Shown here: positions 1 through 64,000 of the stretch, piece after piece | Layout: each line of letters starts with the position of its first letter | How positions within the stretch are numbered: position 1 is the first letter of the stretch | The notes under the pieces: generated by a model | What the model was told of the DNA's origin: nothing | The model's database searches: none | The model's input: only the letters and a program-made list of their open reading frames with translations | DNA from: Apostichopus japonicus | Taxonomy: Eukaryota; Echinodermata; Holothuroidea; Aspidochirotida; Stichopodidae | Assembly (NCBI RefSeq): GCF_037975245.1 | Contig: NC_092577.1 | Location: forward strand, 28,063,898-28,127,897 | Direction: 5' to 3' | DNA length: 64,000 bases | Position numbers and translations under genes: made by a program

Positions 1-655
1 TCCATGTTCAAAACAGTTCCATAAGGTCTCCATACATCAGAAGAATACGTAGCTTTTAAATGGGCACAAATTGCAAGACAGGACGTAGACTACACTGATC
101 AACTTTATCTCAAACTCCTTTACAATAGAGTTAAGTGATCTCCTTTAACTTAAAGAATATATCACTCATTTAATTCAGAATTCATGTAAATGAGTTAAAT
201 TGGGCTGTGTGTGGTGGCAATTTGGATTTAGTGTTGACAATGTAATCATGTTTAACAGCTGCTGCGAGAGACTGAACTGTGCTATCCATTCTATGTTGTT
301 CTCGGTTATGTAAATGGTGTATTTATGTGTTATGAATGATACATGAGAGAGTGTATATTGGGAGTGATAGGCTGCATTAACGTATTCTGTTGTTTTCGAA
401 TGGTGGTCACATGTTCACCACCTAATCTTCAGCATTGAAAGAATAGCTTTCATTTCTTCCACTAAACCTACTTGACAAGGAAATACTGTCTACTACAAAC
501 AATGAATTAGCAAATATTTAAATTTGCCATGTATGAGGTAGAGATTTAGAGTTCTTTGCTCACCCCAAAAAATGTGAGAAAATCCTTTCTGCAAATATTT
601 CCAAACATGAGGTCATTAGCTGCAAATTGCTCAGATTTTTGTAAAGTTTCTGATG
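1..655. other. Intergenic or intronic, no gene seen
   Basis: AT-rich unique-looking sequence. No convincing exon with splice sites, RNA gene or transposon end was recognised. It ends in the 8-bp target duplication of the hAT element that follows. Confidence 0.5.
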
Positions 656-1057
656 CAGTGGCGGAGCATCCGTACAATCGGGGGGGGGGGGGGGGAGGGC
701 GGATGCCCCCCTGACGGACTCAAATGGACTGTTGGCGCCCTTTTCAGCTTTTTACCACTTTTTACTTATTCGCGATTATTGACTTTTTTATTGCGCTCTC
801 ATCTACCTATTGACATTTGTCACATTTTGTTGGTGTAATTTTCTGACAAAATGCTCTAACGGCTATTTATTCTTTGTTTATCTGTAAATTAGCAAGGCCC
901 GGAAAGGGTCATTTCCGGCGATCTAGGGAGTAACTTTATTCAAAAAAATTCTGTACGCTCCGCGCCAACCTGTGGTTGCGCTCCGCTTTGATAGTGTCGA
1001 AAGCGCCCCTACAGAACATTCTCGCCCCCCTGACCAATACCCCTAGCTACGCCGCTG
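656..1057. mobile_element. hAT-type non-autonomous element, 402 bp
   Basis: The element starts CAGTGGCGGAGC and ends in GCTACGCCGCTG, which are inverted copies of a CAGYGGCGKAGC terminus. It is flanked on both sides by the 8-bp duplication TTCTGATG (648-655 and 1058-1065). An 8-bp duplication plus CAG-type termini is the hAT signature. No transposase is encoded. It contains a poly-G tract near 680. Its internal sequence matches the element at 18126-18559 in opposite orientation, including the TACGCTCCGCGCCAACC stretch. Confidence 0.88.
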
Positions 1058-1390
1058 TTCTGATGTTACTGGTACAATTTTTCTAAGAACATACTTGAAA
1101 AACATTGAAATCACAGTATAGTTGGGGTGGTGACTTTTATGATGGCACCAAACATAAAATGTTCTCTTTATATAATATATTGGCCTAACTTGTAGCCTAT
1201 TCTATTACAACACATCAACAGTGTGTAGTGGCGACATTATGACTACAAGGTTGTCTGGTAAACTGTTTGTAATTGGTGACTGTTTCAAAGATATCTTTAA
1301 CTACCTTAGAAGAATCTTTGTTTCATATTTTCCCTAGAGTAGAGGATATAGGCTATAGGCCTAGGCAGTAGTACTAGTAGGATGGTGACT

Positions 1391-1860
1391 TCGAAGTTCG
1401 GACACTTAAGACTTAAAACACCCCAAAACTAAATCTTCTGGTATAAATCACCTGAAAATATACTTCAAATGGTGGGAGAATTTTGTTATAGCACGATACA
1501 CGGCCAAACTTTCTTTCCTGCAAACTGTTTTCACGTTGTTTTCCAAGAAGATTCTTTGTGATTGTGGAACTGGTATTTCTTTGCTAGAGTATTGCGAAGT
1601 TCGGACACGCAACCCACAGTGTGGCGCTGGTGATAAAATTGGTGGCGCAGTTGCTTTTTCAGTAATATAACAGACTTCATAGATCTCCGTCATTTTATTG
1701 ACTAATATGTTAGTAATTTCTTGCACACGGGCCATTTTGGAGAGAAAATAACTGTAGCTTCGTACTTTTTGGTGAAATTTGGCTCTTCCTGTCAGTTGTC
1801 TTTTTAAAATCGTGTATTTCTTAGGGTGGCCGATCTTCGCAGTATGCCGAACTTCGCACT
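1391..1860. repeat. Possible foldback repeat with CGAAGTTCGG motifs
   Basis: The motif GCGAAGTTCGGACAC, or close variants, occurs near 1391 and 1603 and is inverted near 1848. The block therefore looks like an inverted-repeat element. A 95-codon open frame on the minus strand (1735-1448) starts in a good context (AAAATGG) and lies inside it, but I recognise no domain. Boundaries and class are unsure. Confidence 0.3.
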
Positions 1861-3335
1861 ACTGACTATATTATTATTTATCAACTGAGTTCTCATTGAA
1901 ATCAAATTTTGGGTCGATGTACAGTAAATTAGTACTGTGACTACATAGAATAACACATTACCTCTGCAATACTACGCTCAAGCAAAGGTAACCATCACTG
2001 CATCAGTTTCACACTACTGTTAACATGGCGGAACACAACATGGCATAGGGCTAAGTTGGACCCGTTATGGCATTTTACACGGTTAGTACTCTAGCCTCAG
2101 TCTAGGCCTAGTTTCCAAACTGTTTCGAATATTCTCTTAGTTCCTAGCATAGTTAATAACATGCAACCGGAGAGGATAAAACAGACATTATGGTTTAGTA
2201 CGCTTTACTTCTGACAAATAAGTATTTGATTGTTGTGTAACGCTAGTCCCAATCAACAACAGGGGACCGAAACAGTGTTAGACAACGATAAGGATACATC
2301 GAATTTCTGTGGGATACATGCATGGATATAGCCTAACGTTAGGGCCTAGGCTAAGTCAGTAGCCAGCTCTCTGGTAACATGGCATTGAGGAAGGTCAGCG
2401 ATCGCGCGGCCTACCATAATACTAGTGTCACTGAATGAATATGACAATCACGGGTGGCAATAAATCTCGAGGGAGAGGATACAAAACAATTGATGAAATG
2501 GTTTTGGTCGCTGAACAGCGATTAATTTGCAAACTGCCAATAGTTTCCAGCGAATGTGCCCATCGAAGCGCTTATGGATCAAAGTAATTATTCAACTTAT
2601 GACCACAACATGTACTACCGGTACTGTGATATGCAGCCGAAGAGTTGCACGCACGTATCGACCAACGTCGAAGTCAGAAACAGTCTGCGACCTCATATTC
2701 CATGTGCGATGCATAATAGTTGTGAAGTCACTTATTAGACCCCCCCCCCCAGCCCGTACCACCCCTTAGACAATTATGCTTGATTTTCGTGCTCGCAAAG
2801 TATTACTGGTTCATTTTGGGTTTCAAAGTGCCCGATGACATAAGGTACTGTCGCTAAATTTGCGTCGAATTCACCTTGAAAACTTTTCCTTGGTCTACGT
2901 TTCATTAGCGTAATTTGTAAGAATGAAGGCATTTTGACACCTGTGTAACAGTGTATGTATATGAACGAGAATTTACAAGAAATCTACAGCACGGTAGTAG
3001 GCGGAGGTATATTATTTTGGATTGGGGGGGGGGGGGAGGGGTACGCTATAGCTGTTAGTTGAGGAAACAGGTCTTCAGGAAGCCACCAAATGGGACAATA
3101 ACTGCAGCATATACAGCATATTTATCTCATAACAATTTTCAAGAAGAAAAACCCGCGTGGGCAGGATGAGTTTCGGAAATTTCTTTGGCCGATGCTCACC
3201 TTCGTATGTTCATGGTTCTTGATTAATTTGTTTTGTATTAATCACGGAGATATATTGCAATTTAATTGAATTTTCATATTATGCAGCACAATAGATGGCA
3301 CTTTTATCAGGTGGATTATAGGAATTGAATGTTAC
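1861..3335. other. Unassigned region left of the SEA-domain exons
   Basis: The stretch lies downstream, in transcript order, of the last recognised SEA exon, but I could not identify the next exon. On the plus strand a Tyr-rich open stretch (about 2532-2738) follows a TTTCCAG acceptor-like site and ends in TAG. It could be a terminal exon of an unrelated gene, but nothing in it is recognisable. Poly-C (about 2739) and poly-G (about 3026) tracts are present. Confidence 0.35.
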
Positions 3336-3535
3336 CTTTAGTAATATCTGCATTAACAATTGGTAATTCAACCAACACTCCATCGTTTGTTTCCGAATTC
3401 AGAACAGCCATGATGTCAGCAGATATAGCATCTTCTGTTTGTTGTTGAAGATCGTCAGCATTCGCAGGCAATGTCCTTACGGAAGGAGTTGGTCCGTTGA
3501 GATAGACGGTAAACTCCACTATTACACTACCTTGC
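3336..3535 (-). CDS. SEA gene, exon with cleavage motif
   Basis: Acceptor TTTAAG before 3535, donor GTAAC after 3336. It takes two bases (CG) from the previous exon and leaves one base. It encodes the C-terminal half of SEA: GSVIVEFTVYLNG, then a variable loop, a helix (DDLQQQTEDAISADIMAVLN) and a final strand. G-S is the expected self-cleavage site. Confidence 0.75.
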
Positions 3536-6500
3536 CTTAAACACAAAGAAATAATAACGATAGATAATATTGATGAATGGAAAGATAAGGATGAATGGAT
3601 GCATATGCGTAGGAGCATAATATGATTTGGGGGGGGGGGGGGGCTGTAACGACTTGCCCAAAAAACAACCAATTTTTTTCGCGCGTACTCCGCGCGCGTT
3701 CAACATCTTAATGTATACTGTCATATAGGCAAGCATCGGTTATTACATCGCATGCCAATTACGTACAATCATTTGCCATGTTATTACCGAAATTGGCGAA
3801 TTAGAACTTTATTTTAATTAACAAGGAGATTTTGTTTAAACTATTGATTTCCTTTAGATACATCATTGCAACTTATATTTCTTTCAGTAGATGCCCGAAA
3901 AAATCTCGAAAACATATTGCCCGAATATTCCCCGCCCCCCCCCCGCCTCCTACGCCTATGAATGGATGGGTAGAGAAGTATATGGAGACAAGCATAACTA
4001 GATAGACAGCCAATGCACTATTATATATCCTTATTGTTACTCTCCCCACGCTGACGTTCAGTCCAATCAAATCAAAAGACATAAGAAAAAAATCAAAGGA
4101 AAACCATGCAATTGTCAACTAGTTTCCTTAGTATCACTGTAACACAATAGAATTATGCAGTAGTCCTATAAACTAGTGCTGACATTTATTTTCCCTGCCA
4201 GTTATAATTGTCTGTGGTGGCTCGAGAGCGCCAGATATTAATATTATATCAAACCTTAAAGAACGTTATAGTGCTAGTTCAAATCACCTATTGGAATATT
4301 CTCGGAGTACGTATTTGCTTACCGAAATTCTCTAACATCTGTGCTATTATAAGCACCAGCTAAATTACTTCTTTTGTAAGTAAAATCCATCTGTTGAAAA
4401 AAAAAAAATTGAGGAAATTATGAAAGTTTTTTCCCCCCACTGCAACTGAACGCTAAATAGGCTGCACGTCCGTCAATGCCTGAAAAACAATTATTTTATT
4501 AACTTTGTAACGATGAGTAACAAGTAGGTTCAAAATGACATATCTTAAGTAGGGAAACTATCTCATATCTGTGACTTTTACGGTTCATTGTCATTTGCAT
4601 ATCTTTTACGTCACATGTAGGCCTTTATAAGAAAATGGTCGAATGGTTGTCCAGTATATATAGTGTAGCTATACCATGCAGTTCATCATATCACATTTTG
4701 GGCGTTCAAAGCACGGAACGCCGTAAGTTTGTTGGTAAGTCATGCAACGCTAACAGTATATATCAAACAGTAGCTCATTTGTAGTTGTCACACTGTCGGA
4801 AAGATGTGCTTTGACGAGCGATGCAAAAGTATATAAAGGCTTTGGAAGTATGAGTTAGTGGGCACCGTTGATACTGAACTGTGTCCGTTGCAAAACAGAC
4901 TAGCATATATAGTTTCGTGAGCTAGGTAGCTTGGAGTACATGATTGTAGGAATTAGCGTAAAACCTTATGTCTGAGGATGTGCCACGAAGTTTTAGTTTC
5001 TGAACTCTGACGTCATGCCGGGAAAGAATCTGCATGTTTTATTGATGTCATATATCCTAAGCAGTCTCTTTATGCTTGGTTTCATGAATATGCATATTGA
5101 TTACACAAGTTGGTTTTAATAAACATAACTAAATTTAAAGAAACGAAACGATTACATGTTTAGTTTATCTCGTGTCGTGCCATGAGCATACCCAATTTTA
5201 TATACAAAGTACGAACAAAATAGTATACACACAAAACATCATGCTATTATATTCATCACAAGTTTATTCATATAGCGAAGTTTCCTGCAACTTGAAGGTT
5301 TGAACTGGTATAATTCAGACATCACAGACGATTCCAACCATGTAATATTTGAACAGTGGAAACAAATACAAGTGATGGATTTACTGCAAACAACACACGC
5401 CCTTCATCCCCAATAACTAAAGCAAACCAATAGCAAGCAGAGTACGTGTATAGCTCAACACTCAGTTTAACAGACGTTATTTGTATATGAATCCGGTGCT
5501 GTGGATAAAGGGGCCCTGGGCATTTGAAGCAATGAGGCTTAGCAGGGCGAACCCCGGCCGGGTCATATATTTTTTTTTTGGGGGGGGCGAGGGTTAAATC
5601 AAAGAGCAATCAGCGATTTTCCCATCTGAAATGACTTTCTAAATTGAAAAGATTCCAAATTTGAGTTAAAATGTTGAATTGAAAGCCATCCGACGTGAAG
5701 GTTGTAATCCATAAGCCCTCGTGGGCTTCTTCCACAATCGTGGTCGCTTAGTCGTCGTAAACATAACTACCTGATTATGATTATTATTTATGAACCATAT
5801 TATTAACCATATTTACGGTCCCAATAAATAGCCGTGCGGCACATTAATAGCATTTCGAGAACTAGTAATGATGGGTGGTACCTGGTGGGTGTGATAACGT
5901 GACGTCATTAATTACTATGCGTAGAACGTTGCTCCTTTTTTCGATGAATGATGCAAAATAGGATGAAAAAACAAATCAGTACTCCTATAATGAAACGAAT
6001 TCATGCATGCAGCGCACTCCATATGTACTGTTTACTGTCTGTTGAGGGGTATATATGCATGAAGTCAACAAAGGGAACTAAAACCAAACTTACATCATTA
6101 CAACTCCTTACAAATTTTTCAACACCCTGGATTTAATGGAAGTCGGTTCCACTCTAATATCATAGAACCTGCACACAGAATGTACTTACCGCCTCTTTGA
6201 AATCATTCTCTAATGCCCTGTATTTTTCAGATGAGGAATCGTTAAAATCGTCGTCCCATGTTTCGTTGGTAAGCGTTACTTGTCCTTGGGATTGTGAGAA
6301 ACCTACGGCAGGGAAAACGTAGAGAGAGTTGCTTTATTTTATAGGCCTTCACGTTTTCACAACTCAAAGGAAAGTGGGAGAGGCCTAAGGGTTCGGGAAG
6401 TGGAGGAAGGGGAAGGGAAGGGGAAGTGTTTATTTTACTCTCAATCAGCGATAAACATACATTACACCAAGTCACAAGTACCCGGGTCCGACTCGTACCT

Positions 6501-9042
6501 TACGAGATTTTTTTCCTTCAAATCTTTCGATTAAAATTGTCCCAATATGAACCTTAATCGATCAAACAATTTACATATGACCTTTTCACGTAGTATATTG
6601 ATTTACGAAGAGGCAGGTAAGGGTAAGTTCGTGGGAAGACGGGTTCGAATGATGAATCTATAAACCCGAGCATAGCCCCACGCACCTTCAATTGGATTGA
6701 TCAATCACGTGACCCCTAAATGTCATTGCTCTCAATCTTTGGGTGTCCCAGAAAGTTCTTATGAACAATGTTTGACCTTGCTTCAACGTTGTTTTAACGT
6801 TACGTCTCACCCATTATTCCCTTGTTACAACGTATTGGTACAGCTTAATCGTGGTGCGATATAGGTAACACCATGTCCTATCGTTCCTAATGCTACGAAT
6901 TTGTAACGTTTATATGTATAACGTTGTGAGAACGTGGATTGATCGAATCACGTGACCTAAATCTCATTGCTCTCAATCTTTGGGTGTCCCAGAAAGTTCT
7001 TGTGAACAATGTTTGACCTTGCTTCAACGTTGTTTTAACGTTACGTCTCACCCATTATTCCCATTAATTATGACACCATTACCTTGTTACAACGTATTGG
7101 TACAGCTTAATTGTGATGCGATATAGGTAATTTCATAATGTCCTATCGTTCCTCATGCTATGAATTCGTAACGTGTCTATGTATAACGTTGTGATAACGT
7201 TTGTGATAACGTTGTGATAACGTTATTTTGTAATACTTACCAACTATTAGCACGTCACGATCTGTTGAAAACATAAAAATAGATCAGCCTTGTTAAAGAT
7301 TGCAACTGATTTCAGCGGCTATAATGATTCACTTATGTGTATAACAAAAGTATACGATTCAAGAGAGAGAGACGGATAGGTACAGGGATGATAGGGTGGG
7401 GAGAGGGGTGAGAAGAGGGGAAGAGAAATGGGAGTGAGGTACAGTGTAAAACTCAACAGTACAGTTCAGGGGCAACATTAAACAAATCACACAAGTTTAC
7501 TTACATTGTATTTCATCGTCCAAAACTGTAGATATAGAGAAAGGATATTATGAAAACGTTACGATCGTAGAAAATTGATTAAGAATTGTTGTAAAAGACG
7601 AGTAAAATAATTTTGAAACGATTAAAATATGATCGGTGGAAAACGGGAGAAAATTGTACCGGAAGCAGTATGAATACAAACCTCACTACGGTATGATGTA
7701 TAATAGTAATAATAGTAGTAATAATAACAACAACAATAACAATAAATATAATAATAATAATAAAAATATATATAATAAATATAGTTAAAAATAATAATAA
7801 ATATAATAATAATGATTATAATAATAATAACAATCAGTTACTTTTACGACGCTCAAGCGACCACAAATGTGGGAGAAACCCACAAGGGCTTATGGATAAC
7901 AACTTAGACGTCGGGTGGCTTCCAATTCAACATTACTACTCAAATTTTGAATCTTTTGAATTTAAAAAGATCGGAAAACCGTAGATTGCACTTTGATGTA
8001 ATACTCCCCCCACCCCCCCCCCCCCCGCGATTTTTTTTTTTTTTTGCCTAACAGGTTTTCAATTACGGAGTTTTCAGCCAATCACATTGTCTGCATCAAT
8101 AATAACAATCGCTTGGAAAATTGGAAGACATACACAATCAGACGAATAATAAGGTACATGCACGGGTCTTAAAATGTCAAAACATGAATGAGTTTATTGA
8201 CGTCACTGAAACTTGCATGGTGAACAGATATATTTGTTGTTGACTAAACTGTGACGCTTAGTTAAGATTCACTCACGTACCGGTACTGTACCGATTCAAA
8301 CTATTGCTGCTGCGAACCCTCCAATTGCTAAGTCTCATTGCTTCAAATGCCACCGCCTTTATCCAGTCGGCCACAGCACCGGTATATGTGTCGCAACAAA
8401 CGCAAACCACGATTAAGTTACGAACAGAGATCAACTTCCCATAACGGGGGGGGGGGGGGGGATTTTATTCTTTTCCTTCTAAAGTATGGTTAATCAAATA
8501 TTAATTTTCACTCTGGGCTATACTTGAAAATGTCGTCGAATTATCTCATGTAAATTTTATGATATTGAAATGTAGATCTAGATTCATATAGCTCATCCTG
8601 TTCAAATAGACGTAATTTTATTGCCAGCAGACACCGGTTGAGTCTGAACAGGAATCGAGTACATATATAGTACAATGGCATTGGCTGCACGAGATTATAT
8701 ACGTGCGTGTCATGGACCAATTGATTTAATATATGTTTATATATTCATCGTATACTCATGGAACGCCGTAGGGTCTTACACTTACCAAATAAAACAATAA
8801 ACACTGTCAAAATTGCTATCACAATGGAGACAAGAACGAACACCGTAGTAGCTGCGCATGCGCGAGCCAGGACTCTTCCTTCGTGTTCTTTGCTATCTTG
8901 TCGATAAACAGATTCCCTTTCAAACGGTCTTTGATTGCGAGGTTGAACGAATTTAAGTTGTCCGTTTGCATAGACAGGATCGCCCATTGGTTCATCAGCC
9001 TCATAGGCGGGGTTACATCTAGCACCGTGTTCGCCATTTCCC
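3336..9042 (-). CDS. Type II membrane protein with SEA domain (partial, 4 exons)
   Basis: Minus-strand gene fragment assembled from exons 9042-8786, 6302-6190, 4390-4323 and 3535-3336; all junctions are GT-AG and the phases agree. The product begins, in the part seen, with a hydrophilic tail carrying NPAY, GDPVY and ESVY tyrosine motifs. A roughly 22-residue hydrophobic helix preceded by RVLARAC follows, then a SEA domain (SEKYRALENDF, SNLAGAY, GSVIVEFTV). Basic residues before the helix argue for an inside N-terminus, so the SEA domain is extracellular. SEA domains of this kind self-cleave between G and S and stay associated; here that is inferred from the G-SVIV motif. N-terminal SEA after a signal anchor is seen in type II transmembrane serine proteases, among others. 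No protease domain is visible because the 3' part is not found. The 5' exon, which must supply two bases of a split codon, is also missing. Confidence 0.72.
4323..4390 (-). CDS. SEA gene, short middle exon
   Basis: 68 bp, acceptor TTCAACAG and donor GTAAGC. It encodes MDFTYKRSNLAGAYNSTDV and ends EF plus two bases of an Arg codon. This is the typical middle part of a SEA domain just before the GSVVV-type strand. Confidence 0.72.
4391..6189. other. Intron of the SEA gene
   Basis: No exon was recognised here. The part from about 5485 to 5810 is a repeat found again inverted at about 7790-8385. A poly-T/poly-G stretch lies at 5571-5587. Confidence 0.45.
5485..5810 (+). repeat. Dispersed repeat, copy 1 of an inverted pair
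   Basis: It contains GGTGCTGTGGATAAAG, CATTTGAAGCAATGAG and GTGGTCGCTTAGTCGTCGTA. Matching sequence runs in reverse complement from about 8385 down to 7790. Internal order is the same in both copies; the second is interrupted by unmatched bases. No coding content is seen. Family unknown. Confidence 0.6.
6190..6302 (-). CDS. SEA gene, first SEA exon
   Basis: 113 bp, acceptor GCCGTAG and donor GTAAGT. With one base carried in it gives 38 whole codons, including TWDDDFNDSSSEKYRALEND and FKEA. That is the first strand and helix of a SEA domain. It lies just outside the membrane helix of the preceding exon. Confidence 0.73.
6694..7195. repeat. Tandem duplication of a ~245-bp unit (2 copies)
   Basis: Two adjacent copies begin GGATTGATC(G)AATCACGTGACC (about 6694 and 6935) and share CTCAATCTTTGGGTGTCCC, CTTGCTTCAACGTTG and CAACGTATTGGTACAGC. 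Copy 2 has an extra insertion near 7065 and ends in short GATAACGTT repeats. Confidence 0.75.
7698..7835. repeat. AT-rich (ATA/ATAATA) microsatellite
   Basis: Runs of TAA and TATAA trinucleotide-like repeats, with an (AAC)n part near 7727. Confidence 0.8.
7790..8385 (-). repeat. Dispersed repeat, copy 2 of an inverted pair
   Basis: Reverse-complement copy of the repeat at 5485-5810, spread over a longer interval. It includes the C-tract and T-tract at 8007-8046, equivalent to the T/G tract in copy 1. Confidence 0.55.
8786..9042 (-). CDS. SEA gene, cytoplasmic tail and membrane helix exon
   Basis: 257 bp, acceptor TTTTCACAG before 9042 and donor GTAAGT after 8786. It needs two bases from an unidentified upstream exon and leaves one base for the SEA exon at 6302. 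It encodes the tail motifs CNPAY, GDPVYANG and ESVY, then the hydrophobic segment TTVFVLVSIVIAILTVFIVL. The frame continues in phase into the next exon, which supports a real gene. A short open stretch ending in a donor (9960-9906) was considered as the upstream exon but has the wrong phase. Confidence 0.7.
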
Positions 9043-9961
9043 TGTGAAAATGTCAATGTTTTAGCCGTGTAATTCAATCGTCTGCTTATTCAATCTCTTA
9101 GATTTAAGATCATCATAGTATATTGATCCCAAGCCGATGATGGAGAATCAGCTAATTCTCACCCATTAAAGACCAACAAGCATTTGACCGTCACACATGA
9201 GACATTTAAGTGTCTAGTTTAACAACCCTTAATCGCTGGGAGTAATGTGGAGGGCCAAAGCCTAAACATAGGAAAGTACGGGATCCTTTTTTTAACTACA
9301 GCTAGCAATTTTAGCCGCAAATGTGGGCCCAATATTATACTGACGATTATTAAAGGATGGCATGACCAAATATTACCATGAATAAAAATATAAAAAAAAT
9401 TACTGGATAGAAATTTGTTGTTTTAGTCGGGTATCGTTGTACGTATAACACAATCGACATTTCCGTCAATTTCTCCGATGCTAATATAAACCTATACATT
9501 GAACGTATTACTTATGCCTGATAACATGGAACCAACTGAAAGTATATACGAAACCAACGTAGTGTAATCACTTGCTATATAATGTGATTCGAGTTGCACC
9601 GCAAAATTAACCCGTTCGCCCTATTCTCATGCATGGCCTTATCATATAATATATAGATAAATCTATCCGTTTATCAGTTAAAATTGTATGATATGCCTTA
9701 TACTTTGTATATAACTTCAACAGCCTAACACATGCAAATGACTATGCAACATAATATATATATATATATTTACACATAGATTTCAAGCGTACCCCTTCGT
9801 ATAAACTGCTCCACTAATGACAACATATTAAAAACGGTAAACACCTATAGATATTTTTATATCATACGGTAATGCCTGTATTATTATGAAATATGACACT
9901 TACGTCTGTAGAATTAATACCACTTGGATGAACTTTCATCTCCATAAAACCAGGAATCATA
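9043..9961. other. Upstream of SEA gene exon, no exon confirmed
   Basis: It should contain an intron and possibly the first exon of the SEA gene. The only open stretch with a good donor (GAC|GTAAGT near 9905, minus strand) does not match the phase needed. A (TA)n run lies at 9755-9770. Confidence 0.35.
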
Positions 9962-11008
9962 CAGGGGCGTAGCGAAGGGGTTTTTGTTGGGGGGGGGGTG
10001 TGGAGAATTTGATTTGCCGACGGATCTGGAAGTGTTGACTGAAATGGGGGAGGGGTTTAAGGGGAGGGGGTGTACCCCTCCCCTTTGGCAATTTTTTAGT
10101 TTTGAAACGTCCTTAGATGCAATCTGGTGAATATTTTAGGTCAAATTTGATTTGCCGACGGATCTGGAAGTGGTGACTGAAATGGGGGAGGGGGTCTAAG
10201 GGGAGGTGGTGTCCCCCTCCCCTTTGGCAATTTTTTAGTTTTGAAACGTCCTTAGATGCAATCTGGTGCATATTTTAAGTCAAATTTGATTTGCCGACGG
10301 ATCTGGAAGTGGTGACTGAAACGGGGAGGGGTCTAAGGGGAGGTGGTGTCCCCCTCCCCTTTGGAAAATTTTTAGTTTTGAAACGTCCTTAGATGCAATC
10401 TGGTGTATATTTTAAGTCAAATTTGATTTGCCGACGGATCTGGAAGTGGTGACTGAAACGGGGGAGGGGTCTAAGAGGAAGGGGGTGTACCCCTCCCTTT
10501 TGGCAATTTTTTAGTTTTGAAACGTCCTTAGATGCAATCTGGTGCATATTTTAAGTCAAATTTGATTTGCCGACGGATCTGGAAGTGGTGACTGAAATGG
10601 GGAGGGGTCTAAGGGGAGGTGGTGTCCCCCTCCCCTTTGGAAAATTTTTAGTTTTGAAACGTCCTTAGATGCAATCTGGTGCATATTTTAAGTCAAATTT
10701 GATTTGCCGACGGATCTGGAAGTGGTGACTGAAATGGGAGAGGGGTCTAAGGGTAGGGGGTCTACCCCTCCCCTTTGGAAAAATTAGTTTGAACGTCCTC
10801 AGATGCAATCTGGTGCATATTTTAAGTCAAATTTGGCACGGAAGAAGCTCCCGTTCTCCTTTTTCTATTCAGCTTTCCTTCTTTCTTCCCCTTCCGCTCT
10901 CTTCACCTTTTCTCCTTTTGCCGACAGACCCAAAATTTGCCGACAGCGACCAAATTATTGGGGGGTGTGACACCCCCCCACACCCCCCCCCCGCTCGCTA
11001 CGCCCCTG
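9962..11008. mobile_element. hAT-type element with internal 138-bp tandem array
   Basis: Termini CAGGGGCGTAGCGA and TCGCTACGCCCCTG are inverted repeats, and the element is flanked by GAATCATA at 9954-9961 and 11009-11016. There is no transposase. The interior is six head-to-tail copies of a 137-139-bp unit beginning GATTTGCCGACGGATCTG (10011, 10149, 10288, 10425, 10564, 10701). Each unit has a GGGGAGG/CCTCCCC-rich self-complementary part. Confidence 0.9.
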
Positions 11009-11016
11009 GAATCATA

Positions 11017-12890
11017 TCTTTAAGTCTTTACAAAATTTATATAGTAACACAGCACATAGACCACCGTTCATATATCTATTATCTACACAGTATTTGCATT
11101 TACCGCAATCTTATACATGTTTTATATTAACTTATTAACTCGACTAGTCAAGGCCACAATCATGTCGCATTACGTAAGGTTTCATAATGACGTCATAGGG
11201 AATAATTAGTTTCATAGGAACAGGTGAAAAAAACACAACGGAATTTTATGAACAAACAAATATTTTGTTCCCTTTTGTTCGTGTGTGTTTGTATGTTTTT
11301 CGTCACCACTACATATTTCTTCTATATATACACTCAACAATTTGAGGATTTCAATTTATTGAATTTAATTAAAATTATAGAATAAGAATTCAATCTAAAT
11401 TTAAATTTAAATTGAGAGAAATTGAACGGAAACAAAACGAGGATGAAAAGAGAGATAAAAATATTCTAATAAAATGCAGCCTTTCGTCTTAGTATGTAGA
11501 TATGCAACAGCATGAATCGTGTGCGTATAGTCTGTGCCACAACATCATTTTGTTATTAAGTATTGGAATGGGTTTTGTTTTTGTAAACAAAAGGCCACTT
11601 GATGTTGGTAAAAAAAGGATGAAGGTATGGTCTAGTTACAATTAACGAGAAAGAGCATGATTACAAATTACGTGAAAGCACAATGTAGGCCTACTTTTAT
11701 TAACAAAGAGAGGTTCATCGAATTTACTTAAAGCTAGTGTACTTTCCATCGTTCGCAAACGAACTAATCATTGCAAAATATTCAAAATGTTGGATGGAAT
11801 TTAAAGCACTTATAAACAAAATATCAAATTGCTCGAATCAATACTTGCTGTACTTTTTCAGTCAGTTTGTTATTGTATTTGGGAACGTAATTCCCCAATA
11901 CATATAATATGTTAGTATAATAAGCTTATAGGCCTAGCTGATGCCACCCGATATATACCAAACAAGATCACATACGAGTAAGTTCAGCAAACTTTCTATT
12001 TCATTTTCATCTTTTTCGAAAGTTAAACTTCTTCATAGAGTTTGCATGCAATGAATTCTGAGTGAATCGAAAGTACAAATTGCGAAATTCCACAGAAAGT
12101 TTTGTATTTCATATGCCCCCAAAGGGTTGAGGGGCGGCTGGTATCGTCGTCTGCAGCTCGAACTGTCACTCCCTGCCGTTCACCAAACACCCATATTGGT
12201 AGTAGATCATATAAAGGTCGTCGTGTGTTCATCGAATAACAAGGTGTTTTATTACACTTCTAAAGCCTATAGACTTAAACAGTGCAACATCTATACACAT
12301 GCATCAAAGTTACATGCATACTAAAGCAATTTCCTACCGTATACACCCTATGGTGTATATATATCGGCGGTTTTATACATTTGAATCGGCAGTTTATATT
12401 GCTAAAAACGATGATGCGAGACACCATATTTTCCATGTACGTTGTTTCCGTAACTATTTTTTCTGTGCTATTTTTTTTTCTAATGGTTTTTGCTTTCCAT
12501 ATTTTAACAAGTATTGACTCTCAATCGAAATTCAAAAGAGAAAGCTTCGACGTCACGCAAAATCCGGCATACATTATTGTTGGATTCCGCAGAGACGACA
12601 TAGCCTAACATATCAATGGGCCTACTTTTTATTTTATGAATTCAGGCCACCCACCACTGAGTAAAACGTCTGTTGTCTTACAGTATGTGGTTTCCGAGAT
12701 GTGTCATTTATTTGCCCTAATTTGTCACGAGGGACATTTTTCACAAATTTACTACACTACTACTACTAGCCTACACGATACTACACAAGCTATAGACAAC
12801 ATGTCGACCACGACCTCAGAGAGAAACTAATAATTATAAAACGTAGGCTACAGTACTGACAAATGCTGGTATACATTGCCGATCACACTA
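11017..12890. other. No recognisable gene
   Basis: AT-rich. A plus-strand open frame with a good ATG (12408-12608, about 66 codons) encodes one hydrophobic segment followed by SFDVTQNPAY. It has no support beyond openness, so it is not called as a gene. Confidence 0.4.
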
Positions 12891-13353
12891 TACATGTATG
12901 GCAAGCCATGTGGGACAAACACTGCATAATATATCCGCGTATCATACTGGAATTTATACGCGTATATATTATTAGCCAATCATATGGCTTAAATATATCC
13001 GCGTATTAATTCTAATATATATACACGTATTAATTCGAATATATACACGTATTAATTCGAGTATATACACGTATTAATTCGAATATATACATGTATTAAA
13101 TAAAATACATATGGGGATTAAATCCAATATATGCACGGATTAATTAGAATATACACGAAAAAACATTTCCGCTCTTGCTGTGAACATATACCAACGATAA
13201 ATGTTTTGGCGGGCTTGCGAGATCGCTTCAAAAAGCGAAACTTTACACATGTAGGCTACAACACATGTATATTCGAATTAATACGCGTATATATTCGAAT
13301 TAATACGCGGATATATTATGCGGTGTTTGTCCCACATGGCTTGCCATATACAT
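12891..13353. mobile_element. Foldback element F1 with AATTAAT palindrome array
   Basis: Inverted termini of about 50 bp: the left reads TGGCAAGCCATGTGGGACAA and continues to CCGCGTAT. The right is its reverse complement, ending CCACATGGCTTGCCATATAC. The inside contains direct and inverted copies of a roughly 21-bp unit (ATACACGTATTAATTCGA). This unit is itself largely palindromic around AATT, ACGCGT or TTCGAA. No open frame of note. The terminal core TGGCAnGCCA recurs in the element at 49462-50101. Confidence 0.75.
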
Positions 13354-16300
13354 GTGCATCTAATAAGATGCGGATATGCATTATTATCATAGATAGATGT
13401 GAGGGTTACTATTTTATATATTTTTGACTTTTGACTTCAATGATGACAAATGCGCTTCGTATTATAATAAATGACACCATTGTATGGGCCTGTCTATATG
13501 TACGGAGCACTAACGTAACCTGTCAAATGGCATAAACTGTAGGCTACACTTACATTTTGTGTGCCGCATAAAGGCCTATCAGCCTACATTACACATAATC
13601 ATATAACACTCTTGCTCGGGATGTCGTTATGCCATTGTGCATGTACAACATGATATAATTACAATAATAATGCACTTACTACCACAAATTGATAATTTAT
13701 ATGTCATCTCAGCCTTCGGGCTGAAGGATGCATTTACAATCCAGCCGTTTTGCTATAGGCCTACTTCTTCTATGTGTCACCTGTTGGTGAATAATTATTA
13801 CATAAGGCATATGCTTGTATATATGACACATTTCCCTAGAAGGACTTCTCCGTCGCCATGACGAAGAATATAGGCTTCACGTACCTCGTAGAACCACATG
13901 TAAGCATTCCTTCCGTACATTGTTAAATAGCTTTGGCGCACCTTTTACCGGTAAAAAAAGACTTCAATATAGTTTTCCCCTAAAGAGCCGCACAATATCC
14001 AAAAGTTCGAATTCAAAACTCCATCTTTGATTTTTTTATTTCTTGCAATGGTCGTCTGGATTATTTTATATCACAGATTTAGCCTGCTATATATGCAGAC
14101 TCAATGACTCATTGGTAGATACACGGGTACCAAAAACTAGGCACCGATCAATGTCGGCCGAGCGTGCTTATCACCAAATCATGGCAGAACACCGATCGTC
14201 AAAATGTTCCTCGAATTTGGGGTCAGCTCGAGGCCTTGGGATTAAGAACTGCTTACTACAATTTGTGTAACTCCTTTCTTTTTATTTTTCTTCAAAAAAA
14301 TGGCACAAAAAATGAGAACGCAACGCAAAAGTGAATCTGGAATGTAACTGTTTGTTGCTATCGTTCTGGTTTCAGCATGTTCCTCTAAAGTCTTTCGAAC
14401 GTTACTCTCATGAGCATTTTGTAAATCGAAACCAAATTGGTTACGACGTTTTATTGAAGAAGGGAAAAGAAAGGTTTCGCAACCGTAGTAAAACCGTATT
14501 AAAACAACCCTCGGAAAGAAAGAAGTTTGAAGACGACACCTGCTAAGTTGACAAATACGCTTGCGGGGGTGACAGTAAGTTGACATAAAACATATATCAA
14601 GCACGGATGATACAACGCATCCAAATATCATCTCAGTTGATCTGCAACAGAGGTCATTTGATTCACCCCGAGGTTGCTTCTCAATCTGCTAAATTGGTCA
14701 GGTCAAATTGATATAACCTATGCCATTCGCTGAAAGTCCTGTCCGACGTGCAAAATTCAGACCAGTTTAAGTACACTGTCCAAAATGGAATCATATATAT
14801 GGTTCTGAAGAAAGAATTAAACCGGTCGAAAGAAATGATCAGACCTCGTTGCTTAGGAAGGAAATATATTTGGTGATAAACACGGGCTCGTTTGATCTCC
14901 GCTTCCTGCAGTCTCCACTGTGTTTTATTTTTTATTTTTATATAGCTCCACGGAAAATATATGAATCCAAATAGTGCATGTGAAGCGAATGTCTCCCCGA
15001 CTCTGATGAACGTACGTTACGTACGGTAGGCTACTTTACTAAAGACCCTATACTGCCGGTATATAGCTATATCCTACCATTTACATGAAGCCTATAGACT
15101 TATAACAAGGCTATGAATGATTGTTGTACTAGTAGGCCTACAACGAAATTTGACCAAATGATCCTCAGCTTAGCTTCCGTGAGAAAGAAACCGGCATGGA
15201 TCGCTATATATAGGCCTAATACAAAATGCATAAGAGTCTGCACAAGTCTTCTATTGCAGAAATGGTTTAACGACTGTGCTCGAATTCATGCCGCAGATAT
15301 CACTGGTAGGACTACTTGTAATCGTAAAGGCATCCTATACATGTTCAGTAAACCTTGACGGAGCTGTGTGATGATGCTGTTATTCATGAGAGATTTCTCA
15401 TGAAGTGAATAGACTAGTATTTGACAATACACATCACTGTTTAAACACTTTCGAGCTATAAGCCTATTACCAGCTGAATAGGTTAAACTTATCAGAATAA
15501 ACATGGTTTTAGTCACTGCAGCCTTTCGCAAGTACTTGCAAGGCGTATCCCCTCACCCTTCTTCCCATACTCTCCCCTACCATTACCCTCCCCTCACATA
15601 TTTACTATTCCATATTCTTCCGTCAATCCTATTCCCTACCTCCCACCATGATCCCATGCTTCCCATCGTAACCCATGCCCCCCCCTACCCAGTAAGCCCA
15701 CCTCACTTCCTCTCCCCACACCTCTCCCTTCCTCAATAAATGCGCTCGAACGCAAATGCGTTATCTAATCATTTTCCCTTGGTGGGGTGGGGGGGTAGCA
15801 AGACATTTAAAACAGACAGACTGTTACTACATGAACGTAACAACTATAGGCCTACAGTAGTCTTAATGCATTCAGAAATCGGCCCGACTGGGGGGGGGGG
15901 CGATGTTATTGTAATTGACTACTCCTAGCCTGGCTAAAAATGGCCAAGTCAGTGCGCCTTTATTAAAGAGAAATATTATGCAGTTTTCGTTCGCCATAGT
16001 GTAACTGCATGAATTTACAGGTGAGGATCGGAATATGGAATACAAAATACATAATTTTACCACCTTGTTTTGGAACACAGGTTGCTGGCTGCTTTAAAAA
16101 AAAAAATGAATACAACATGGTGTTCTATACCACTTCGATTCTAGCATGATTGTTATCAAAGAAAAACTGATTAACTGAAATTTAATTATATTAAATTTAT
16201 CTGGACTTGAGCATAACTTCATCAGGCAGACATTCTGATTTATATGTATTACAAATTGGGAGAAGATTTTCCGTTAAAACTTGTTATTTTTGCATGATAC

Positions 16301-17549
16301 TGTCTGAACTACATGAAAGGCAAAAAGGGAGTATTCTAACACATGTTATATAAGATTTCAGTAAACCTGTGAAATGTTACTCTGAGAGGCAATTTTACCC
16401 AACAATGTCTTGGCCGTTTTGATGTCATAATATTACAGGATATTGTAGACAGTATCACAACATGTGAAGTAGTTCTCAAAACATTATACCATTATTATCA
16501 AATAAACCATTTCATGATCTCAATCAAACGAGATTAGAAATTAGAAGGCACGTGAAGGACAATAATACCATTATTGAAGAACGATGTACTTCTTGAGAAC
16601 AAATAAATACATTTTGCAAAACACATTTTCCACCAATCATATATCAAACATCAGCAAATTTATAGGATATTTCTCCCAAGTATATCCGTGACTTTAAATA
16701 AAATATTTAACATGATCCATCTGTTGTAAGGGATTAGTTAACGTCATATATTTACAATATGCTGTATTAACACTGGTATGAAAATATATGGACGGGCAGA
16801 GATGAGGGGGGGGGGGCAGTGGGGAGCCCAGGTAATGAGCTCCCCGAGCAAAGCGTTCCTCAGACATAGCAGATTCGGACTCACTACGACAGTATTCGTT
16901 TGAGCTGTCAATCGGAGCTGCCGACTGGTCACAACGTCCTTAAAGATACATCATTAGTTTTCCCGTATCTGTCGTGAAGAACGTTTCATAAAAGTGCACA
17001 CGTCAGTCAGGACTTCAGGCTTGGGAAAACTTCCACTTTTACCAATTACCAATAACTTGGATCAGCTAAGTTTCTTTGGCAGCCTACTCTCACCCCCCCC
17101 CCCCCCCCGCTTCACAAAACGGTAGTGAAGCAAAAACGGTATCTCTCTGACGAAATCAGAACGACAGCATGTTTAATTTTCTGTGTAAAGGCTCTAACGT
17201 GTCAAATTTCTTCGCGCTTCAAATTTTCAGGAAACATAACATTTCCCAGATTTGTGGTTTCAAGTCTAGCACAGAAGATTCCCTAGGGAATAAAATAAGT
17301 TCTAATTCAATATCTCAAAAAGTTTGATATGTATGCGAATAATGAAGTTCAAGTATAGTTCATGGCATGTATAAAGGAACGTGTATCGCTAAGTATCAAA
17401 TGCATTTCAGCATAAGGCACATCTAATGTTACTTTGTTGAATTCATATATATTACAATCATTGTCATTGTCATTATTGTCAAATGTTTAAAGCCTTCAAA
17501 CAGGCTATGATACAAGCTAATAGCCTTTACAGGCTTATAGCCTATATAG
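13354..17549. other. No recognisable gene
   Basis: Several short open frames, none with domain content or paired splice sites. A C-rich low-complexity stretch lies at 15545-15735. Poly-G or poly-C tracts occur near 15889, 16806 and 17095. Confidence 0.4.
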
Positions 17550-17746
17550 CAGGGGTCCCTAACTGGGGTGCATGAACCACAATGGGGTGCGTGAGTCCAT
17601 CCCAGGGGGTTCGTGAGACGTTTCTGAAAGTCAAAACTAGAGTACTTTTTGTTGAACTAAAATCTGACATATATAATTAATTAAGTACAAAAGTCGTACC
17701 ATTCGATAAACTCTTTTCGCGTTCCATACGCATATGTTGCCATAGT

Positions 17747-19864
17747 CACTGGCGGATGCAGGGCCTTTGTTTGGGAGGGGCCAAAGTGGAATTAGGGTGA
17801 TATGGGGGAGGGGTCTAAGGGGAGGGGCAGGCTCGGCGGAACGGAAAAATTATTGGGGGTGCTAATGTGTGGACACTATCGGTTGGCGCGGAGCGTACAA
17901 GAAAATGCTGTTTTTTTCAAACCCCCAGATGGCCGGAAACGGCACTTCCCGAGTGTTTTATGCTTCGAATACCTACCCCTAGAATATGGGTCTCAAGCCT
18001 GCAATTTCTCAGATTGCACGAAAGTCTGTAAAAACATTGTAATTTGTATATTCGATGGTGTTTTAATAAGAGAGTAGCTATTACTCGAAGTGTACTCGCA
18101 AAGACGTTTTTGAGTGTAGTAAGGGCAGTGGCGGAGCTCGGGGTATTGGTCAGGGGGGGGGGGGGGCAAAAATAGTCTGTAGGGGCGCTTTCGACACTAT
18201 CAGAGCCAATATACGGCTCTGGACACTATCTAAGCGGAGCGCCACCACAGGTTGGCGCGGAGCGGTCAGAAAATTTTTGAGTAAAGACACTCCCTAGATT
18301 GCAGGAAATCACCCTTTCGGGCCTTACTAATTTGCAGATAAACGGAGAATAAATAGGTGTCGTCGCCATTTTGTCGGAAAATTACACCAACAGAATATGA
18401 CAAATGTCAATAGGTATATGAGAGCGCAATAAAATAGTCAATAATCGCGAATAACTAAAAAAGTAGTGAAAAGCTGAAAAGGGCGCCAGCAGTCCATTTG
18501 AGTCCGTCAGGGGGGGGGGGCATCCGCCCCTGACTGTATATATGGACGCTCCGCCACTAAGTAAGGGGATGTTGGAGAACTGGCTGAAATGAGGCAAGTC
18601 ATTGGCCTAAGACGAAGTTGTGTTACGCTTACCGGTACTCACACTAACTTCTTCCACTTTTCACGGGGCGTGAAGACGCGGTTGGGGTGACAATGTGGTC
18701 TATAGCCAGGGGACGGGCTGAGGGTCCCCCAGCAATTACTAAAATTATTACACCTATATAGTATACGTGTGCATCGGACAGATCGACAAGTATGCATTAA
18801 AAATGGGCAGATGCACGTTTCGGAACCTTGGTAAATATTGGGGGGGGGGGGCTTATCATGCATTTGCCCCCTCAACTTTTTCATTGGGGGGCTGAGCCCC
18901 CCAAGCCGCCCCGGTTCCGCCGAAACTGGGAGGGGGTGCCCTCCTCCCCTTTGGAAAATTTTCTATTGCTGAATGCCCTCTGATGCAATTTGGTGCGACA
19001 AAAGTGTACAATGGTGATGTTAATTTACTTCTAAAAAAAAATGTTTCCCAGGTGTAATTTTCTAAAATATTTATGAAACAAAGTTGGGATCATCTTTCTC
19101 AAGAAATTTTATTTCTCATAGGTTATAAATTTCTTACAACCCGCCTGTAACTGCAAAATTGTGTTAAACAGTAAATCCTCATGCTCATACATTTACATAG
19201 CTCCCAACTCTTGAGAAGGCAAATGCTGGTCCATGACACGAATCTCTGTCCTGGGGGAGGGGTATAAGGGGAGGGGGTCCCCCTCCCCTTTTGATTTTTT
19301 TTTTGAATCCTGGTGATGCCTACATGTAAAATGGTGGCACTTAGAAAGGCTTTTGTCACCCAAAATTTTCTGAGAAATATGCATTTTTTTGTGTGTAACA
19401 TCAATAAATTGAATAGTAAGTGATAATTCATTCTTTCCCGTGGCATGAAAATGTTCGCTGCTCGCCCCAATGAAAAGAAATATAGGCTAATTTGAGGTTC
19501 AAATGATGCTGTAAAGGAGGTTTTATACTCTATTATGCTAAATGCTAAAGAAATGATGGTTGCTAAGTCAAAATTTGATGCATTTTTTTTTATGTATACT
19601 TGACAATTACAATGCGGTTTTTTTCGGACGCTTGTGCGGGTCAGCGGGTTTGGGTGTTAGAATGCGGGTCTAATTCCCGCGAATTGCGGGTCAGTTGGGA
19701 GCTCTGCATTTAATTTTAAACCAGAAAACGAAAAGGTTTAGACTAGTCTGGTCACTGCTATTCCTCTCGATTTTTTTAATTTCCAATCATATGATTTAGC
19801 GGATGTTCGGAAACACTTTTTGGCTCACCTTTGGAGGGGGGCCCCCCCCTTGGATCCGCCAGTG
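17747..19864. mobile_element. hAT-type element, 2.1 kb, with nested insertion
   Basis: Termini CACTGGCGGATGCA and TGGATCCGCCAGTG are inverted; both flanks carry GCCATAGT (17739-17746 and 19865-19872). The inside is GC-box-like and G-rich, with GGGGAGGGGTCTAAGGGGAGG-type stretches but no transposase. A separate hAT element occupies 18126-18559, so this element is older than that one. Confidence 0.85.
18126..18559. mobile_element. hAT-type element nested in the 17747-19864 element
   Basis: Begins CAGTGGCGGAGCTCGGGG and ends GACGCTCCGCCACTA; flanked by AGTAAGGG on both sides (18118-18125 and 18560-18567). Same family as 656-1057, inverted: both contain the ATGACAAATGTCAATAGGTA / complementary stretch. 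Poly-G tracts lie close to both ends. Confidence 0.88.
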
Positions 19865-19872
19865 GCCATAGT

Positions 19873-21171
19873 AGTACCGTACCGTGCATGTGATAAATAA
19901 CTGAATTATGAAACAGACACGGGCCGAATGACTTTGGTGAAGTTGGTGTCCGCATGACAGTACGTCGTGAAGATAAAGAGCTGATCTGATTGAAGTTTCC
20001 AAATGAATATTTGTTCATCTCTTGTTTTTTTTCATTACAATATTACACTATGAACTTGATCTTTTACGAAGCACTGTTATGTGTATTATAGTATAATAAT
20101 GACTCAGATCGTGTCTCAAGAAGTTAGGGGTTCGTGGACAACCCTGACATCCACAGGGGGTTCGTGGGGGGATAAAGTATAGGGAAACCCTGGTTTATAT
20201 GAAGACAAACCAAAATGGCTGCTACTGATGACAAAATCTCTGCCGTCACATCAGATGATGGTATCTCCATACCAGCTCTTTCAAAACTTTCAAAAATGTT
20301 TCTGTTTCGCGCGATAAGTGAACCCACAAATACATTTTCTTCAATCTAAGTATATTAATTAGATTGCTCAATAATTGCTCAATGATTGAAACTTAATTAT
20401 TGCAGAAAACTTTCAATTTATAAGATGGTTTATGTTTATAACAGTGATGAGCCATTGTTCATCGTTATATCTTGTGATGACAGCACACAAACCACCGAGT
20501 CTTATATAGTTTTCATCTGACATTAAAATCTATGGCATATATGCTTATAACACAAACATACTCTTACGTCTTCATAGCATATATATTACATTAGTGAAAA
20601 TCGCACTTCATTCCATAGTGAGTTTTTAGAATTTGCATATTTCGATTGATTAACCGTTAAAACTTCGCTTTGTTTATATTCAAAGAGTGATAACACTTTC
20701 ATACTTCATGATGCAGAGGTGATGTTAATTTCATCATTTCTCTGAATCGCTTTAAAACTTGGAGAAGATACTTAACAGTTTTTTAGGCATTTTCGTTTAA
20801 ACTGATTTTGTTAGTGTCTTCCAAGATGTCTAAAAAGCAAGCTTAACGTCAGTCGACCAAATGTTCTTTGAGGTTGTTCGAGAAACAGCCATCAGATTAT
20901 TCGCTCTGCAAACACTATATGTACACCTTCCACTATATGAATTAAAGTATCATGGATAAACAACTAATTCGCCATAAGGATAAAGTTAAAATAAAGGACA
21001 GGTCGTCATGTCGACAATAAACTAGTTTTTTTTTATTATATCTATATTACTATTAATAATTCTGTACCAAATTGTACAGATATATGAAGCCCGTATACAT
21101 CAATAAACATCTCTCAATGTTTATATTATTATTACATTATCATTATGAAGGAGAATGTATAACACCATCTT
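19873..21171. other. No recognisable gene
   Basis: AT-rich. Sequence resembling a hAT right end (AGGGAAACCCTG, ending near 20192) may pair with a left end at 17550, but the flanking bases match only imperfectly. Confidence 0.4.
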
Positions 21172-21245
21172 AGGGAGTGTTAGCTCAGTTGTTAGCGCCG
21201 GTGCCTTTCAATCATAAGGTCCCGAGTTCGAGTCACTCCAAGATT
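21172..21245 (+). repeat. tRNA-like sequence, probably SINE head or pseudo-tRNA
   Basis: It has an A-box-like TTAGCTCAGTTGTTAGCG and a B-box-like GAGTTCGAGTC. GGAGTG near the start pairs with CACTCC at the end. The T-stem does not pair properly and the anticodon loop is the wrong size, so a working tRNA is unlikely. The downstream GTCGTCCAGTTACAGAG looks like the body of a tRNA-derived SINE. Confidence 0.5.
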
Positions 21246-22059
21246 AATGTATGTCGTCCAGTTACAGAGTTGTTGAAAATTGACAATTCATAATCACGGA
21301 AGTTAAAATATGAATATAAGAGACCGACTTCGGTCAGCTTGCGGCTTTGATAAGCTAATGATGGCTTCTTCGCGAGTTCCTGCTTGCAGGAGGATCTAAA
21401 ATACATACATGTTTCGATAAAAAGCGATTCATTATATTGGCCACTCAAAATGGAAATTTAAAACTAAAGGATCCGACACGGTTTTATTGATTTTTTTTAG
21501 ACGAATGGAATTGTGAATAATATCTTTCCTATAAAGGAAGTAATAGAGAATTTTACAGATACAACATAAATGCACGGTTGGATCCAGTTCCGTTTACATA
21601 CACTAATGTGAAACATTTTGTTCTCGACCATTTCAAGTAATAGATATAAACGTAACTTATCATTTGTTTTACATGCATATGACCAACATTCGCCTAAAAT
21701 CCGATATTCAACATAGACTTGTCCTATATACGTACATCTGCACTGAAAGTAAGGAAAGCCTATATCTTAAGAAAATCATGAAATTTCATTTCACAATTTT
21801 TATGATATTTCAATTGTTCTTTTACTTCCTCGGGGCCATGTTGCTGGTTTTGCAGTTATAGCGTATATACTTGATTTATTACAGTACGTCTATACCAAAC
21901 CCAAAGACTTGGTAGAAAATATTGAATATTGTTTGGTTTTAGTTATCGGTTATTTTGTACTTAGTTATTTACAAAATAATTGTATGCGTATAGGCTTAAG
22001 TGTCCTGTCGTATTGGCGAAGATGTACCGTAACTTTATCCATAACTATTTATATTATTA

Positions 22060-22159
22060 TACTATTGTATATTTATATATATCAATTATATATACCAATT
22101 ATATATACCAAATTATATATACCAATTATATATATATATATATTTATTTATATATATAT
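22060..22159. repeat. (TA)n microsatellite, left part
   Basis: Long TATA run with ATATACCAATTAT interruptions. It is split from another TA run (22942-23040) by the hAT element between them. Confidence 0.85.
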
Positions 22160-22941
22160 CAGGGTTCTGCCCAGGGTAGATTGAGTGCCGGCAGGACTAT
22201 CTAAGCGGAGCGCCACCATCAGTTGGCGCGGAGCGTACAAGAAAATTTTGGGTTTTGGAAACCCCCCAGATGGCCGGAAACGGCCCTTCCCGAGTATTCT
22301 GAGCCACATATAGACAGCTTTGAAATGAGATCTCATGTCTGGAATTTTTCATAATTAATGAAAAAAGTTAGGACAAATATCTGGAGCACCAGAGTACAGA
22401 CCAGCCGGTGGTGCCTATTAAGTATACTAAAAAGCAATAGCAATGCACCGTGCACATGGCTGACTAGTTCGTGTAGCCGTCACGTATAGTCACTACGAGG
22501 CGGAGTGCGCTGGTCGTGCCTAATGCAATATGATGTAAATTCACCCGCTACGAAGGTTAACGGCCGTATGTGTACTAGCTAGCTGGATAGTGCCTGTGTC
22601 TCGCGCGATAAAAATAGATATAAATGAAACTATCAAAAGTACGATCGGGAGTTGGAAACGGAAACAGTCATTGGTCTGGAATGCGGAACTCTGGTAATTT
22701 TTACTAAGTATGACACTGTGATGTGTTGGATATTTTGAATTTGAACAGTTATGAACTGGATTTCCCCTGGTCTCAAACAGATTGTTTCTGTACGTTCGAC
22801 CCTCCGGCTATGGAGCTGTGTTTGGAGTTCCTATCGAAAATAAGTGCCGGTCGGAAAAGTCACTCAGGCAGATTGTGGCGGTCGGTAATTCAGAGTGTTG
22901 GTCGGGCCCGACCGGCGCCGACCGGCAGCGGCAGAACCCTG
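22160..22941. mobile_element. hAT-type element inserted in a TA microsatellite
   Basis: Termini CAGGGTTCTGCC (left) and GGCAGAACCCTG (right) are perfect inverted repeats. Flanks read ATATATAT on both sides; because they lie in a TA repeat the duplication is not diagnostic on its own. The inside holds the module GGAGCGCCACCATCAG...GGCGCGGAGCGTACAAG shared with other hAT-type elements here. No transposase. Confidence 0.8.
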
Positions 22942-22978
22942 ATATATATATATTGATATATATATAAATACACATGTA

Positions 22979-23036
<58 letters not shown>

Positions 23037-23040
23037 TATG
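22942..23040. repeat. (TA)n microsatellite, right part
   Basis: Nearly pure TA repeat continuing the array interrupted by the hAT element. Confidence 0.85.
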
Positions 23041-23951
23041 CATGAACCTTTAATTAAATTAAACTTTCTATATTAGCTTAGAATCCCTCCTATGTGCATC
23101 AGTCTATAATGTACATAGTATATATTCCCTCGACTCTTACCTCATTTTTAGGCCTATCTATTTCCATCACCACACCACCTATACACAAGAAATAGTAATG
23201 TTCAGCCAGCCGCGTCCAACTTTTCAGTCAGCTATTGAAAAGGAAGTTCCTGTTATACGAACAGTCGTAGTTATGGTATTCCGTTATTAGACAAATGTAG
23301 GTAATTCCTTAGGACTCACAAAGGTTGACTTAACGACGCTTTCGTTCATATGTGCTATATAACGAGTTCACCACAAGTTCTTAGATCTTATATTCTGTTT
23401 GGCAGTGGGAAACTTTGTACCCAATTACGTCACAAAGGCTCGTGTCACCTTTTAAGAAAATGTACGGCCTTCAATATTGACTAACACAAACAACGTCACT
23501 CCAAATACCTCGTAAACGCATATTTATTTTACGTGCACTGTGATTAACATGAATTAGTCATTGTATAATTTGTTCTAGAATGGGCTCTGTTTCGAGCCTG
23601 GAATGCCAATGAGTTCGTCGGTTGCCTATACGTGGCCTAATGCCTATATTGGGGTTAGTGGACGGAACAGTGTTGTGAATAGTTGGTATACGTCAAATCC
23701 ACTTCTCAAGTTGTTCCATTGTCACTCACTTGTAGTTTATTGTTATGTAAAAAAAATGAAATAATAACAATTTTAAAATTGTATATGGCAACTCGTTCCA
23801 ATTACCAATAGGCTATAAGTTAGTGTCCAAAGTTTCCCTAAATATGGCTTTCATTACCAATAAAAGCAGATACCTAAATAGGTAAAAAACAATAAGAAGC
23901 AAACGGGTAAAACAACGCTTAAAATCCATAACTGCGTTTAAACTGCAAGTC

Positions 23952-24323
23952 TTAAAGGGTGTGAAGACTCGCGCAAAAAGAAACGTCTCATGCCGGTAAT
24001 CTGACCAAATGCGAATGAGGTGTAGCAGAAGTGTTAGACACCACCATCGATCCCAGAAAATACACACACAGCTTGTTACCGTCGGTAATTAGACACTAGT
24101 GTACAATCAGTACATACAGCTGCGGTCAATACCCACAGCACAGTGTACAAACGATACAGCGATGGACATCTCAGGTCCAGCTAAAGATAACAAGGTATCA
24201 CGTTTCATTACTGTTTGCATTTTGTAGCGACAAGAGAAAAACTTCACTTGCAAGCAACGGAAAGTTAACTTTTTAAAGATGGCGGCACGCTGTTAGTTTA
24301 GGGCGAGTCTTGAATGCCTTTAA
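23952..24323 (-). mobile_element. TTAA-flanked miniature element (copy A)
   Basis: TTAA at both ends, with termini AGGGTGTGAAGACTCGC and, inverted, AGGCATTCAAGACTCGCC. Matches copy B at 41719-42027 in reverse complement over its length (for example TTGCTTGCAAGTGA and TCGCTACAAAATGC). TTAA target sites are typical of piggyBac-like elements; that class is inferred, as no transposase is present. Confidence 0.75.
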
Positions 24324-25692
24324 TTATATCGCAACTCGATGACTTTACATATATATAACGCTCGAAAGGCGAAAGCTTACACCAGGGTATCTATAGGGCC
24401 GGAAAAAAAGTACTTATCAAGCAAAGGACCATAGAGACCCAAATCTGACTATACACATATAAATTGAGCTATGCACAGCGATGAGTCCTCTATGTGCCTT
24501 GATATACCCCATAAGTGCAGCAAAGAATGTGGGCCGATTTTTCTTCGAAGGTCGAACCGAAATTTTCACGGGCCATGGTTGGCCCGCAGGTCGCCTGTGG
24601 GAAGCCCTGACTTTTGCGTCTTTTCCCGGTACTACACATTTCACTTGAACTTAGCCCAAACCGGAAGTGGTTTGACTTTAAGACGTCATAAGCGTTATCA
24701 CTGTTTTAAAAAGATCAATGGCATATGCTGCAGGGACTTGCCAGCTTGGGACCAAAGTTCACTATATATAGTCATTCTCTTGAAGCAGTCTTATTTACAC
24801 AACAGCCAATATTTGTCGAGACTGAACTGTTGAACTTACAATTGTACGATCATACAAAACAAAACCTAATCTTTACTTGAACTCGTTGTAGTTTCGCAGA
24901 ACTGTTGACAATCAATATAAGCAACTGTTATGCAAATATATGCAGGAATCGCATCTAAACATTAAAGCAGAATTTTTGAAATTCTGTTATCACTTGTTGA
25001 CATATATTCACAGTCGGACAAGAATTACGCACATATACGTACAACAATACTGACAAAGCTCGACATCATATTAGGAAAGCAAGACATCATTTTCATTAAA
25101 GATAATCGTCTCTGGATAGGAGAGCATAGTGTATTATAAACTCATGACCATGAAGCTATTGTTATCGTGCCTGATTAAGCTAAGAGCAATTAATTGCAAT
25201 TAATATTTGCAAAATAATTGATACCATTTGTACGAAACAATCTAATCAGTGTTAATGATGGAGGGGGTTGCTACAGCCTTACGCATTCAGTAATCGGCAG
25301 CATTATTAGCCTTTAATGGATGACTTCGGGCAAACTTTGATGTATCATAGTCTAAGAAGAAAAGATTAATTAGTGTGCTACCAATTTTTTATGTCTCAGT
25401 GGCGTAACTAGAGGGCGGGGAGTGGGAGCAGGGGCGTTGGAGTAATGTGCATCACAGAAATTTCAGGAGGAAATGGGGGGGGGGGGGGATGGCCCCAAAA
25501 CGGACCATCAGAAAAGTGAGCATTTATTATAGAATACCCGCCGTTACTCGCTGGTCATGCGTTTGTACAACTTATGTGGTGGCGCTATTAAGGTCTGTAA
25601 CTCAGAGCCGTATATAGAGATACGGCTCTGCTGTAACTCAGAGCCGTATATATAAGGCTCTGCTGTAACTCAGGAACGGAACATTGTATGAC
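24324..25692. other. No gene; decayed repeats
   Basis: A CAGTGGCGTAACTAG hAT-like left end occurs at about 25397 with a poly-G tract near 25475, but no matching right end was found. Repeats of AGAGCCGTATATA lie at 25605-25660. Confidence 0.4.
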
Positions 25693-25804
25693 AATATTCT
25701 AATTAAACGAGCTTAAAGTGAAGTTTGATTTAGATTCTATCGAATCATATGCTTTGCATGAAGGAATCACGTGAGAAGCGCTGGCTGACTAAATACCGTC
25801 ATTT
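25693..25804 (-). repeat. DIRS right inverted terminal repeat
   Basis: Outer 80 bp are complemented exactly at 25871-25950; inner 36 bp (25769-25804) pair exactly with 30250-30285. It resembles the left repeat only in patches (ATGCAAAGCAT, GATAGAAT) in its outer part. Confidence 0.9.
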
Positions 25805-25870
25805 TTCAAATCGGCAGTGGTTCCATATGAAAAAACTGCTAAGGGGTGGGGAAATCAACCCCTGGGTGGG

Positions 25871-25988
25871 ACGTGATTCCTTCATGCAAAGCATATGATT
25901 CGATAGAATCTAAATCAAACTTCACTTTAAGCTCGTTTAATTAGAATATTCTATCTCATCATGCTTTGCATTCCAGAACCACGTGAGA
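25871..25988 (-). repeat. DIRS internal complementary region
   Basis: Joins the complement of the right end (25871-25950) to the complement of the left end (25948-25988) with a shared ATT. In DIRS biology this region is thought to splint the two ends so that the linear product can circularise. Confidence 0.93.
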
Positions 25989-26105
25989 CTTCAAAGCTTC
26001 ATATGGCACACTGCACCAAAAGAAACCTGAGCAAGTCTCAGTAATAAATAGAGAGGAAAACAATGATTCCTGTGATGTTCTGTTTTTTTTTTCCAGTTTC
26101 TGATA

Positions 26106-27203
26106 TTATTCCAATAAAACATTGGCAAAAGAATTTTGCAAAACCTTCTTTTTATAAAACTTAGCAAAAGTGGATGCATTACTCCAATCTGCAGTGCTCA
26201 GTATTTGTTGAACTGGGACGTTCTTTCCATAGGCTGCAGAAGTTGACGCTGCACGCATACTATGAGCTGTAAATACAGATGTATCAACACCCGATGCTGT
26301 TAATACAGCTTTAATCCACCGACTTAAAGTCTCTCTTGTGATGGTGTCATGCGGTTTTCTATAACTAATAAATAACCTAGAGCTAGTTCGTAGGTTTTCT
26401 GTTTTCTCGATAAAAACCTTTAAAACAGAATATATGCACAAAAGTTCGTCCTCTGAAAACTTATTAAAACATATCTGCATCCCTACATGTCCTGGGCGAG
26501 TCTGCTTCAGCTTGTCGTTAATATAAAACACAAATGATTGTTCTGTTATGTCCATAAAATCCAAATCGAGCAGATGAAGCGTTTGCACCCTTTGTGCCGA
26601 AATTATAGCAGCTAAAATAACCACCTTGTACGTCAGATACTTTAGTGTTAACTCAGCATTTCCTCCAAGTGACTTTACATATTGGAAAACCATAGACACA
26701 TCCCAAACATGACAACGTTGGGGACGAGGAGTTTTTAACTCAAAAACGCCTTTCATAAATCTTTTGATTAGATTGTTTTTCCCTATGTCCTTAGGGATCA
26801 GTACGAATGAAGATAACATGCTCCTTGCAGTGTTAATACCACTGTAACCTAGGCCGGCTTCGTAAAGTTCAACTAAGAAATTAAGGATCTCTTTGAGATC
26901 TGTTTGCATTGGATTAAGGTCCCTTTGACGACAAAACAATAGCCATTTGGATAGGTAAACAAAATATTGTTTTTGGGTACTTGGCCTCCAGGCCGCAAGT
27001 ATAATTTCGGCTGGTTTTGGCGAAATTCCTTGTTCATATAATGCTTGCCGGAAATTAGACACGCTATAAGGCGCATTGTTTTCGAAAGAGGGTGCACCAT
27101 ACTCGTGCCTGATATGGATATTACCTCCTGTGAAGCTGGGAGAAGTAATGGTACCTCTATTAACAGTTCCATCAACTTGACAAACCATGCCTGCGTTGTC
27201 CAT
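26106..27203 (-). CDS. DIRS tyrosine recombinase (YR)
   Basis: 365 codons from the first ATG (27203); the frame is open further upstream without an ATG. The C-terminal half has the tyrosine-recombinase signature: Arg in ISAQRVQTL (residue 205), HSMR (His314, Arg317), a Trp in ADWSN (340) and the nucleophile Tyr350 in AKFYKKK. The N-terminal half includes a SAM-like DNA-binding part (STQKQYFVYLSKWLLFC). It would insert the circular cDNA copy into the genome. The ORF overlaps the end of the RT ORF by about 330 bp in another frame, as is usual in DIRS elements. No stop or frameshift interrupts it. Confidence 0.93.
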   Translation of the reverse strand: MDNAGMVCQVDGTVNRGTITSPSFTGGNIHIRHEYGAPSFENNAPYSVSNFRQALYEQGISPKPAEIILAAWRPSTQKQYFVYLSKWLLFCRQRDLNPMQTDLKEILNFLVELYEAGLGYSGINTARSMLSSFVLIPKDIGKNNLIKRFMKGVFELKTPRPQRCHVWDVSMVFQYVKSLGGNAELTLKYLTYKVVILAAIISAQRVQTLHLLDLDFMDITEQSFVFYINDKLKQTRPGHVGMQICFNKFSEDELLCIYSVLKVFIEKTENLRTSSRLFISYRKPHDTITRETLSRWIKAVLTASGVDTSVFTAHSMRAASTSAAYGKNVPVQQILSTADWSNASTFAKFYKKKVLQNSFANVLLE

Positions 27204-28975
27204 ACAGGAGCGATAAAAAGGCCCGTCGCTTGCTCCTGCTCGACTTTCTGTAAACACCTCCCTATCAAGCTGAATGGAGGAAAGGCATAAAAATTGTGGT
27301 CAGTCCACTTTATAGAAAATGCATCAACGGCATGGGCCAGTGGGTCAAAATGCCACGAAACAAAGCTCGATACTTTAGCATTTTCCTTAGTCGCAAAAAG
27401 GTCAATATCTGGGGTACCAAAAACTGACGTTATATTCAAAAATGTTTTGTTATTTAAAGCCCATTCCGTATTAATGTTGTCACGACGAGATAAACAATCT
27501 GCGATGGTGTTTTGCGTACCTGGAATATGAGCAGCAGATATCCATATATCATTATTTTTACACCAAAGCCAAATTAATTTGGTTACGTCATTACACTGAT
27601 AAGATTTTGTACCCCCCATGTGATTAATATATGACACAGCAGTCATATTATCGGACCGTATACCAACATGGTGTCCTCTAAGAGATTTACATAGGGCTTG
27701 TAGACCAAAATAAATGGCCAATAACTCCAGTACATTAATGTGGAATTTTTGGTGTGAACAACTCCAGAGGCCATTAGCAGTGGGCTGGTCTGTTGTTTTT
27801 AAAACTGCGCCCCACCCTGAGGTACAGGCATCACATTCTAATACCGCACCCACTGGTCCATGGTATATGTGGCAAAAAGCCTCATCTATATTCTTGAGCC
27901 ACCACACCAAATCGAGACAACTCAACGAGGTTAAGGTAGTCTTTGCATTGAAATCACCTCTGGCAGACCTCAACGATTTTATTTTATTACATTCCAAATG
28001 TCTGTAATATAAACGGCCATATGTTACCCCTGGTAAATTGGCCACTAGAATACCAATAACTTCTGCTAACTCTCGAATTGTAATAAACGGAGCATTTAAC
28101 AACCCTTGAATTTTTTGTTTGGTTTTGCATTTTCTTTCTGGAGTTATCGAGACTGTCATAGTCACGGAATTGAGCGTGAAACCCAAGAAATTTATTTCCT
28201 GTTTGGGTAGAATTTCAGATTTTTCATTATGAACAACAAACCCTAGTTCTGAAAACAAAGAAACAGCCGCAAAGACTGCTGTTTGACACTCTGCGAAAGT
28301 GTCCCCTTGAAGAAATGTGTCATCAATATAACCAAGTACTGTATGACCGTTTTTTATCAAAGTAGAAAACACAGGTTTGAGTAATTTCGTAAACACTCGA
28401 GGTGCACATGCTAGACCATTTGGCAGACACGTATACTCGTACAAAACACCATTCCAATAGAATCTCAGATATTTCCTGAAATTATTTTCAATAGAAACAG
28501 AATAATACGCATCCTTTAAGTCTATCGATGCCATAAAACATCCTGGTCGCATTAATTGTAGGACTTTTGGCAAATGGTCCATTTTGAAGTGGCGATATTT
28601 CACAAACTTGTTAAGCGACTTCAGATTTAAAATCAATCTGTAACTCCCGTCTTTCTTGGGAATAAAGAAAATGGGTGACACAAAGTCACCTTTTGATCGA
28701 GAAGTATGTCTGAAAACTCCTTTCTCGAGTAATTTTTTAAACTGTACTTCGTACAACGCATTTGACGTAAAATGAGGAGAAACTACACTTTGGTATGGTG
28801 TTTCCTCAAACTCTATTGTAAGGCCTTTTACTGTTTGAATTACTTCTTGATCTGAAGTTAAAAGTAGCCAAGCAGGCAAAAACTTAGTTAATCGACCTGC
28901 TACTTGAAAATTAGGGTTCTGATTGAAATTTCCTAAATAAGAACCTACCTCACCCTGATTTGGTGAGGTGGACAT
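26873..28975 (-). CDS. DIRS reverse transcriptase - RNase H - DAM-like protein
   Basis: 700 codons starting at ATG 28975, five bases after the gag stop codon (TAG GAGTT ATG). Reverse transcriptase spans roughly residues 60-310: first catalytic Asp in SIDLKDAYY (D152) and the YIDD box (216-219). RNase H spans about 375-500 with D382 (LECDACTSG), E417 (LELLA), D442 (RSDNMTA) and D493. Residues 525-580 (DLFATKEN, VDAFSIKW, FPPFSLI) match the region in DIRS elements described as a phage-like adenine methyltransferase domain. Its FPPF stands where enzymes have D/NPPY. The frame is intact. The last roughly 110 codons overlap the recombinase gene and show no recognised domain. Confidence 0.93.
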   Translation of the reverse strand: MSTSPNQGEVGSYLGNFNQNPNFQVAGRLTKFLPAWLLLTSDQEVIQTVKGLTIEFEETPYQSVVSPHFTSNALYEVQFKKLLEKGVFRHTSRSKGDFVSPIFFIPKKDGSYRLILNLKSLNKFVKYRHFKMDHLPKVLQLMRPGCFMASIDLKDAYYSVSIENNFRKYLRFYWNGVLYEYTCLPNGLACAPRVFTKLLKPVFSTLIKNGHTVLGYIDDTFLQGDTFAECQTAVFAAVSLFSELGFVVHNEKSEILPKQEINFLGFTLNSVTMTVSITPERKCKTKQKIQGLLNAPFITIRELAEVIGILVANLPGVTYGRLYYRHLECNKIKSLRSARGDFNAKTTLTSLSCLDLVWWLKNIDEAFCHIYHGPVGAVLECDACTSGWGAVLKTTDQPTANGLWSCSHQKFHINVLELLAIYFGLQALCKSLRGHHVGIRSDNMTAVSYINHMGGTKSYQCNDVTKLIWLWCKNNDIWISAAHIPGTQNTIADCLSRRDNINTEWALNNKTFLNITSVFGTPDIDLFATKENAKVSSFVSWHFDPLAHAVDAFSIKWTDHNFYAFPPFSLIGRCLQKVEQEQATGLFIAPVWTTQAWFVKLMELLIEVPLLLPASQEVISISGTSMVHPLSKTMRLIACLISGKHYMNKEFRQNQPKLYLRPGGQVPKNNILFTYPNGYCFVVKGTLIQCKQISKRSLIS

Positions 28976-28980
28976 AACTC

Positions 28981-29940
28981 CTATGTCCTCCTTCCACTTC
29001 TCCCGTATGGGCCTGGCGATCTGCCGGAACTCCGGCCTCTGGCTAAAAAATGGCCTCTTCCTCTGAAGCCTCCTCTGCCCCGACGAGAACTCTCCCCATA
29101 CTTGGGCATTACTTTGGCAGCCATTTTATTAGCATCTACAATATCCTTGAGCTCTTTAGAGATGTCATCTCCAAACAAAAACTTAGTCACTGGTACATTT
29201 TGGGAGCACAAGGTTGCAAAATCCCGACTTAGATCTGCTTTGATTAGCTCTCTCCGAGCAAGGTTGAGCTGTAAATTACCTTGTGCCAATAACGCCAAGG
29301 TGTCGAAGAGTCCATGAACGGTCTCTCTTTTTGAGGCCTGTCCTTCCAAAAAATCTTTGATAGTGACAACCACGGCGGTCATACTTTTGACCAATACTGA
29401 CTGCGCTTTTTGGACCTTTATGTCTTTAGACCTAGTCCCTGGCTTTATTTTGTCTCAAATAATTTGGTTTATGCGTGTCGGTTGTAAGATATCACAATTC
29501 TCAGGTTGCTTGTAGGCTCGAACTTTCTCGTTAAGTTTATCGTCAGACAGCTTTTCTGTCATCATTCTAGCAATAAAATCCGCAATTTTAGGCGGCAGAG
29601 CAGGACCTGTATCACCTGCTAAGAAAGGCTCCACAACCGAATCCAGGAGGGTTTCCTCCTCCGGTGTATCTATCACGGACCCAGAATAACACGCATTAAA
29701 AATACTCGATATGTCATCGTCAATAGTATCAAGCCTTGCCCGTTTGGCTTCTGGCTGGTCCAAATAACCTTCGTTTTGAGGCCTATGTTGAACTACCTCG
29801 GATACCATTTTCTTTATGTAATCCGATATTTCAGGTGTTATTCCCGCTGGTCGGGATTCATCAGCCTTTTGCTGTAAAGTGTCTGCATTTTCAGACTCAC
29901 AAAGTAACTCTTCTGAGAAATCAAGCTCCCCAGAATCCAT
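28981..29940 (-). pseudogene. DIRS gag-like ORF interrupted by one TGA
   Basis: The frame runs from ATG 29940 (MDSGELDFSEELL) to TAG at 28981-28983, about 319 codons, with a single in-frame TGA at 29455-29457. Codons on both sides stay in the same frame, so one base change would account for the break. The C-terminus is rich in Arg and Gly (RRGRGGFRGRGHF and SGRSPGPYGRSGRR), as expected for an RNA-binding gag. Gag of DIRS elements is poorly conserved; the identity rests on position and composition. Recoding at the TGA is possible but has no visible support. Confidence 0.75.
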
Positions 29941-30249
29941 GATCAGAATTTTCGAGGCTCGTCGCAATTATGCCTGTCCTCTTTACACTAGCTTTCTGCA
30001 ATTATGCCTAACCAGTTTAACAGACTTGTACAGAGCAATATAAGAGATCCTTATATCGTTCTACTATACACACGTTGGCTATTACCGTAATGAAAATTAG
30101 AGAGCTGCTATCTAACCAGCAACTCAGAGACAAAAAAGCTATTATCTGCTGTGAACAAAGTCGTCCACGTACAGCAGACACACAATAGCGTAGTACTCTG
30201 GCTTAACTAAACCAGTCAATGATGTTGACGGTTCGAAGTCAATCAGCGC

Positions 30250-30317
30250 AATGACGGTATTTAGTCAGCCAGCGCTTCTCACGTGGTTCTGGAATGCAAA
30301 GCATGATGAGATAGAAT
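30250..30317 (-). repeat. DIRS left inverted terminal repeat
   Basis: Outer 41 bp (30277-30317) are complemented exactly by 25948-25988; inner 36 bp (30250-30285) pair exactly with the right repeat. The transcript start would be expected in or just inside it. Confidence 0.9.
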
Positions 30318-32251
30318 TGGAGTTTCACCCACTGGTGTAAGTTTGAATCCTCTATGAAACTTTAAAAATGAACATGCTATTTAAAATGGGAAAATGTATT
30401 GATCCCCCTCCCCATTTTCACATACCCACACACACACACACATTACGAAGGCTGGCTACGCGCCTGCTGCATCTATTCTAGTTTTCAATGTATTTAGTAT
30501 CATTTTTTGAGAATTAATAAATCAATTATAACATGTACTTTTCAGTTTATACAAACAACAGACCATCATAGGATGATATCCATTACCATATGTCCTTGAC
30601 TCATTTGTAACACATTATAAACACGTCAGTTGGGGCCATAAAAGTCCTATGTTACCCCCGATTTTTTTTTTTTGTGATATATCTTAGCAACTGACCTAAT
30701 GGTATGTTTAGTAGATTACATTGTTCAGTCACTTTAGCTGATGAACCTCATCAATTAGTTAAAGCGTCATATCTCAAAATTTACAAACTGTTGTAAAAAT
30801 ACAATAAAGTCTGATAGCAGCGTGTACTTTAGCAGTCTACAAAATTGCATTCAACTAATTTCAACGTTGGGGTATACAGCACGCTGTGAATTTAAAATAT
30901 AAAACCCCAAAGGAACGGAAACTACTGGATTTAGAACATTTTTGTTGTTAGCTAAGGGTACATTCCTCTGTAATGGCACTTCACATGGACTCAGATCAGT
31001 CTTGGATAATGGTGGGGACGCGTGTTTGTTCTCTGATACTATCTAAGCGGGGCACAACCACGGGTTCGCGCGTAGCGTACAAGATTTTTTCTTGGCAAAT
31101 ATACCTCCCAGATCGCCGGAAATAACACTTCCCAGACCCAATGATGCTCCCAAACCGCCTTAATTTATGTTTTAAATCTCATGGCTTAGAAATTTAGTTT
31201 TGGGAAAAACATGGGCGTCTGCAGAAAAAAATTAGGGGACAAGTAATCCAAGTAGTCTTTTGTATACGATGGGTGTGGGGTCCTCTCCCAGAAAACAATT
31301 ATAAACTGCCGCAAATGCGACTTCCGTCCTATATTTAACAACTGTGGATAAAAAAAAAATGAGAACTAGTGATAATTTAAGTTGCATCGACTTATATATG
31401 AATGCAGCTGCTCCTGCATGCTCGTATATTCATTTTAGAAAGCTCATACGTCCCACAGTTCGATGAAAACTATATAGTGTAGCAGGTTGTAAGGCCCATT
31501 TTATTCTTACTTCCGAGATATATAATTAGAAATATCCAAATACTTTCCTTCCAATATTTTATCTTCTCAAAATATTTCCCAAAATTGACCAAAACTTCAA
31601 GTAATTCAACTGAAAGTGGAAACACCTCAGGACGTGAAGCTAGCTCAAATTGCCAACAAACAGTTTGAGTTGTTAACGATTGTTTTGTTCGCACTCAGTC
31701 CGTTTTGCTGACCACAATTTACCAGTCTCGTGTATAGATTATGTTTCACATGATTGAATGTGTTAATACTTCAGCGGAGAAGTCATGCCTAACAGTAGCA
31801 CTGTCAATAGATTAATAATTCTCGTCTTTTATAGCATATCATTTGCACAATGCTGGATCAAACTGCGCCAAAGTTCAATACAGGTGAATTTGAAATGCAG
31901 CGTTTGGTCAAGACAAATTGGTGGGGACACGATATATCAGGTCCCCACCACTGAAAAAGTTGCTGTCCCCACCAGGATCTGCGCCCATGGCACTTCAGGT
32001 GTTAAACCTTTTTTCGGGGTCAATGTCGCAGTTGATAAATAACAAATATAGAAAGAAAAACTCTTAAATGAATTTCGATCTATGCCGCATTTCAAGCACC
32101 ACTATAAAAACAGGAAAAAAAAAAAAAGAAGAAGAAGAAGAAAAAAGACCTGGCTAATCATTTGAACAATGTAAAGTATCCACTGTATCGAACAGTTGTC
32201 GAGCGTAAAGTTTTAGCCTAAGAAGTGGCGCTGTTTCAGTAGAAAAATAAA
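30318..32251. other. Intergenic, upstream region of SMCHD1
   Basis: Holds a (CA)n run (30427-30442), a decayed copy of the hAT-type internal module (31035-31150) and a GAA microsatellite (32113-32142). The promoter and 5' UTR of SMCHD1 must lie near its end. No TATA box at a convincing position was seen. Confidence 0.45.
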
Positions 32252-32416
32252 ATGGCGCTGCGCTTTGGTGCAGACAGCTTCGTCCCTGGAAACGAAGCAC
32301 CAGCGAACAATTCTCACGTGTTTGTGTTTGATAGACGAAGTGGCTCATTTCCAGAAAAAGTTGTAGATATTAGCGATATCCATGAATTTACAACTTTTAA
32401 CGTTAAACTGCGAAGT
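32252..32416 (+). CDS. SMCHD1: SMCHD1 exon 1
   Basis: Codons 1-55, ending in phase 0 at AGT|GTGAGC. Start context AAAATGG. It contains VFVFDRR (23-29), the first strand of the ubiquitin-like fold. A GT two bases earlier would break the phase with exon 2. Confidence 0.9.
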
Positions 32417-35400
32417 GTGAGCAACACATCTAATGTTTTTAATTTGTAACGTTAGGCCTGGGCTGATACCTTAGTTTAGTGTTAATCTGTTATGGTAGTT
32501 TCATAGAGGCTGTCAACCTTATACAATAACAGTAACACGTCCTCGTCGAGGACCCCTGGTCAACGCTCAAGTTGTTGAGCCATGGTCCGGTTCCTGTGTT
32601 AAACTGAAACGAGCACTTATAACAAGCAATTTATTGTGCACATATTCCTACATGCTTATGTTTCCATTTCTTGACATTAGGGAATAGGAAGGTTTAGACT
32701 AATTAGGACAAACGTGTTATCGGGCCTAGTCCACAACGTTATAGCCTAGGCCTAGGCTAGTTTCGTCCTGCTCTTGTCCGTCCTCATGTTGATGCCGTGT
32801 AGTAGTTAATAGTACATATATGCCATCATCCCACAGTAGCTTTGAACGGTCAAAGGTAATTGTGATATGTATGATTTTGCTATGGGGTTAAGTTTTATCC
32901 ATCAAGTACATGATTTCACAATAACTTTGTTCTGATTCTGCCAGAATGAGATATATTTATAATGTTTAACTCAGGTCTAAAGTTAAAGGTCTGCTGTATG
33001 ACCCCAACTATTGCATGCTTTAATGGAAAAGTTTTCTTGAGATTTCATAATTGACCTGCCTTGGTCGTAAAATGACTTCATTTTACCTGCAAGCCTGCCA
33101 CCTATTTTATCTTGTATGAGGGTCTTTGTGTGAACGCTGTATGATTAACTACACTATAGACATGAACATATTTCCACAAAGTATTTACAAAAAGAGCCTA
33201 ATGGTGTAAAGAAGCTATGCAGGCTTATTATAGAGCATGGGGCTAAATTACGACCGCCGCAGGTCAATCACATAGTCACAAAATTTTCCTATCTATAGCA
33301 TGCTATAATTGGAGCCAATAAAGCAGATCTTTAAGACAGACAGTCTTATTCAAGGAAAACTTTCCCTAAGTTACTTTGTGAAGGTTTTGAAAGGTTATGG
33401 TATAATTCTGGTAAATGTGGGAACAAATTCATGAAAATGACTAGCAATACAAAGATATTTCTTTTAAGTAGGCTATAACAATTTCAGCAGTTTTTGTTGA
33501 GGTTCTGTAGATTACAATTGCACTCGAAAATGTGCTTACAACACGGCAGCTAGTACAGTGTCTATCAGTGAAGCTTCATATTGATAACACGTACAGTAGT
33601 CAAAGTTAGTTGACATGCAAAGTTACCATACACTACGGTATTAGGCAAAGAGAAGAAGAGAGTAAGAAGGCAAAGAGAAGAAGAGAGTAAGAAAAAAGGT
33701 ATTAAAGGGATGCAGACTTAAAGGTGGTCTAATTAATACCATCAAACTGAAACGTATTGTAGGCTATTTGATAGGCCTAACATTAGGCCTATACTCTAAT
33801 GTGTAACATTAGATTATGTCAGGCAGGAGACATTTCCCTTGTCACACAAAATCAAGTGTCATTGGACTTAACAGATTTTCATTATAATCTTAAATTTAAA
33901 TTTACAGGCATTCTGTATTTCCAAGTCTGCGAAGTTTGTTGTTGTGACGACTGACAGAAAACAGATTCACGATGATGATTCATACTGTAAGTTTCTTTCA
34001 TCTGAGATGGCCTGGTAGAGATGTTTCATGTTTTTAATTGTGATAACTACAGAGTACAGACAGTGGCTTGTGCATAGGGGGACGGGGGACATTCCCCCAT
34101 CTTCTGTCGTCTGTTCAACCTCTTCACACCCGGTTTATTTATATAGTCCTTCATTCACCTCTGTCCCTTCCATATTGGTTCAAACTCTACCTAACTCAGT
34201 CAGTGGGGAGGGGGGGGGATACTGTATGTCAGGATAGTCTGCACTTTGAAGGATGACTTTAAAAGCGCAAGTTCAACAGTCCATTAAAACTTATTATGAT
34301 TTTAAAAAGCAGATTACTTTTCAATATACCATCAGTTCCAAGGTTTTCAGTAATTATCCTTAAAGGTCATGATTATTGTCGCCATCTTTTTGTGTCTAGA
34401 GTACTAAAACATACTTAAACTATTCAAAAGGGGAGGTTCTTATTGCACCAAGTTAGCGCCAGACATTGAGGAATGTTAATTAGATCATTAAACATTCATC
34501 TTGAAATATATGAACAGAAAATTGAAGAGAACCACAGTATGAAATGTTTCGGGCAAGGTAATGAGGGCAGTATTGAAGAACTTAGCATGCATAGACTCTG
34601 GATGTGTGAACTGATTAATTCACTTTGGCTTCGGCTTTGAGAACATTTCTGTAAGCTGCATTTTTGGACGAACACATAATTACCGACTTTGCGATTCGTG
34701 TAATAGTCATTGCCAAATTTGTAATCCGCGATCCCCCTCACAATTTTGCAAGGTGGGTAAGAGTGACTCCATAGTTTACCCTTTCGGGAAACCAAAAACG
34801 TTTTCACCTTCTGATGGCACTATATACAGTAGTCTATATGACATTATGCCTGCAAAAAACACAGCTCCCAATGCAAAATTTAAGCCTTGAGATCTCCCAT
34901 ACAGTGCAATACTTTCATAAATAGCTTTGTCTTGAGTTGTTCAACTTAAGAATCACTTACCTTTCACTTAAAGGTGATAGTTGGGTTTGCTACTCTTTTA
35001 ACCCTTTTAAAGTGTTTCACCCATCTCATCACTCTGGGGGATGTGTTTCTTCTCATGAACCTGGCCATCAAATACCCTTTCATCTGTCGTGTACAAGCTA
35101 CATTTACATGTCTATGTTCTCGGTGATGAACAACAACCGATGAAACTCTTTCCAAATTTGTTTATGAAGATAACATATATTCTCAAGTCATGCCTTGTGA
35201 AATACCTTTTTAACTATTAAGTCTGATGTTAAAAATATGAAGATCAACAAATTGCTGCCTTTGTGTTTTTTTATTACAGCCCAATTTATCCATAACCTTG
35301 TCACCCTTTATATTTTGGTGGATATCAACCAACCATTGCTCGCACCTACAAAAGAAAGGATCGACTACCTCCCGCACTATGACACACTGGTCAAGAGTGG

Positions 35401-38400
35401 GATGTACGAATACTACGCCAGCGAGGGCAAAAATCCACTGCGTAAGTTGATGTTTAGATTTTATTTGACTTTGAATCAGCGAAAGATTTGGAGATAATTT
35501 CAATGAACTTGGTGTTACCTGCCAAAACTCTCCTGGTTTTATCGCGCCTGTTCAGGATTTTAAGGCCATCTCACTCTTTCATAAGTATATGTGCTAATTT
35601 CCTGGTAAAAATCTGGTATTTTGAACTTTTCCTAAAATGCAATAAGATATGGGCATTGCAAATATATTCTTTTACCCACTTCCACTTTATTTTTCAGGAA
35701 ATAATTGTATAAAATTCTCATGGCATTGTGTTTTGCAGCAATACATTACTGCGAGAATTACTTTTACGTAAACTTTACTATTTATGTAAAATACAAAAAT
35801 GGTTACTTTTGGTAATTGCTTATCTTGTTTTAGTTGTAGTTTGCATAATTCTGCTAATTATATCCCTAATTTGCCAATTTTGAGATGGAAGAATGTTTTA
35901 GATAGACAAGGTTTGCATGTCTACCTTTGGAAGGTTTCTTTGAAAATAATAGTCATGGCTGTATGTTTGAAGCATCCATACTTCATTTTCATTTTCATAC
36001 TTCAACACGCTTGTGAACTAAAGTGTACTAATATGTTTGCGCTTTTGTTTTCAAACAAGAATGGAAAAAAATCCAAACCTTAAAGACCTGAACATCCTCA
36101 ACAGTCAAAAATCTAAATATGCATACATAATCTCTGTCTATAACCAATGTGTCCTGCCAGAAAGTATACATTTTTTTGCAAACGCAGTAACTATGTAAAT
36201 TTAATTTGTGTAAAATTGTTATTGATTTTCCTAAAAATTGAAAAAATATTGTTATCACTTTTGTTGTTATCATTTATATTGCATTGCACAAGCATCTTTG
36301 GAAATGTCAAAAAATGTTCATGTTAAACACATTTGATATTTTACAGCATTTGCATTTGCCGAACTTATTGACAATGCCCTGACAGCCACCAATGAAAATG
36401 CTGGTCCGAGATATATCGAAGTGAGAATGGTGAGTTGATCTCATAATTCCAATTTTTATTGCTATAGCTTACAGTAGGTTTGTACTAGGACAGTTTAAAC
36501 AGATTAATGTTTTTTTTTCATATTAATGATAAATAACCTGAAACATACAAACCAAAACTTCACCAAATTATATTACATATCTGATTTTGAGGTTGAAAGA
36601 AAATGACATTTGACACTTACCACAAGCCTCCAAAATAGTTGAGAGTACGAATCTATTGAGTACAAGAAAAGTGAAGTTTAAAGGTCATTTGAGGTCAGCA
36701 TAAGTCAACATGTGGCACCTTGTTAAACATGATGTCATGATATATCACATGATGGGAAGTTTGCAGGATGCAGTATGCATTAGTAGGATGCCTCATACTG
36801 ACTGCAAGAAATCAACTGTTTTTAGTCAAAGGTAATTTCAGTTCAATATTTCTGAAAAGAGGAAAATAGAAAAGGAATTTCCAATTCTGCCTGATAACAT
36901 AATTGAGACTTCCCTGCATTTTGGCATGTTAATTTGAGTCACTGCTAGTTAATTAATATCAGTGGACAGATATTTTGCATCGTTGGACAACTACTGTCAA
37001 TACTGTATATCGTAGAATTTTAGGTCATGGTGGGCAAAAATTATCAACATTCCCAATTTCGGAACACTGCAGAATCTGATATTGACAGGTAAAATGCAAA
37101 CATTCCATCAGTTCAAGCATTAAAAGTGGTTTGTGTAAGCATCATGACCATCATTCATGTATGCAAGATATAATCCTAAACTAGTTTATAAGGTGACGTT
37201 GTAAGTGTTTCATTTGTACTAAGTAGTGAATTGCTGATTTCAGTTCTATTGATTCTTGGCAAATAGATTTTTCAGCCAGGCTGCAGGGGACATAACCTCT
37301 GCAGTTTCACTCAATAAGCCCTGCAGCTTCACACAGTATGCACTGCTGGTAATGCTGCGATAACCGCTACCGGTTGATATTGATTCAGCCTTGCTGCAGG
37401 GGATTTTGCAGCTGCTGCAGCTTTTCATTTAGACACGATGCCTTGGGTTGTTGAAGAAGATACAGAGATTAGGTCATCAGATGATAGTCTGGAAACTTTT
37501 TTGCTTTTGCGTTAATAAGCGTGTAATCTTCACTATTGGAAAGTTACCATTTAAATTAGATATTTATACCCTGATATGAACACTATTTTTCTTCCCTTCA
37601 GTATTTCAATGACACCCCAGAGAAGTGCATGGTCTGTGTGTTGGACAATGGCAGGGGCATGACATCATCAGAGCTGAATAATTGGGCCATCTACCGTCTC
37701 TCAAAGTTCAGTCAGAGGAGACAGACGGATCACGAGTTAGTTCAAGATCCAACATTTCTTTAATACGTAATCAATAGGCATGTGATATTTACATAACTGG
37801 ATAATGCATATTCAGGTATATTTAAAGGATTAGGTCACTGCATATTCATGTAGTAATCATTTGATTGGCTTAAATGTGATGATAACATAATTAAATGGCT
37901 GCCCCTTTTCTTGGAGTAAATAAGTGGTGCAGAGTAAGCATTTCCTTTGCGAACAGATTTCAACGTTTCCTCTCTCATTTCCACTCTCAATTATTTTTAC
38001 ACCATGCAGTTGATGTCTTTCATTTTAGAAGGAAGAACTATCCCCTACACTCCCCCTCCCCCTCCCACTTTACTTTTCTATACATTTTTAATACCACCAA
38101 ATTGTACGGGATTCCAAGTAGGACTTGATCATTGACACAATGGTATGAAATTATTTTAAAAGTCCGCCTTCTACCTTTATAGAATATATCTATTCCTTCT
38201 TTGTAACATTAAGACATAAAAGTAACGATCAGATCAACGATGAGTTTGTTTTAGTAGAAATTGGGAGAACCCATCTTATATTTAATATGCAAACTGGAAA
38301 GACCAAATTATTAGCAAAATAGGAAATCTAGTCACCAAACTTTTCCTTCCTAGGCACGATGAACCAACAAGGTCTCAGAAACGACAGGCAGAAGAGTACC

Positions 38401-41400
38401 CACGGTTCTTGAATAGTGATATTTCCTACTTTGGGGTCGGAGGAAAAGCAGCTATATTTTTTATCGGCCAATCTGCGAGGGTAAGGTTTATGGGTGATCC
38501 ATTTGAAGATTTCTCTTTTGAGCTTTGAATTTAGGGATTTAAATTTTTTCTTGTAAGATTTAAAACTTGATTTTATTCTCATTTATCAAAGCTCTGTATT
38601 CGTAATCTTTACAAGAGAAACTGCACTGAAAGTCTCTTCAGGTGAAATTGAATATATAAAAGTCGTAGAAATCTGCTTATGTAATAAATGTGCAATTTGT
38701 GTCCAAACTCATATATGCAAATCTTTTTGTGTGGAGTTAGTTCTAGTTTGAAATTTTCACTTTTTCATGTTATATGTTTTTAACAGTCCTAACATGTATA
38801 AAAATATGTTTATATCGAAATTTGGTTAGCATGAATAAAGTTTTATATATTTATTCTGAAAGAGATGATATGCAAATCAGAATTGAAAGCTCTGCATAAA
38901 TAATGACATCATTAAACACTGTGCAGACATCATTGTTTTACTTGTCAAAATACATAATTCTTGTGATGACTTCAAACAAGTTGATCAAAGAAACAATTTT
39001 TAATATGTACATTTGTAGTTGTTAGAAAATATCATTGGCAATACACTGACTGAACTTCTGTTCTCTTGAGGTGAGATATTAATCAAATGTTTATATTGGC
39101 CTTTAAGACAGGGTTTCCATAACTATATCTCCCCACGAACCTGGGGGTTCATGCACCCCAGGTAGGGAACCCTTGCTTTAAGACAATAAAGAAAGCGTGT
39201 CTTTACTTCTCCTGTTATCGGATCCAATTATGAGATGACAGTCACTCATATGTTTGTCTTTGACAAAGATGTCCCGAGTAGTCTAAACTAACATAAACTA
39301 CGTATTTAAACATTCTGTTTGTTTTCATTGTTTGCGACCATAACAGATGATTTCAAAGAGCTCTACATCAGCTGATGTGCATGAACTCTCGTTATCCAAG
39401 GAGGAATTTGAGAGGCGGGAAAGAGAGAAGGAGTCAATCTACAAAGGTTACATTCATAATAGACAGGTAAATTAGCATTTTGATTGTTAGTATTTTTCCT
39501 GTTCACTATAATGTCACGTATCTCTTGATTGTTTGACAAAATCTTTGTTAGGTGATCTGAAAAATCCAAGTTGATTGTCCTGGGTAGTAAAACTTGAAAT
39601 AAAATATTTGCTTCTTATATGAAGTGTTTCGTTTCCCCAGTGGTAGATATTTAAAGTTTTATACAATTAATATTCTGGTTTATTCTCGTAATGGTAGAAA
39701 AGAGGTGTAACACCATCAGTAACTGGCAGAGAAAACACCTACTGTTGACCCCATCCCTAAACAAATGCTACCACTTACAATATTAATTCTTGTGGTAACA
39801 ACGTCAGGCCAACTTACTTTTACACATACTCTTTACACAGGCTCTCTAGTGGATAAGCAGTTTGCTAACAGTTTTATTTTATTTTAATATTAATTCTTAT
39901 CTGAGTTGTTAATTAATTTGTTGTCAAAATTATCTTGGCATTCTTAAAATCTTATTCTGGGTGAGGATTGGTTTGTAACCTCCCAACCCTAGGTTTGGTA
40001 TCAAGTTATTGTCTGAGTCTGGTGGATTTGAAGGGATAGATGAAGGATACCGCCCCCCCCCCCCTCTTAATTGAGTCTTACCGAGATTCACGTCATTGTC
40101 AGGTGGAGTCATTGCCTTGAAATGAGTCATGGAAATTGAGTCTCTGTGTCATTCCTATGTATTAAAAGTTGACCGATTTGTTTGAGTCGCTTCACGTTTG
40201 AATTGTATTGAACTTGATTCATGACTCAGTATGCCACCCCCGTCTAAAGAACTACGTGTCCCTCCATCTTCCCCGGGTCCAAGTTAAGGTTTCTTACTGC
40301 CGAAAACCTTTTTTGGCCGAGTGTTGTATCTCTCATATTTATCTTACAGGCCGGTGACGCTAGTCATTTCACAGAGAGCGATGAAAACATCATCAAACTG
40401 TTGCAAGAAGAGCTAGGCCAAGAGAGTTTCACACACGTTGTAATCACTGGTATCAAGCCAGAGCATGTTCAGTATCTCAGGGAAGACTTCAACAGATGGT
40501 GTACACAACTTGTGTGAGTACAACAAACCGACTTAAGTTATAGCTCATTGCCTCATTTACCAAAAATTAAAAGAAAACTTTCGTGCTTCACACAACTTTC
40601 TTTTCTTCTTCATTTATGTAACTTCTTCATAGTTCTGTATGAAGCTGTGGAGTATTTCTTCTTGCCTGATGTATGTAATACAGTCACGGCATGGCTTAAC
40701 TTAATGTAACTTCTTCTTCAATAACTTCAATAACTATTTTTTCTTTTCTTTTCTTTCTTTCTTCAGGGAGTCTTCCACATTGTTAAGCTTTTAAGCTTTA
40801 TGGAAGACTTCCCTCCACTTTGTACTTTTGTGGCAAAACAAATAAATAAATAAATAAATAAATAAATAACTGGTATTGTATGAAGCTGTGGAGTATTTTG
40901 CCTTGCCTGCTGTATGTTATACAGTCACGGCATGGCTTAACTTAATGTAACTTCTTCATTTATGTAAATTCTTCATAGTTCTGTATGAAGCTGTGGAGTA
41001 TTTCTTCTTGCCTGATGTATGTGATACAGTCACGGCATGTCTTAACTTAATGTAATTTCTTCATTTATATAACTTGTTCATAGTTCTGTATGAAGCTGTG
41101 GAGTATTTCTTCTTGTCCGATGTGATACAGTCACGGCTTGGCTTTAAGCTAGTATCCAGATGACGCACTGATAGGATTTCAAGTACCCTACTGTAGTAGA
41201 ATGTGCGAAAATGTGTATGCTGGCTACTGTAGTAATATCCCAATCAACCAAATGAGATATTTTGCCATGTTTCCTGTCACATGGTTATAGAAATCTCCAT
41301 AGCAACTGTTCTTGTGTTTTTTAAAGAGAAACACAACGGAAATTCATTCTTTGTTCATGGAAGAAAATTTTTATTTTTGTAAACCCTTAAACTGATGACT

Positions 41401-44400
41401 AACTGTGGTAATAGGGTTTTTGTGTTTTTGGTGGTTACTTTGCATTCTACAGTAAGTTAAAGTACCTATTCTCCAAGGCAACACTATAACACCAACAATT
41501 AAGTTACTTTCCTTTGTCAGCAGCTAAGACAGGGAAGACTTGTAGTTCTCCTCCAAACATTGGGATTTGAAATGGTGCATCAAAAGCTTGGTCACTTACA
41601 TAGAACTTAAATTTGTGAATGGTGCCAGTTCAACCTCCAATTTGAAACCGTCTGCAAGATTTGCTGTTATGAGCCTAATTCACTCATGGCATATATAATA
41701 ACGTCCTCTCAAGAGGTGTTAAAGGCATTGAAGACTCGCCCCAAACCGCGTGTGGCCATCTGAAAAGTTAACTTTCTGTTGCTTGCAAGTGACGTTTTGT
41801 TCGTGTCGCTACAAAATGCTGTATCGTTTCTACACTATGCTGTGGGTATTGACCGCAGCTGTATGTACTGACTGTACACTAGTGTCTAATTACAGATGGT
41901 AGCAAGCTGTGTGTGTATTTTCTGGGATCGATGGTGGTGTCTAACACTTCTGTTACACCTCATTCGAAACTAGGTCAGAATCCCAGCATTAGATGTCTCT
42001 TTTTGTGAGAGTCTTCACGCCCTTTAAGGTGTCATATGGGTAGGCTAAGTGTGTGGGTACTTCCTTTGCAAGGTGCTGTGTTTGTTTCACCTCCCTTTGA
42101 CAATCCAATGGTTGGTATCATGCCAACAGAACAACAAAATATCACTAAACGTAGTCAATGCAGAAGCCAAAGCAAAGTTGATTTGGTATGGTTTTAAATT
42201 TCCTATCAGCGATTTGATGACTATTGGTGAAAATCTATAGATAAGTTTTTAAGTGTCAATAATCATGGAGATTGCATGCCATTGGTGATGTGCAATAGAC
42301 TTATAAATATTCTTAACCGTAAGATGAAGAAAGTACCTACTTCTAGTTAATCACAATATAGATTTTGTCACAAGATAAAGAGAACCAGTCGGTCTGCAGC
42401 AGCAACATTACCCTTCCTAGGAATCAATACAATTCAAAGTTAAAACTGGCAATCTGCATAATGCATCAAAATAAGGTCAAAGGGCGATCACTAGGTCAAT
42501 ATGTGATATTCCACAAGGATTTTAAACCAATCATGTGTCCATTAGCTATAGGTTGCATCCAAAAACCTGCCATTCAGTACAAACGGCAGGTTTTTTCCAG
42601 TTGGTTAACTGAGTGATCAGTCCCATCTTTTCGCATCTTAGTTGAGCTGCCTATTTCGTCTATTAGGCAACTCTTCACACAGCTAGTCACCAAATCACTA
42701 TCAGATCAAGGCAGACATGGCAAGGTGTGAACAAATCAACTTTTCTAAACTAACCAGTCTGTTTGCAGAAGAGATCAAGTTTCAGTAAGTTGAGGTCAAG
42801 AGAGCTGAAAAATGCAACCTATGGTTAATGGACTAATTCTCGTCGTAATCCATCTCCTATTATCCGAAGTGTTTTCCGGATCCGAGAATGAGATATCTTG
42901 TCTCCGAACATTCATCTCACCTTTCATCCTGTCTTCCCTGTCTCTCATCCGCTGCAGTCACATATATCATTATTACCTCCACGGCCCAGAGGGTAACAAC
43001 CTCCCAAGATCTAACCAGACCCCCAGCAGAGCCAACAGCCCTTTCCGTCACATCAACATTGTCATCTCACATTACAACAAGGGCAAGCTGTTACAGAAGA
43101 GGAACCTCAGGGACGTCGACGATGACATGCAATCAAAGTTCCTCTCCACTGCGGCAGCAACGTTTGACTTCAGAGCCAGAGTCGAAGGGGATGCGGTGGT
43201 GGAGGGTTCGTTGAGGTACCATCCTTTCCTCTACAACAAGGAGACGTACCCATTGGATAATAGCAACTGGTGTAAGTATAACCTCTTTTCTGTCTTTGGG
43301 GGTGAGTTGGTAGGGCCTGATAGTGGTAGCTTGTAAAGCCTTCCATTTTCATTTTAGTTTTTATTTATTTGATTTGATTTGATTTGATTTTGTCACATGT
43401 AGAAATGCTGCTTTGCGGGTAAATGTTACTGTTTGTCACATGCAAAAATGCTGCTATGTGGGTAAATGTCACTTTGTCACATGCAGAAATGCTGCTATGT
43501 GGGTAAATGTTAGTTTGTCACATGCAGAAATGCTGCTATGTGGGTAAATGTTACTGTTTGCCACATGAAGAAATACTGCTATGTGGGTAAATGTTAGTTT
43601 GTCACATGCAGAAATGCTGCTATGTGGGTAAATGTTACTTTGTCACATGCAGAAATGCTGCTATGTGGGTAAAATGGTAGTCCGTCACATGCAGAAATGC
43701 TGCTATGTGGGTAAATGTTAGTTTGTCACATGCAGAAATGCTGCTATGTGGGTAAATGTTAGTTTGTCACATGCAGAAATGCTGCTATGTGGGTAAAATG
43801 GTAGTCCGTCACATGCAGAAATGCTGCTATGTGGGTAAATGTTAGTTTGTCACATGCAGAAATGCTGCTATGTGGGTAAATGTTAGTTTGTCACATGCAG
43901 AAATGCTGCTATGTGGGTAAAATGGTAGTCCGTCACATCCAGAAATGCTGCTATGTGGGTAAATGTTAGTTTGTCACATGCAGAAATGCTGCTATGTGGG
44001 TAAATGTTACTGTTTGTCACATGCAGAAATACTGCTATGTGGGTAAATGTTACTGTTTGTCACATGCAGAAATACTGCTATGTGGGTAAATGCTTGTTAA
44101 TGAAAACTGGTTATTTTTCACTATGGTTTACAACTTACCATTAGTTTTCTATTGTTCATTTACTTATATCTTTCTAGTTAGTTCATATGTTTTATGGCAT
44201 TTCAGGTTCTGATGCATTTGTGCTTTATTGACAAAGGTCTTTCATACCCAGTAGTGTGATGTTACGTTATGTTAACATAGTGATAATAAGCTTGTCAGTA
44301 TCACTTATTAATTGACTGTTGACAAAATCTAACTCTTTAATGTCACTGAAGGGTGGTACAAAGTTAAGACCATGGATTGCAACGTTAATTCCAGTGCATG

Positions 44401-47400
44401 ACAGACTTCGGTGGCTGCAGTCCAGCCTTTTGTTCCATTTATTGCTTTTATCTTGATGATTTCCCCCTCCCCCCTAGATGCTCCTAGGGATGATGGTTCA
44501 GATGACGATGGATTTCAGCAGGAGGACAGACCAGCGAGAGGCAATCGGCCAATCTTTGATTGCTACTGGAACGGAAGACTAATTCCGTACACCACCGTAG
44601 ACGAGTAAGTCGAGTGGATAGTGTGAACACACGTCTCACAGTTTATACTCTCAGCTTCATAGCTAATGTATCAAATCTATAGTCTGCATTGCATGTACAG
44701 ATAGTAAACCAGGACTGATCCTTTTTTTACTTTTCACAACCTCTCAGGGTTAAAAACCAAGTAGTTGCTAGTTGCATGATTGTGATGAGAAGTAAAAAAA
44801 TAAAACCCCTCCAAGAAATAAAAAACAAACAAACAAAAAATGCGGAAAGTAAATGATTGAGGATATCATAACTCCAGTCAATAGGGCAGTTCATGGAATG
44901 AGTTTATCAAATACGACAGACCAATTTCAGGTGGAATTTGTGCACAATTTTTCAACATTTTAACATTTTGCTGCTTCACTTTTGATACTAGTGTAATAGT
45001 CACATGTATGAGATTAACTTGGATGTTAAAATATAATTTACTGATATTAACAGAAATACTTTTGTTTTCAAGTTGGTATTGCAAATTTCAGATGCCCGAA
45101 GTTTGCATCATGCTACTATAGCTACCATTTTATGCACAAAATCTCTGCTCTGCCTTTTCGTAAAGCAGTTTACCGAATTTGAATATGTGATCTTGCGAAT
45201 ATGCGATGATATTGCAATCTGATCATTAAATGGACTGTGCCAGACATATTCTAAGGAGGGTATCCTTGCTCGGCAGATTCGATTGGTGTGGGGTTCCTAA
45301 GAGGATGGGTAACATCCCTATCCAATGCTACAACAGAGTGTCGGGCGTACTCTGGACGAACGATAAATTTCAAGTCAGTACAAACAAATTGACCTTCCTG
45401 GATTTGGGAGTCAGGCTGAAGGAGAAGTCGACTTACTTTGAAAGAATCACCTCTGGACAGGTAAACAGTTTCTTAAAGGTCATGGGTTTAAAATTAATTA
45501 AAAGTTGAGTAAAATTTTAAAACTTTATTTGGTAGAAATGAAAAGCTATACGAATTTGCTTGATCTATGGCAGTCTTTGTTTGCGTATTAATGAATTTAC
45601 ATAACTATACATTAGCGTGAGGGATTTTACCCAAAACTTTACGAGTTGTGGGTACCCATCCTGTATGCATCACGTTTCAAATTTTTAACAGGTGTGGCCT
45701 ACCATTCTGAGTGGTAAAATAACTCAAGTCACGGTACTGTCTCTGTGGAGGATAGCACGATTTTATTTCCTAATTCCTTGTAGAAAAGTGTTCATGGAAA
45801 GTTGCCAAAGGTACCTTTCTAGTAGTTCAGTTCAGATTCACCATTTTATTCCCAAACATTGAGGAGAATTAAGTGAGAAAACTGCATATCTCAGTCAGGA
45901 AAAATGCTTTGAGGTTCACAGATAATTGTCGAGTCATGACTGTCCACTATTTTGATTTTGTAACATATAGCGCTGTTATTCTGATTACTTTTACAGCTTT
46001 AGTCTTGTCAATTAGAAAATTTGACAGTTAAAATGCAGTTAAAGAGGTGGTCAAGTCTGAACAAATATGACCTTTTCTTTTTCATTGTGTGTATGTTGTC
46101 CTAGAGACAACCCTAAAAAACAAAACTCGCCCCCTCCAAAAAAAAAAAAAAACCTTTCCTGGAGACAAAATCAGCAATAATATAATCACTGTAATATATA
46201 TTTGCATAATGTAGTGAGATAAAGTGTTTGTTCAGTATTCAATCAAAAAAAGTTGCAAATAACTGCAAAATAACTGGATGGTCTCCATCACTTTTAACAT
46301 ATTCCAAGTTTCCTTGTAGCACAACAGATCCCTCGTAACACGACAGATCCCTCGTAACACAACAGATCCCTCGTAACACAACATATCTCTCTCCTGTTTT
46401 GTTTCGCAGCCCCAACGGTCCATCCATCGTAAATTTTCCGACTGGCTGAGAGACTGCCACGAGAGGTGCGATAAGCAGGTGCTCTTCCAAGGATTTAAGG
46501 AATGTATCACTCGGACGGACGTAGCCATCAAGAAGCACCAGTACCCTTGGTCAGTGTTTGAAAGTATCGTCTGGGAAGGTAAACAGTTCACTGCTGGACA
46601 ATTGGTAGGTGGCTAAGTTTATATCTCACATTTCTATTTCTCTTTCTGTAATTTTTGGAAAAGAGTCTTGGCACTTCTGTGTTTTTGGAGTGTAAGTATT
46701 CCTTTATTTCTTTTAACGGAAGACCCACTCTTTGTACCATATTCGTCCTCAGGTTCGAACTACCAGGACTAATCCCATAATCTACGGCACCATCAAAAAC
46801 TTCCTTCTCTTTGGGTTTCACGATGGAGATGTCTTTGCAACGGGCGGTGAGATGGTTCTTATTCAGGTAATAATTCCTGGTCAATGATCTCATTGCATTT
46901 CTTGTTGTAAACTTTGCTTAGGTACAACCGTCCAAAATCTAATAGCAATTATACAGGGACACCCCCTAATGTCTGAAGATTCCTAAAAAAACAAAAAAAA
47001 AAACAAACAAATATTATTATTATTATGATTATTATTATTATGATAATTATTATTATGATAATTATTATTATGATTATTATTATGATAATTATTAAATGTT
47101 ATTATTATTCTTTCTTCCGCTGTCGACTTAGGAACCAAGCATGCTGTATAATGAACTGAAAACGTTTCCGTTGTCGAGGCTGGACAGAGCAGCGGGGGAT
47201 CGTGCAATGAAGAAAGGAATGGACGAAGAAGAAGGAAAGTTAGTATGAAATGACTTAAAGCAGACGGGTGTGTGCTTTGAAGTAACTGGCTTCCAAATGG
47301 TTCAAAGCAAACAGTCGCATTTGTCTCAAAGCGTTCAGCTTCGTTTTCTTGAAAGCTGCCGGCTGCATTGGACCGAAATCAACTGGTAACAATTGCATCG

Positions 47401-50400
47401 AAAGCAATTATTTCTGTTTTCATCAAAGCTACCGATTATGTTCGCTTTAAGGCAACCAGTTGAGTTTGCCATTAGGCAACTGGTTATGTTTACCCCTCAA
47501 GGCAATGGGTTATTTTGCATAAAGCAGCGGGTTGTGTTTGCTTTAAAGCATGGTTTGTTAATTTGCTTTAAAGCAACCAGTTGAGACTGCCTCAAGGGCA
47601 ACTGGTTATGTTTGCATCAAGGCAACTGGTTAGTTTGCTTAAAGCAGCCGGTTGTGTTTGCTTTAAAGCTGTGGTTTTGTTTGCTTTAAAGCAACCAGTT
47701 GAGATTGACTCAAGGCAACTGGTTATGTTTGCATCAAGGCAACTGATTAGTTTGCTTAAAGCAGCCGGTTGTGTTTGCTTTAAAGGAACCAATTTCCCAT
47801 GATTCATTGTCAGATAAATTGAAAATTTTAGATTTATTCTGTAATATCTGTTCCTACCTGCATTTATCGTCCCTTAATTAGGATATTTTTTTGCTTCAGC
47901 TCATCATTCCGTAAAATTAATTACACAATGGCTTCATTTTGTGCCTTTTTTGTTGTTGTGTTCCTCAAGACTTCCCCATTCACTGCTGGTGAAGTGGCCA
48001 GATGGTAACGAGGTTAAACCTGGAAGTAAGGTTCCTGCTGGTTCAGTTATTGGTAAGCATTCGTTTTATTCACTTGTAAACTTCCAAATTATTCTTTCTT
48101 TCTGTCAGAACTAACATGATCAAAATCATATTTAAGTTAATATCAGATTAATTTAAAGAAACTATTCACATCATTACAATTAAATTTATCTTAAATTTAA
48201 ATATTTGATATTTTGATGTGTTTCGGGTGAATGCTATGAAATATTTTTTCTCTCAGACAAAATCGTGCATTTAGCTTACGTAGTCACTGAAAATATCTTC
48301 TTTAAAATATTAAAGCTTATATCTTTCAATATTTGATTACTTTGATGTGTTTTGGTATCTTTATTATATATAATATAATATATATAATAATATATAAGTA
48401 CTCTTTCTCCCTCCCAATGCTCATCATCTCCCACTCGCCTGATATATAGTACATGATAACAACATGATATTTATTAACTTCAGTACTGGTTTGTTCTTCA
48501 CATGATAATTCCATATCATTTTCTTCCAGCTGATACTTTTGTTAAGAATATGTTGCATTATTATTATTCATATTTACTTCTTTTGTCAAAACAAAAATCA
48601 GGTGATATTCAAGTCCAGCTTGTAAACAAGAAAGGGGAAGAGATCGTTAAGCTGCCAAACACAAACACAGCTGCTAAAAGATTCTTGATGGAACAAATAC
48701 TGATTAAACATAGTAAGCAGTCTTTGATATGATTTATCTGTTTCTTTTCCTGGGACAAAAACAAGTCAAAACTGCTTAGTTCCACTCCCAATTGTCAATG
48801 TTATGGCAGTTTTCTGCAACCATTTTAAGATCTGATAGTAAAAACATATTTTCTGTCATAAACCCGCTCTTTCAGAAGTTTGCATGAAAATAAACGTGAA
48901 AAGTGAACATTTTTACCATTTTCCTAATGCTTTTATTAATTTCTGTCATGTTAACATATAGTTTGGTTCCTGTTTGATACTATCATAGTTATGTAAGCTT
49001 CTATAATTCTGATTCCTGATTTAAAAAGTTCATCGTTTGCAACATTTTGTCAAGCATTGTCTGCAACACTAACCGATAATAATGTCCTTCTATCATGTTT
49101 CATTGGAGTAACATGAATGTTTGAGTTTGGTGAAATTTCATAAAGCTGGTGAAAAGAAAAACATACTGAATGATATCACCATAGCAACTAAATGGCAACT
49201 ACAGATACAAACTGCTGTAAGTGGATATTCATGGTTGGGAATTGGTTGCGCCAAACATTTGTTTAATATCCATTGCTACCGTTGGCTTTTCCACAGCTTG
49301 TAAGACATGAAATTTGTCATCAATACAGGAAGGATATATTGATCTTGATATTTATTTTGATAAATTTAAACAGGTTCTGTTGGAGATTCCAGGATTGTTT
49401 ATCACATCAGCCAACACAACAAGCTGTGGGCTCATTGGTTCCATCGTATAGGTAAGGGATACTACGTACATGGCAGGCCATATGTGCAATAATTCCATAA
49501 ACCAAGTTTGTCGCCATTAAACTCTGTTTTTTCGATTGATAAACTCAGTTTATCAAATGGATAACCGCGTTTTTCGCGATAAACTCAGTTTATCGAGCGA
49601 AAAGCAGGGTTACCTCGATAAACTAAGATTATCGGCAATAAACCAAGTTTATCAAATGGGAACTATGTTTTTCGCTCGATAAACTAAGGTTTTCGATAAT
49701 CTCTGTTTATCAATAAACTGAGTTTATCGATAAACCCAGTTTATCGATCGATAAACCAAGTTTATCGAATTGGTTATGGCACGCCACATGTGCAAAAATT
49801 TGATAAACCGAGTTTATCGCCGTTAACTCTGTTTTCGATCGATAAACTTAGTTTATCGATAAACTCAGTTTATTGATCATAAACCGAGTTTATCGAATTG
49901 GATATGGCATGCCACATGTACAATAATTCGATAAACCAAGTTTATCGCCGTTCACTCTGCTTTCCGCTCGATAAACTGAGTTTATTACGAAAAACATGGT
50001 TATCCAGTCGATAAACTCAGTTTATCGATTGAAAAACAGAGTTTAATGGCAATAAACTCGGTTTATTAAATTATTGCACATGTGGCTTGCCATATACGTA
50101 GGGACTTTAGGGGAGGAATCATGATAAGTCTGACAAATACTGGGAAAGTACAGAATGAAATTCTCTCCCTGATCTCTTGCTGTTCAAAGTTGGTTTAATT
50201 AACATCATCCTGCTATGAAAGTGTGATTATATTATGAAACTTCTTACTAATGAATAAAAACAAAAAATGCACAGATTATCAACTGTATTTAGAAAGATTG
50301 TAATGACAAGCATAGCTGCTGGGGTTATCATGTTGAGAATATTAAATTCTGATGTCAGATATATAATATAATCATTCTCTTCAGCACCTTGTCTCATTTG

Positions 50401-53400
50401 AATTGTGTGGGTCAAACCGCAAAGAATTACCGATCGTTATCTCTTACCTTGTAATACTCAGAGGTTGTTCGGGATGTCGGCTCGTACTCCCTGGTACTGC
50501 AAGCGGTCTTGGGAGAGAGCGGGGCAACAAAATTTGCCGGGAAGACTCTACCCAACGTGAGAATCAAATTCACGGTCATAGGTAAATGTTTATTCATGTT
50601 ATATGTTATGGTGATAAGTTACTCCATTTAAAAAAAAATTGCCTCATATTTGTAGAAGTTTGGTGTAAATCTAAGAGGAGAGTTCAGTGATAGACAAGAC
50701 ACTTATTTCAAGTATGTGGTTCTGTGCACAATCTGTTCTGTAATTAATTCCTCATTTGAATTGGGCTGTGAGAAGCTTTTAAACTGCAAAATGCAGATGA
50801 ACAAATGTATATAATGAATGTTTGTGTACTGTTACGAGCAAGTTTTCCTGTGATGGGTGATCGCCAGATAAGGTATCCAGGGAATAAATTAAAAATATAC
50901 TGTTGTGTACCATTTTCTATAAAGGCTCTGAAGTTGTTCTCTGATCAAATAGTATAGTTCCTGTGTAGAAAACTGCTATATATATCTTTACTCTTGTGTA
51001 GCAACTTAACCATTTAGTGTAGCATTTTGCGATGCGATACTGGATAAATTGTTCCCTGGTATCTGACTTTTTTTCCCATCTCACTCAAAAATGTTTGATC
51101 CCGGTGATTTTTGGCTTTGTCTGATTCATTCCACCCAATTGAACTAGGAAATACAGCCAGTAACAAAGCTCTATTCGGCTCAGTAATCTCGGAGAGGAAG
51201 ATTCTCAAAAGGCTCTTCTAGTTTGAAGGGAGTGTAGAATGAATCATTGGTTTCACAGATCCATCAGGATCTGGTTTCTTAGGGAGGAAGTAGACGGACA
51301 ATGAAGTATTGTCTAACCTGTGTTGTAGTCTTCTCTCTCATGAATGCTCTTTGGTTACACAAAGAGTTATCACTTCAAAAGATTATAAATGAAAGTTTAC
51401 CGCAGATTCTATGCTAGAATGTTATAATGCAGATAGCCTGTAACTTACATCAATCTAAATATGCTGGATTTGTACAGTTCAGAAGACCCTTCCAGATGGG
51501 GAGACAATACTCCCCCCTCCTCCCCTCCACCCCCTCTTCAGATTCTAAGTTTCGTCTAATCAATTTTTCTTCATTTCTCCTTTCCCTTTAAAACTTAACT
51601 TACTCTCAATTTGGCCACAAAATTGTGAGCCAGGACGACTATGTCGTGAACGTTTGATGAAGATGTTGAGGTTTCTGTGGTTGTTGCTTTGATTTCAGAG
51701 GGTCCACCAGCAAAGTTCAGCATCGGCCTGATGGAAGGCCCATGTCGGATTGGGGTCCCCTTCTCCATTCCTCTTCAGCTGCGAGACATATTCAACCACC
51801 TGTGCAAGCCGGATATGTCACTCATCCCTGAGGTCAAAGCAAAGTGAGTTGATGTGGACGGTATCAATGATTTATGACAGAAAAGTAAATGGAACTTGAT
51901 AACTCAGTTTTGGTAAAAGTCAAGCAGTTTCTCAGGTTGCTGAATTGCAGGAATTAATTGTAAGAGATGACTATGCTATGTGTCAGTACATCTGTAATTT
52001 TTGAACCAGCAGTAAAACTGGTCATGTGATCTGATGCTGAGCAAGGATTCTTGTAGGGTTTGTTAATGTTACCGATCAATGTCTTTGATGTCAATGAGTC
52101 ACTTAGATCCTTCATTCATTATCTATCGTGTGCTGTTGATGTGAATGGATGAGTAACATCTTTCATTCATTATCTATCATGTGTTGTTGATGTGAATGGA
52201 TGACTTAGATCCTTCATTCATTATCAATCGTGTGTTGTTGATGTGAATGGATGACTTATATCTTACATTCATTATCTATCATGTGTTGTTGATGTGAATG
52301 GATGAGTAACATCTTTCATTCATTATCTATCGTGTTGTTGATGTGAATGGATGACTTAGATCTTTCATTCATTATCTATAACATGTTGTTGATGTGAATG
52401 GATGACTTAGATCTTACATTCACGATCTATCATGTGTTGCTGATGTGAATGGATGACTTAGATCCTTCATTCATTATCTATCGTGTGTTGTTGATGTGAA
52501 TGGATGACTTAGATCTTTCATTCATTATCTATCATGTGTTGTTGATGTGAATGGATGACTTAGATCCTTCATTCATTATCTATAACGTGTTGTTGATGTG
52601 AATGGATGACTTAGATCCTTCATTCATTATCTATCGTGTGTTGTTGATGTGAATGGATGACATAGATCCTTCATTCATTATCTATAACATGTTGTTGATG
52701 TGAATGGATGACTTCGATCTTACATTCACGATCTATCATGTGTTGCTGATGTGAATGGATGACTTAGATCCTTCATTCATTATCTATCGTGTGTTGTTGA
52801 TGTGAATGGATGACTTAGATCCTTCATTCATTATCTATCGTGTGTTGTTGATGTGAATGGATGACTTAGATCCTTCATTCATTATCTATCGTGTGTTGTT
52901 GATGTGAATGGATGACTTAGATCCTTCATTCATTATCTATAACGTGTTGTTGATGTGAATGGATGACTTAGATCCTTCATTCATTATCTATCGTGTGTTG
53001 TTGATGTGAATGGATGACTTAGATCCTTCATTATCTATAACATGTTGTTGATGTGAATGGATGACTTAGATCCTTCATTCATTATCTATCATGTGCTGTT
53101 GATGTGAATGGATGACTTAGATCCTTCATTCATTATCTATCATGTGTTGCTGAGTGGATGTCTTAGAACATTCATTATCTATCATGTGTTGCTTATGTGA
53201 ATGGATGACAAACATCTTTCATTCATTATCTTTTATGTGTTGCTGACATGAATGATTTTCTTAATTTATTCATTCAGAATTCTCAGGATAAATGTGTTGC
53301 TGATGTGAGTGAATGCCAGTGATATTAATGTCACATGATGGCATACAAACATGATATTGGTTTATTTTTCTTTTCTGATCAGTGGCCTGGACTTGAGGTG

Positions 53401-56400
53401 GCAGGGTGTAGAGTCAAAGAACAAATTACTTTACATAAAGAACGTCACAGCCAGTGGAAAGGTCTTATCAACACAAGATTTCAATCTCAAGGTGACCATC
53501 CGTAGCTTGCAAGATGCTACTCAAAAACTCAGGGTCCGTATGCTACCAGGTATGTATTATAAACCTTTACTTCAGGACATCCTGGATAGAAGATAGACAT
53601 GTAGCATTCCAATCAATTATCCTCTTAATGTGGTGACAAACAGCTTCAGTCCACTCATGTAATGATAAATACAGGAGTCCTTGTAAGACTCTCACTCACA
53701 ACCATCCATCACTTCATTCAGTAGCTCATCTTTTCTGGTAATTTCCTTAGGTGCTGTTCATTCCATCAAGGTCACTGAGTTCTCCCGAGGTACAACCACG
53801 CTGGAGAATGGTGAAGCTCTGTCCTTGGAGGTGGAGCTTCTTGATGAGGCAGGAAATCCGACCGTTGAGAGAGGTGCTAAAGTAACATGCAAGGTAAGAA
53901 AAGAAGATTAAATCATTTGTCCAGAGAAAGAATTAAACAGGGACAAAGTGGGTGTTTGGAAATAGAGGAGCTAAAGTGACTTGCAGGGTAATAAGATTAA
54001 ATCATTTGTCCAGAGAAAGAATTAAACAGAGACAAAGTATGTGCTTCTGTGGAGACAGCGAACACGTGTCGGCCGAATCTTTGGTGCGGTTTGCTGTGTG
54101 GAGGGAAAGAAACTGAGTGTGTTTCTCAGTCAGGGCTAAAGTCATGTGTTATATGGATGCCATAACTCCATCGCAGATGTAGTTTCACCTAGGCCACAGA
54201 AGACAAAAGAGGCAAATGCTTGAATTTTCTTATATTTTGGGTAAATGGCAATGGCACAAGTCAGTCATTTAGCTACTATGTTTCTCAGTCAGGGCTAAAG
54301 TCATTTGCTATACGGATGCCATAGCCCAATCGCTGATGTAGTTTCACCCTAGGCATCAAATGAAAAAAGAGGCAAATGCTTGAATTTTCTTATTTTTTGG
54401 GTGAATGGCACAAGTCAGTCATTTAATTAGTTTACAACCATATTCATCATTTGTCAGATCTGTTCATTGCCCCCAGCACCTCCTTCTATACCAGCCCAGT
54501 ACCAGCCCAGTATTGGTTAATATTTCCATTCAAAATTGGTCCTTATTCTACCACACATCATTGAAGCCTCTGTACCCTCTCCCCCTCTCCCCCATCTCGC
54601 CTAGTTCTGCCTTTCTTTCTTTGCCTTCCAGTTTATTGGACGTCCAGGTTTACCTGTTTACAAGTCAGCTTGCAGTCAGAGTGGCACAACGCAGTTGACC
54701 GGTAAACCGATACTTCTGAAGAACATGAGTAAAACTTCTGTCAAAATCACTGCAAAGGTTGAATTGGAGGTAAGAACAGAGGCTCCAAAAGCCCAGTTGC
54801 TCAGAAGTTAGCAAACCCGCCCCCTCCCCCCACTTCCTTATTTTTCCAGGCCCCCTAATTGACCCTGGGCCCTGTTGTAAGTTTACAGTCATGTGGATCT
54901 AGAACAATTTTAAAGTAGCATACATGGACAGTAATGGTCAACAAGACTTATGTTAAGAATCTTGCTCAATTTAGAAGAAACCTTTGTGGTGCCTCATCCT
55001 TATATCTTTCCAAAAGATTTCTCACATGACATGTATGGTTAATTTCAACAGGGTTCGTCTAGTAGAGTGTCCGCAGTGGAACAAATGGTTGAAATCGTGC
55101 CGGGGACCACTCCGCATTTCATCAATGTGCGGTACAAGGATAAGACGGGAAAGGAAATCACACTGGTTGATGGTGAAGTCATAGAATGTACCGTTGGTGA
55201 AGCCGTCTCAAATTTAGGTAAACTCCCTATCTCATTGAATCTCATTGTATTTATCAACTAGGTGTGAAAGTTCATTACAAGCAGTGCTAGTTTAACACTT
55301 TGTGAGGCCCCTAGGACCCAAATACCACCGCCTTCATTAAATGTTATAAGCCCACCCAAAGTAGAAAGTTGGCATGTCTTGCATGGAAGTGTCTCCTGGT
55401 CCACGTACCCGCACTCGTTATGGGGATCGTGCCTTTTCTGTCTTTTCTTTTCTCTTTGGAACAAACTCCCATTTCACGTTCGTGACTCTCCCTCCCTTTG
55501 TACTTTCAAGAGACAACTTAAAACGTTTCTGTTTGATTCCTAGTTTCTTTTTTCCCCCTTGGTTTCCTTTGTCTCTTTCCTACTTTGTAAAGCGCTTTGA
55601 AATGCTGTATTAAGCACCATATAATGTAATTTATTATTATTATTATTATTACTAAGTGTCCACACATGTTCCTTGACCATGGGCACCTCAGGCCTATTGG
55701 ATAATCCAGCACTGATTCTCAGCAGAATGGGTTTCATTACTTTGAATCAAAATTAAGCTGTTGATTTGGGGCAATTTACTTCATTTTAATAGTCAATCTT
55801 TCAGAGTGCAAGCTTTCCAAGTAATATTTGGTAATATTTTGGTATCAGGTACAACTTGTCTCCCTGTGTAACCTCTGCATGAGGAAAGTTTGTGTCATTC
55901 TTACGTCATTCATGCCGCAAAAGTGTCCATTAGCTATAGGTTGCATCCGACAAACACCCGCCGTTTGTACTGAACGGCAGGTGTTTTCCAGTTGGTTAGC
56001 TGAGTGATCAGTCCCATCTTTCGCACCTTAGTTGAGCTGCCTATTCGTCTATTATGCAACTCATCACACAGCTAGTAGCTAAATCAATATCAAATCAAGG
56101 CAGACATGGCAAGGTGTGAACAAATCAACTCTTCCAAACTCACCAGTCTGTTTGCAGAAGAGATAAGTAGGTTGAGGTCAAGAGAGCTGAAAAATGCAAC
56201 CTATTGTTAATGGACTAACTCTCGTCATGTTAAACATGTCTGAAAAGTGACTTATCTCCCTATGTAATATTCAAGGCTAACTTCTATCATTGTAACAGTG
56301 TTAAAAATGCATAAAAGATAACTGGGTAAAACTATGCATGTTTATAGTCCACACCAATACTGAAGGGCTATCTATTGCAAACAGAATTTGTGATAAAGAT

Positions 56401-59400
56401 GTGTTATCATCACCAAAATGGAGAAATGTATTTTGTGACTAAACCAGAATAGCATGAACTTATAAATACTAGTGAGCTTTCCTTTACATTAACATTAACA
56501 TTTACATTTACATTATCAATCTCTTTGACTGTCACATACATGGCAGTGTTTGCTATCTGTAATACTAGTGATCTTTACATTAACATTTACATTAACATTA
56601 ACATTTACATTAACATTAACATTCTTTTTGACTGTCACACACACGGCAGTGTTTGCCATCTGGGACGAAGGACGTCGTCAGCTGCCCCTGACTCCATCCC
56701 TGGTCGACAAGATCACCGTCAATTGGCAATCGAAGCAAGACGAGGAATTGATCAGGCAAGGCCGACTCCCCGATGTGAAAGCTCCTACCAAGGTAGACGA
56801 GAGTAAATATTGTAAAATAGACGTGACAGAAGGGCAAGGACTCTCCTTCAGTTTCTCGGTCAAGTAGGTGTCTCCAACTGCTCCTTACTGCTTTCCTCTT
56901 ATCATTGGATCTATTTCTTGCGGCGGTTCTAGTCTTAGTTTGAATGGACCAATATTGAAAGATGTATGTTACGAATAAGGAGACACAAAGCCAGCTATCC
57001 TCTTGGGCTTTATATCCTCAGTAGAGATATTTGCGAAAATCTCTCCAAACAGTTTCGAAAAGCCACAGTCCCTTTGGGAAGGATTCTAGTTCAAATACTT
57101 TATGTCTATGAGTCATCATTTTGTATATCTGTGATGTCATATTGTTTTTTTTTTCTTTTCATATTTTCAGGGTAGAATGTTGTTAGCATTGTTGGCACTG
57201 AGACCATCATGAGGACATGTTAAGAACTTCATTATTTTATCATCTTCAGCATTTTCACGAAACAATTCTCTGTTAGTACAGAAACATCAACTTGAAATAC
57301 ACAAACAGAGAAACAATTGAAGCACATGTGGCTTGATGATGTCATATTTAGACTTGCTCAAGTCTCCTGCCTTGTGCATGTGTAAAAAGGAACATGGAAC
57401 ATGCAATATATTTCTATCCCGAGACGATGGGTGGGTCTGTTTCTTGTCAAATAACAGTGTTTGCACGGGTTATCCTGGTACCCGGGTACCCACCCGACGC
57501 TCTACTACCCGGTTCCTAATTTGTTACCCAAATCCTTTAAATTTTTTTATTGAATGTGTATATTCCTTTTCTTTTACTTTTTAAGAAGTTTAAAAATGTT
57601 TCGAAAGCTACAAATTTTTAAAATAACAGGTTAAATGAAAGAAACAAATGCAAATTGAAATTAACGAACCATATGAACATGGAAAAATTGCCAGAGAAAA
57701 AATACAGTTGATAAATTATAGCATTCAATTTGCAATTTATTGAAAATAGCTATACCAGAAGGTAAATAGACAAATTTCTGGGTACCCGGATCCCGGACGG
57801 GTAACAGCCTCGGGTACCAGGTTCCCAAATTTTGGTACCTGCGTAAACACTATTAAATAATAAAGTGAACCTCTCTGTACGGCTAGATAAAACTTTGATT
57901 GTCTCTGCCTATCTCTGAACCCTAACTTCATGTTGTTTTGTGAATGTCTTGATGTAAAGTATTTAAAACCATATCAGACCGTTATTAAATACAGTATCCT
58001 GACTTGATTTTCTTCTGACTCTGTCTACCAGATCATCATTATTCAAATCCACATGTGATGATAAAGTGAAGTAAATTTACTCATATATCTTTTAGACCAC
58101 TGGTCGGCATCCCTCATCATCTCAAGTGTGTATGCAAGGGCAGCCAATCGGTCAAACTGAATGAGTTTCTGGACGATATCGTAGAAGTGCATGTAACTGA
58201 CAGTTACGGTAATTCATTGAAGAGAGTAAGTCTAAAATTGAGCTATTTCGTTGTTGTTGTTTTGTAAACCAAACTGAAATTTGATTCAGTATATAATAAT
58301 ATAAGAATATTTGAGCAGTTTGCAAACTTAAAGGTCTAATGACCCAGGATCTTCCACTATACTGACCCTTGACCCCACCAGACCCCCATGCCTCAGAATT
58401 GATGATCAGAATGCATGTTGGCGAGGACCTTACCAGACCCAATGCCTCAGAATACATGATCAGAATGCATGAAAACTATGACCCCACTAGACCACATGCC
58501 TCAGACTGGATGATCAGGATGCATGAAAGCTAGCTTTTGGAGTATGGACTTCATGTTGAAAAATGAAACTTGATTTGGTCTCCCAGGGCAAGCCCTGAAA
58601 CTTTTGGGTCATACTGCACAATTTGCGGACCCCCCTCCCCCTCCCCCATCATTTGAATTTGCCGATTTTTTTGTTTAACAATATAAAGTTCAACTTAAAG
58701 AGATATGTTTTGAATGTTTCATTGTAAGCAAAAAATGTTCAAAAGGAAGTCAAAATGCTCTAAAATTTACAGTGTCAATGAATAAAACAACAAATAATAA
58801 TAGCACCCTCCCCCCCCCCTTCAAACAAAAAGAAGAAATCTGTAAACAATTAAGTTACTTGTAAAGTACCATGGAGTAGGCAAAAGATATTTCTTGGGAT
58901 GAATGTCTGTAAGATTAATGTGAGTTTATTGACCAGTAAATGCATTTTTTTCCCCCTTTAAAGAGAGACCCACAGCTACTCCGATACTTTGAGCTTATTG
59001 AAGTCTGTATGTTCAACTAACAAGAACCACAGGGAAGATCAAACAAACATAAACTGTTTTACCAGGGCAAACATCCTCTTTCTGTAGCTGCTAATTGTCT
59101 GTGCTTCATTACTGTGACCACAAAGACTCTGATGCAAGTATCTTTATCTCTCTAATCTATTCTCCGTTTCTCAACCAGTTACCGCAGAGGGCGTTAAGTA
59201 AATTGAAAGTCACCGGTAGAGGCCTGGATGAGAAAGCTCTGGAGATACGGAACCTTCCGAACATTGGCTTTGCGCTCAACAGACTACGTTTCCGTGGGAC
59301 GGATATGAGCCCCAAAGACGTCACGGTCGAATACAAGGAATTTAGGGACATCTTCAGAATAACGGTCGAATCCGGACAACCCAGTCAGCTGCAATTTGTG

Positions 59401-62400
59401 CATTATGCACCGAGTGATGTAAGACTCAATGTTTAAATATTATGTTTCGAGAAAGGGCGTTGTGGTCAAGTGGTTAAGGCAGTGGACTTGTGATCTAAGG
59501 ATTACAGGTTCGAGTCCTGGCCAGATCATTGCGTTGTGTCCTTGGGCAAGGTGCTTTATCTCCATTGCCTCTTGGTAACTTGTCAATATAGTTGCGTGCG
59601 CCGGTTTGTGGCTGCACCCTATGGGAAGTCCCCCGGGGGACATGTGGTTGTGGTGCACTGTGGTGCCCCAGGAGAGATTGATTGAATTGTGCACACTTTG
59701 GTGTGTAGGTGTGACAAGTTACCAATAACCAGGGTTAAGTTGTAAAGTCGTGTGAGAGGGCCTTGGCCTTGAACAAGACTGTAAACCTAAATATAAAAAT
59801 ATAAAATATAAATGCAGGGAATAATGTATGTGGTATTTCATAGCAAAGAACTATGTAAACTGGAAAAACATGGTTAAAGAAGGGTGGATAGTCAGTGTTA
59901 GCTAGGGATAGAGTGTAGCATAGTAGTGTGCAGGTAACAGAAGCCAAAAAACCACAAAACTGCCATGCAAAATATGAACAGTAAGGTATTCAGTGTAAGA
60001 GGCTATGGGACAAGTGTACTGTTGACTTCATATGGATATATGGTGTGACCATGGATAAAGTGCACACAAGTATTAAAATTGTGTACTTTTTTTAGTTTAG
60101 GGTATTGTAAAAACAGTGATATTTTTGAACGTCAGAAATACCTGTAGAATATGAAGACAGTTTAGTGTTCCTGGGGGTGGGGGGGGGTGACAAAATATTT
60201 TTGTTGCAATTGAATCAACATATAACTGCTCATTGTAAGCCATATATTGAATTGTGCTGGTCTCAAAAGCCTATATAACTGATGTGTGCTGCAACTAACT
60301 CAGGATAAATGCCAGTAGCTTTTTGAAGCACTTACATTTTATAGCCATGCAGTGGTTAAATTCTAGGCCGTTATTAAATGTATCAACTTATATAATCTAT
60401 TACGATCACATTGAATTTGTAATATCTTTCCATTACCAAACATTATCATATTTTGTGATTTTCCTTTCCATTTCTTTTCTTGAAGGTCATCCATTTAAAT
60501 CAGGGTAACCAACTGCCAAAGTCTCTTCAGCTGCAGATATGCGACAGCGACGGTAATCCGTGTAAAGAACCCACAGCTGTGTTTAATCTCCAAATCCCCA
60601 GTGGATTAAAGGTAATCCGGTAATCCAGACACTGAGGTTACAGTTTACTTACCTGCAACTGATACAGCTATGCTAACAGTTGACGAAAGTATCAGTTAAA
60701 AACTCAGGCAGGTCATATTGTTGAAATGGAGAGATTTTTAGTCCATTAGGATGCGCTTAAATTCATTAAAGTTCTGTTGGAATAATTGAATGAAAGCTCT
60801 GTTTTTTTTCTTATTAGGAAATTTAGAGCTTTGTCAAATCAGTCATATTTTAACTACTGGAGTGTTGTAAACAGTAATGTTGGAATGTTAATGGTTGCAA
60901 CAAATTTTTATCCAAGAAATTTAACATGATGATGTGACTGACTAATTCCTGGAAACTGCAGACTTAAAGGAATCTCACTTCTTCAGTTGTAATCGTGATT
61001 AGAAGAAAACTCTGTAGTAGGAATGGGCAAAATATCAAATGTCAATGTTCTCAAACTAACTGCAGTCTTTTCTGAATAATATTGGGGTTTGATATTGGTC
61101 ACTTAATTGTCTATAATGCACATCTTGAGATAGCAACTGATTTCACACCTTGGTTTTTCTTTCTTGGCCATATTTGCATTCATCTAAAACCTTTTCAACA
61201 CAAAATATTTTATCTAAAAAAAATGAGGATTTCTGTGTATTGTTAATTAAGACCACAAGGATTGTTTGATCTGTCGATGTACTCATTTTATCCTCTTTCA
61301 TTTTGCTATTCCATCCCACGAGGGCCCCCTCCCCCTCCCCCTCCCCCTCCCCTCCCCTCCCCAAATAAAATTTGAGTCCTGGCTACGGGCCTCATGTATG
61401 GGCAATCAAACCTTTACTTAAAGTCTCTTTGACTCACCCTAATAGTATATATCTTATTATGGTACATAACACTCAACATGTCAGTACACTATCCTTGGAC
61501 TCATGCAATGTCTCTATGCACACTGTACTTCATATACTAAACTATATAGTATACAAATAATTAATGGTTATGAGTGCTATAGTGCAAATATTTCATGAGT
61601 TGAAAGAATGGAACAAATTACATCTTTCAACGAATGAAATATTTGCACTATTGCACGAATGGAAACCATTCATTATTTGTTTTATACAACACCTTCAAAT
61701 TTGGATATAATTGGATGTAAAATGCACTCATGGGACAGATTGTTTTGAACAGACAGGTTTCTCTGCTCTCTTACCATCGAAAAAAGTGCTATCAAAAAAG
61801 TATAACACATGGTTCTATCATCATAGCGTGCAATAGAGTGGATTTTGCATGCAATCGATGAGCAATTGACCAATCAAATGGCCAGAATATAATTAGGTGT
61901 TGTATAATACCGCATACTCCCTGTACAGATGTATCAAGACCATTACCAGAATATATAGTCAGTATATATTATACTGTAGTTATAGTTAACTGATACTACA
62001 CACTATATACCTGTCATGAAACTAAACCTTTTTTGTCTTTTTCGGGTTGTCTAATGTTTTAGAAATTCCCAACTGCCTCTCAAAAAATGATAACTAAACG
62101 ATCATTCACTTCTCTCAAAATCCATATCCATGTTCTTGATAGGCCAATTTCGTTTAGTTTCACAAAAGATGCCACATTTTATTTTTTGGGCCGTAGGGAT
62201 GATATAAAGAATAATTTAACATTCGATACTGCATAATTTAATTTAATGAATGTTTCAACTGGTTTGTGTCGATCATTTCTTTCCTTCTCAGCTGAAAAAT
62301 GTGAGCTTGAGTTTGAAAGCACAGAAATATGGGAGAGTTGATTTTGGGAGACCACATGTGGAAGGGGATTGGTGAGTTTTCACATCATTTAGATATGATA

Positions 62401-63993
62401 TTTAAATATTGATATTTGCAGGCATCTGTTTTTCCATTTTATTAAATACACCAAAACTACTAAAATTCAGTGTGGGTTGTAAAGCTGAAATATATGTACG
62501 TCATAAAATATACACCAAATCCATTCCCTGTTGCTTTCTGGGTTTGTATGGAATGCAATTGATTTGTGATCACTTGTTACAGCATATGCAAAATACTGTT
62601 TTTCTTACTGGCACCCCTAGTAAAGAAATGGCTATATAGGGATCACCACCAACTAAAGGCTGGATAGATCAGTCAATACAGCTCAGGACTTGTATTCCTA
62701 AGATCACTGGTTTGAATTTTATTCCAGCCAATACCTTTTGTTACTGAGCTCTTTTTCAAATTTGTTTGTTACCTCCCAGTCAGTTTCTTGTTTTTCATTT
62801 ACACATGATTTACACATGATTATTAGGTTATTAGTCTCGCCCATTCATGGCTATTCGTTCAGCCCAGATTCTTGTATGCAAAATAGGCTATTAAAAGGCA
62901 GGTAGTTCTGCTAGGAAAGTGTTATACAGCAATTCAAAGTGTTGGAGTTAGTTTTGAAATAGCAAACTAGATTTGTGTGAAGTTTCTGCAGTGACATTAA
63001 TACAAGCACACAATTCAAACAAGATTGTTTGCAGCCAAGCCTATGTATGATGCATAGCTGGAAATGTACAGCCATTGTTAAGACATGCTAAACCCACAGG
63101 CACGTGGAACCATGCCTCTTTGAAACTATTAGTATTTGTGTAAACTTTCAAAAGATATCGGATTAAGTAGACCAAGATTGTTGATGTATGATATGGTGGG
63201 GGGGGGGTCTAGGTTAAAGATGTGTTAATATGAGTCTTGTAATGTTTGGAGCAGGGAGAGGAAGGAATATGCCATCAAGGTGATATGTGAGACCACTTTT
63301 ATAATCACCCAAGGGTATTGCATCATCCTGGATGAGAGGAAAGACTCCATCACAAAACACTAGTTACTTGAAATAAAATTGAGGGCTTCTTGGTGTGAAG
63401 TAATAATAATATTAATAATAAATGAGACTTATATAGCTTCAAATCAGTAGACAAAAGTCACTGCTCAAGGCACTTTACAAAGAAAGCAGATTAATTTACA
63501 AAAGAACAAGTGAAAAGATGGGTCTAAAGTAGACTGAATGATTTTTGAATGTAGAAAGTAATTTCGAGATTGAATTCAGTGAAAAAACAAGAAGGGCAAC
63601 CAGGCCAACATGTGAAGGTTGATTATTTCAAGTTAAACATTGATCTTCAGTGATGATAGCATAAAAATACAAAAAGTTCAAAGGGTCAATGAAATCTAAT
63701 CAAGAAATTTCTGTAATGACAATTGTACAATGTACCAACTTTGGGCCACTTAATAATCTTTAGTTATAGAGCAGAAAATGAGCAACTTTCATAAACTTAA
63801 GCCTGTGGTAGCATATTTTTTTTCTCTTTTTCCAGGAACCGATACGAGATTGGTACGTCAGCTACGATTGGACGAAAGAAACTGAACGGTCCTAAATTAT
63901 TTGTGATGATCGAAGCAGACGATACGCAGCCTTCCAAAATCTCTGTTAACTACAAGAAGAATTGGACGTACAGAGTCGGGGAAGCAATGCCAG
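32252..63993 (+). CDS. SMCHD1: SMCHD1 orthologue, 29 coding exons, 3' part outside window
   Basis: Spliced reading of 29 GT-AG exons gives 1391 codons plus one base with no stop and every phase matching. The ATG is preceded by an in-frame TAG 12 bases upstream. Order: N-terminal ubiquitin-like fold (about 22-115), linker TATKERID-like helix and [20 protein letters not shown] ATPase (about 130-330), transducer/S5-like region to about 620, then extended Ig-like repeats. ATPase residues: catalytic Glu141 in [15 protein letters not shown] (178-183), GVGGK (235-239). In vertebrates SMCHD1 is a nuclear, non-canonical SMC protein that binds chromatin and silences the inactive X and repeat arrays such as D4Z4. 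Its role in this animal is inferred only. The coiled coil and SMC hinge that dimerise the protein should follow downstream. Introns are repeat-rich (0.1-2.4 kb). Identification is firm from order and motifs. Confidence 0.96.
33908..33986 (+). CDS. SMCHD1: SMCHD1 exon 2
   Basis: Acceptor TTTACAG, donor GTAAGT. It encodes [14 protein letters not shown], the middle of the ubiquitin-like fold, and leaves one base of a Ser codon. Confidence 0.92.
35280..35441 (+). CDS. SMCHD1: SMCHD1 exon 3
   Basis: Acceptor ATTACAG, donor GTAAGT. It encodes the end of the ubiquitin-like fold ([20 protein letters not shown]) and [20 protein letters not shown], the most conserved lead-in to the ATPase. One base carried. 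Confidence 0.96.
36347..36429 (+). CDS. SMCHD1: SMCHD1 exon 4 (ATPase N-box)
   Basis: Acceptor TTTACAG, donor [23 protein letters not shown] holds catalytic Glu141 and the metal-binding Asn145 of the GHKL fold. A GT nine bases earlier was not used because it would shorten a conserved strand. Confidence 0.94.
37602..37735 (+). CDS. SMCHD1: SMCHD1 exon 5 (DNGRGM)
   Basis: Acceptor CCTTCAG, donor [26 protein letters not shown] carries the nucleotide-binding Asp178 and glycines; [10 protein letters not shown] follows. Two bases carried. Confidence 0.95.
38354..38480 (+). CDS. SMCHD1: SMCHD1 exon 6 (GVGGK loop)
   Basis: Acceptor TTCCTAG, donor [26 protein letters not shown] provides the second glycine motif (235-239) of the ATP lid; ends GQSAR. 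Confidence 0.95.
39109..39175. mobile_element. 67-bp hAT-type miniature element
   Basis: Starts CAGGGTTTCCATAAC and ends GTAGGGAACCCTTG, flanked by CTTTAAGA on both sides (39101-39108 and 39176-39183). Located in SMCHD1 intron 6. Ends resemble sequence at 17550 and near 20192. Confidence 0.8.
39347..39466 (+). CDS. SMCHD1: SMCHD1 exon 7
   Basis: Acceptor TAACAG, donor GTAAAT, both in phase 0. Encodes [20 protein letters not shown] through YKGYIHNRQ, part of the ATPase fold. Confidence 0.94.
40350..40513 (+). CDS. SMCHD1: SMCHD1 exon 8
   Basis: Acceptor CTTACAG, donor GTGAGT. Encodes [20 protein letters not shown] and ends RWCTQL plus two bases of a Val codon completed by exon 9. Confidence 0.94.
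40614..41145 (+). repeat. Tandem repeat, 4 copies of ~100 bp, with an insertion
   Basis: Units carry CTGTATGAAGCTGTGGAGTA and TACAGTCACGGC (about 40632, 40877, 40980 and 41085). Copies 1 and 2 are separated by an insertion (about 40745-40869) that has a hairpin (GTCTTCCA / TGGAAGAC) and an AAAT microsatellite tail, as retroposon 3' ends often do. SMCHD1 intron 8. Confidence 0.75.
41719..42027 (+). mobile_element. TTAA-flanked miniature element (copy B)
   Basis: TTAA at 41719-41722 and 42024-42027, with termini AGGCATTGAAGACTCGCC and, inverted, AGGGCGTGAAGACTCTC. Shorter relative of copy A (23952-24323), opposite orientation. SMCHD1 intron 8. Confidence 0.75.
42537..42833. mobile_element. TIR element family M, copy 1 (297 bp)
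   Basis: Termini GTCCATTAGCTATAGGTTGC and, inverted, GTCCATTAACCATAGGTTGC. Matches 55925-56215 nearly end to end. Contains a hairpin with CCTGCC/GGCAGG stem whose loop reads ATTCAGTACAAA. No coding capacity. Located in SMCHD1 intron 8, ending 124 bp before exon 9. Confidence 0.8.
42958..43271 (+). CDS. SMCHD1: SMCHD1 exon 9
   Basis: Acceptor GCTGCAG, donor GTAAGT. Encodes [28 protein letters not shown] and [18 protein letters not shown] of the transducer region. The frame is open about 146 bp upstream of the acceptor, but that part is intron and includes the end of a repeat. Confidence 0.94.
43389..44097 (+). repeat. Minisatellite, ~17 copies of a 41-bp unit
   Basis: Unit TTTGTCACATGCAGAAATGC followed by TGCTATGTGGGTAAATGTTAG. 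Copies 7-14 alternate in a three-unit order: two GTTAG-type units then one with AATGGTAGTCCGTC. SMCHD1 intron 9. Confidence 0.92.
44478..44604 (+). CDS. SMCHD1: SMCHD1 exon 10
   Basis: Acceptor CCCCCTAG, donor GTAAGT. Acidic linker (DDGSDDDGF) then [20 protein letters not shown]. Two bases carried. Confidence 0.94.
45277..45460 (+). CDS. SMCHD1: SMCHD1 exon 11
   Basis: Acceptor CGGCAG, donor GTAAAC. Encodes [20 protein letters not shown] and [18 protein letters not shown]. Phase 0 at the end. Confidence 0.95.
46410..46604 (+). CDS. SMCHD1: SMCHD1 exon 12
   Basis: Acceptor TTTCGCAG, donor GTAGGT; 65 codons in phase 0. Encodes [20 protein letters not shown] and [11 protein letters not shown]. 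Four tandem copies of a roughly 19-bp CAGATCCCTCGTAACAC unit lie just upstream (46318-46390). Confidence 0.94.
46753..46866 (+). CDS. SMCHD1: SMCHD1 exon 13
   Basis: Acceptor CCTCAG, donor GTAATA; 38 codons. Encodes [20 protein letters not shown] and ATGGEM, matching the end of the transducer region. Confidence 0.94.
46985..47110. repeat. ATT/ATGATA microsatellite before exon 14
   Basis: ATTATTATT and ATGATAATTATT repeats ending close to the exon 14 acceptor. Confidence 0.85.
47132..47238 (+). CDS. SMCHD1: SMCHD1 exon 14
   Basis: Acceptor GACTTAG, donor GTTAGT. Encodes [29 protein letters not shown] microsatellite ends about 20 bp before the exon. Two bases carried. Confidence 0.9.
47255..47795 (+). 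repeat. Minisatellite of ~24-bp units in higher order
   Basis: Variants of TTTGCTTTAAAGCAACCAGT repeat through the intron. The unit core TTGCTTTAAAGCAA is palindromic. From about 47580 a roughly 118-bp block (CTCAAGG-CAACTGGTTATG and so on) appears twice. SMCHD1 intron 14. Confidence 0.8.
47970..48052 (+). CDS. SMCHD1: SMCHD1 exon 15
   Basis: Acceptor CTCAAG, donor GTAAGC. Encodes [20 protein letters not shown] and VPAGSVI. Start of the repeat region after the transducer. Confidence 0.92.
48602..48712 (+). CDS. SMCHD1: SMCHD1 exon 16
   Basis: Acceptor AATCAG, donor GTAAGC. Encodes [20 protein letters not shown] and ends LIKH plus one base. Confidence 0.93.
49374..49451 (+). CDS. SMCHD1: SMCHD1 exon 17
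   Basis: Acceptor AAACAG, donor GTAAGG. The frame that fits encodes [20 protein letters not shown] and HWFHRI, matching the HISQHxGKWPYWF region of vertebrate SMCHD1. The other two frames do not. Foldback element F2 starts about 10 bp after the donor. Confidence 0.88.
   Translation, partial: VLLEIPGLFITSANTTSCGLIGSIV
49462..50101. mobile_element. Foldback element F2 with GATAAAC/GTTTATC palindromes
   Basis: Inverted ends: CTACGTACATGGCAGGCC...TGTGCAATAATT at left and AATTATTGCACATGTGGC...TTGCCATATACGTAG at right. The inside is an array of short palindromes of the form CGATAAACTCAGTTTATCG with changing centres. The terminal block recurs internally near 49783 and 49903. It lies in SMCHD1 intron 17 about 10 bp from the donor. 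Shares the TGGCAnGCCAcatgtg core with F1 at 12891-13353. Confidence 0.78.
50462..50581 (+). CDS. SMCHD1: SMCHD1 exon 18
   Basis: Acceptor ACTCAG, donor GTAAAT. Encodes [16 protein letters not shown] and [13 protein letters not shown], a complete Ig-like strand pattern. One base carried. Confidence 0.92.
51699..51843 (+). CDS. SMCHD1: SMCHD1 exon 19
   Basis: Acceptor TTTCAG, donor GTGAGT. Encodes [20 protein letters not shown] then [14 protein letters not shown]. Confidence 0.92.
52085..53235 (+). repeat. Minisatellite, ~21 copies of a ~52-bp unit
   Basis: Unit GATGTGAATGGATGACTTAG then ATCCTTCATTCATTATCTAT and CGTGTGTTGTT, with little divergence in the middle copies and decay at the right end. 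It fills most of SMCHD1 intron 19 and stops about 150 bp before exon 20. Confidence 0.93.
53383..53549 (+). CDS. SMCHD1: SMCHD1 exon 20
   Basis: Acceptor TGATCAG, donor GTATGT. Encodes [20 protein letters not shown] and [11 protein letters not shown], closing an Ig-like repeat with the LR.LPG motif. Confidence 0.93.
53751..53893 (+). CDS. SMCHD1: SMCHD1 exon 21
   Basis: Acceptor CCTTAG, donor GTAAGA, phase 0 end. Encodes [13 protein letters not shown] and [14 protein letters not shown]. Its 3' end and donor are duplicated just downstream (see 53963-54042). Confidence 0.93.
53869..54042 (+). repeat. Duplication of exon 21 end and donor
   Basis: The stretch from GAGGTGCTAAAGTAACATGC through TTAAATCATTTGTCCAG (from 53869) is repeated from about 53963. 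The second copy keeps a GT at 53988. Use of that donor would read into a TAA within six codons. Confidence 0.8.
54118..54421 (+). repeat. Tandem duplication of a ~155-bp intron unit
   Basis: Two copies start TTTCTCAGTCAGGGCTAAAG (54122 and 54280) and end CACAAGTCAGTCATTTA. SMCHD1 intron 21. Confidence 0.85.
54632..54769 (+). CDS. SMCHD1: SMCHD1 exon 22
   Basis: Acceptor CTTCCAG, donor GTAAGA; 46 codons in phase 0. Encodes [20 protein letters not shown] and KPILLKNM. Confidence 0.93.
55052..55217 (+). CDS. SMCHD1: SMCHD1 exon 23
   Basis: Acceptor TCAACAG, donor GTAAAC. Encodes [20 protein letters not shown] and [20 protein letters not shown]. One base carried. Confidence 0.92.
55395..55652 (+). 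mobile_element. 5'-truncated LINE 3' end
   Basis: Contains the C-terminal signature of non-LTR reverse transcriptases of the CR1/jockey type: YGDRAFSV, then, after a frameshift, LWN-LP and TFKRQLKTF-like residues. A 3' UTR with GTAAAGCGCTTTGAA and a terminal TTA repeat follow. Broken and short; SMCHD1 intron 23. Confidence 0.75.
55925..56215. mobile_element. TIR element family M, copy 2 (291 bp)
   Basis: Same ends and body as 42537-42833. The hairpin stem CCGCC/GGCAGG encloses a loop GTTTGTACTGAA, which is the reverse complement of the loop in copy 1. SMCHD1 intron 23. Confidence 0.8.
56465..56649 (+). repeat. Duplicated exon 24 acceptor with ACATTA repeats
   Basis: GACTGTCACATACATGGCAG followed by TGTTTGC(T)ATCTG occurs at 56527-56557, and its counterpart forms the true acceptor at 56650. 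Between and before them are ACATTA/ACATTT hexamer repeats. Confidence 0.8.
56650..56863 (+). CDS. SMCHD1: SMCHD1 exon 24
   Basis: Acceptor CACGGCAG, donor GTAGGT. Encodes [26 protein letters not shown] and [10 protein letters not shown]. An upstream copy of its acceptor (CATGGCAG, 56539-56546) would shift the frame. Confidence 0.93.
57455..57852. mobile_element. hAT-type element, 398 bp
   Basis: Ends CAGTGTTTGCACGGGT and, inverted, TAGTGTTTACGCAGGT. Flanks TCAAATAA and TTAAATAA (7 of 8 match). Near both ends lie GGTACCCGGGTACC-like palindromes. SMCHD1 intron 24. Confidence 0.75.
58096..58225 (+). CDS. SMCHD1: SMCHD1 exon 25
   Basis: Acceptor CTTTTAG, donor GTAAGT; ends in phase 0. Encodes [20 protein letters not shown] and [13 protein letters not shown]. 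Confidence 0.92.
59179..59418 (+). CDS. SMCHD1: SMCHD1 exon 26
   Basis: Acceptor CAACCAG, donor GTAAGA; 80 codons in phase 0. Encodes [20 protein letters not shown] and [20 protein letters not shown]. Confidence 0.92.
59453..59813 (+). mobile_element. tRNA-derived SINE
   Basis: Head with A box TGGTCAAGTGGTTAAGG and an exact B-box core GGTTCGAGTCC. The body contains GTGTCCTTGGGCAAGGTGC, a stretch common in marine invertebrate SINEs, and an AATATAAA-rich tail. SMCHD1 intron 26. Confidence 0.8.
60486..60611 (+). CDS. SMCHD1: SMCHD1 exon 27
   Basis: Acceptor CTTGAAG, donor GTAATC; 42 codons. Encodes [20 protein letters not shown] and [12 protein letters not shown]. Confidence 0.88.
62292..62371 (+). 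CDS. SMCHD1: SMCHD1 exon 28
   Basis: Acceptor TTCTCAG, donor GTGAGT. Encodes [20 protein letters not shown] and PHVEGD, with two bases carried into exon 29. Confidence 0.88.
62645..62735 (+). repeat. Degenerate tRNA-like sequence
   Basis: TAGATCAGTCAATACAGC resembles an A box and GGTTTGAATTTTATTCC a disrupted B box. Probably an old SINE head. SMCHD1 intron 28. Confidence 0.3.
63395..63482 (-). mobile_element. LINE 3' tail fragment
   Basis: In reverse complement it reads TTTGTAAAGTGCCTTGAG...CTATATAAGT and ends in TTATTA repeats. This matches the 3' end type seen at 55590-55652. SMCHD1 intron 28. Confidence 0.55.
63836..63993 (+). CDS. SMCHD1: SMCHD1 exon 29 (last in window)
   Basis: Acceptor TTTCCAG; donor-like GTAGAAA at the window end. 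Encodes [20 protein letters not shown] and [15 protein letters not shown]. The donor is cut close to the window edge, so the 3' boundary is provisional. Confidence 0.88.
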
Positions 63994-64000
63994 GTAGAAA

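Follow-up and report, generated by a model that had tools for sequence, protein, structure and literature searches.

How two foldback elements in one 64,000-nucleotide stretch of the Apostichopus japonicus genome (the window) come to share their tips while being filled with unrelated palindrome arrays, and to which kind of mobile DNA they belong, is the question that this locus raises. Our analysis suggests that both, termed F1 and F2, are very probably non-autonomous (MITE/foldback) members of an IS3EU-type radiation, given a shared tip, 6-bp and usually CG-containing targets (F1, F2, and family A), family-specific arrays, and, in family A, array-only derivatives of coding elements.

Anatomy and insertion sites of F1 and F2

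The first-pass annotation had located both elements properly, although its limits took in the 6-bp target duplications. As read from the sequence, F1 is a 452-bp non-autonomous element (12897..13348, plus strand) with tips TATGGCAAGCCATGTGGGACAAACAC and with ACGCGT-like and TTCGAA palindromes that alternate in 22-bp units, and is flanked by two copies of the target-site duplication TACATG (12891..12896 and 13349..13354, both listed without strand). The likewise non-autonomous F2 is 626 bp long (49469..50094, plus strand), holds GATAAACnnnGTTTATC palindromes throughout, and sits between two copies of TACGTA (49463..49468 and 50095..50100, again without strand). F1 and most of the copies inspected end in TATGGC..GCCATA. 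The left end of F2 reads CATGGC, and its tip CATGGCAGGCC shows two departures from the family tip TATGGCAAGCC.

That these are real foldback elements is evident from their terminal arms, 46 nt in F1 (98% complementarity) and 70 nt in F2 (89% complementarity), and from single-strand folds far beyond those of shuffled sequences (z of −17.1 for F1 against 100 shuffles, and −20.8 for F2, folded as 49468-50095, against 20). As for the arrays, the 13 near-palindrome centres of F2 lie far above 60 shuffles (mean 0.4, maximum 2), whereas the 5 of F1 only equal the maximum of its 60 shuffles (mean 0.9), which makes F1 alone weak on this measure; within F2, too, the loose ACGCGT-like motif that served for F1 has 4 matches. 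Neither element contains a stop-to-stop open reading frame of at least 110 aa, in keeping with the earlier statement that no protein is encoded. Both do have a terminal core in common, as had been proposed, namely TATGGCAAGCC(A), followed by ATGTGGGACAAACAC in F1 and AYATGTGCAATAATTCGATAAAC in F2, but the 16-nt TGGCAnGCCAcatgtg belongs to F2: with up to two mismatches it occurs five times in the window, four of these in F2, none in F1, and one at 62345.

Mobility is borne out by the target sites; in addition, TGGCAnGCCAcatgtg with at most one mismatch is far more frequent than its reversed pattern (189 + 150 versus 8 + 6). Of 48 loci entered, 42 yielded paired elements (L026, L032, L034, L038, L039, and L059 stayed unpaired), and the 6-bp duplication was exact in 29, with one mismatch in 6 and two or more in 7, the end pair with the fewest mismatches having been chosen per locus, which favours matches. 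Among the remaining lengths between 3 and 10 bp there was a single exact duplication, of 4 bp, and CG occupies positions 3-4 of the duplication in 26 of the 42. Here, the set includes three loci from an end search described below (L070, L078, and the F1 relative L080), two from family A (L090 and L091), an F1 copy that had landed in the tip of a second one (L018), and one pair that is probably an internal block (L025). Moreover, one F2-family copy (L023, C22) has an empty counterpart: a paralogue of the repeat that it hit (17550..17638, minus strand) has a single CACGCA versus the two flanking the inserted element, which confirms precise insertion for this copy.

Coding relatives and classification

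In the genome, the Pfam integrase core rva_4 (PF24764), which we take to be the equivalent of Repbase IS3EU, has 143 matches. Five transposase-coding relatives carry the 11-bp tip TATGGNAAGCC, and four of these have a long palindrome array just inside it, made of TGATATCA in two related families, of CTTAAG, or of AGATATCT. One of them is family A, whose tip TATGGCAAGCCGTTTTAC is found at 123 + 122 ends (control 0) and whose elements reach 20-26 kb, with the interior read partly (L052, L053, L054, and L126). It holds an rva_4 core, a helix-turn-helix, and a HECT gene; Pfam matches in the five open reading frames of one element are to rva_4, rve, and helix-turn-helix domains, with none to HHCC, and a search of solved structures with the core gave no meaningful match (best E 0.85). 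The first 647 bp include 26 copies of TGATATCA, and the target duplications listed are CGCCCG and CTCCCG. Family B has the same tip start with 23 CTTAAG palindromes and none of the family A palindromes. Between A and B, identity is 42% in the helix-turn-helix and 52% over 183 aa in the core, a divergence that favours our preferred reading only weakly. Families E and A2 have both tip and array. In family D, seen on its left side, the tip lies 3.7 kb before the rva_4 match, so that the tie between them is one of proximity, with a second, opposite tip 54 bp away; it has just two short repeats inside the tip and a one-sided NNCGNN flank as in F1 and F2. Since family D is thus a coding relative with an F1/F2-type target and without a long array, arrays are not universal.

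None of the 18 rva_4 loci examined with their surroundings (L041-L052, L133, a relative of B on C1, and L134-L138, several with extra flank) is a coding partner with the tip and array of F1 or F2. The tip is found upstream in five (A, B, E, A2, and D) and a palindrome array in five (A, B, the B relative on C1, E, and A2); the other 12 have neither, save for tips of separate short elements nearby, such as an F1 copy and an A copy in L041 and F1-like copies in L123. F1-type units at rva_4 loci are confined to such nearby elements, and F2-type arrays were not found there. The stretches surveyed around these loci are partial, and a partner of F1 or F2 may sit further off. Families A and B are probably not the movers of F1 and F2, because the CG in their duplications lies at the edge and not at the centre.

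The earlier verdict that no named family fits is not supported, as the anatomy of F1 and F2 fits IS3EU. IS3EU elements have TA..TA ends and usually 6-bp target duplications (PMC10045372), and fungal members have TAYGG..CCRTA ends (PMC12730594), a form that TATGG..CCATA takes here; further likenesses to IS3EU/GingerRoot are the integrase-like core and the lack of an HHCC match in the five family A reading frames. The difference lies in the family-specific palindrome arrays and array-only derivatives, which are absent from the descriptions in the passages of these two papers that we consulted. In fact, the string "palindrom" has 0 occurrences in PMC10045372, and none of the papers listed by our literature searches deals with such arrays in IS3EU. 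IS481EU was rejected, as its duplications are given as about 4, 15, or 25 bp (PMC10045372), against 6 bp here. Polinton/Maverick elements do share a 6-bp duplication, but are large and have a protein-primed DNA polymerase, and F1 and F2, unlike the 20-26 kb elements of family A, are too small. Long inverted repeats able to hold internal repeats are a likeness to foldback-type elements, among them Galileo, FB of Drosophila, TU of sea urchin and, reportedly, Tetris. Galileo, as described in PMC4168063, belongs to the P superfamily, has 7-8 bp duplications, and has inverted repeats varying in length, with direct tandem repeats as one cause, whereas the units here are palindromes; the 6-bp duplications are at odds with a P/Galileo foldback. 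As with MITEs formed by internal deletion, two array-only members of family A, L090 at 468 bp and L091 at 438 bp, both with exact target duplications, share their tips with a coding relative of 20.8 kb; unlike in ordinary MITEs, what remains is the subterminal palindrome array, and F2 has tip blocks within its array. The pair F1/F2 would be gene-less relatives of integrase-type transposons, and the family A MITEs show how such elements can arise.

Make-up and origin of the arrays

The terminal block does recur within F2, as the first-pass annotation noticed. A first internal end block (TATGGCACGCC...) with its array module occupies 49775..49902 (plus strand) and has C where most tips have A; a second (TATGGCATGCC) opens the stretch that runs to the right tip (49903..50094, plus strand), and this stretch is matched tip to tip, nearly without gaps, by the free-standing 193-bp elements L099 and L100, which have their own exact target duplications. 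More broadly, the sixth base of TGGCANGCC is C, G, or T in the internal tip blocks, as against A in 71 of 81 for the remaining tips. Short F2 elements aligned with 435/436-626/627 of F2 at 14 of 20 loci, with 308-627 at two, and elsewhere at four; end homology can force such alignments, and L112-L114 and L116 are fragments of copies that are longer or damaged, so that weight is placed on L099 and L100. The modular make-up therefore stands, while growth by copying an end plus palindromes is supported in part only. The tip blocks would have become part of the repeat unit of F2, and the changed base in those of long copies presumably renders them weaker as ends.

Was each array then amplified by its own copy after insertion, within one diversifying family, as originally proposed? 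The unrelated arrays behind the shared tip agree with this, as does the length range of F2 copies (91-1025 bp among 25 hand-paired elements). However, the top 42 matches to F1, beginning with the window copy itself, span the whole query (1-452) at 89-100% identity and have one interior in common, although this search scored the best 40 of 726 candidates and is biased towards similar copies; the 23 F1 pairs built from tips alone also all measure 379-491 bp. Likewise, a search of 41 F2-family loci gave 181 perfect F2-type palindromes, whose arms are constant and whose centres are mirrored, GATAAACnnnGTTTATC (up to three mismatches) extends to 19 of 36 other sampled ends, and the internal blocks look inherited, since their upstream context TCGAATTGGATA is the same across copies. 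Private amplification is thus largely refuted, and we hold it to be very improbable. It is instead the shared tip with unrelated arrays that proves the wider pattern, with coding members that carry other arrays and with 36 further ends, which came from a search with CGNNTATGGCAAGCCNR (reversed control 0) and one of which is the F1 relative; F1 ends with a purine next in place of the usual pyrimidine numbered 4 + 4 (control 0), among them L008.

Convergence of the tips among unrelated families has in its favour that F1, F2, and A share little beyond the 11-bp tip, a 6-bp CG-containing target, and the layout, but those 36 ends have both tip and CG target, and the cores of A and B, both tip-bearing, are related, so that we give this explanation hardly any credence. 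Somewhat better, though still unlikely, is that the arrays are kept as single-strand hairpins or cruciforms serving as a substrate for excision or replication, with no protein reading double-stranded sites. The very stable folds speak for it; yet any inverted array would give such stability, the bases flanking the TGATATCA core in family A are complementary in 13 of 82 cases versus 22.2 expected from shuffling, the opposite of stem conservation, and the precise 6-bp duplications point to an ordinary DDE transposase.

On our preferred reading of F1 and F2 as IS3EU-type derivatives, the arrays would be putative sites to which the transposase of the respective family binds. The tip TATGGNAAGCC would be where strand transfer takes place, and the conserved integrase core would recognise it. 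The array, which in four of the five coding families is a long, family-specific series of short palindromes with a unit length of about 20-22 bp, may confer family specificity by docking dimers of the transposase through its helix-turn-helix domain. Loss of the coding middle would let two arrays meet in a tip-array-tip non-autonomous element, as seen for family A, and the arrays, being tandem repeats, would lengthen and shorten. In A, 33 of 39 intervals between neighbouring palindrome centres measure 10 or 10.5 bp, and in B this holds for 10 of 19, but F1 shows just two pairs, at 11 bp, L068 has intervals of mostly 20-21 bp, and F2 has 8.5 and 10.5 bp; palindromes set about one helical turn apart are no general rule.

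More tentatively, recognition might be split between a near-invariant 11-bp tip with its catalytic core and a replaceable array of alternating palindromes, in the clearest families about one to each helical turn, with its fast-changing DNA-binding domain. New families would then arise when array and reader switch together, as a lock and key against cross-mobilisation, and the C-for-A tips inside F2 might be silenced ends that keep a multi-tip array one transposon. A little-studied transposon superfamily gains a concrete anatomy of constant tip, family-specific palindrome array, and CG-containing target, and annotators gain an explanation for one kind of foldback repeat that lacks genes. As natural sets, families A, A2, B, and E invite swaps of transposase DNA-binding domains and presumed arrays, and make it testable how a transposase changes specificity at a fixed cut site.

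Termini, probable superfamily and target sites of F1 and F2

The two foldback elements of the window, F1 (12897-13348, 452 bp) and F2 (49469-50094, 626 bp), have near-perfect inverted arms and single strands that fold strongly, and neither holds a stop-to-stop ORF of at least 110 aa, as expected from the first-pass annotation, which had described protein-less foldbacks. Their palindrome arrays, i.e., the runs of short palindromes just inside each tip, likewise exceed shuffled sequence, though F1 does so only weakly (5 centres, shuffle maximum 5). Not sustained was a 16-nt core reported as common to both, which, as between F1 and F2, is confined to F2 within the window; the sequence they truly have in common is TATGGCAAGCC. 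Across the assembly (671,581,487 bases, 35 contigs), in which the window occupies C17:28063898-28127897, the 16-nt core with up to one mismatch gave 189 + 150 matches vs 8 + 6 for the reversed pattern. The termini read TATGGC..GCCATA (CATGGC at the F2 left end), and outside lie 6-bp duplications, TACATG for F1 and TACGTA for F2.

IS3EU elements are reported to have TA..TA ends and usually 6-bp target-site duplications (TSDs) (PMC10045372), with TAYGG..CCRTA ends in fungal members (PMC12730594). Rather than fitting no named family, as first thought, F1 and F2 probably add new members to this known superfamily. The Pfam rva_4 integrase core, which we take to be the IS3EU core, has 143 matches in the sea cucumber genome and none in 14 control genomes; dozens of them cluster mid-chromosome on contig C17, at about 15-25 Mb. 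In the openly accessible literature searched, we found no description of a constant tip combined with interchangeable palindrome arrays, array-only derivatives and internal, putatively silenced tips.

For the TSD survey, 48 loci were entered and an end pair was obtained in 42. The flanking 6 bases were exact in 29/42, with one mismatch in 6/42 and two or more in 7/42; where a locus offered several end pairs, the best was kept, which biases toward matches. At other lengths, exact matches numbered zero at 3, 5 and 7-10 and one at 4. CG occupied TSD positions 3-4 in 26 of the 42, and CA or TG did so in 9. When 36 joined flanks with exact TSDs were compared with the window and the extracted loci, one, from the F2 copy L023 on C22, matched the window across the junction at 83/90 positions (17638-17550), this empty site having a single CACGCA and L023 two. 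The sequence hosting this insertion belongs to a high-copy repeat (left flank: 1074 first-look candidates, best 40 scored). Moreover, two loci (L010 and L015) hold adjacent F1 pairs in the order TSD-F1-TSD-F1-TSD, with one 6-bp duplication flanking the pair and also separating its members, a layout suggesting that the second copy reused the duplicated target.

Elsewhere in the window, 26106-29967 (-) is presumably a DIRS-like retrotransposon: one frame combines a reverse transcriptase domain with RNase H-like and Dam methylase domains, and a different frame encodes a tyrosine recombinase (phage integrase) domain. An exon at 42809-43336 matches SMCHD1 (PF22899), and F2, about 6 kb beyond, may sit in an intron of that gene.

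Copy uniformity and internal tips

Genome-wide, a 26-nt pattern for the F1 tip matched 495 + 490 times with up to 3 mismatches, its reversed form 0 + 0 times, and F2 tips (up to 2 mismatches) numbered 63 + 60 vs 0 for the control. A BLAST search with F1, reporting the most similar copies (best 40 of 726 candidates scored), gave 42 matches spanning query 1-452 at 89-100% identity, the window copy foremost. Tips were also paired by hand among the matches listed, those with no partner being omitted. The 23 F1 pairs so obtained (exact tips, C1-C5) measure 379-491 bp, and the 25 F2 pairs 91-1025 bp. The F1 family looks uniform, and the F2 family is modular.

The terminal block does recur inside F2, as the earlier reading had it, with internal tips at 49775 and 49903. 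Two 193-bp elements that stand alone, L099 and L100, have exact TSDs of their own (CACGGT and GACGTG) and align almost gaplessly with F2 49903-50094 at 91%. Among 41 F2-family loci, window copy included, a block was scored as internal when AATTGGATA or AATTGGTTA lay upstream of it, allowing 2 mismatches, and because this context is common to the copies, the internal block appears to be inherited. In the 30 internal blocks, the variable base of TGGCANGCC was C in 24, G in 3, T in 3 and A in none. In the 81 others, comprising tips as well as unclassified blocks, it was A in 71, C in 6, T in 3 and G in 1; in this mixed set, some non-A members are also internal and one is the window F2's own left tip. 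The difference at this base suggests that a working tip would require A there.

Coding relatives and their arrays

Family A, with transposase-coding members, has the tip TATGGCAAGCCGTTTTACTTTTTATTCG (123 + 122 ends with up to 3 mismatches; control 0), and 36 hand-made pairs of exact tips span 438-26,032 bp: 21 at 2.8-3.3 kb, five near 9 kb and four above 20 kb. All four of the largest enclose an rva_4 match, and two of them on C12 with common flanking sequence are probably one duplicated insertion. The five near 9 kb (C2:30962565-30972017, C3:8335952-8345069, C3:26879585-26888691, C4:3235150-3244097 and C15:25606372-25615473) have no listed rva_4 match. In the C16 copy (TSD CGCCCG), one exon encodes a helix-turn-helix and others encode rva_4, the first 647 bp hold 26 TGATATCA, and the element carries a HECT-domain, ubiquitin-ligase-like gene (L054:518-1612, -). 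Array-only elements ordered tip-array-tip also occur (L090, 468 bp, TSD CGACCG; L091, 438 bp, TSD CGTGCG), sharing the design of F1 and F2, though family A differs in having a coding relative in view. In family A2 (C12:2795255), 17 TGATATCA accompany a tip that resembles that of A.

The array of family B (C16:5809280; tip TATGGCAAGCCGTTTTAACATTTACC) holds 23 CTTAAG palindromes but no family A palindromes, and it recurs at a second locus, on C1, whose tip lies beyond the stretch fetched. The A and B transposases are 52% identical in the core, the values for the middle exon and the helix-turn-helix region being 58% and 42%, respectively, whereas their N-terminal exon ORFs reach only 20% in alignment. 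Family E (C17:16847276) has the tip TATGGAAAGCCATTTTAACATTT and the palindromes AGATATCT and GAATTC. In family D, the tip TATGGCAAGCCGTCGGGG is preceded by GTCGTG, with an opposite D-type tip 54 bp to its left, and an rva_4 match (C17:23449281) follows after 3.7 kb; helix-turn-helix and middle exons, read by eye, fall between tip and match, and there are just two ACGCGTA repeats without a long array. Among 18 rva_4 loci examined, a tip lay upstream in five and an array was present in five, one of the latter (C1) with no tip seen; the stretches fetched for the other 12 held neither, barring, in L041 and L123, tips that belong to separate short elements.

A pattern designed to exclude F1, F2 and family A found 36 further ends with the tip (17 + 19; control 0), L080 among them still being an F1 relative. 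In 19/36, the first 350 bp held two or more sites resembling GATAAACnnnGTTTATC (with 3 mismatches allowed), base shuffling predicting 0.00-0.12 per end, so the arms of the F2 palindrome are common to many relatives. The centres are family-specific: TGA/TCA/TCG/CGA in 140/181 perfect sites of F2 loci, and CAT/ATG in 25/28 of the group around L068, a 2.5-kb element with an exact TSD (CACGTC).

Proposed array function and mobilising enzyme

We regard the arrays as putative docking sites for transposase dimers, since they adjoin the tip, on both sides of any element read at its two ends, vary from family to family, and have adjacent dyads spaced by 10 or 10.5 bp in A (33/39) and B (10/19). Elsewhere, F1 has only two such pairs (11 bp), L068 spacings are mostly 20-21 bp, and those of F2 are 8.5 and 10.5. 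Such arrays are not universal, family D being the exception. Alternatively, the arrays could serve as hairpins, but bases beside the family A core are complementary in just 13/82 sites vs 22.2 by shuffling.

As for the enzyme acting on F1 and F2, CG is found at the inner edge of all five distinct family A TSDs (CGCCCG, CTCCCG, AGTACG, CGACCG and CGTGCG) and at an edge in families B (CGAACC) and E (CGCACA), a single side being read in both; the A2 flank (CGCGCG) is uninformative on CG position. In F1, F2 and family D, CG or its decay product is instead central in the target, and because of this difference from A and B, F1 and F2 are more likely to be moved by a putative D-like enzyme than by that of either A or B.
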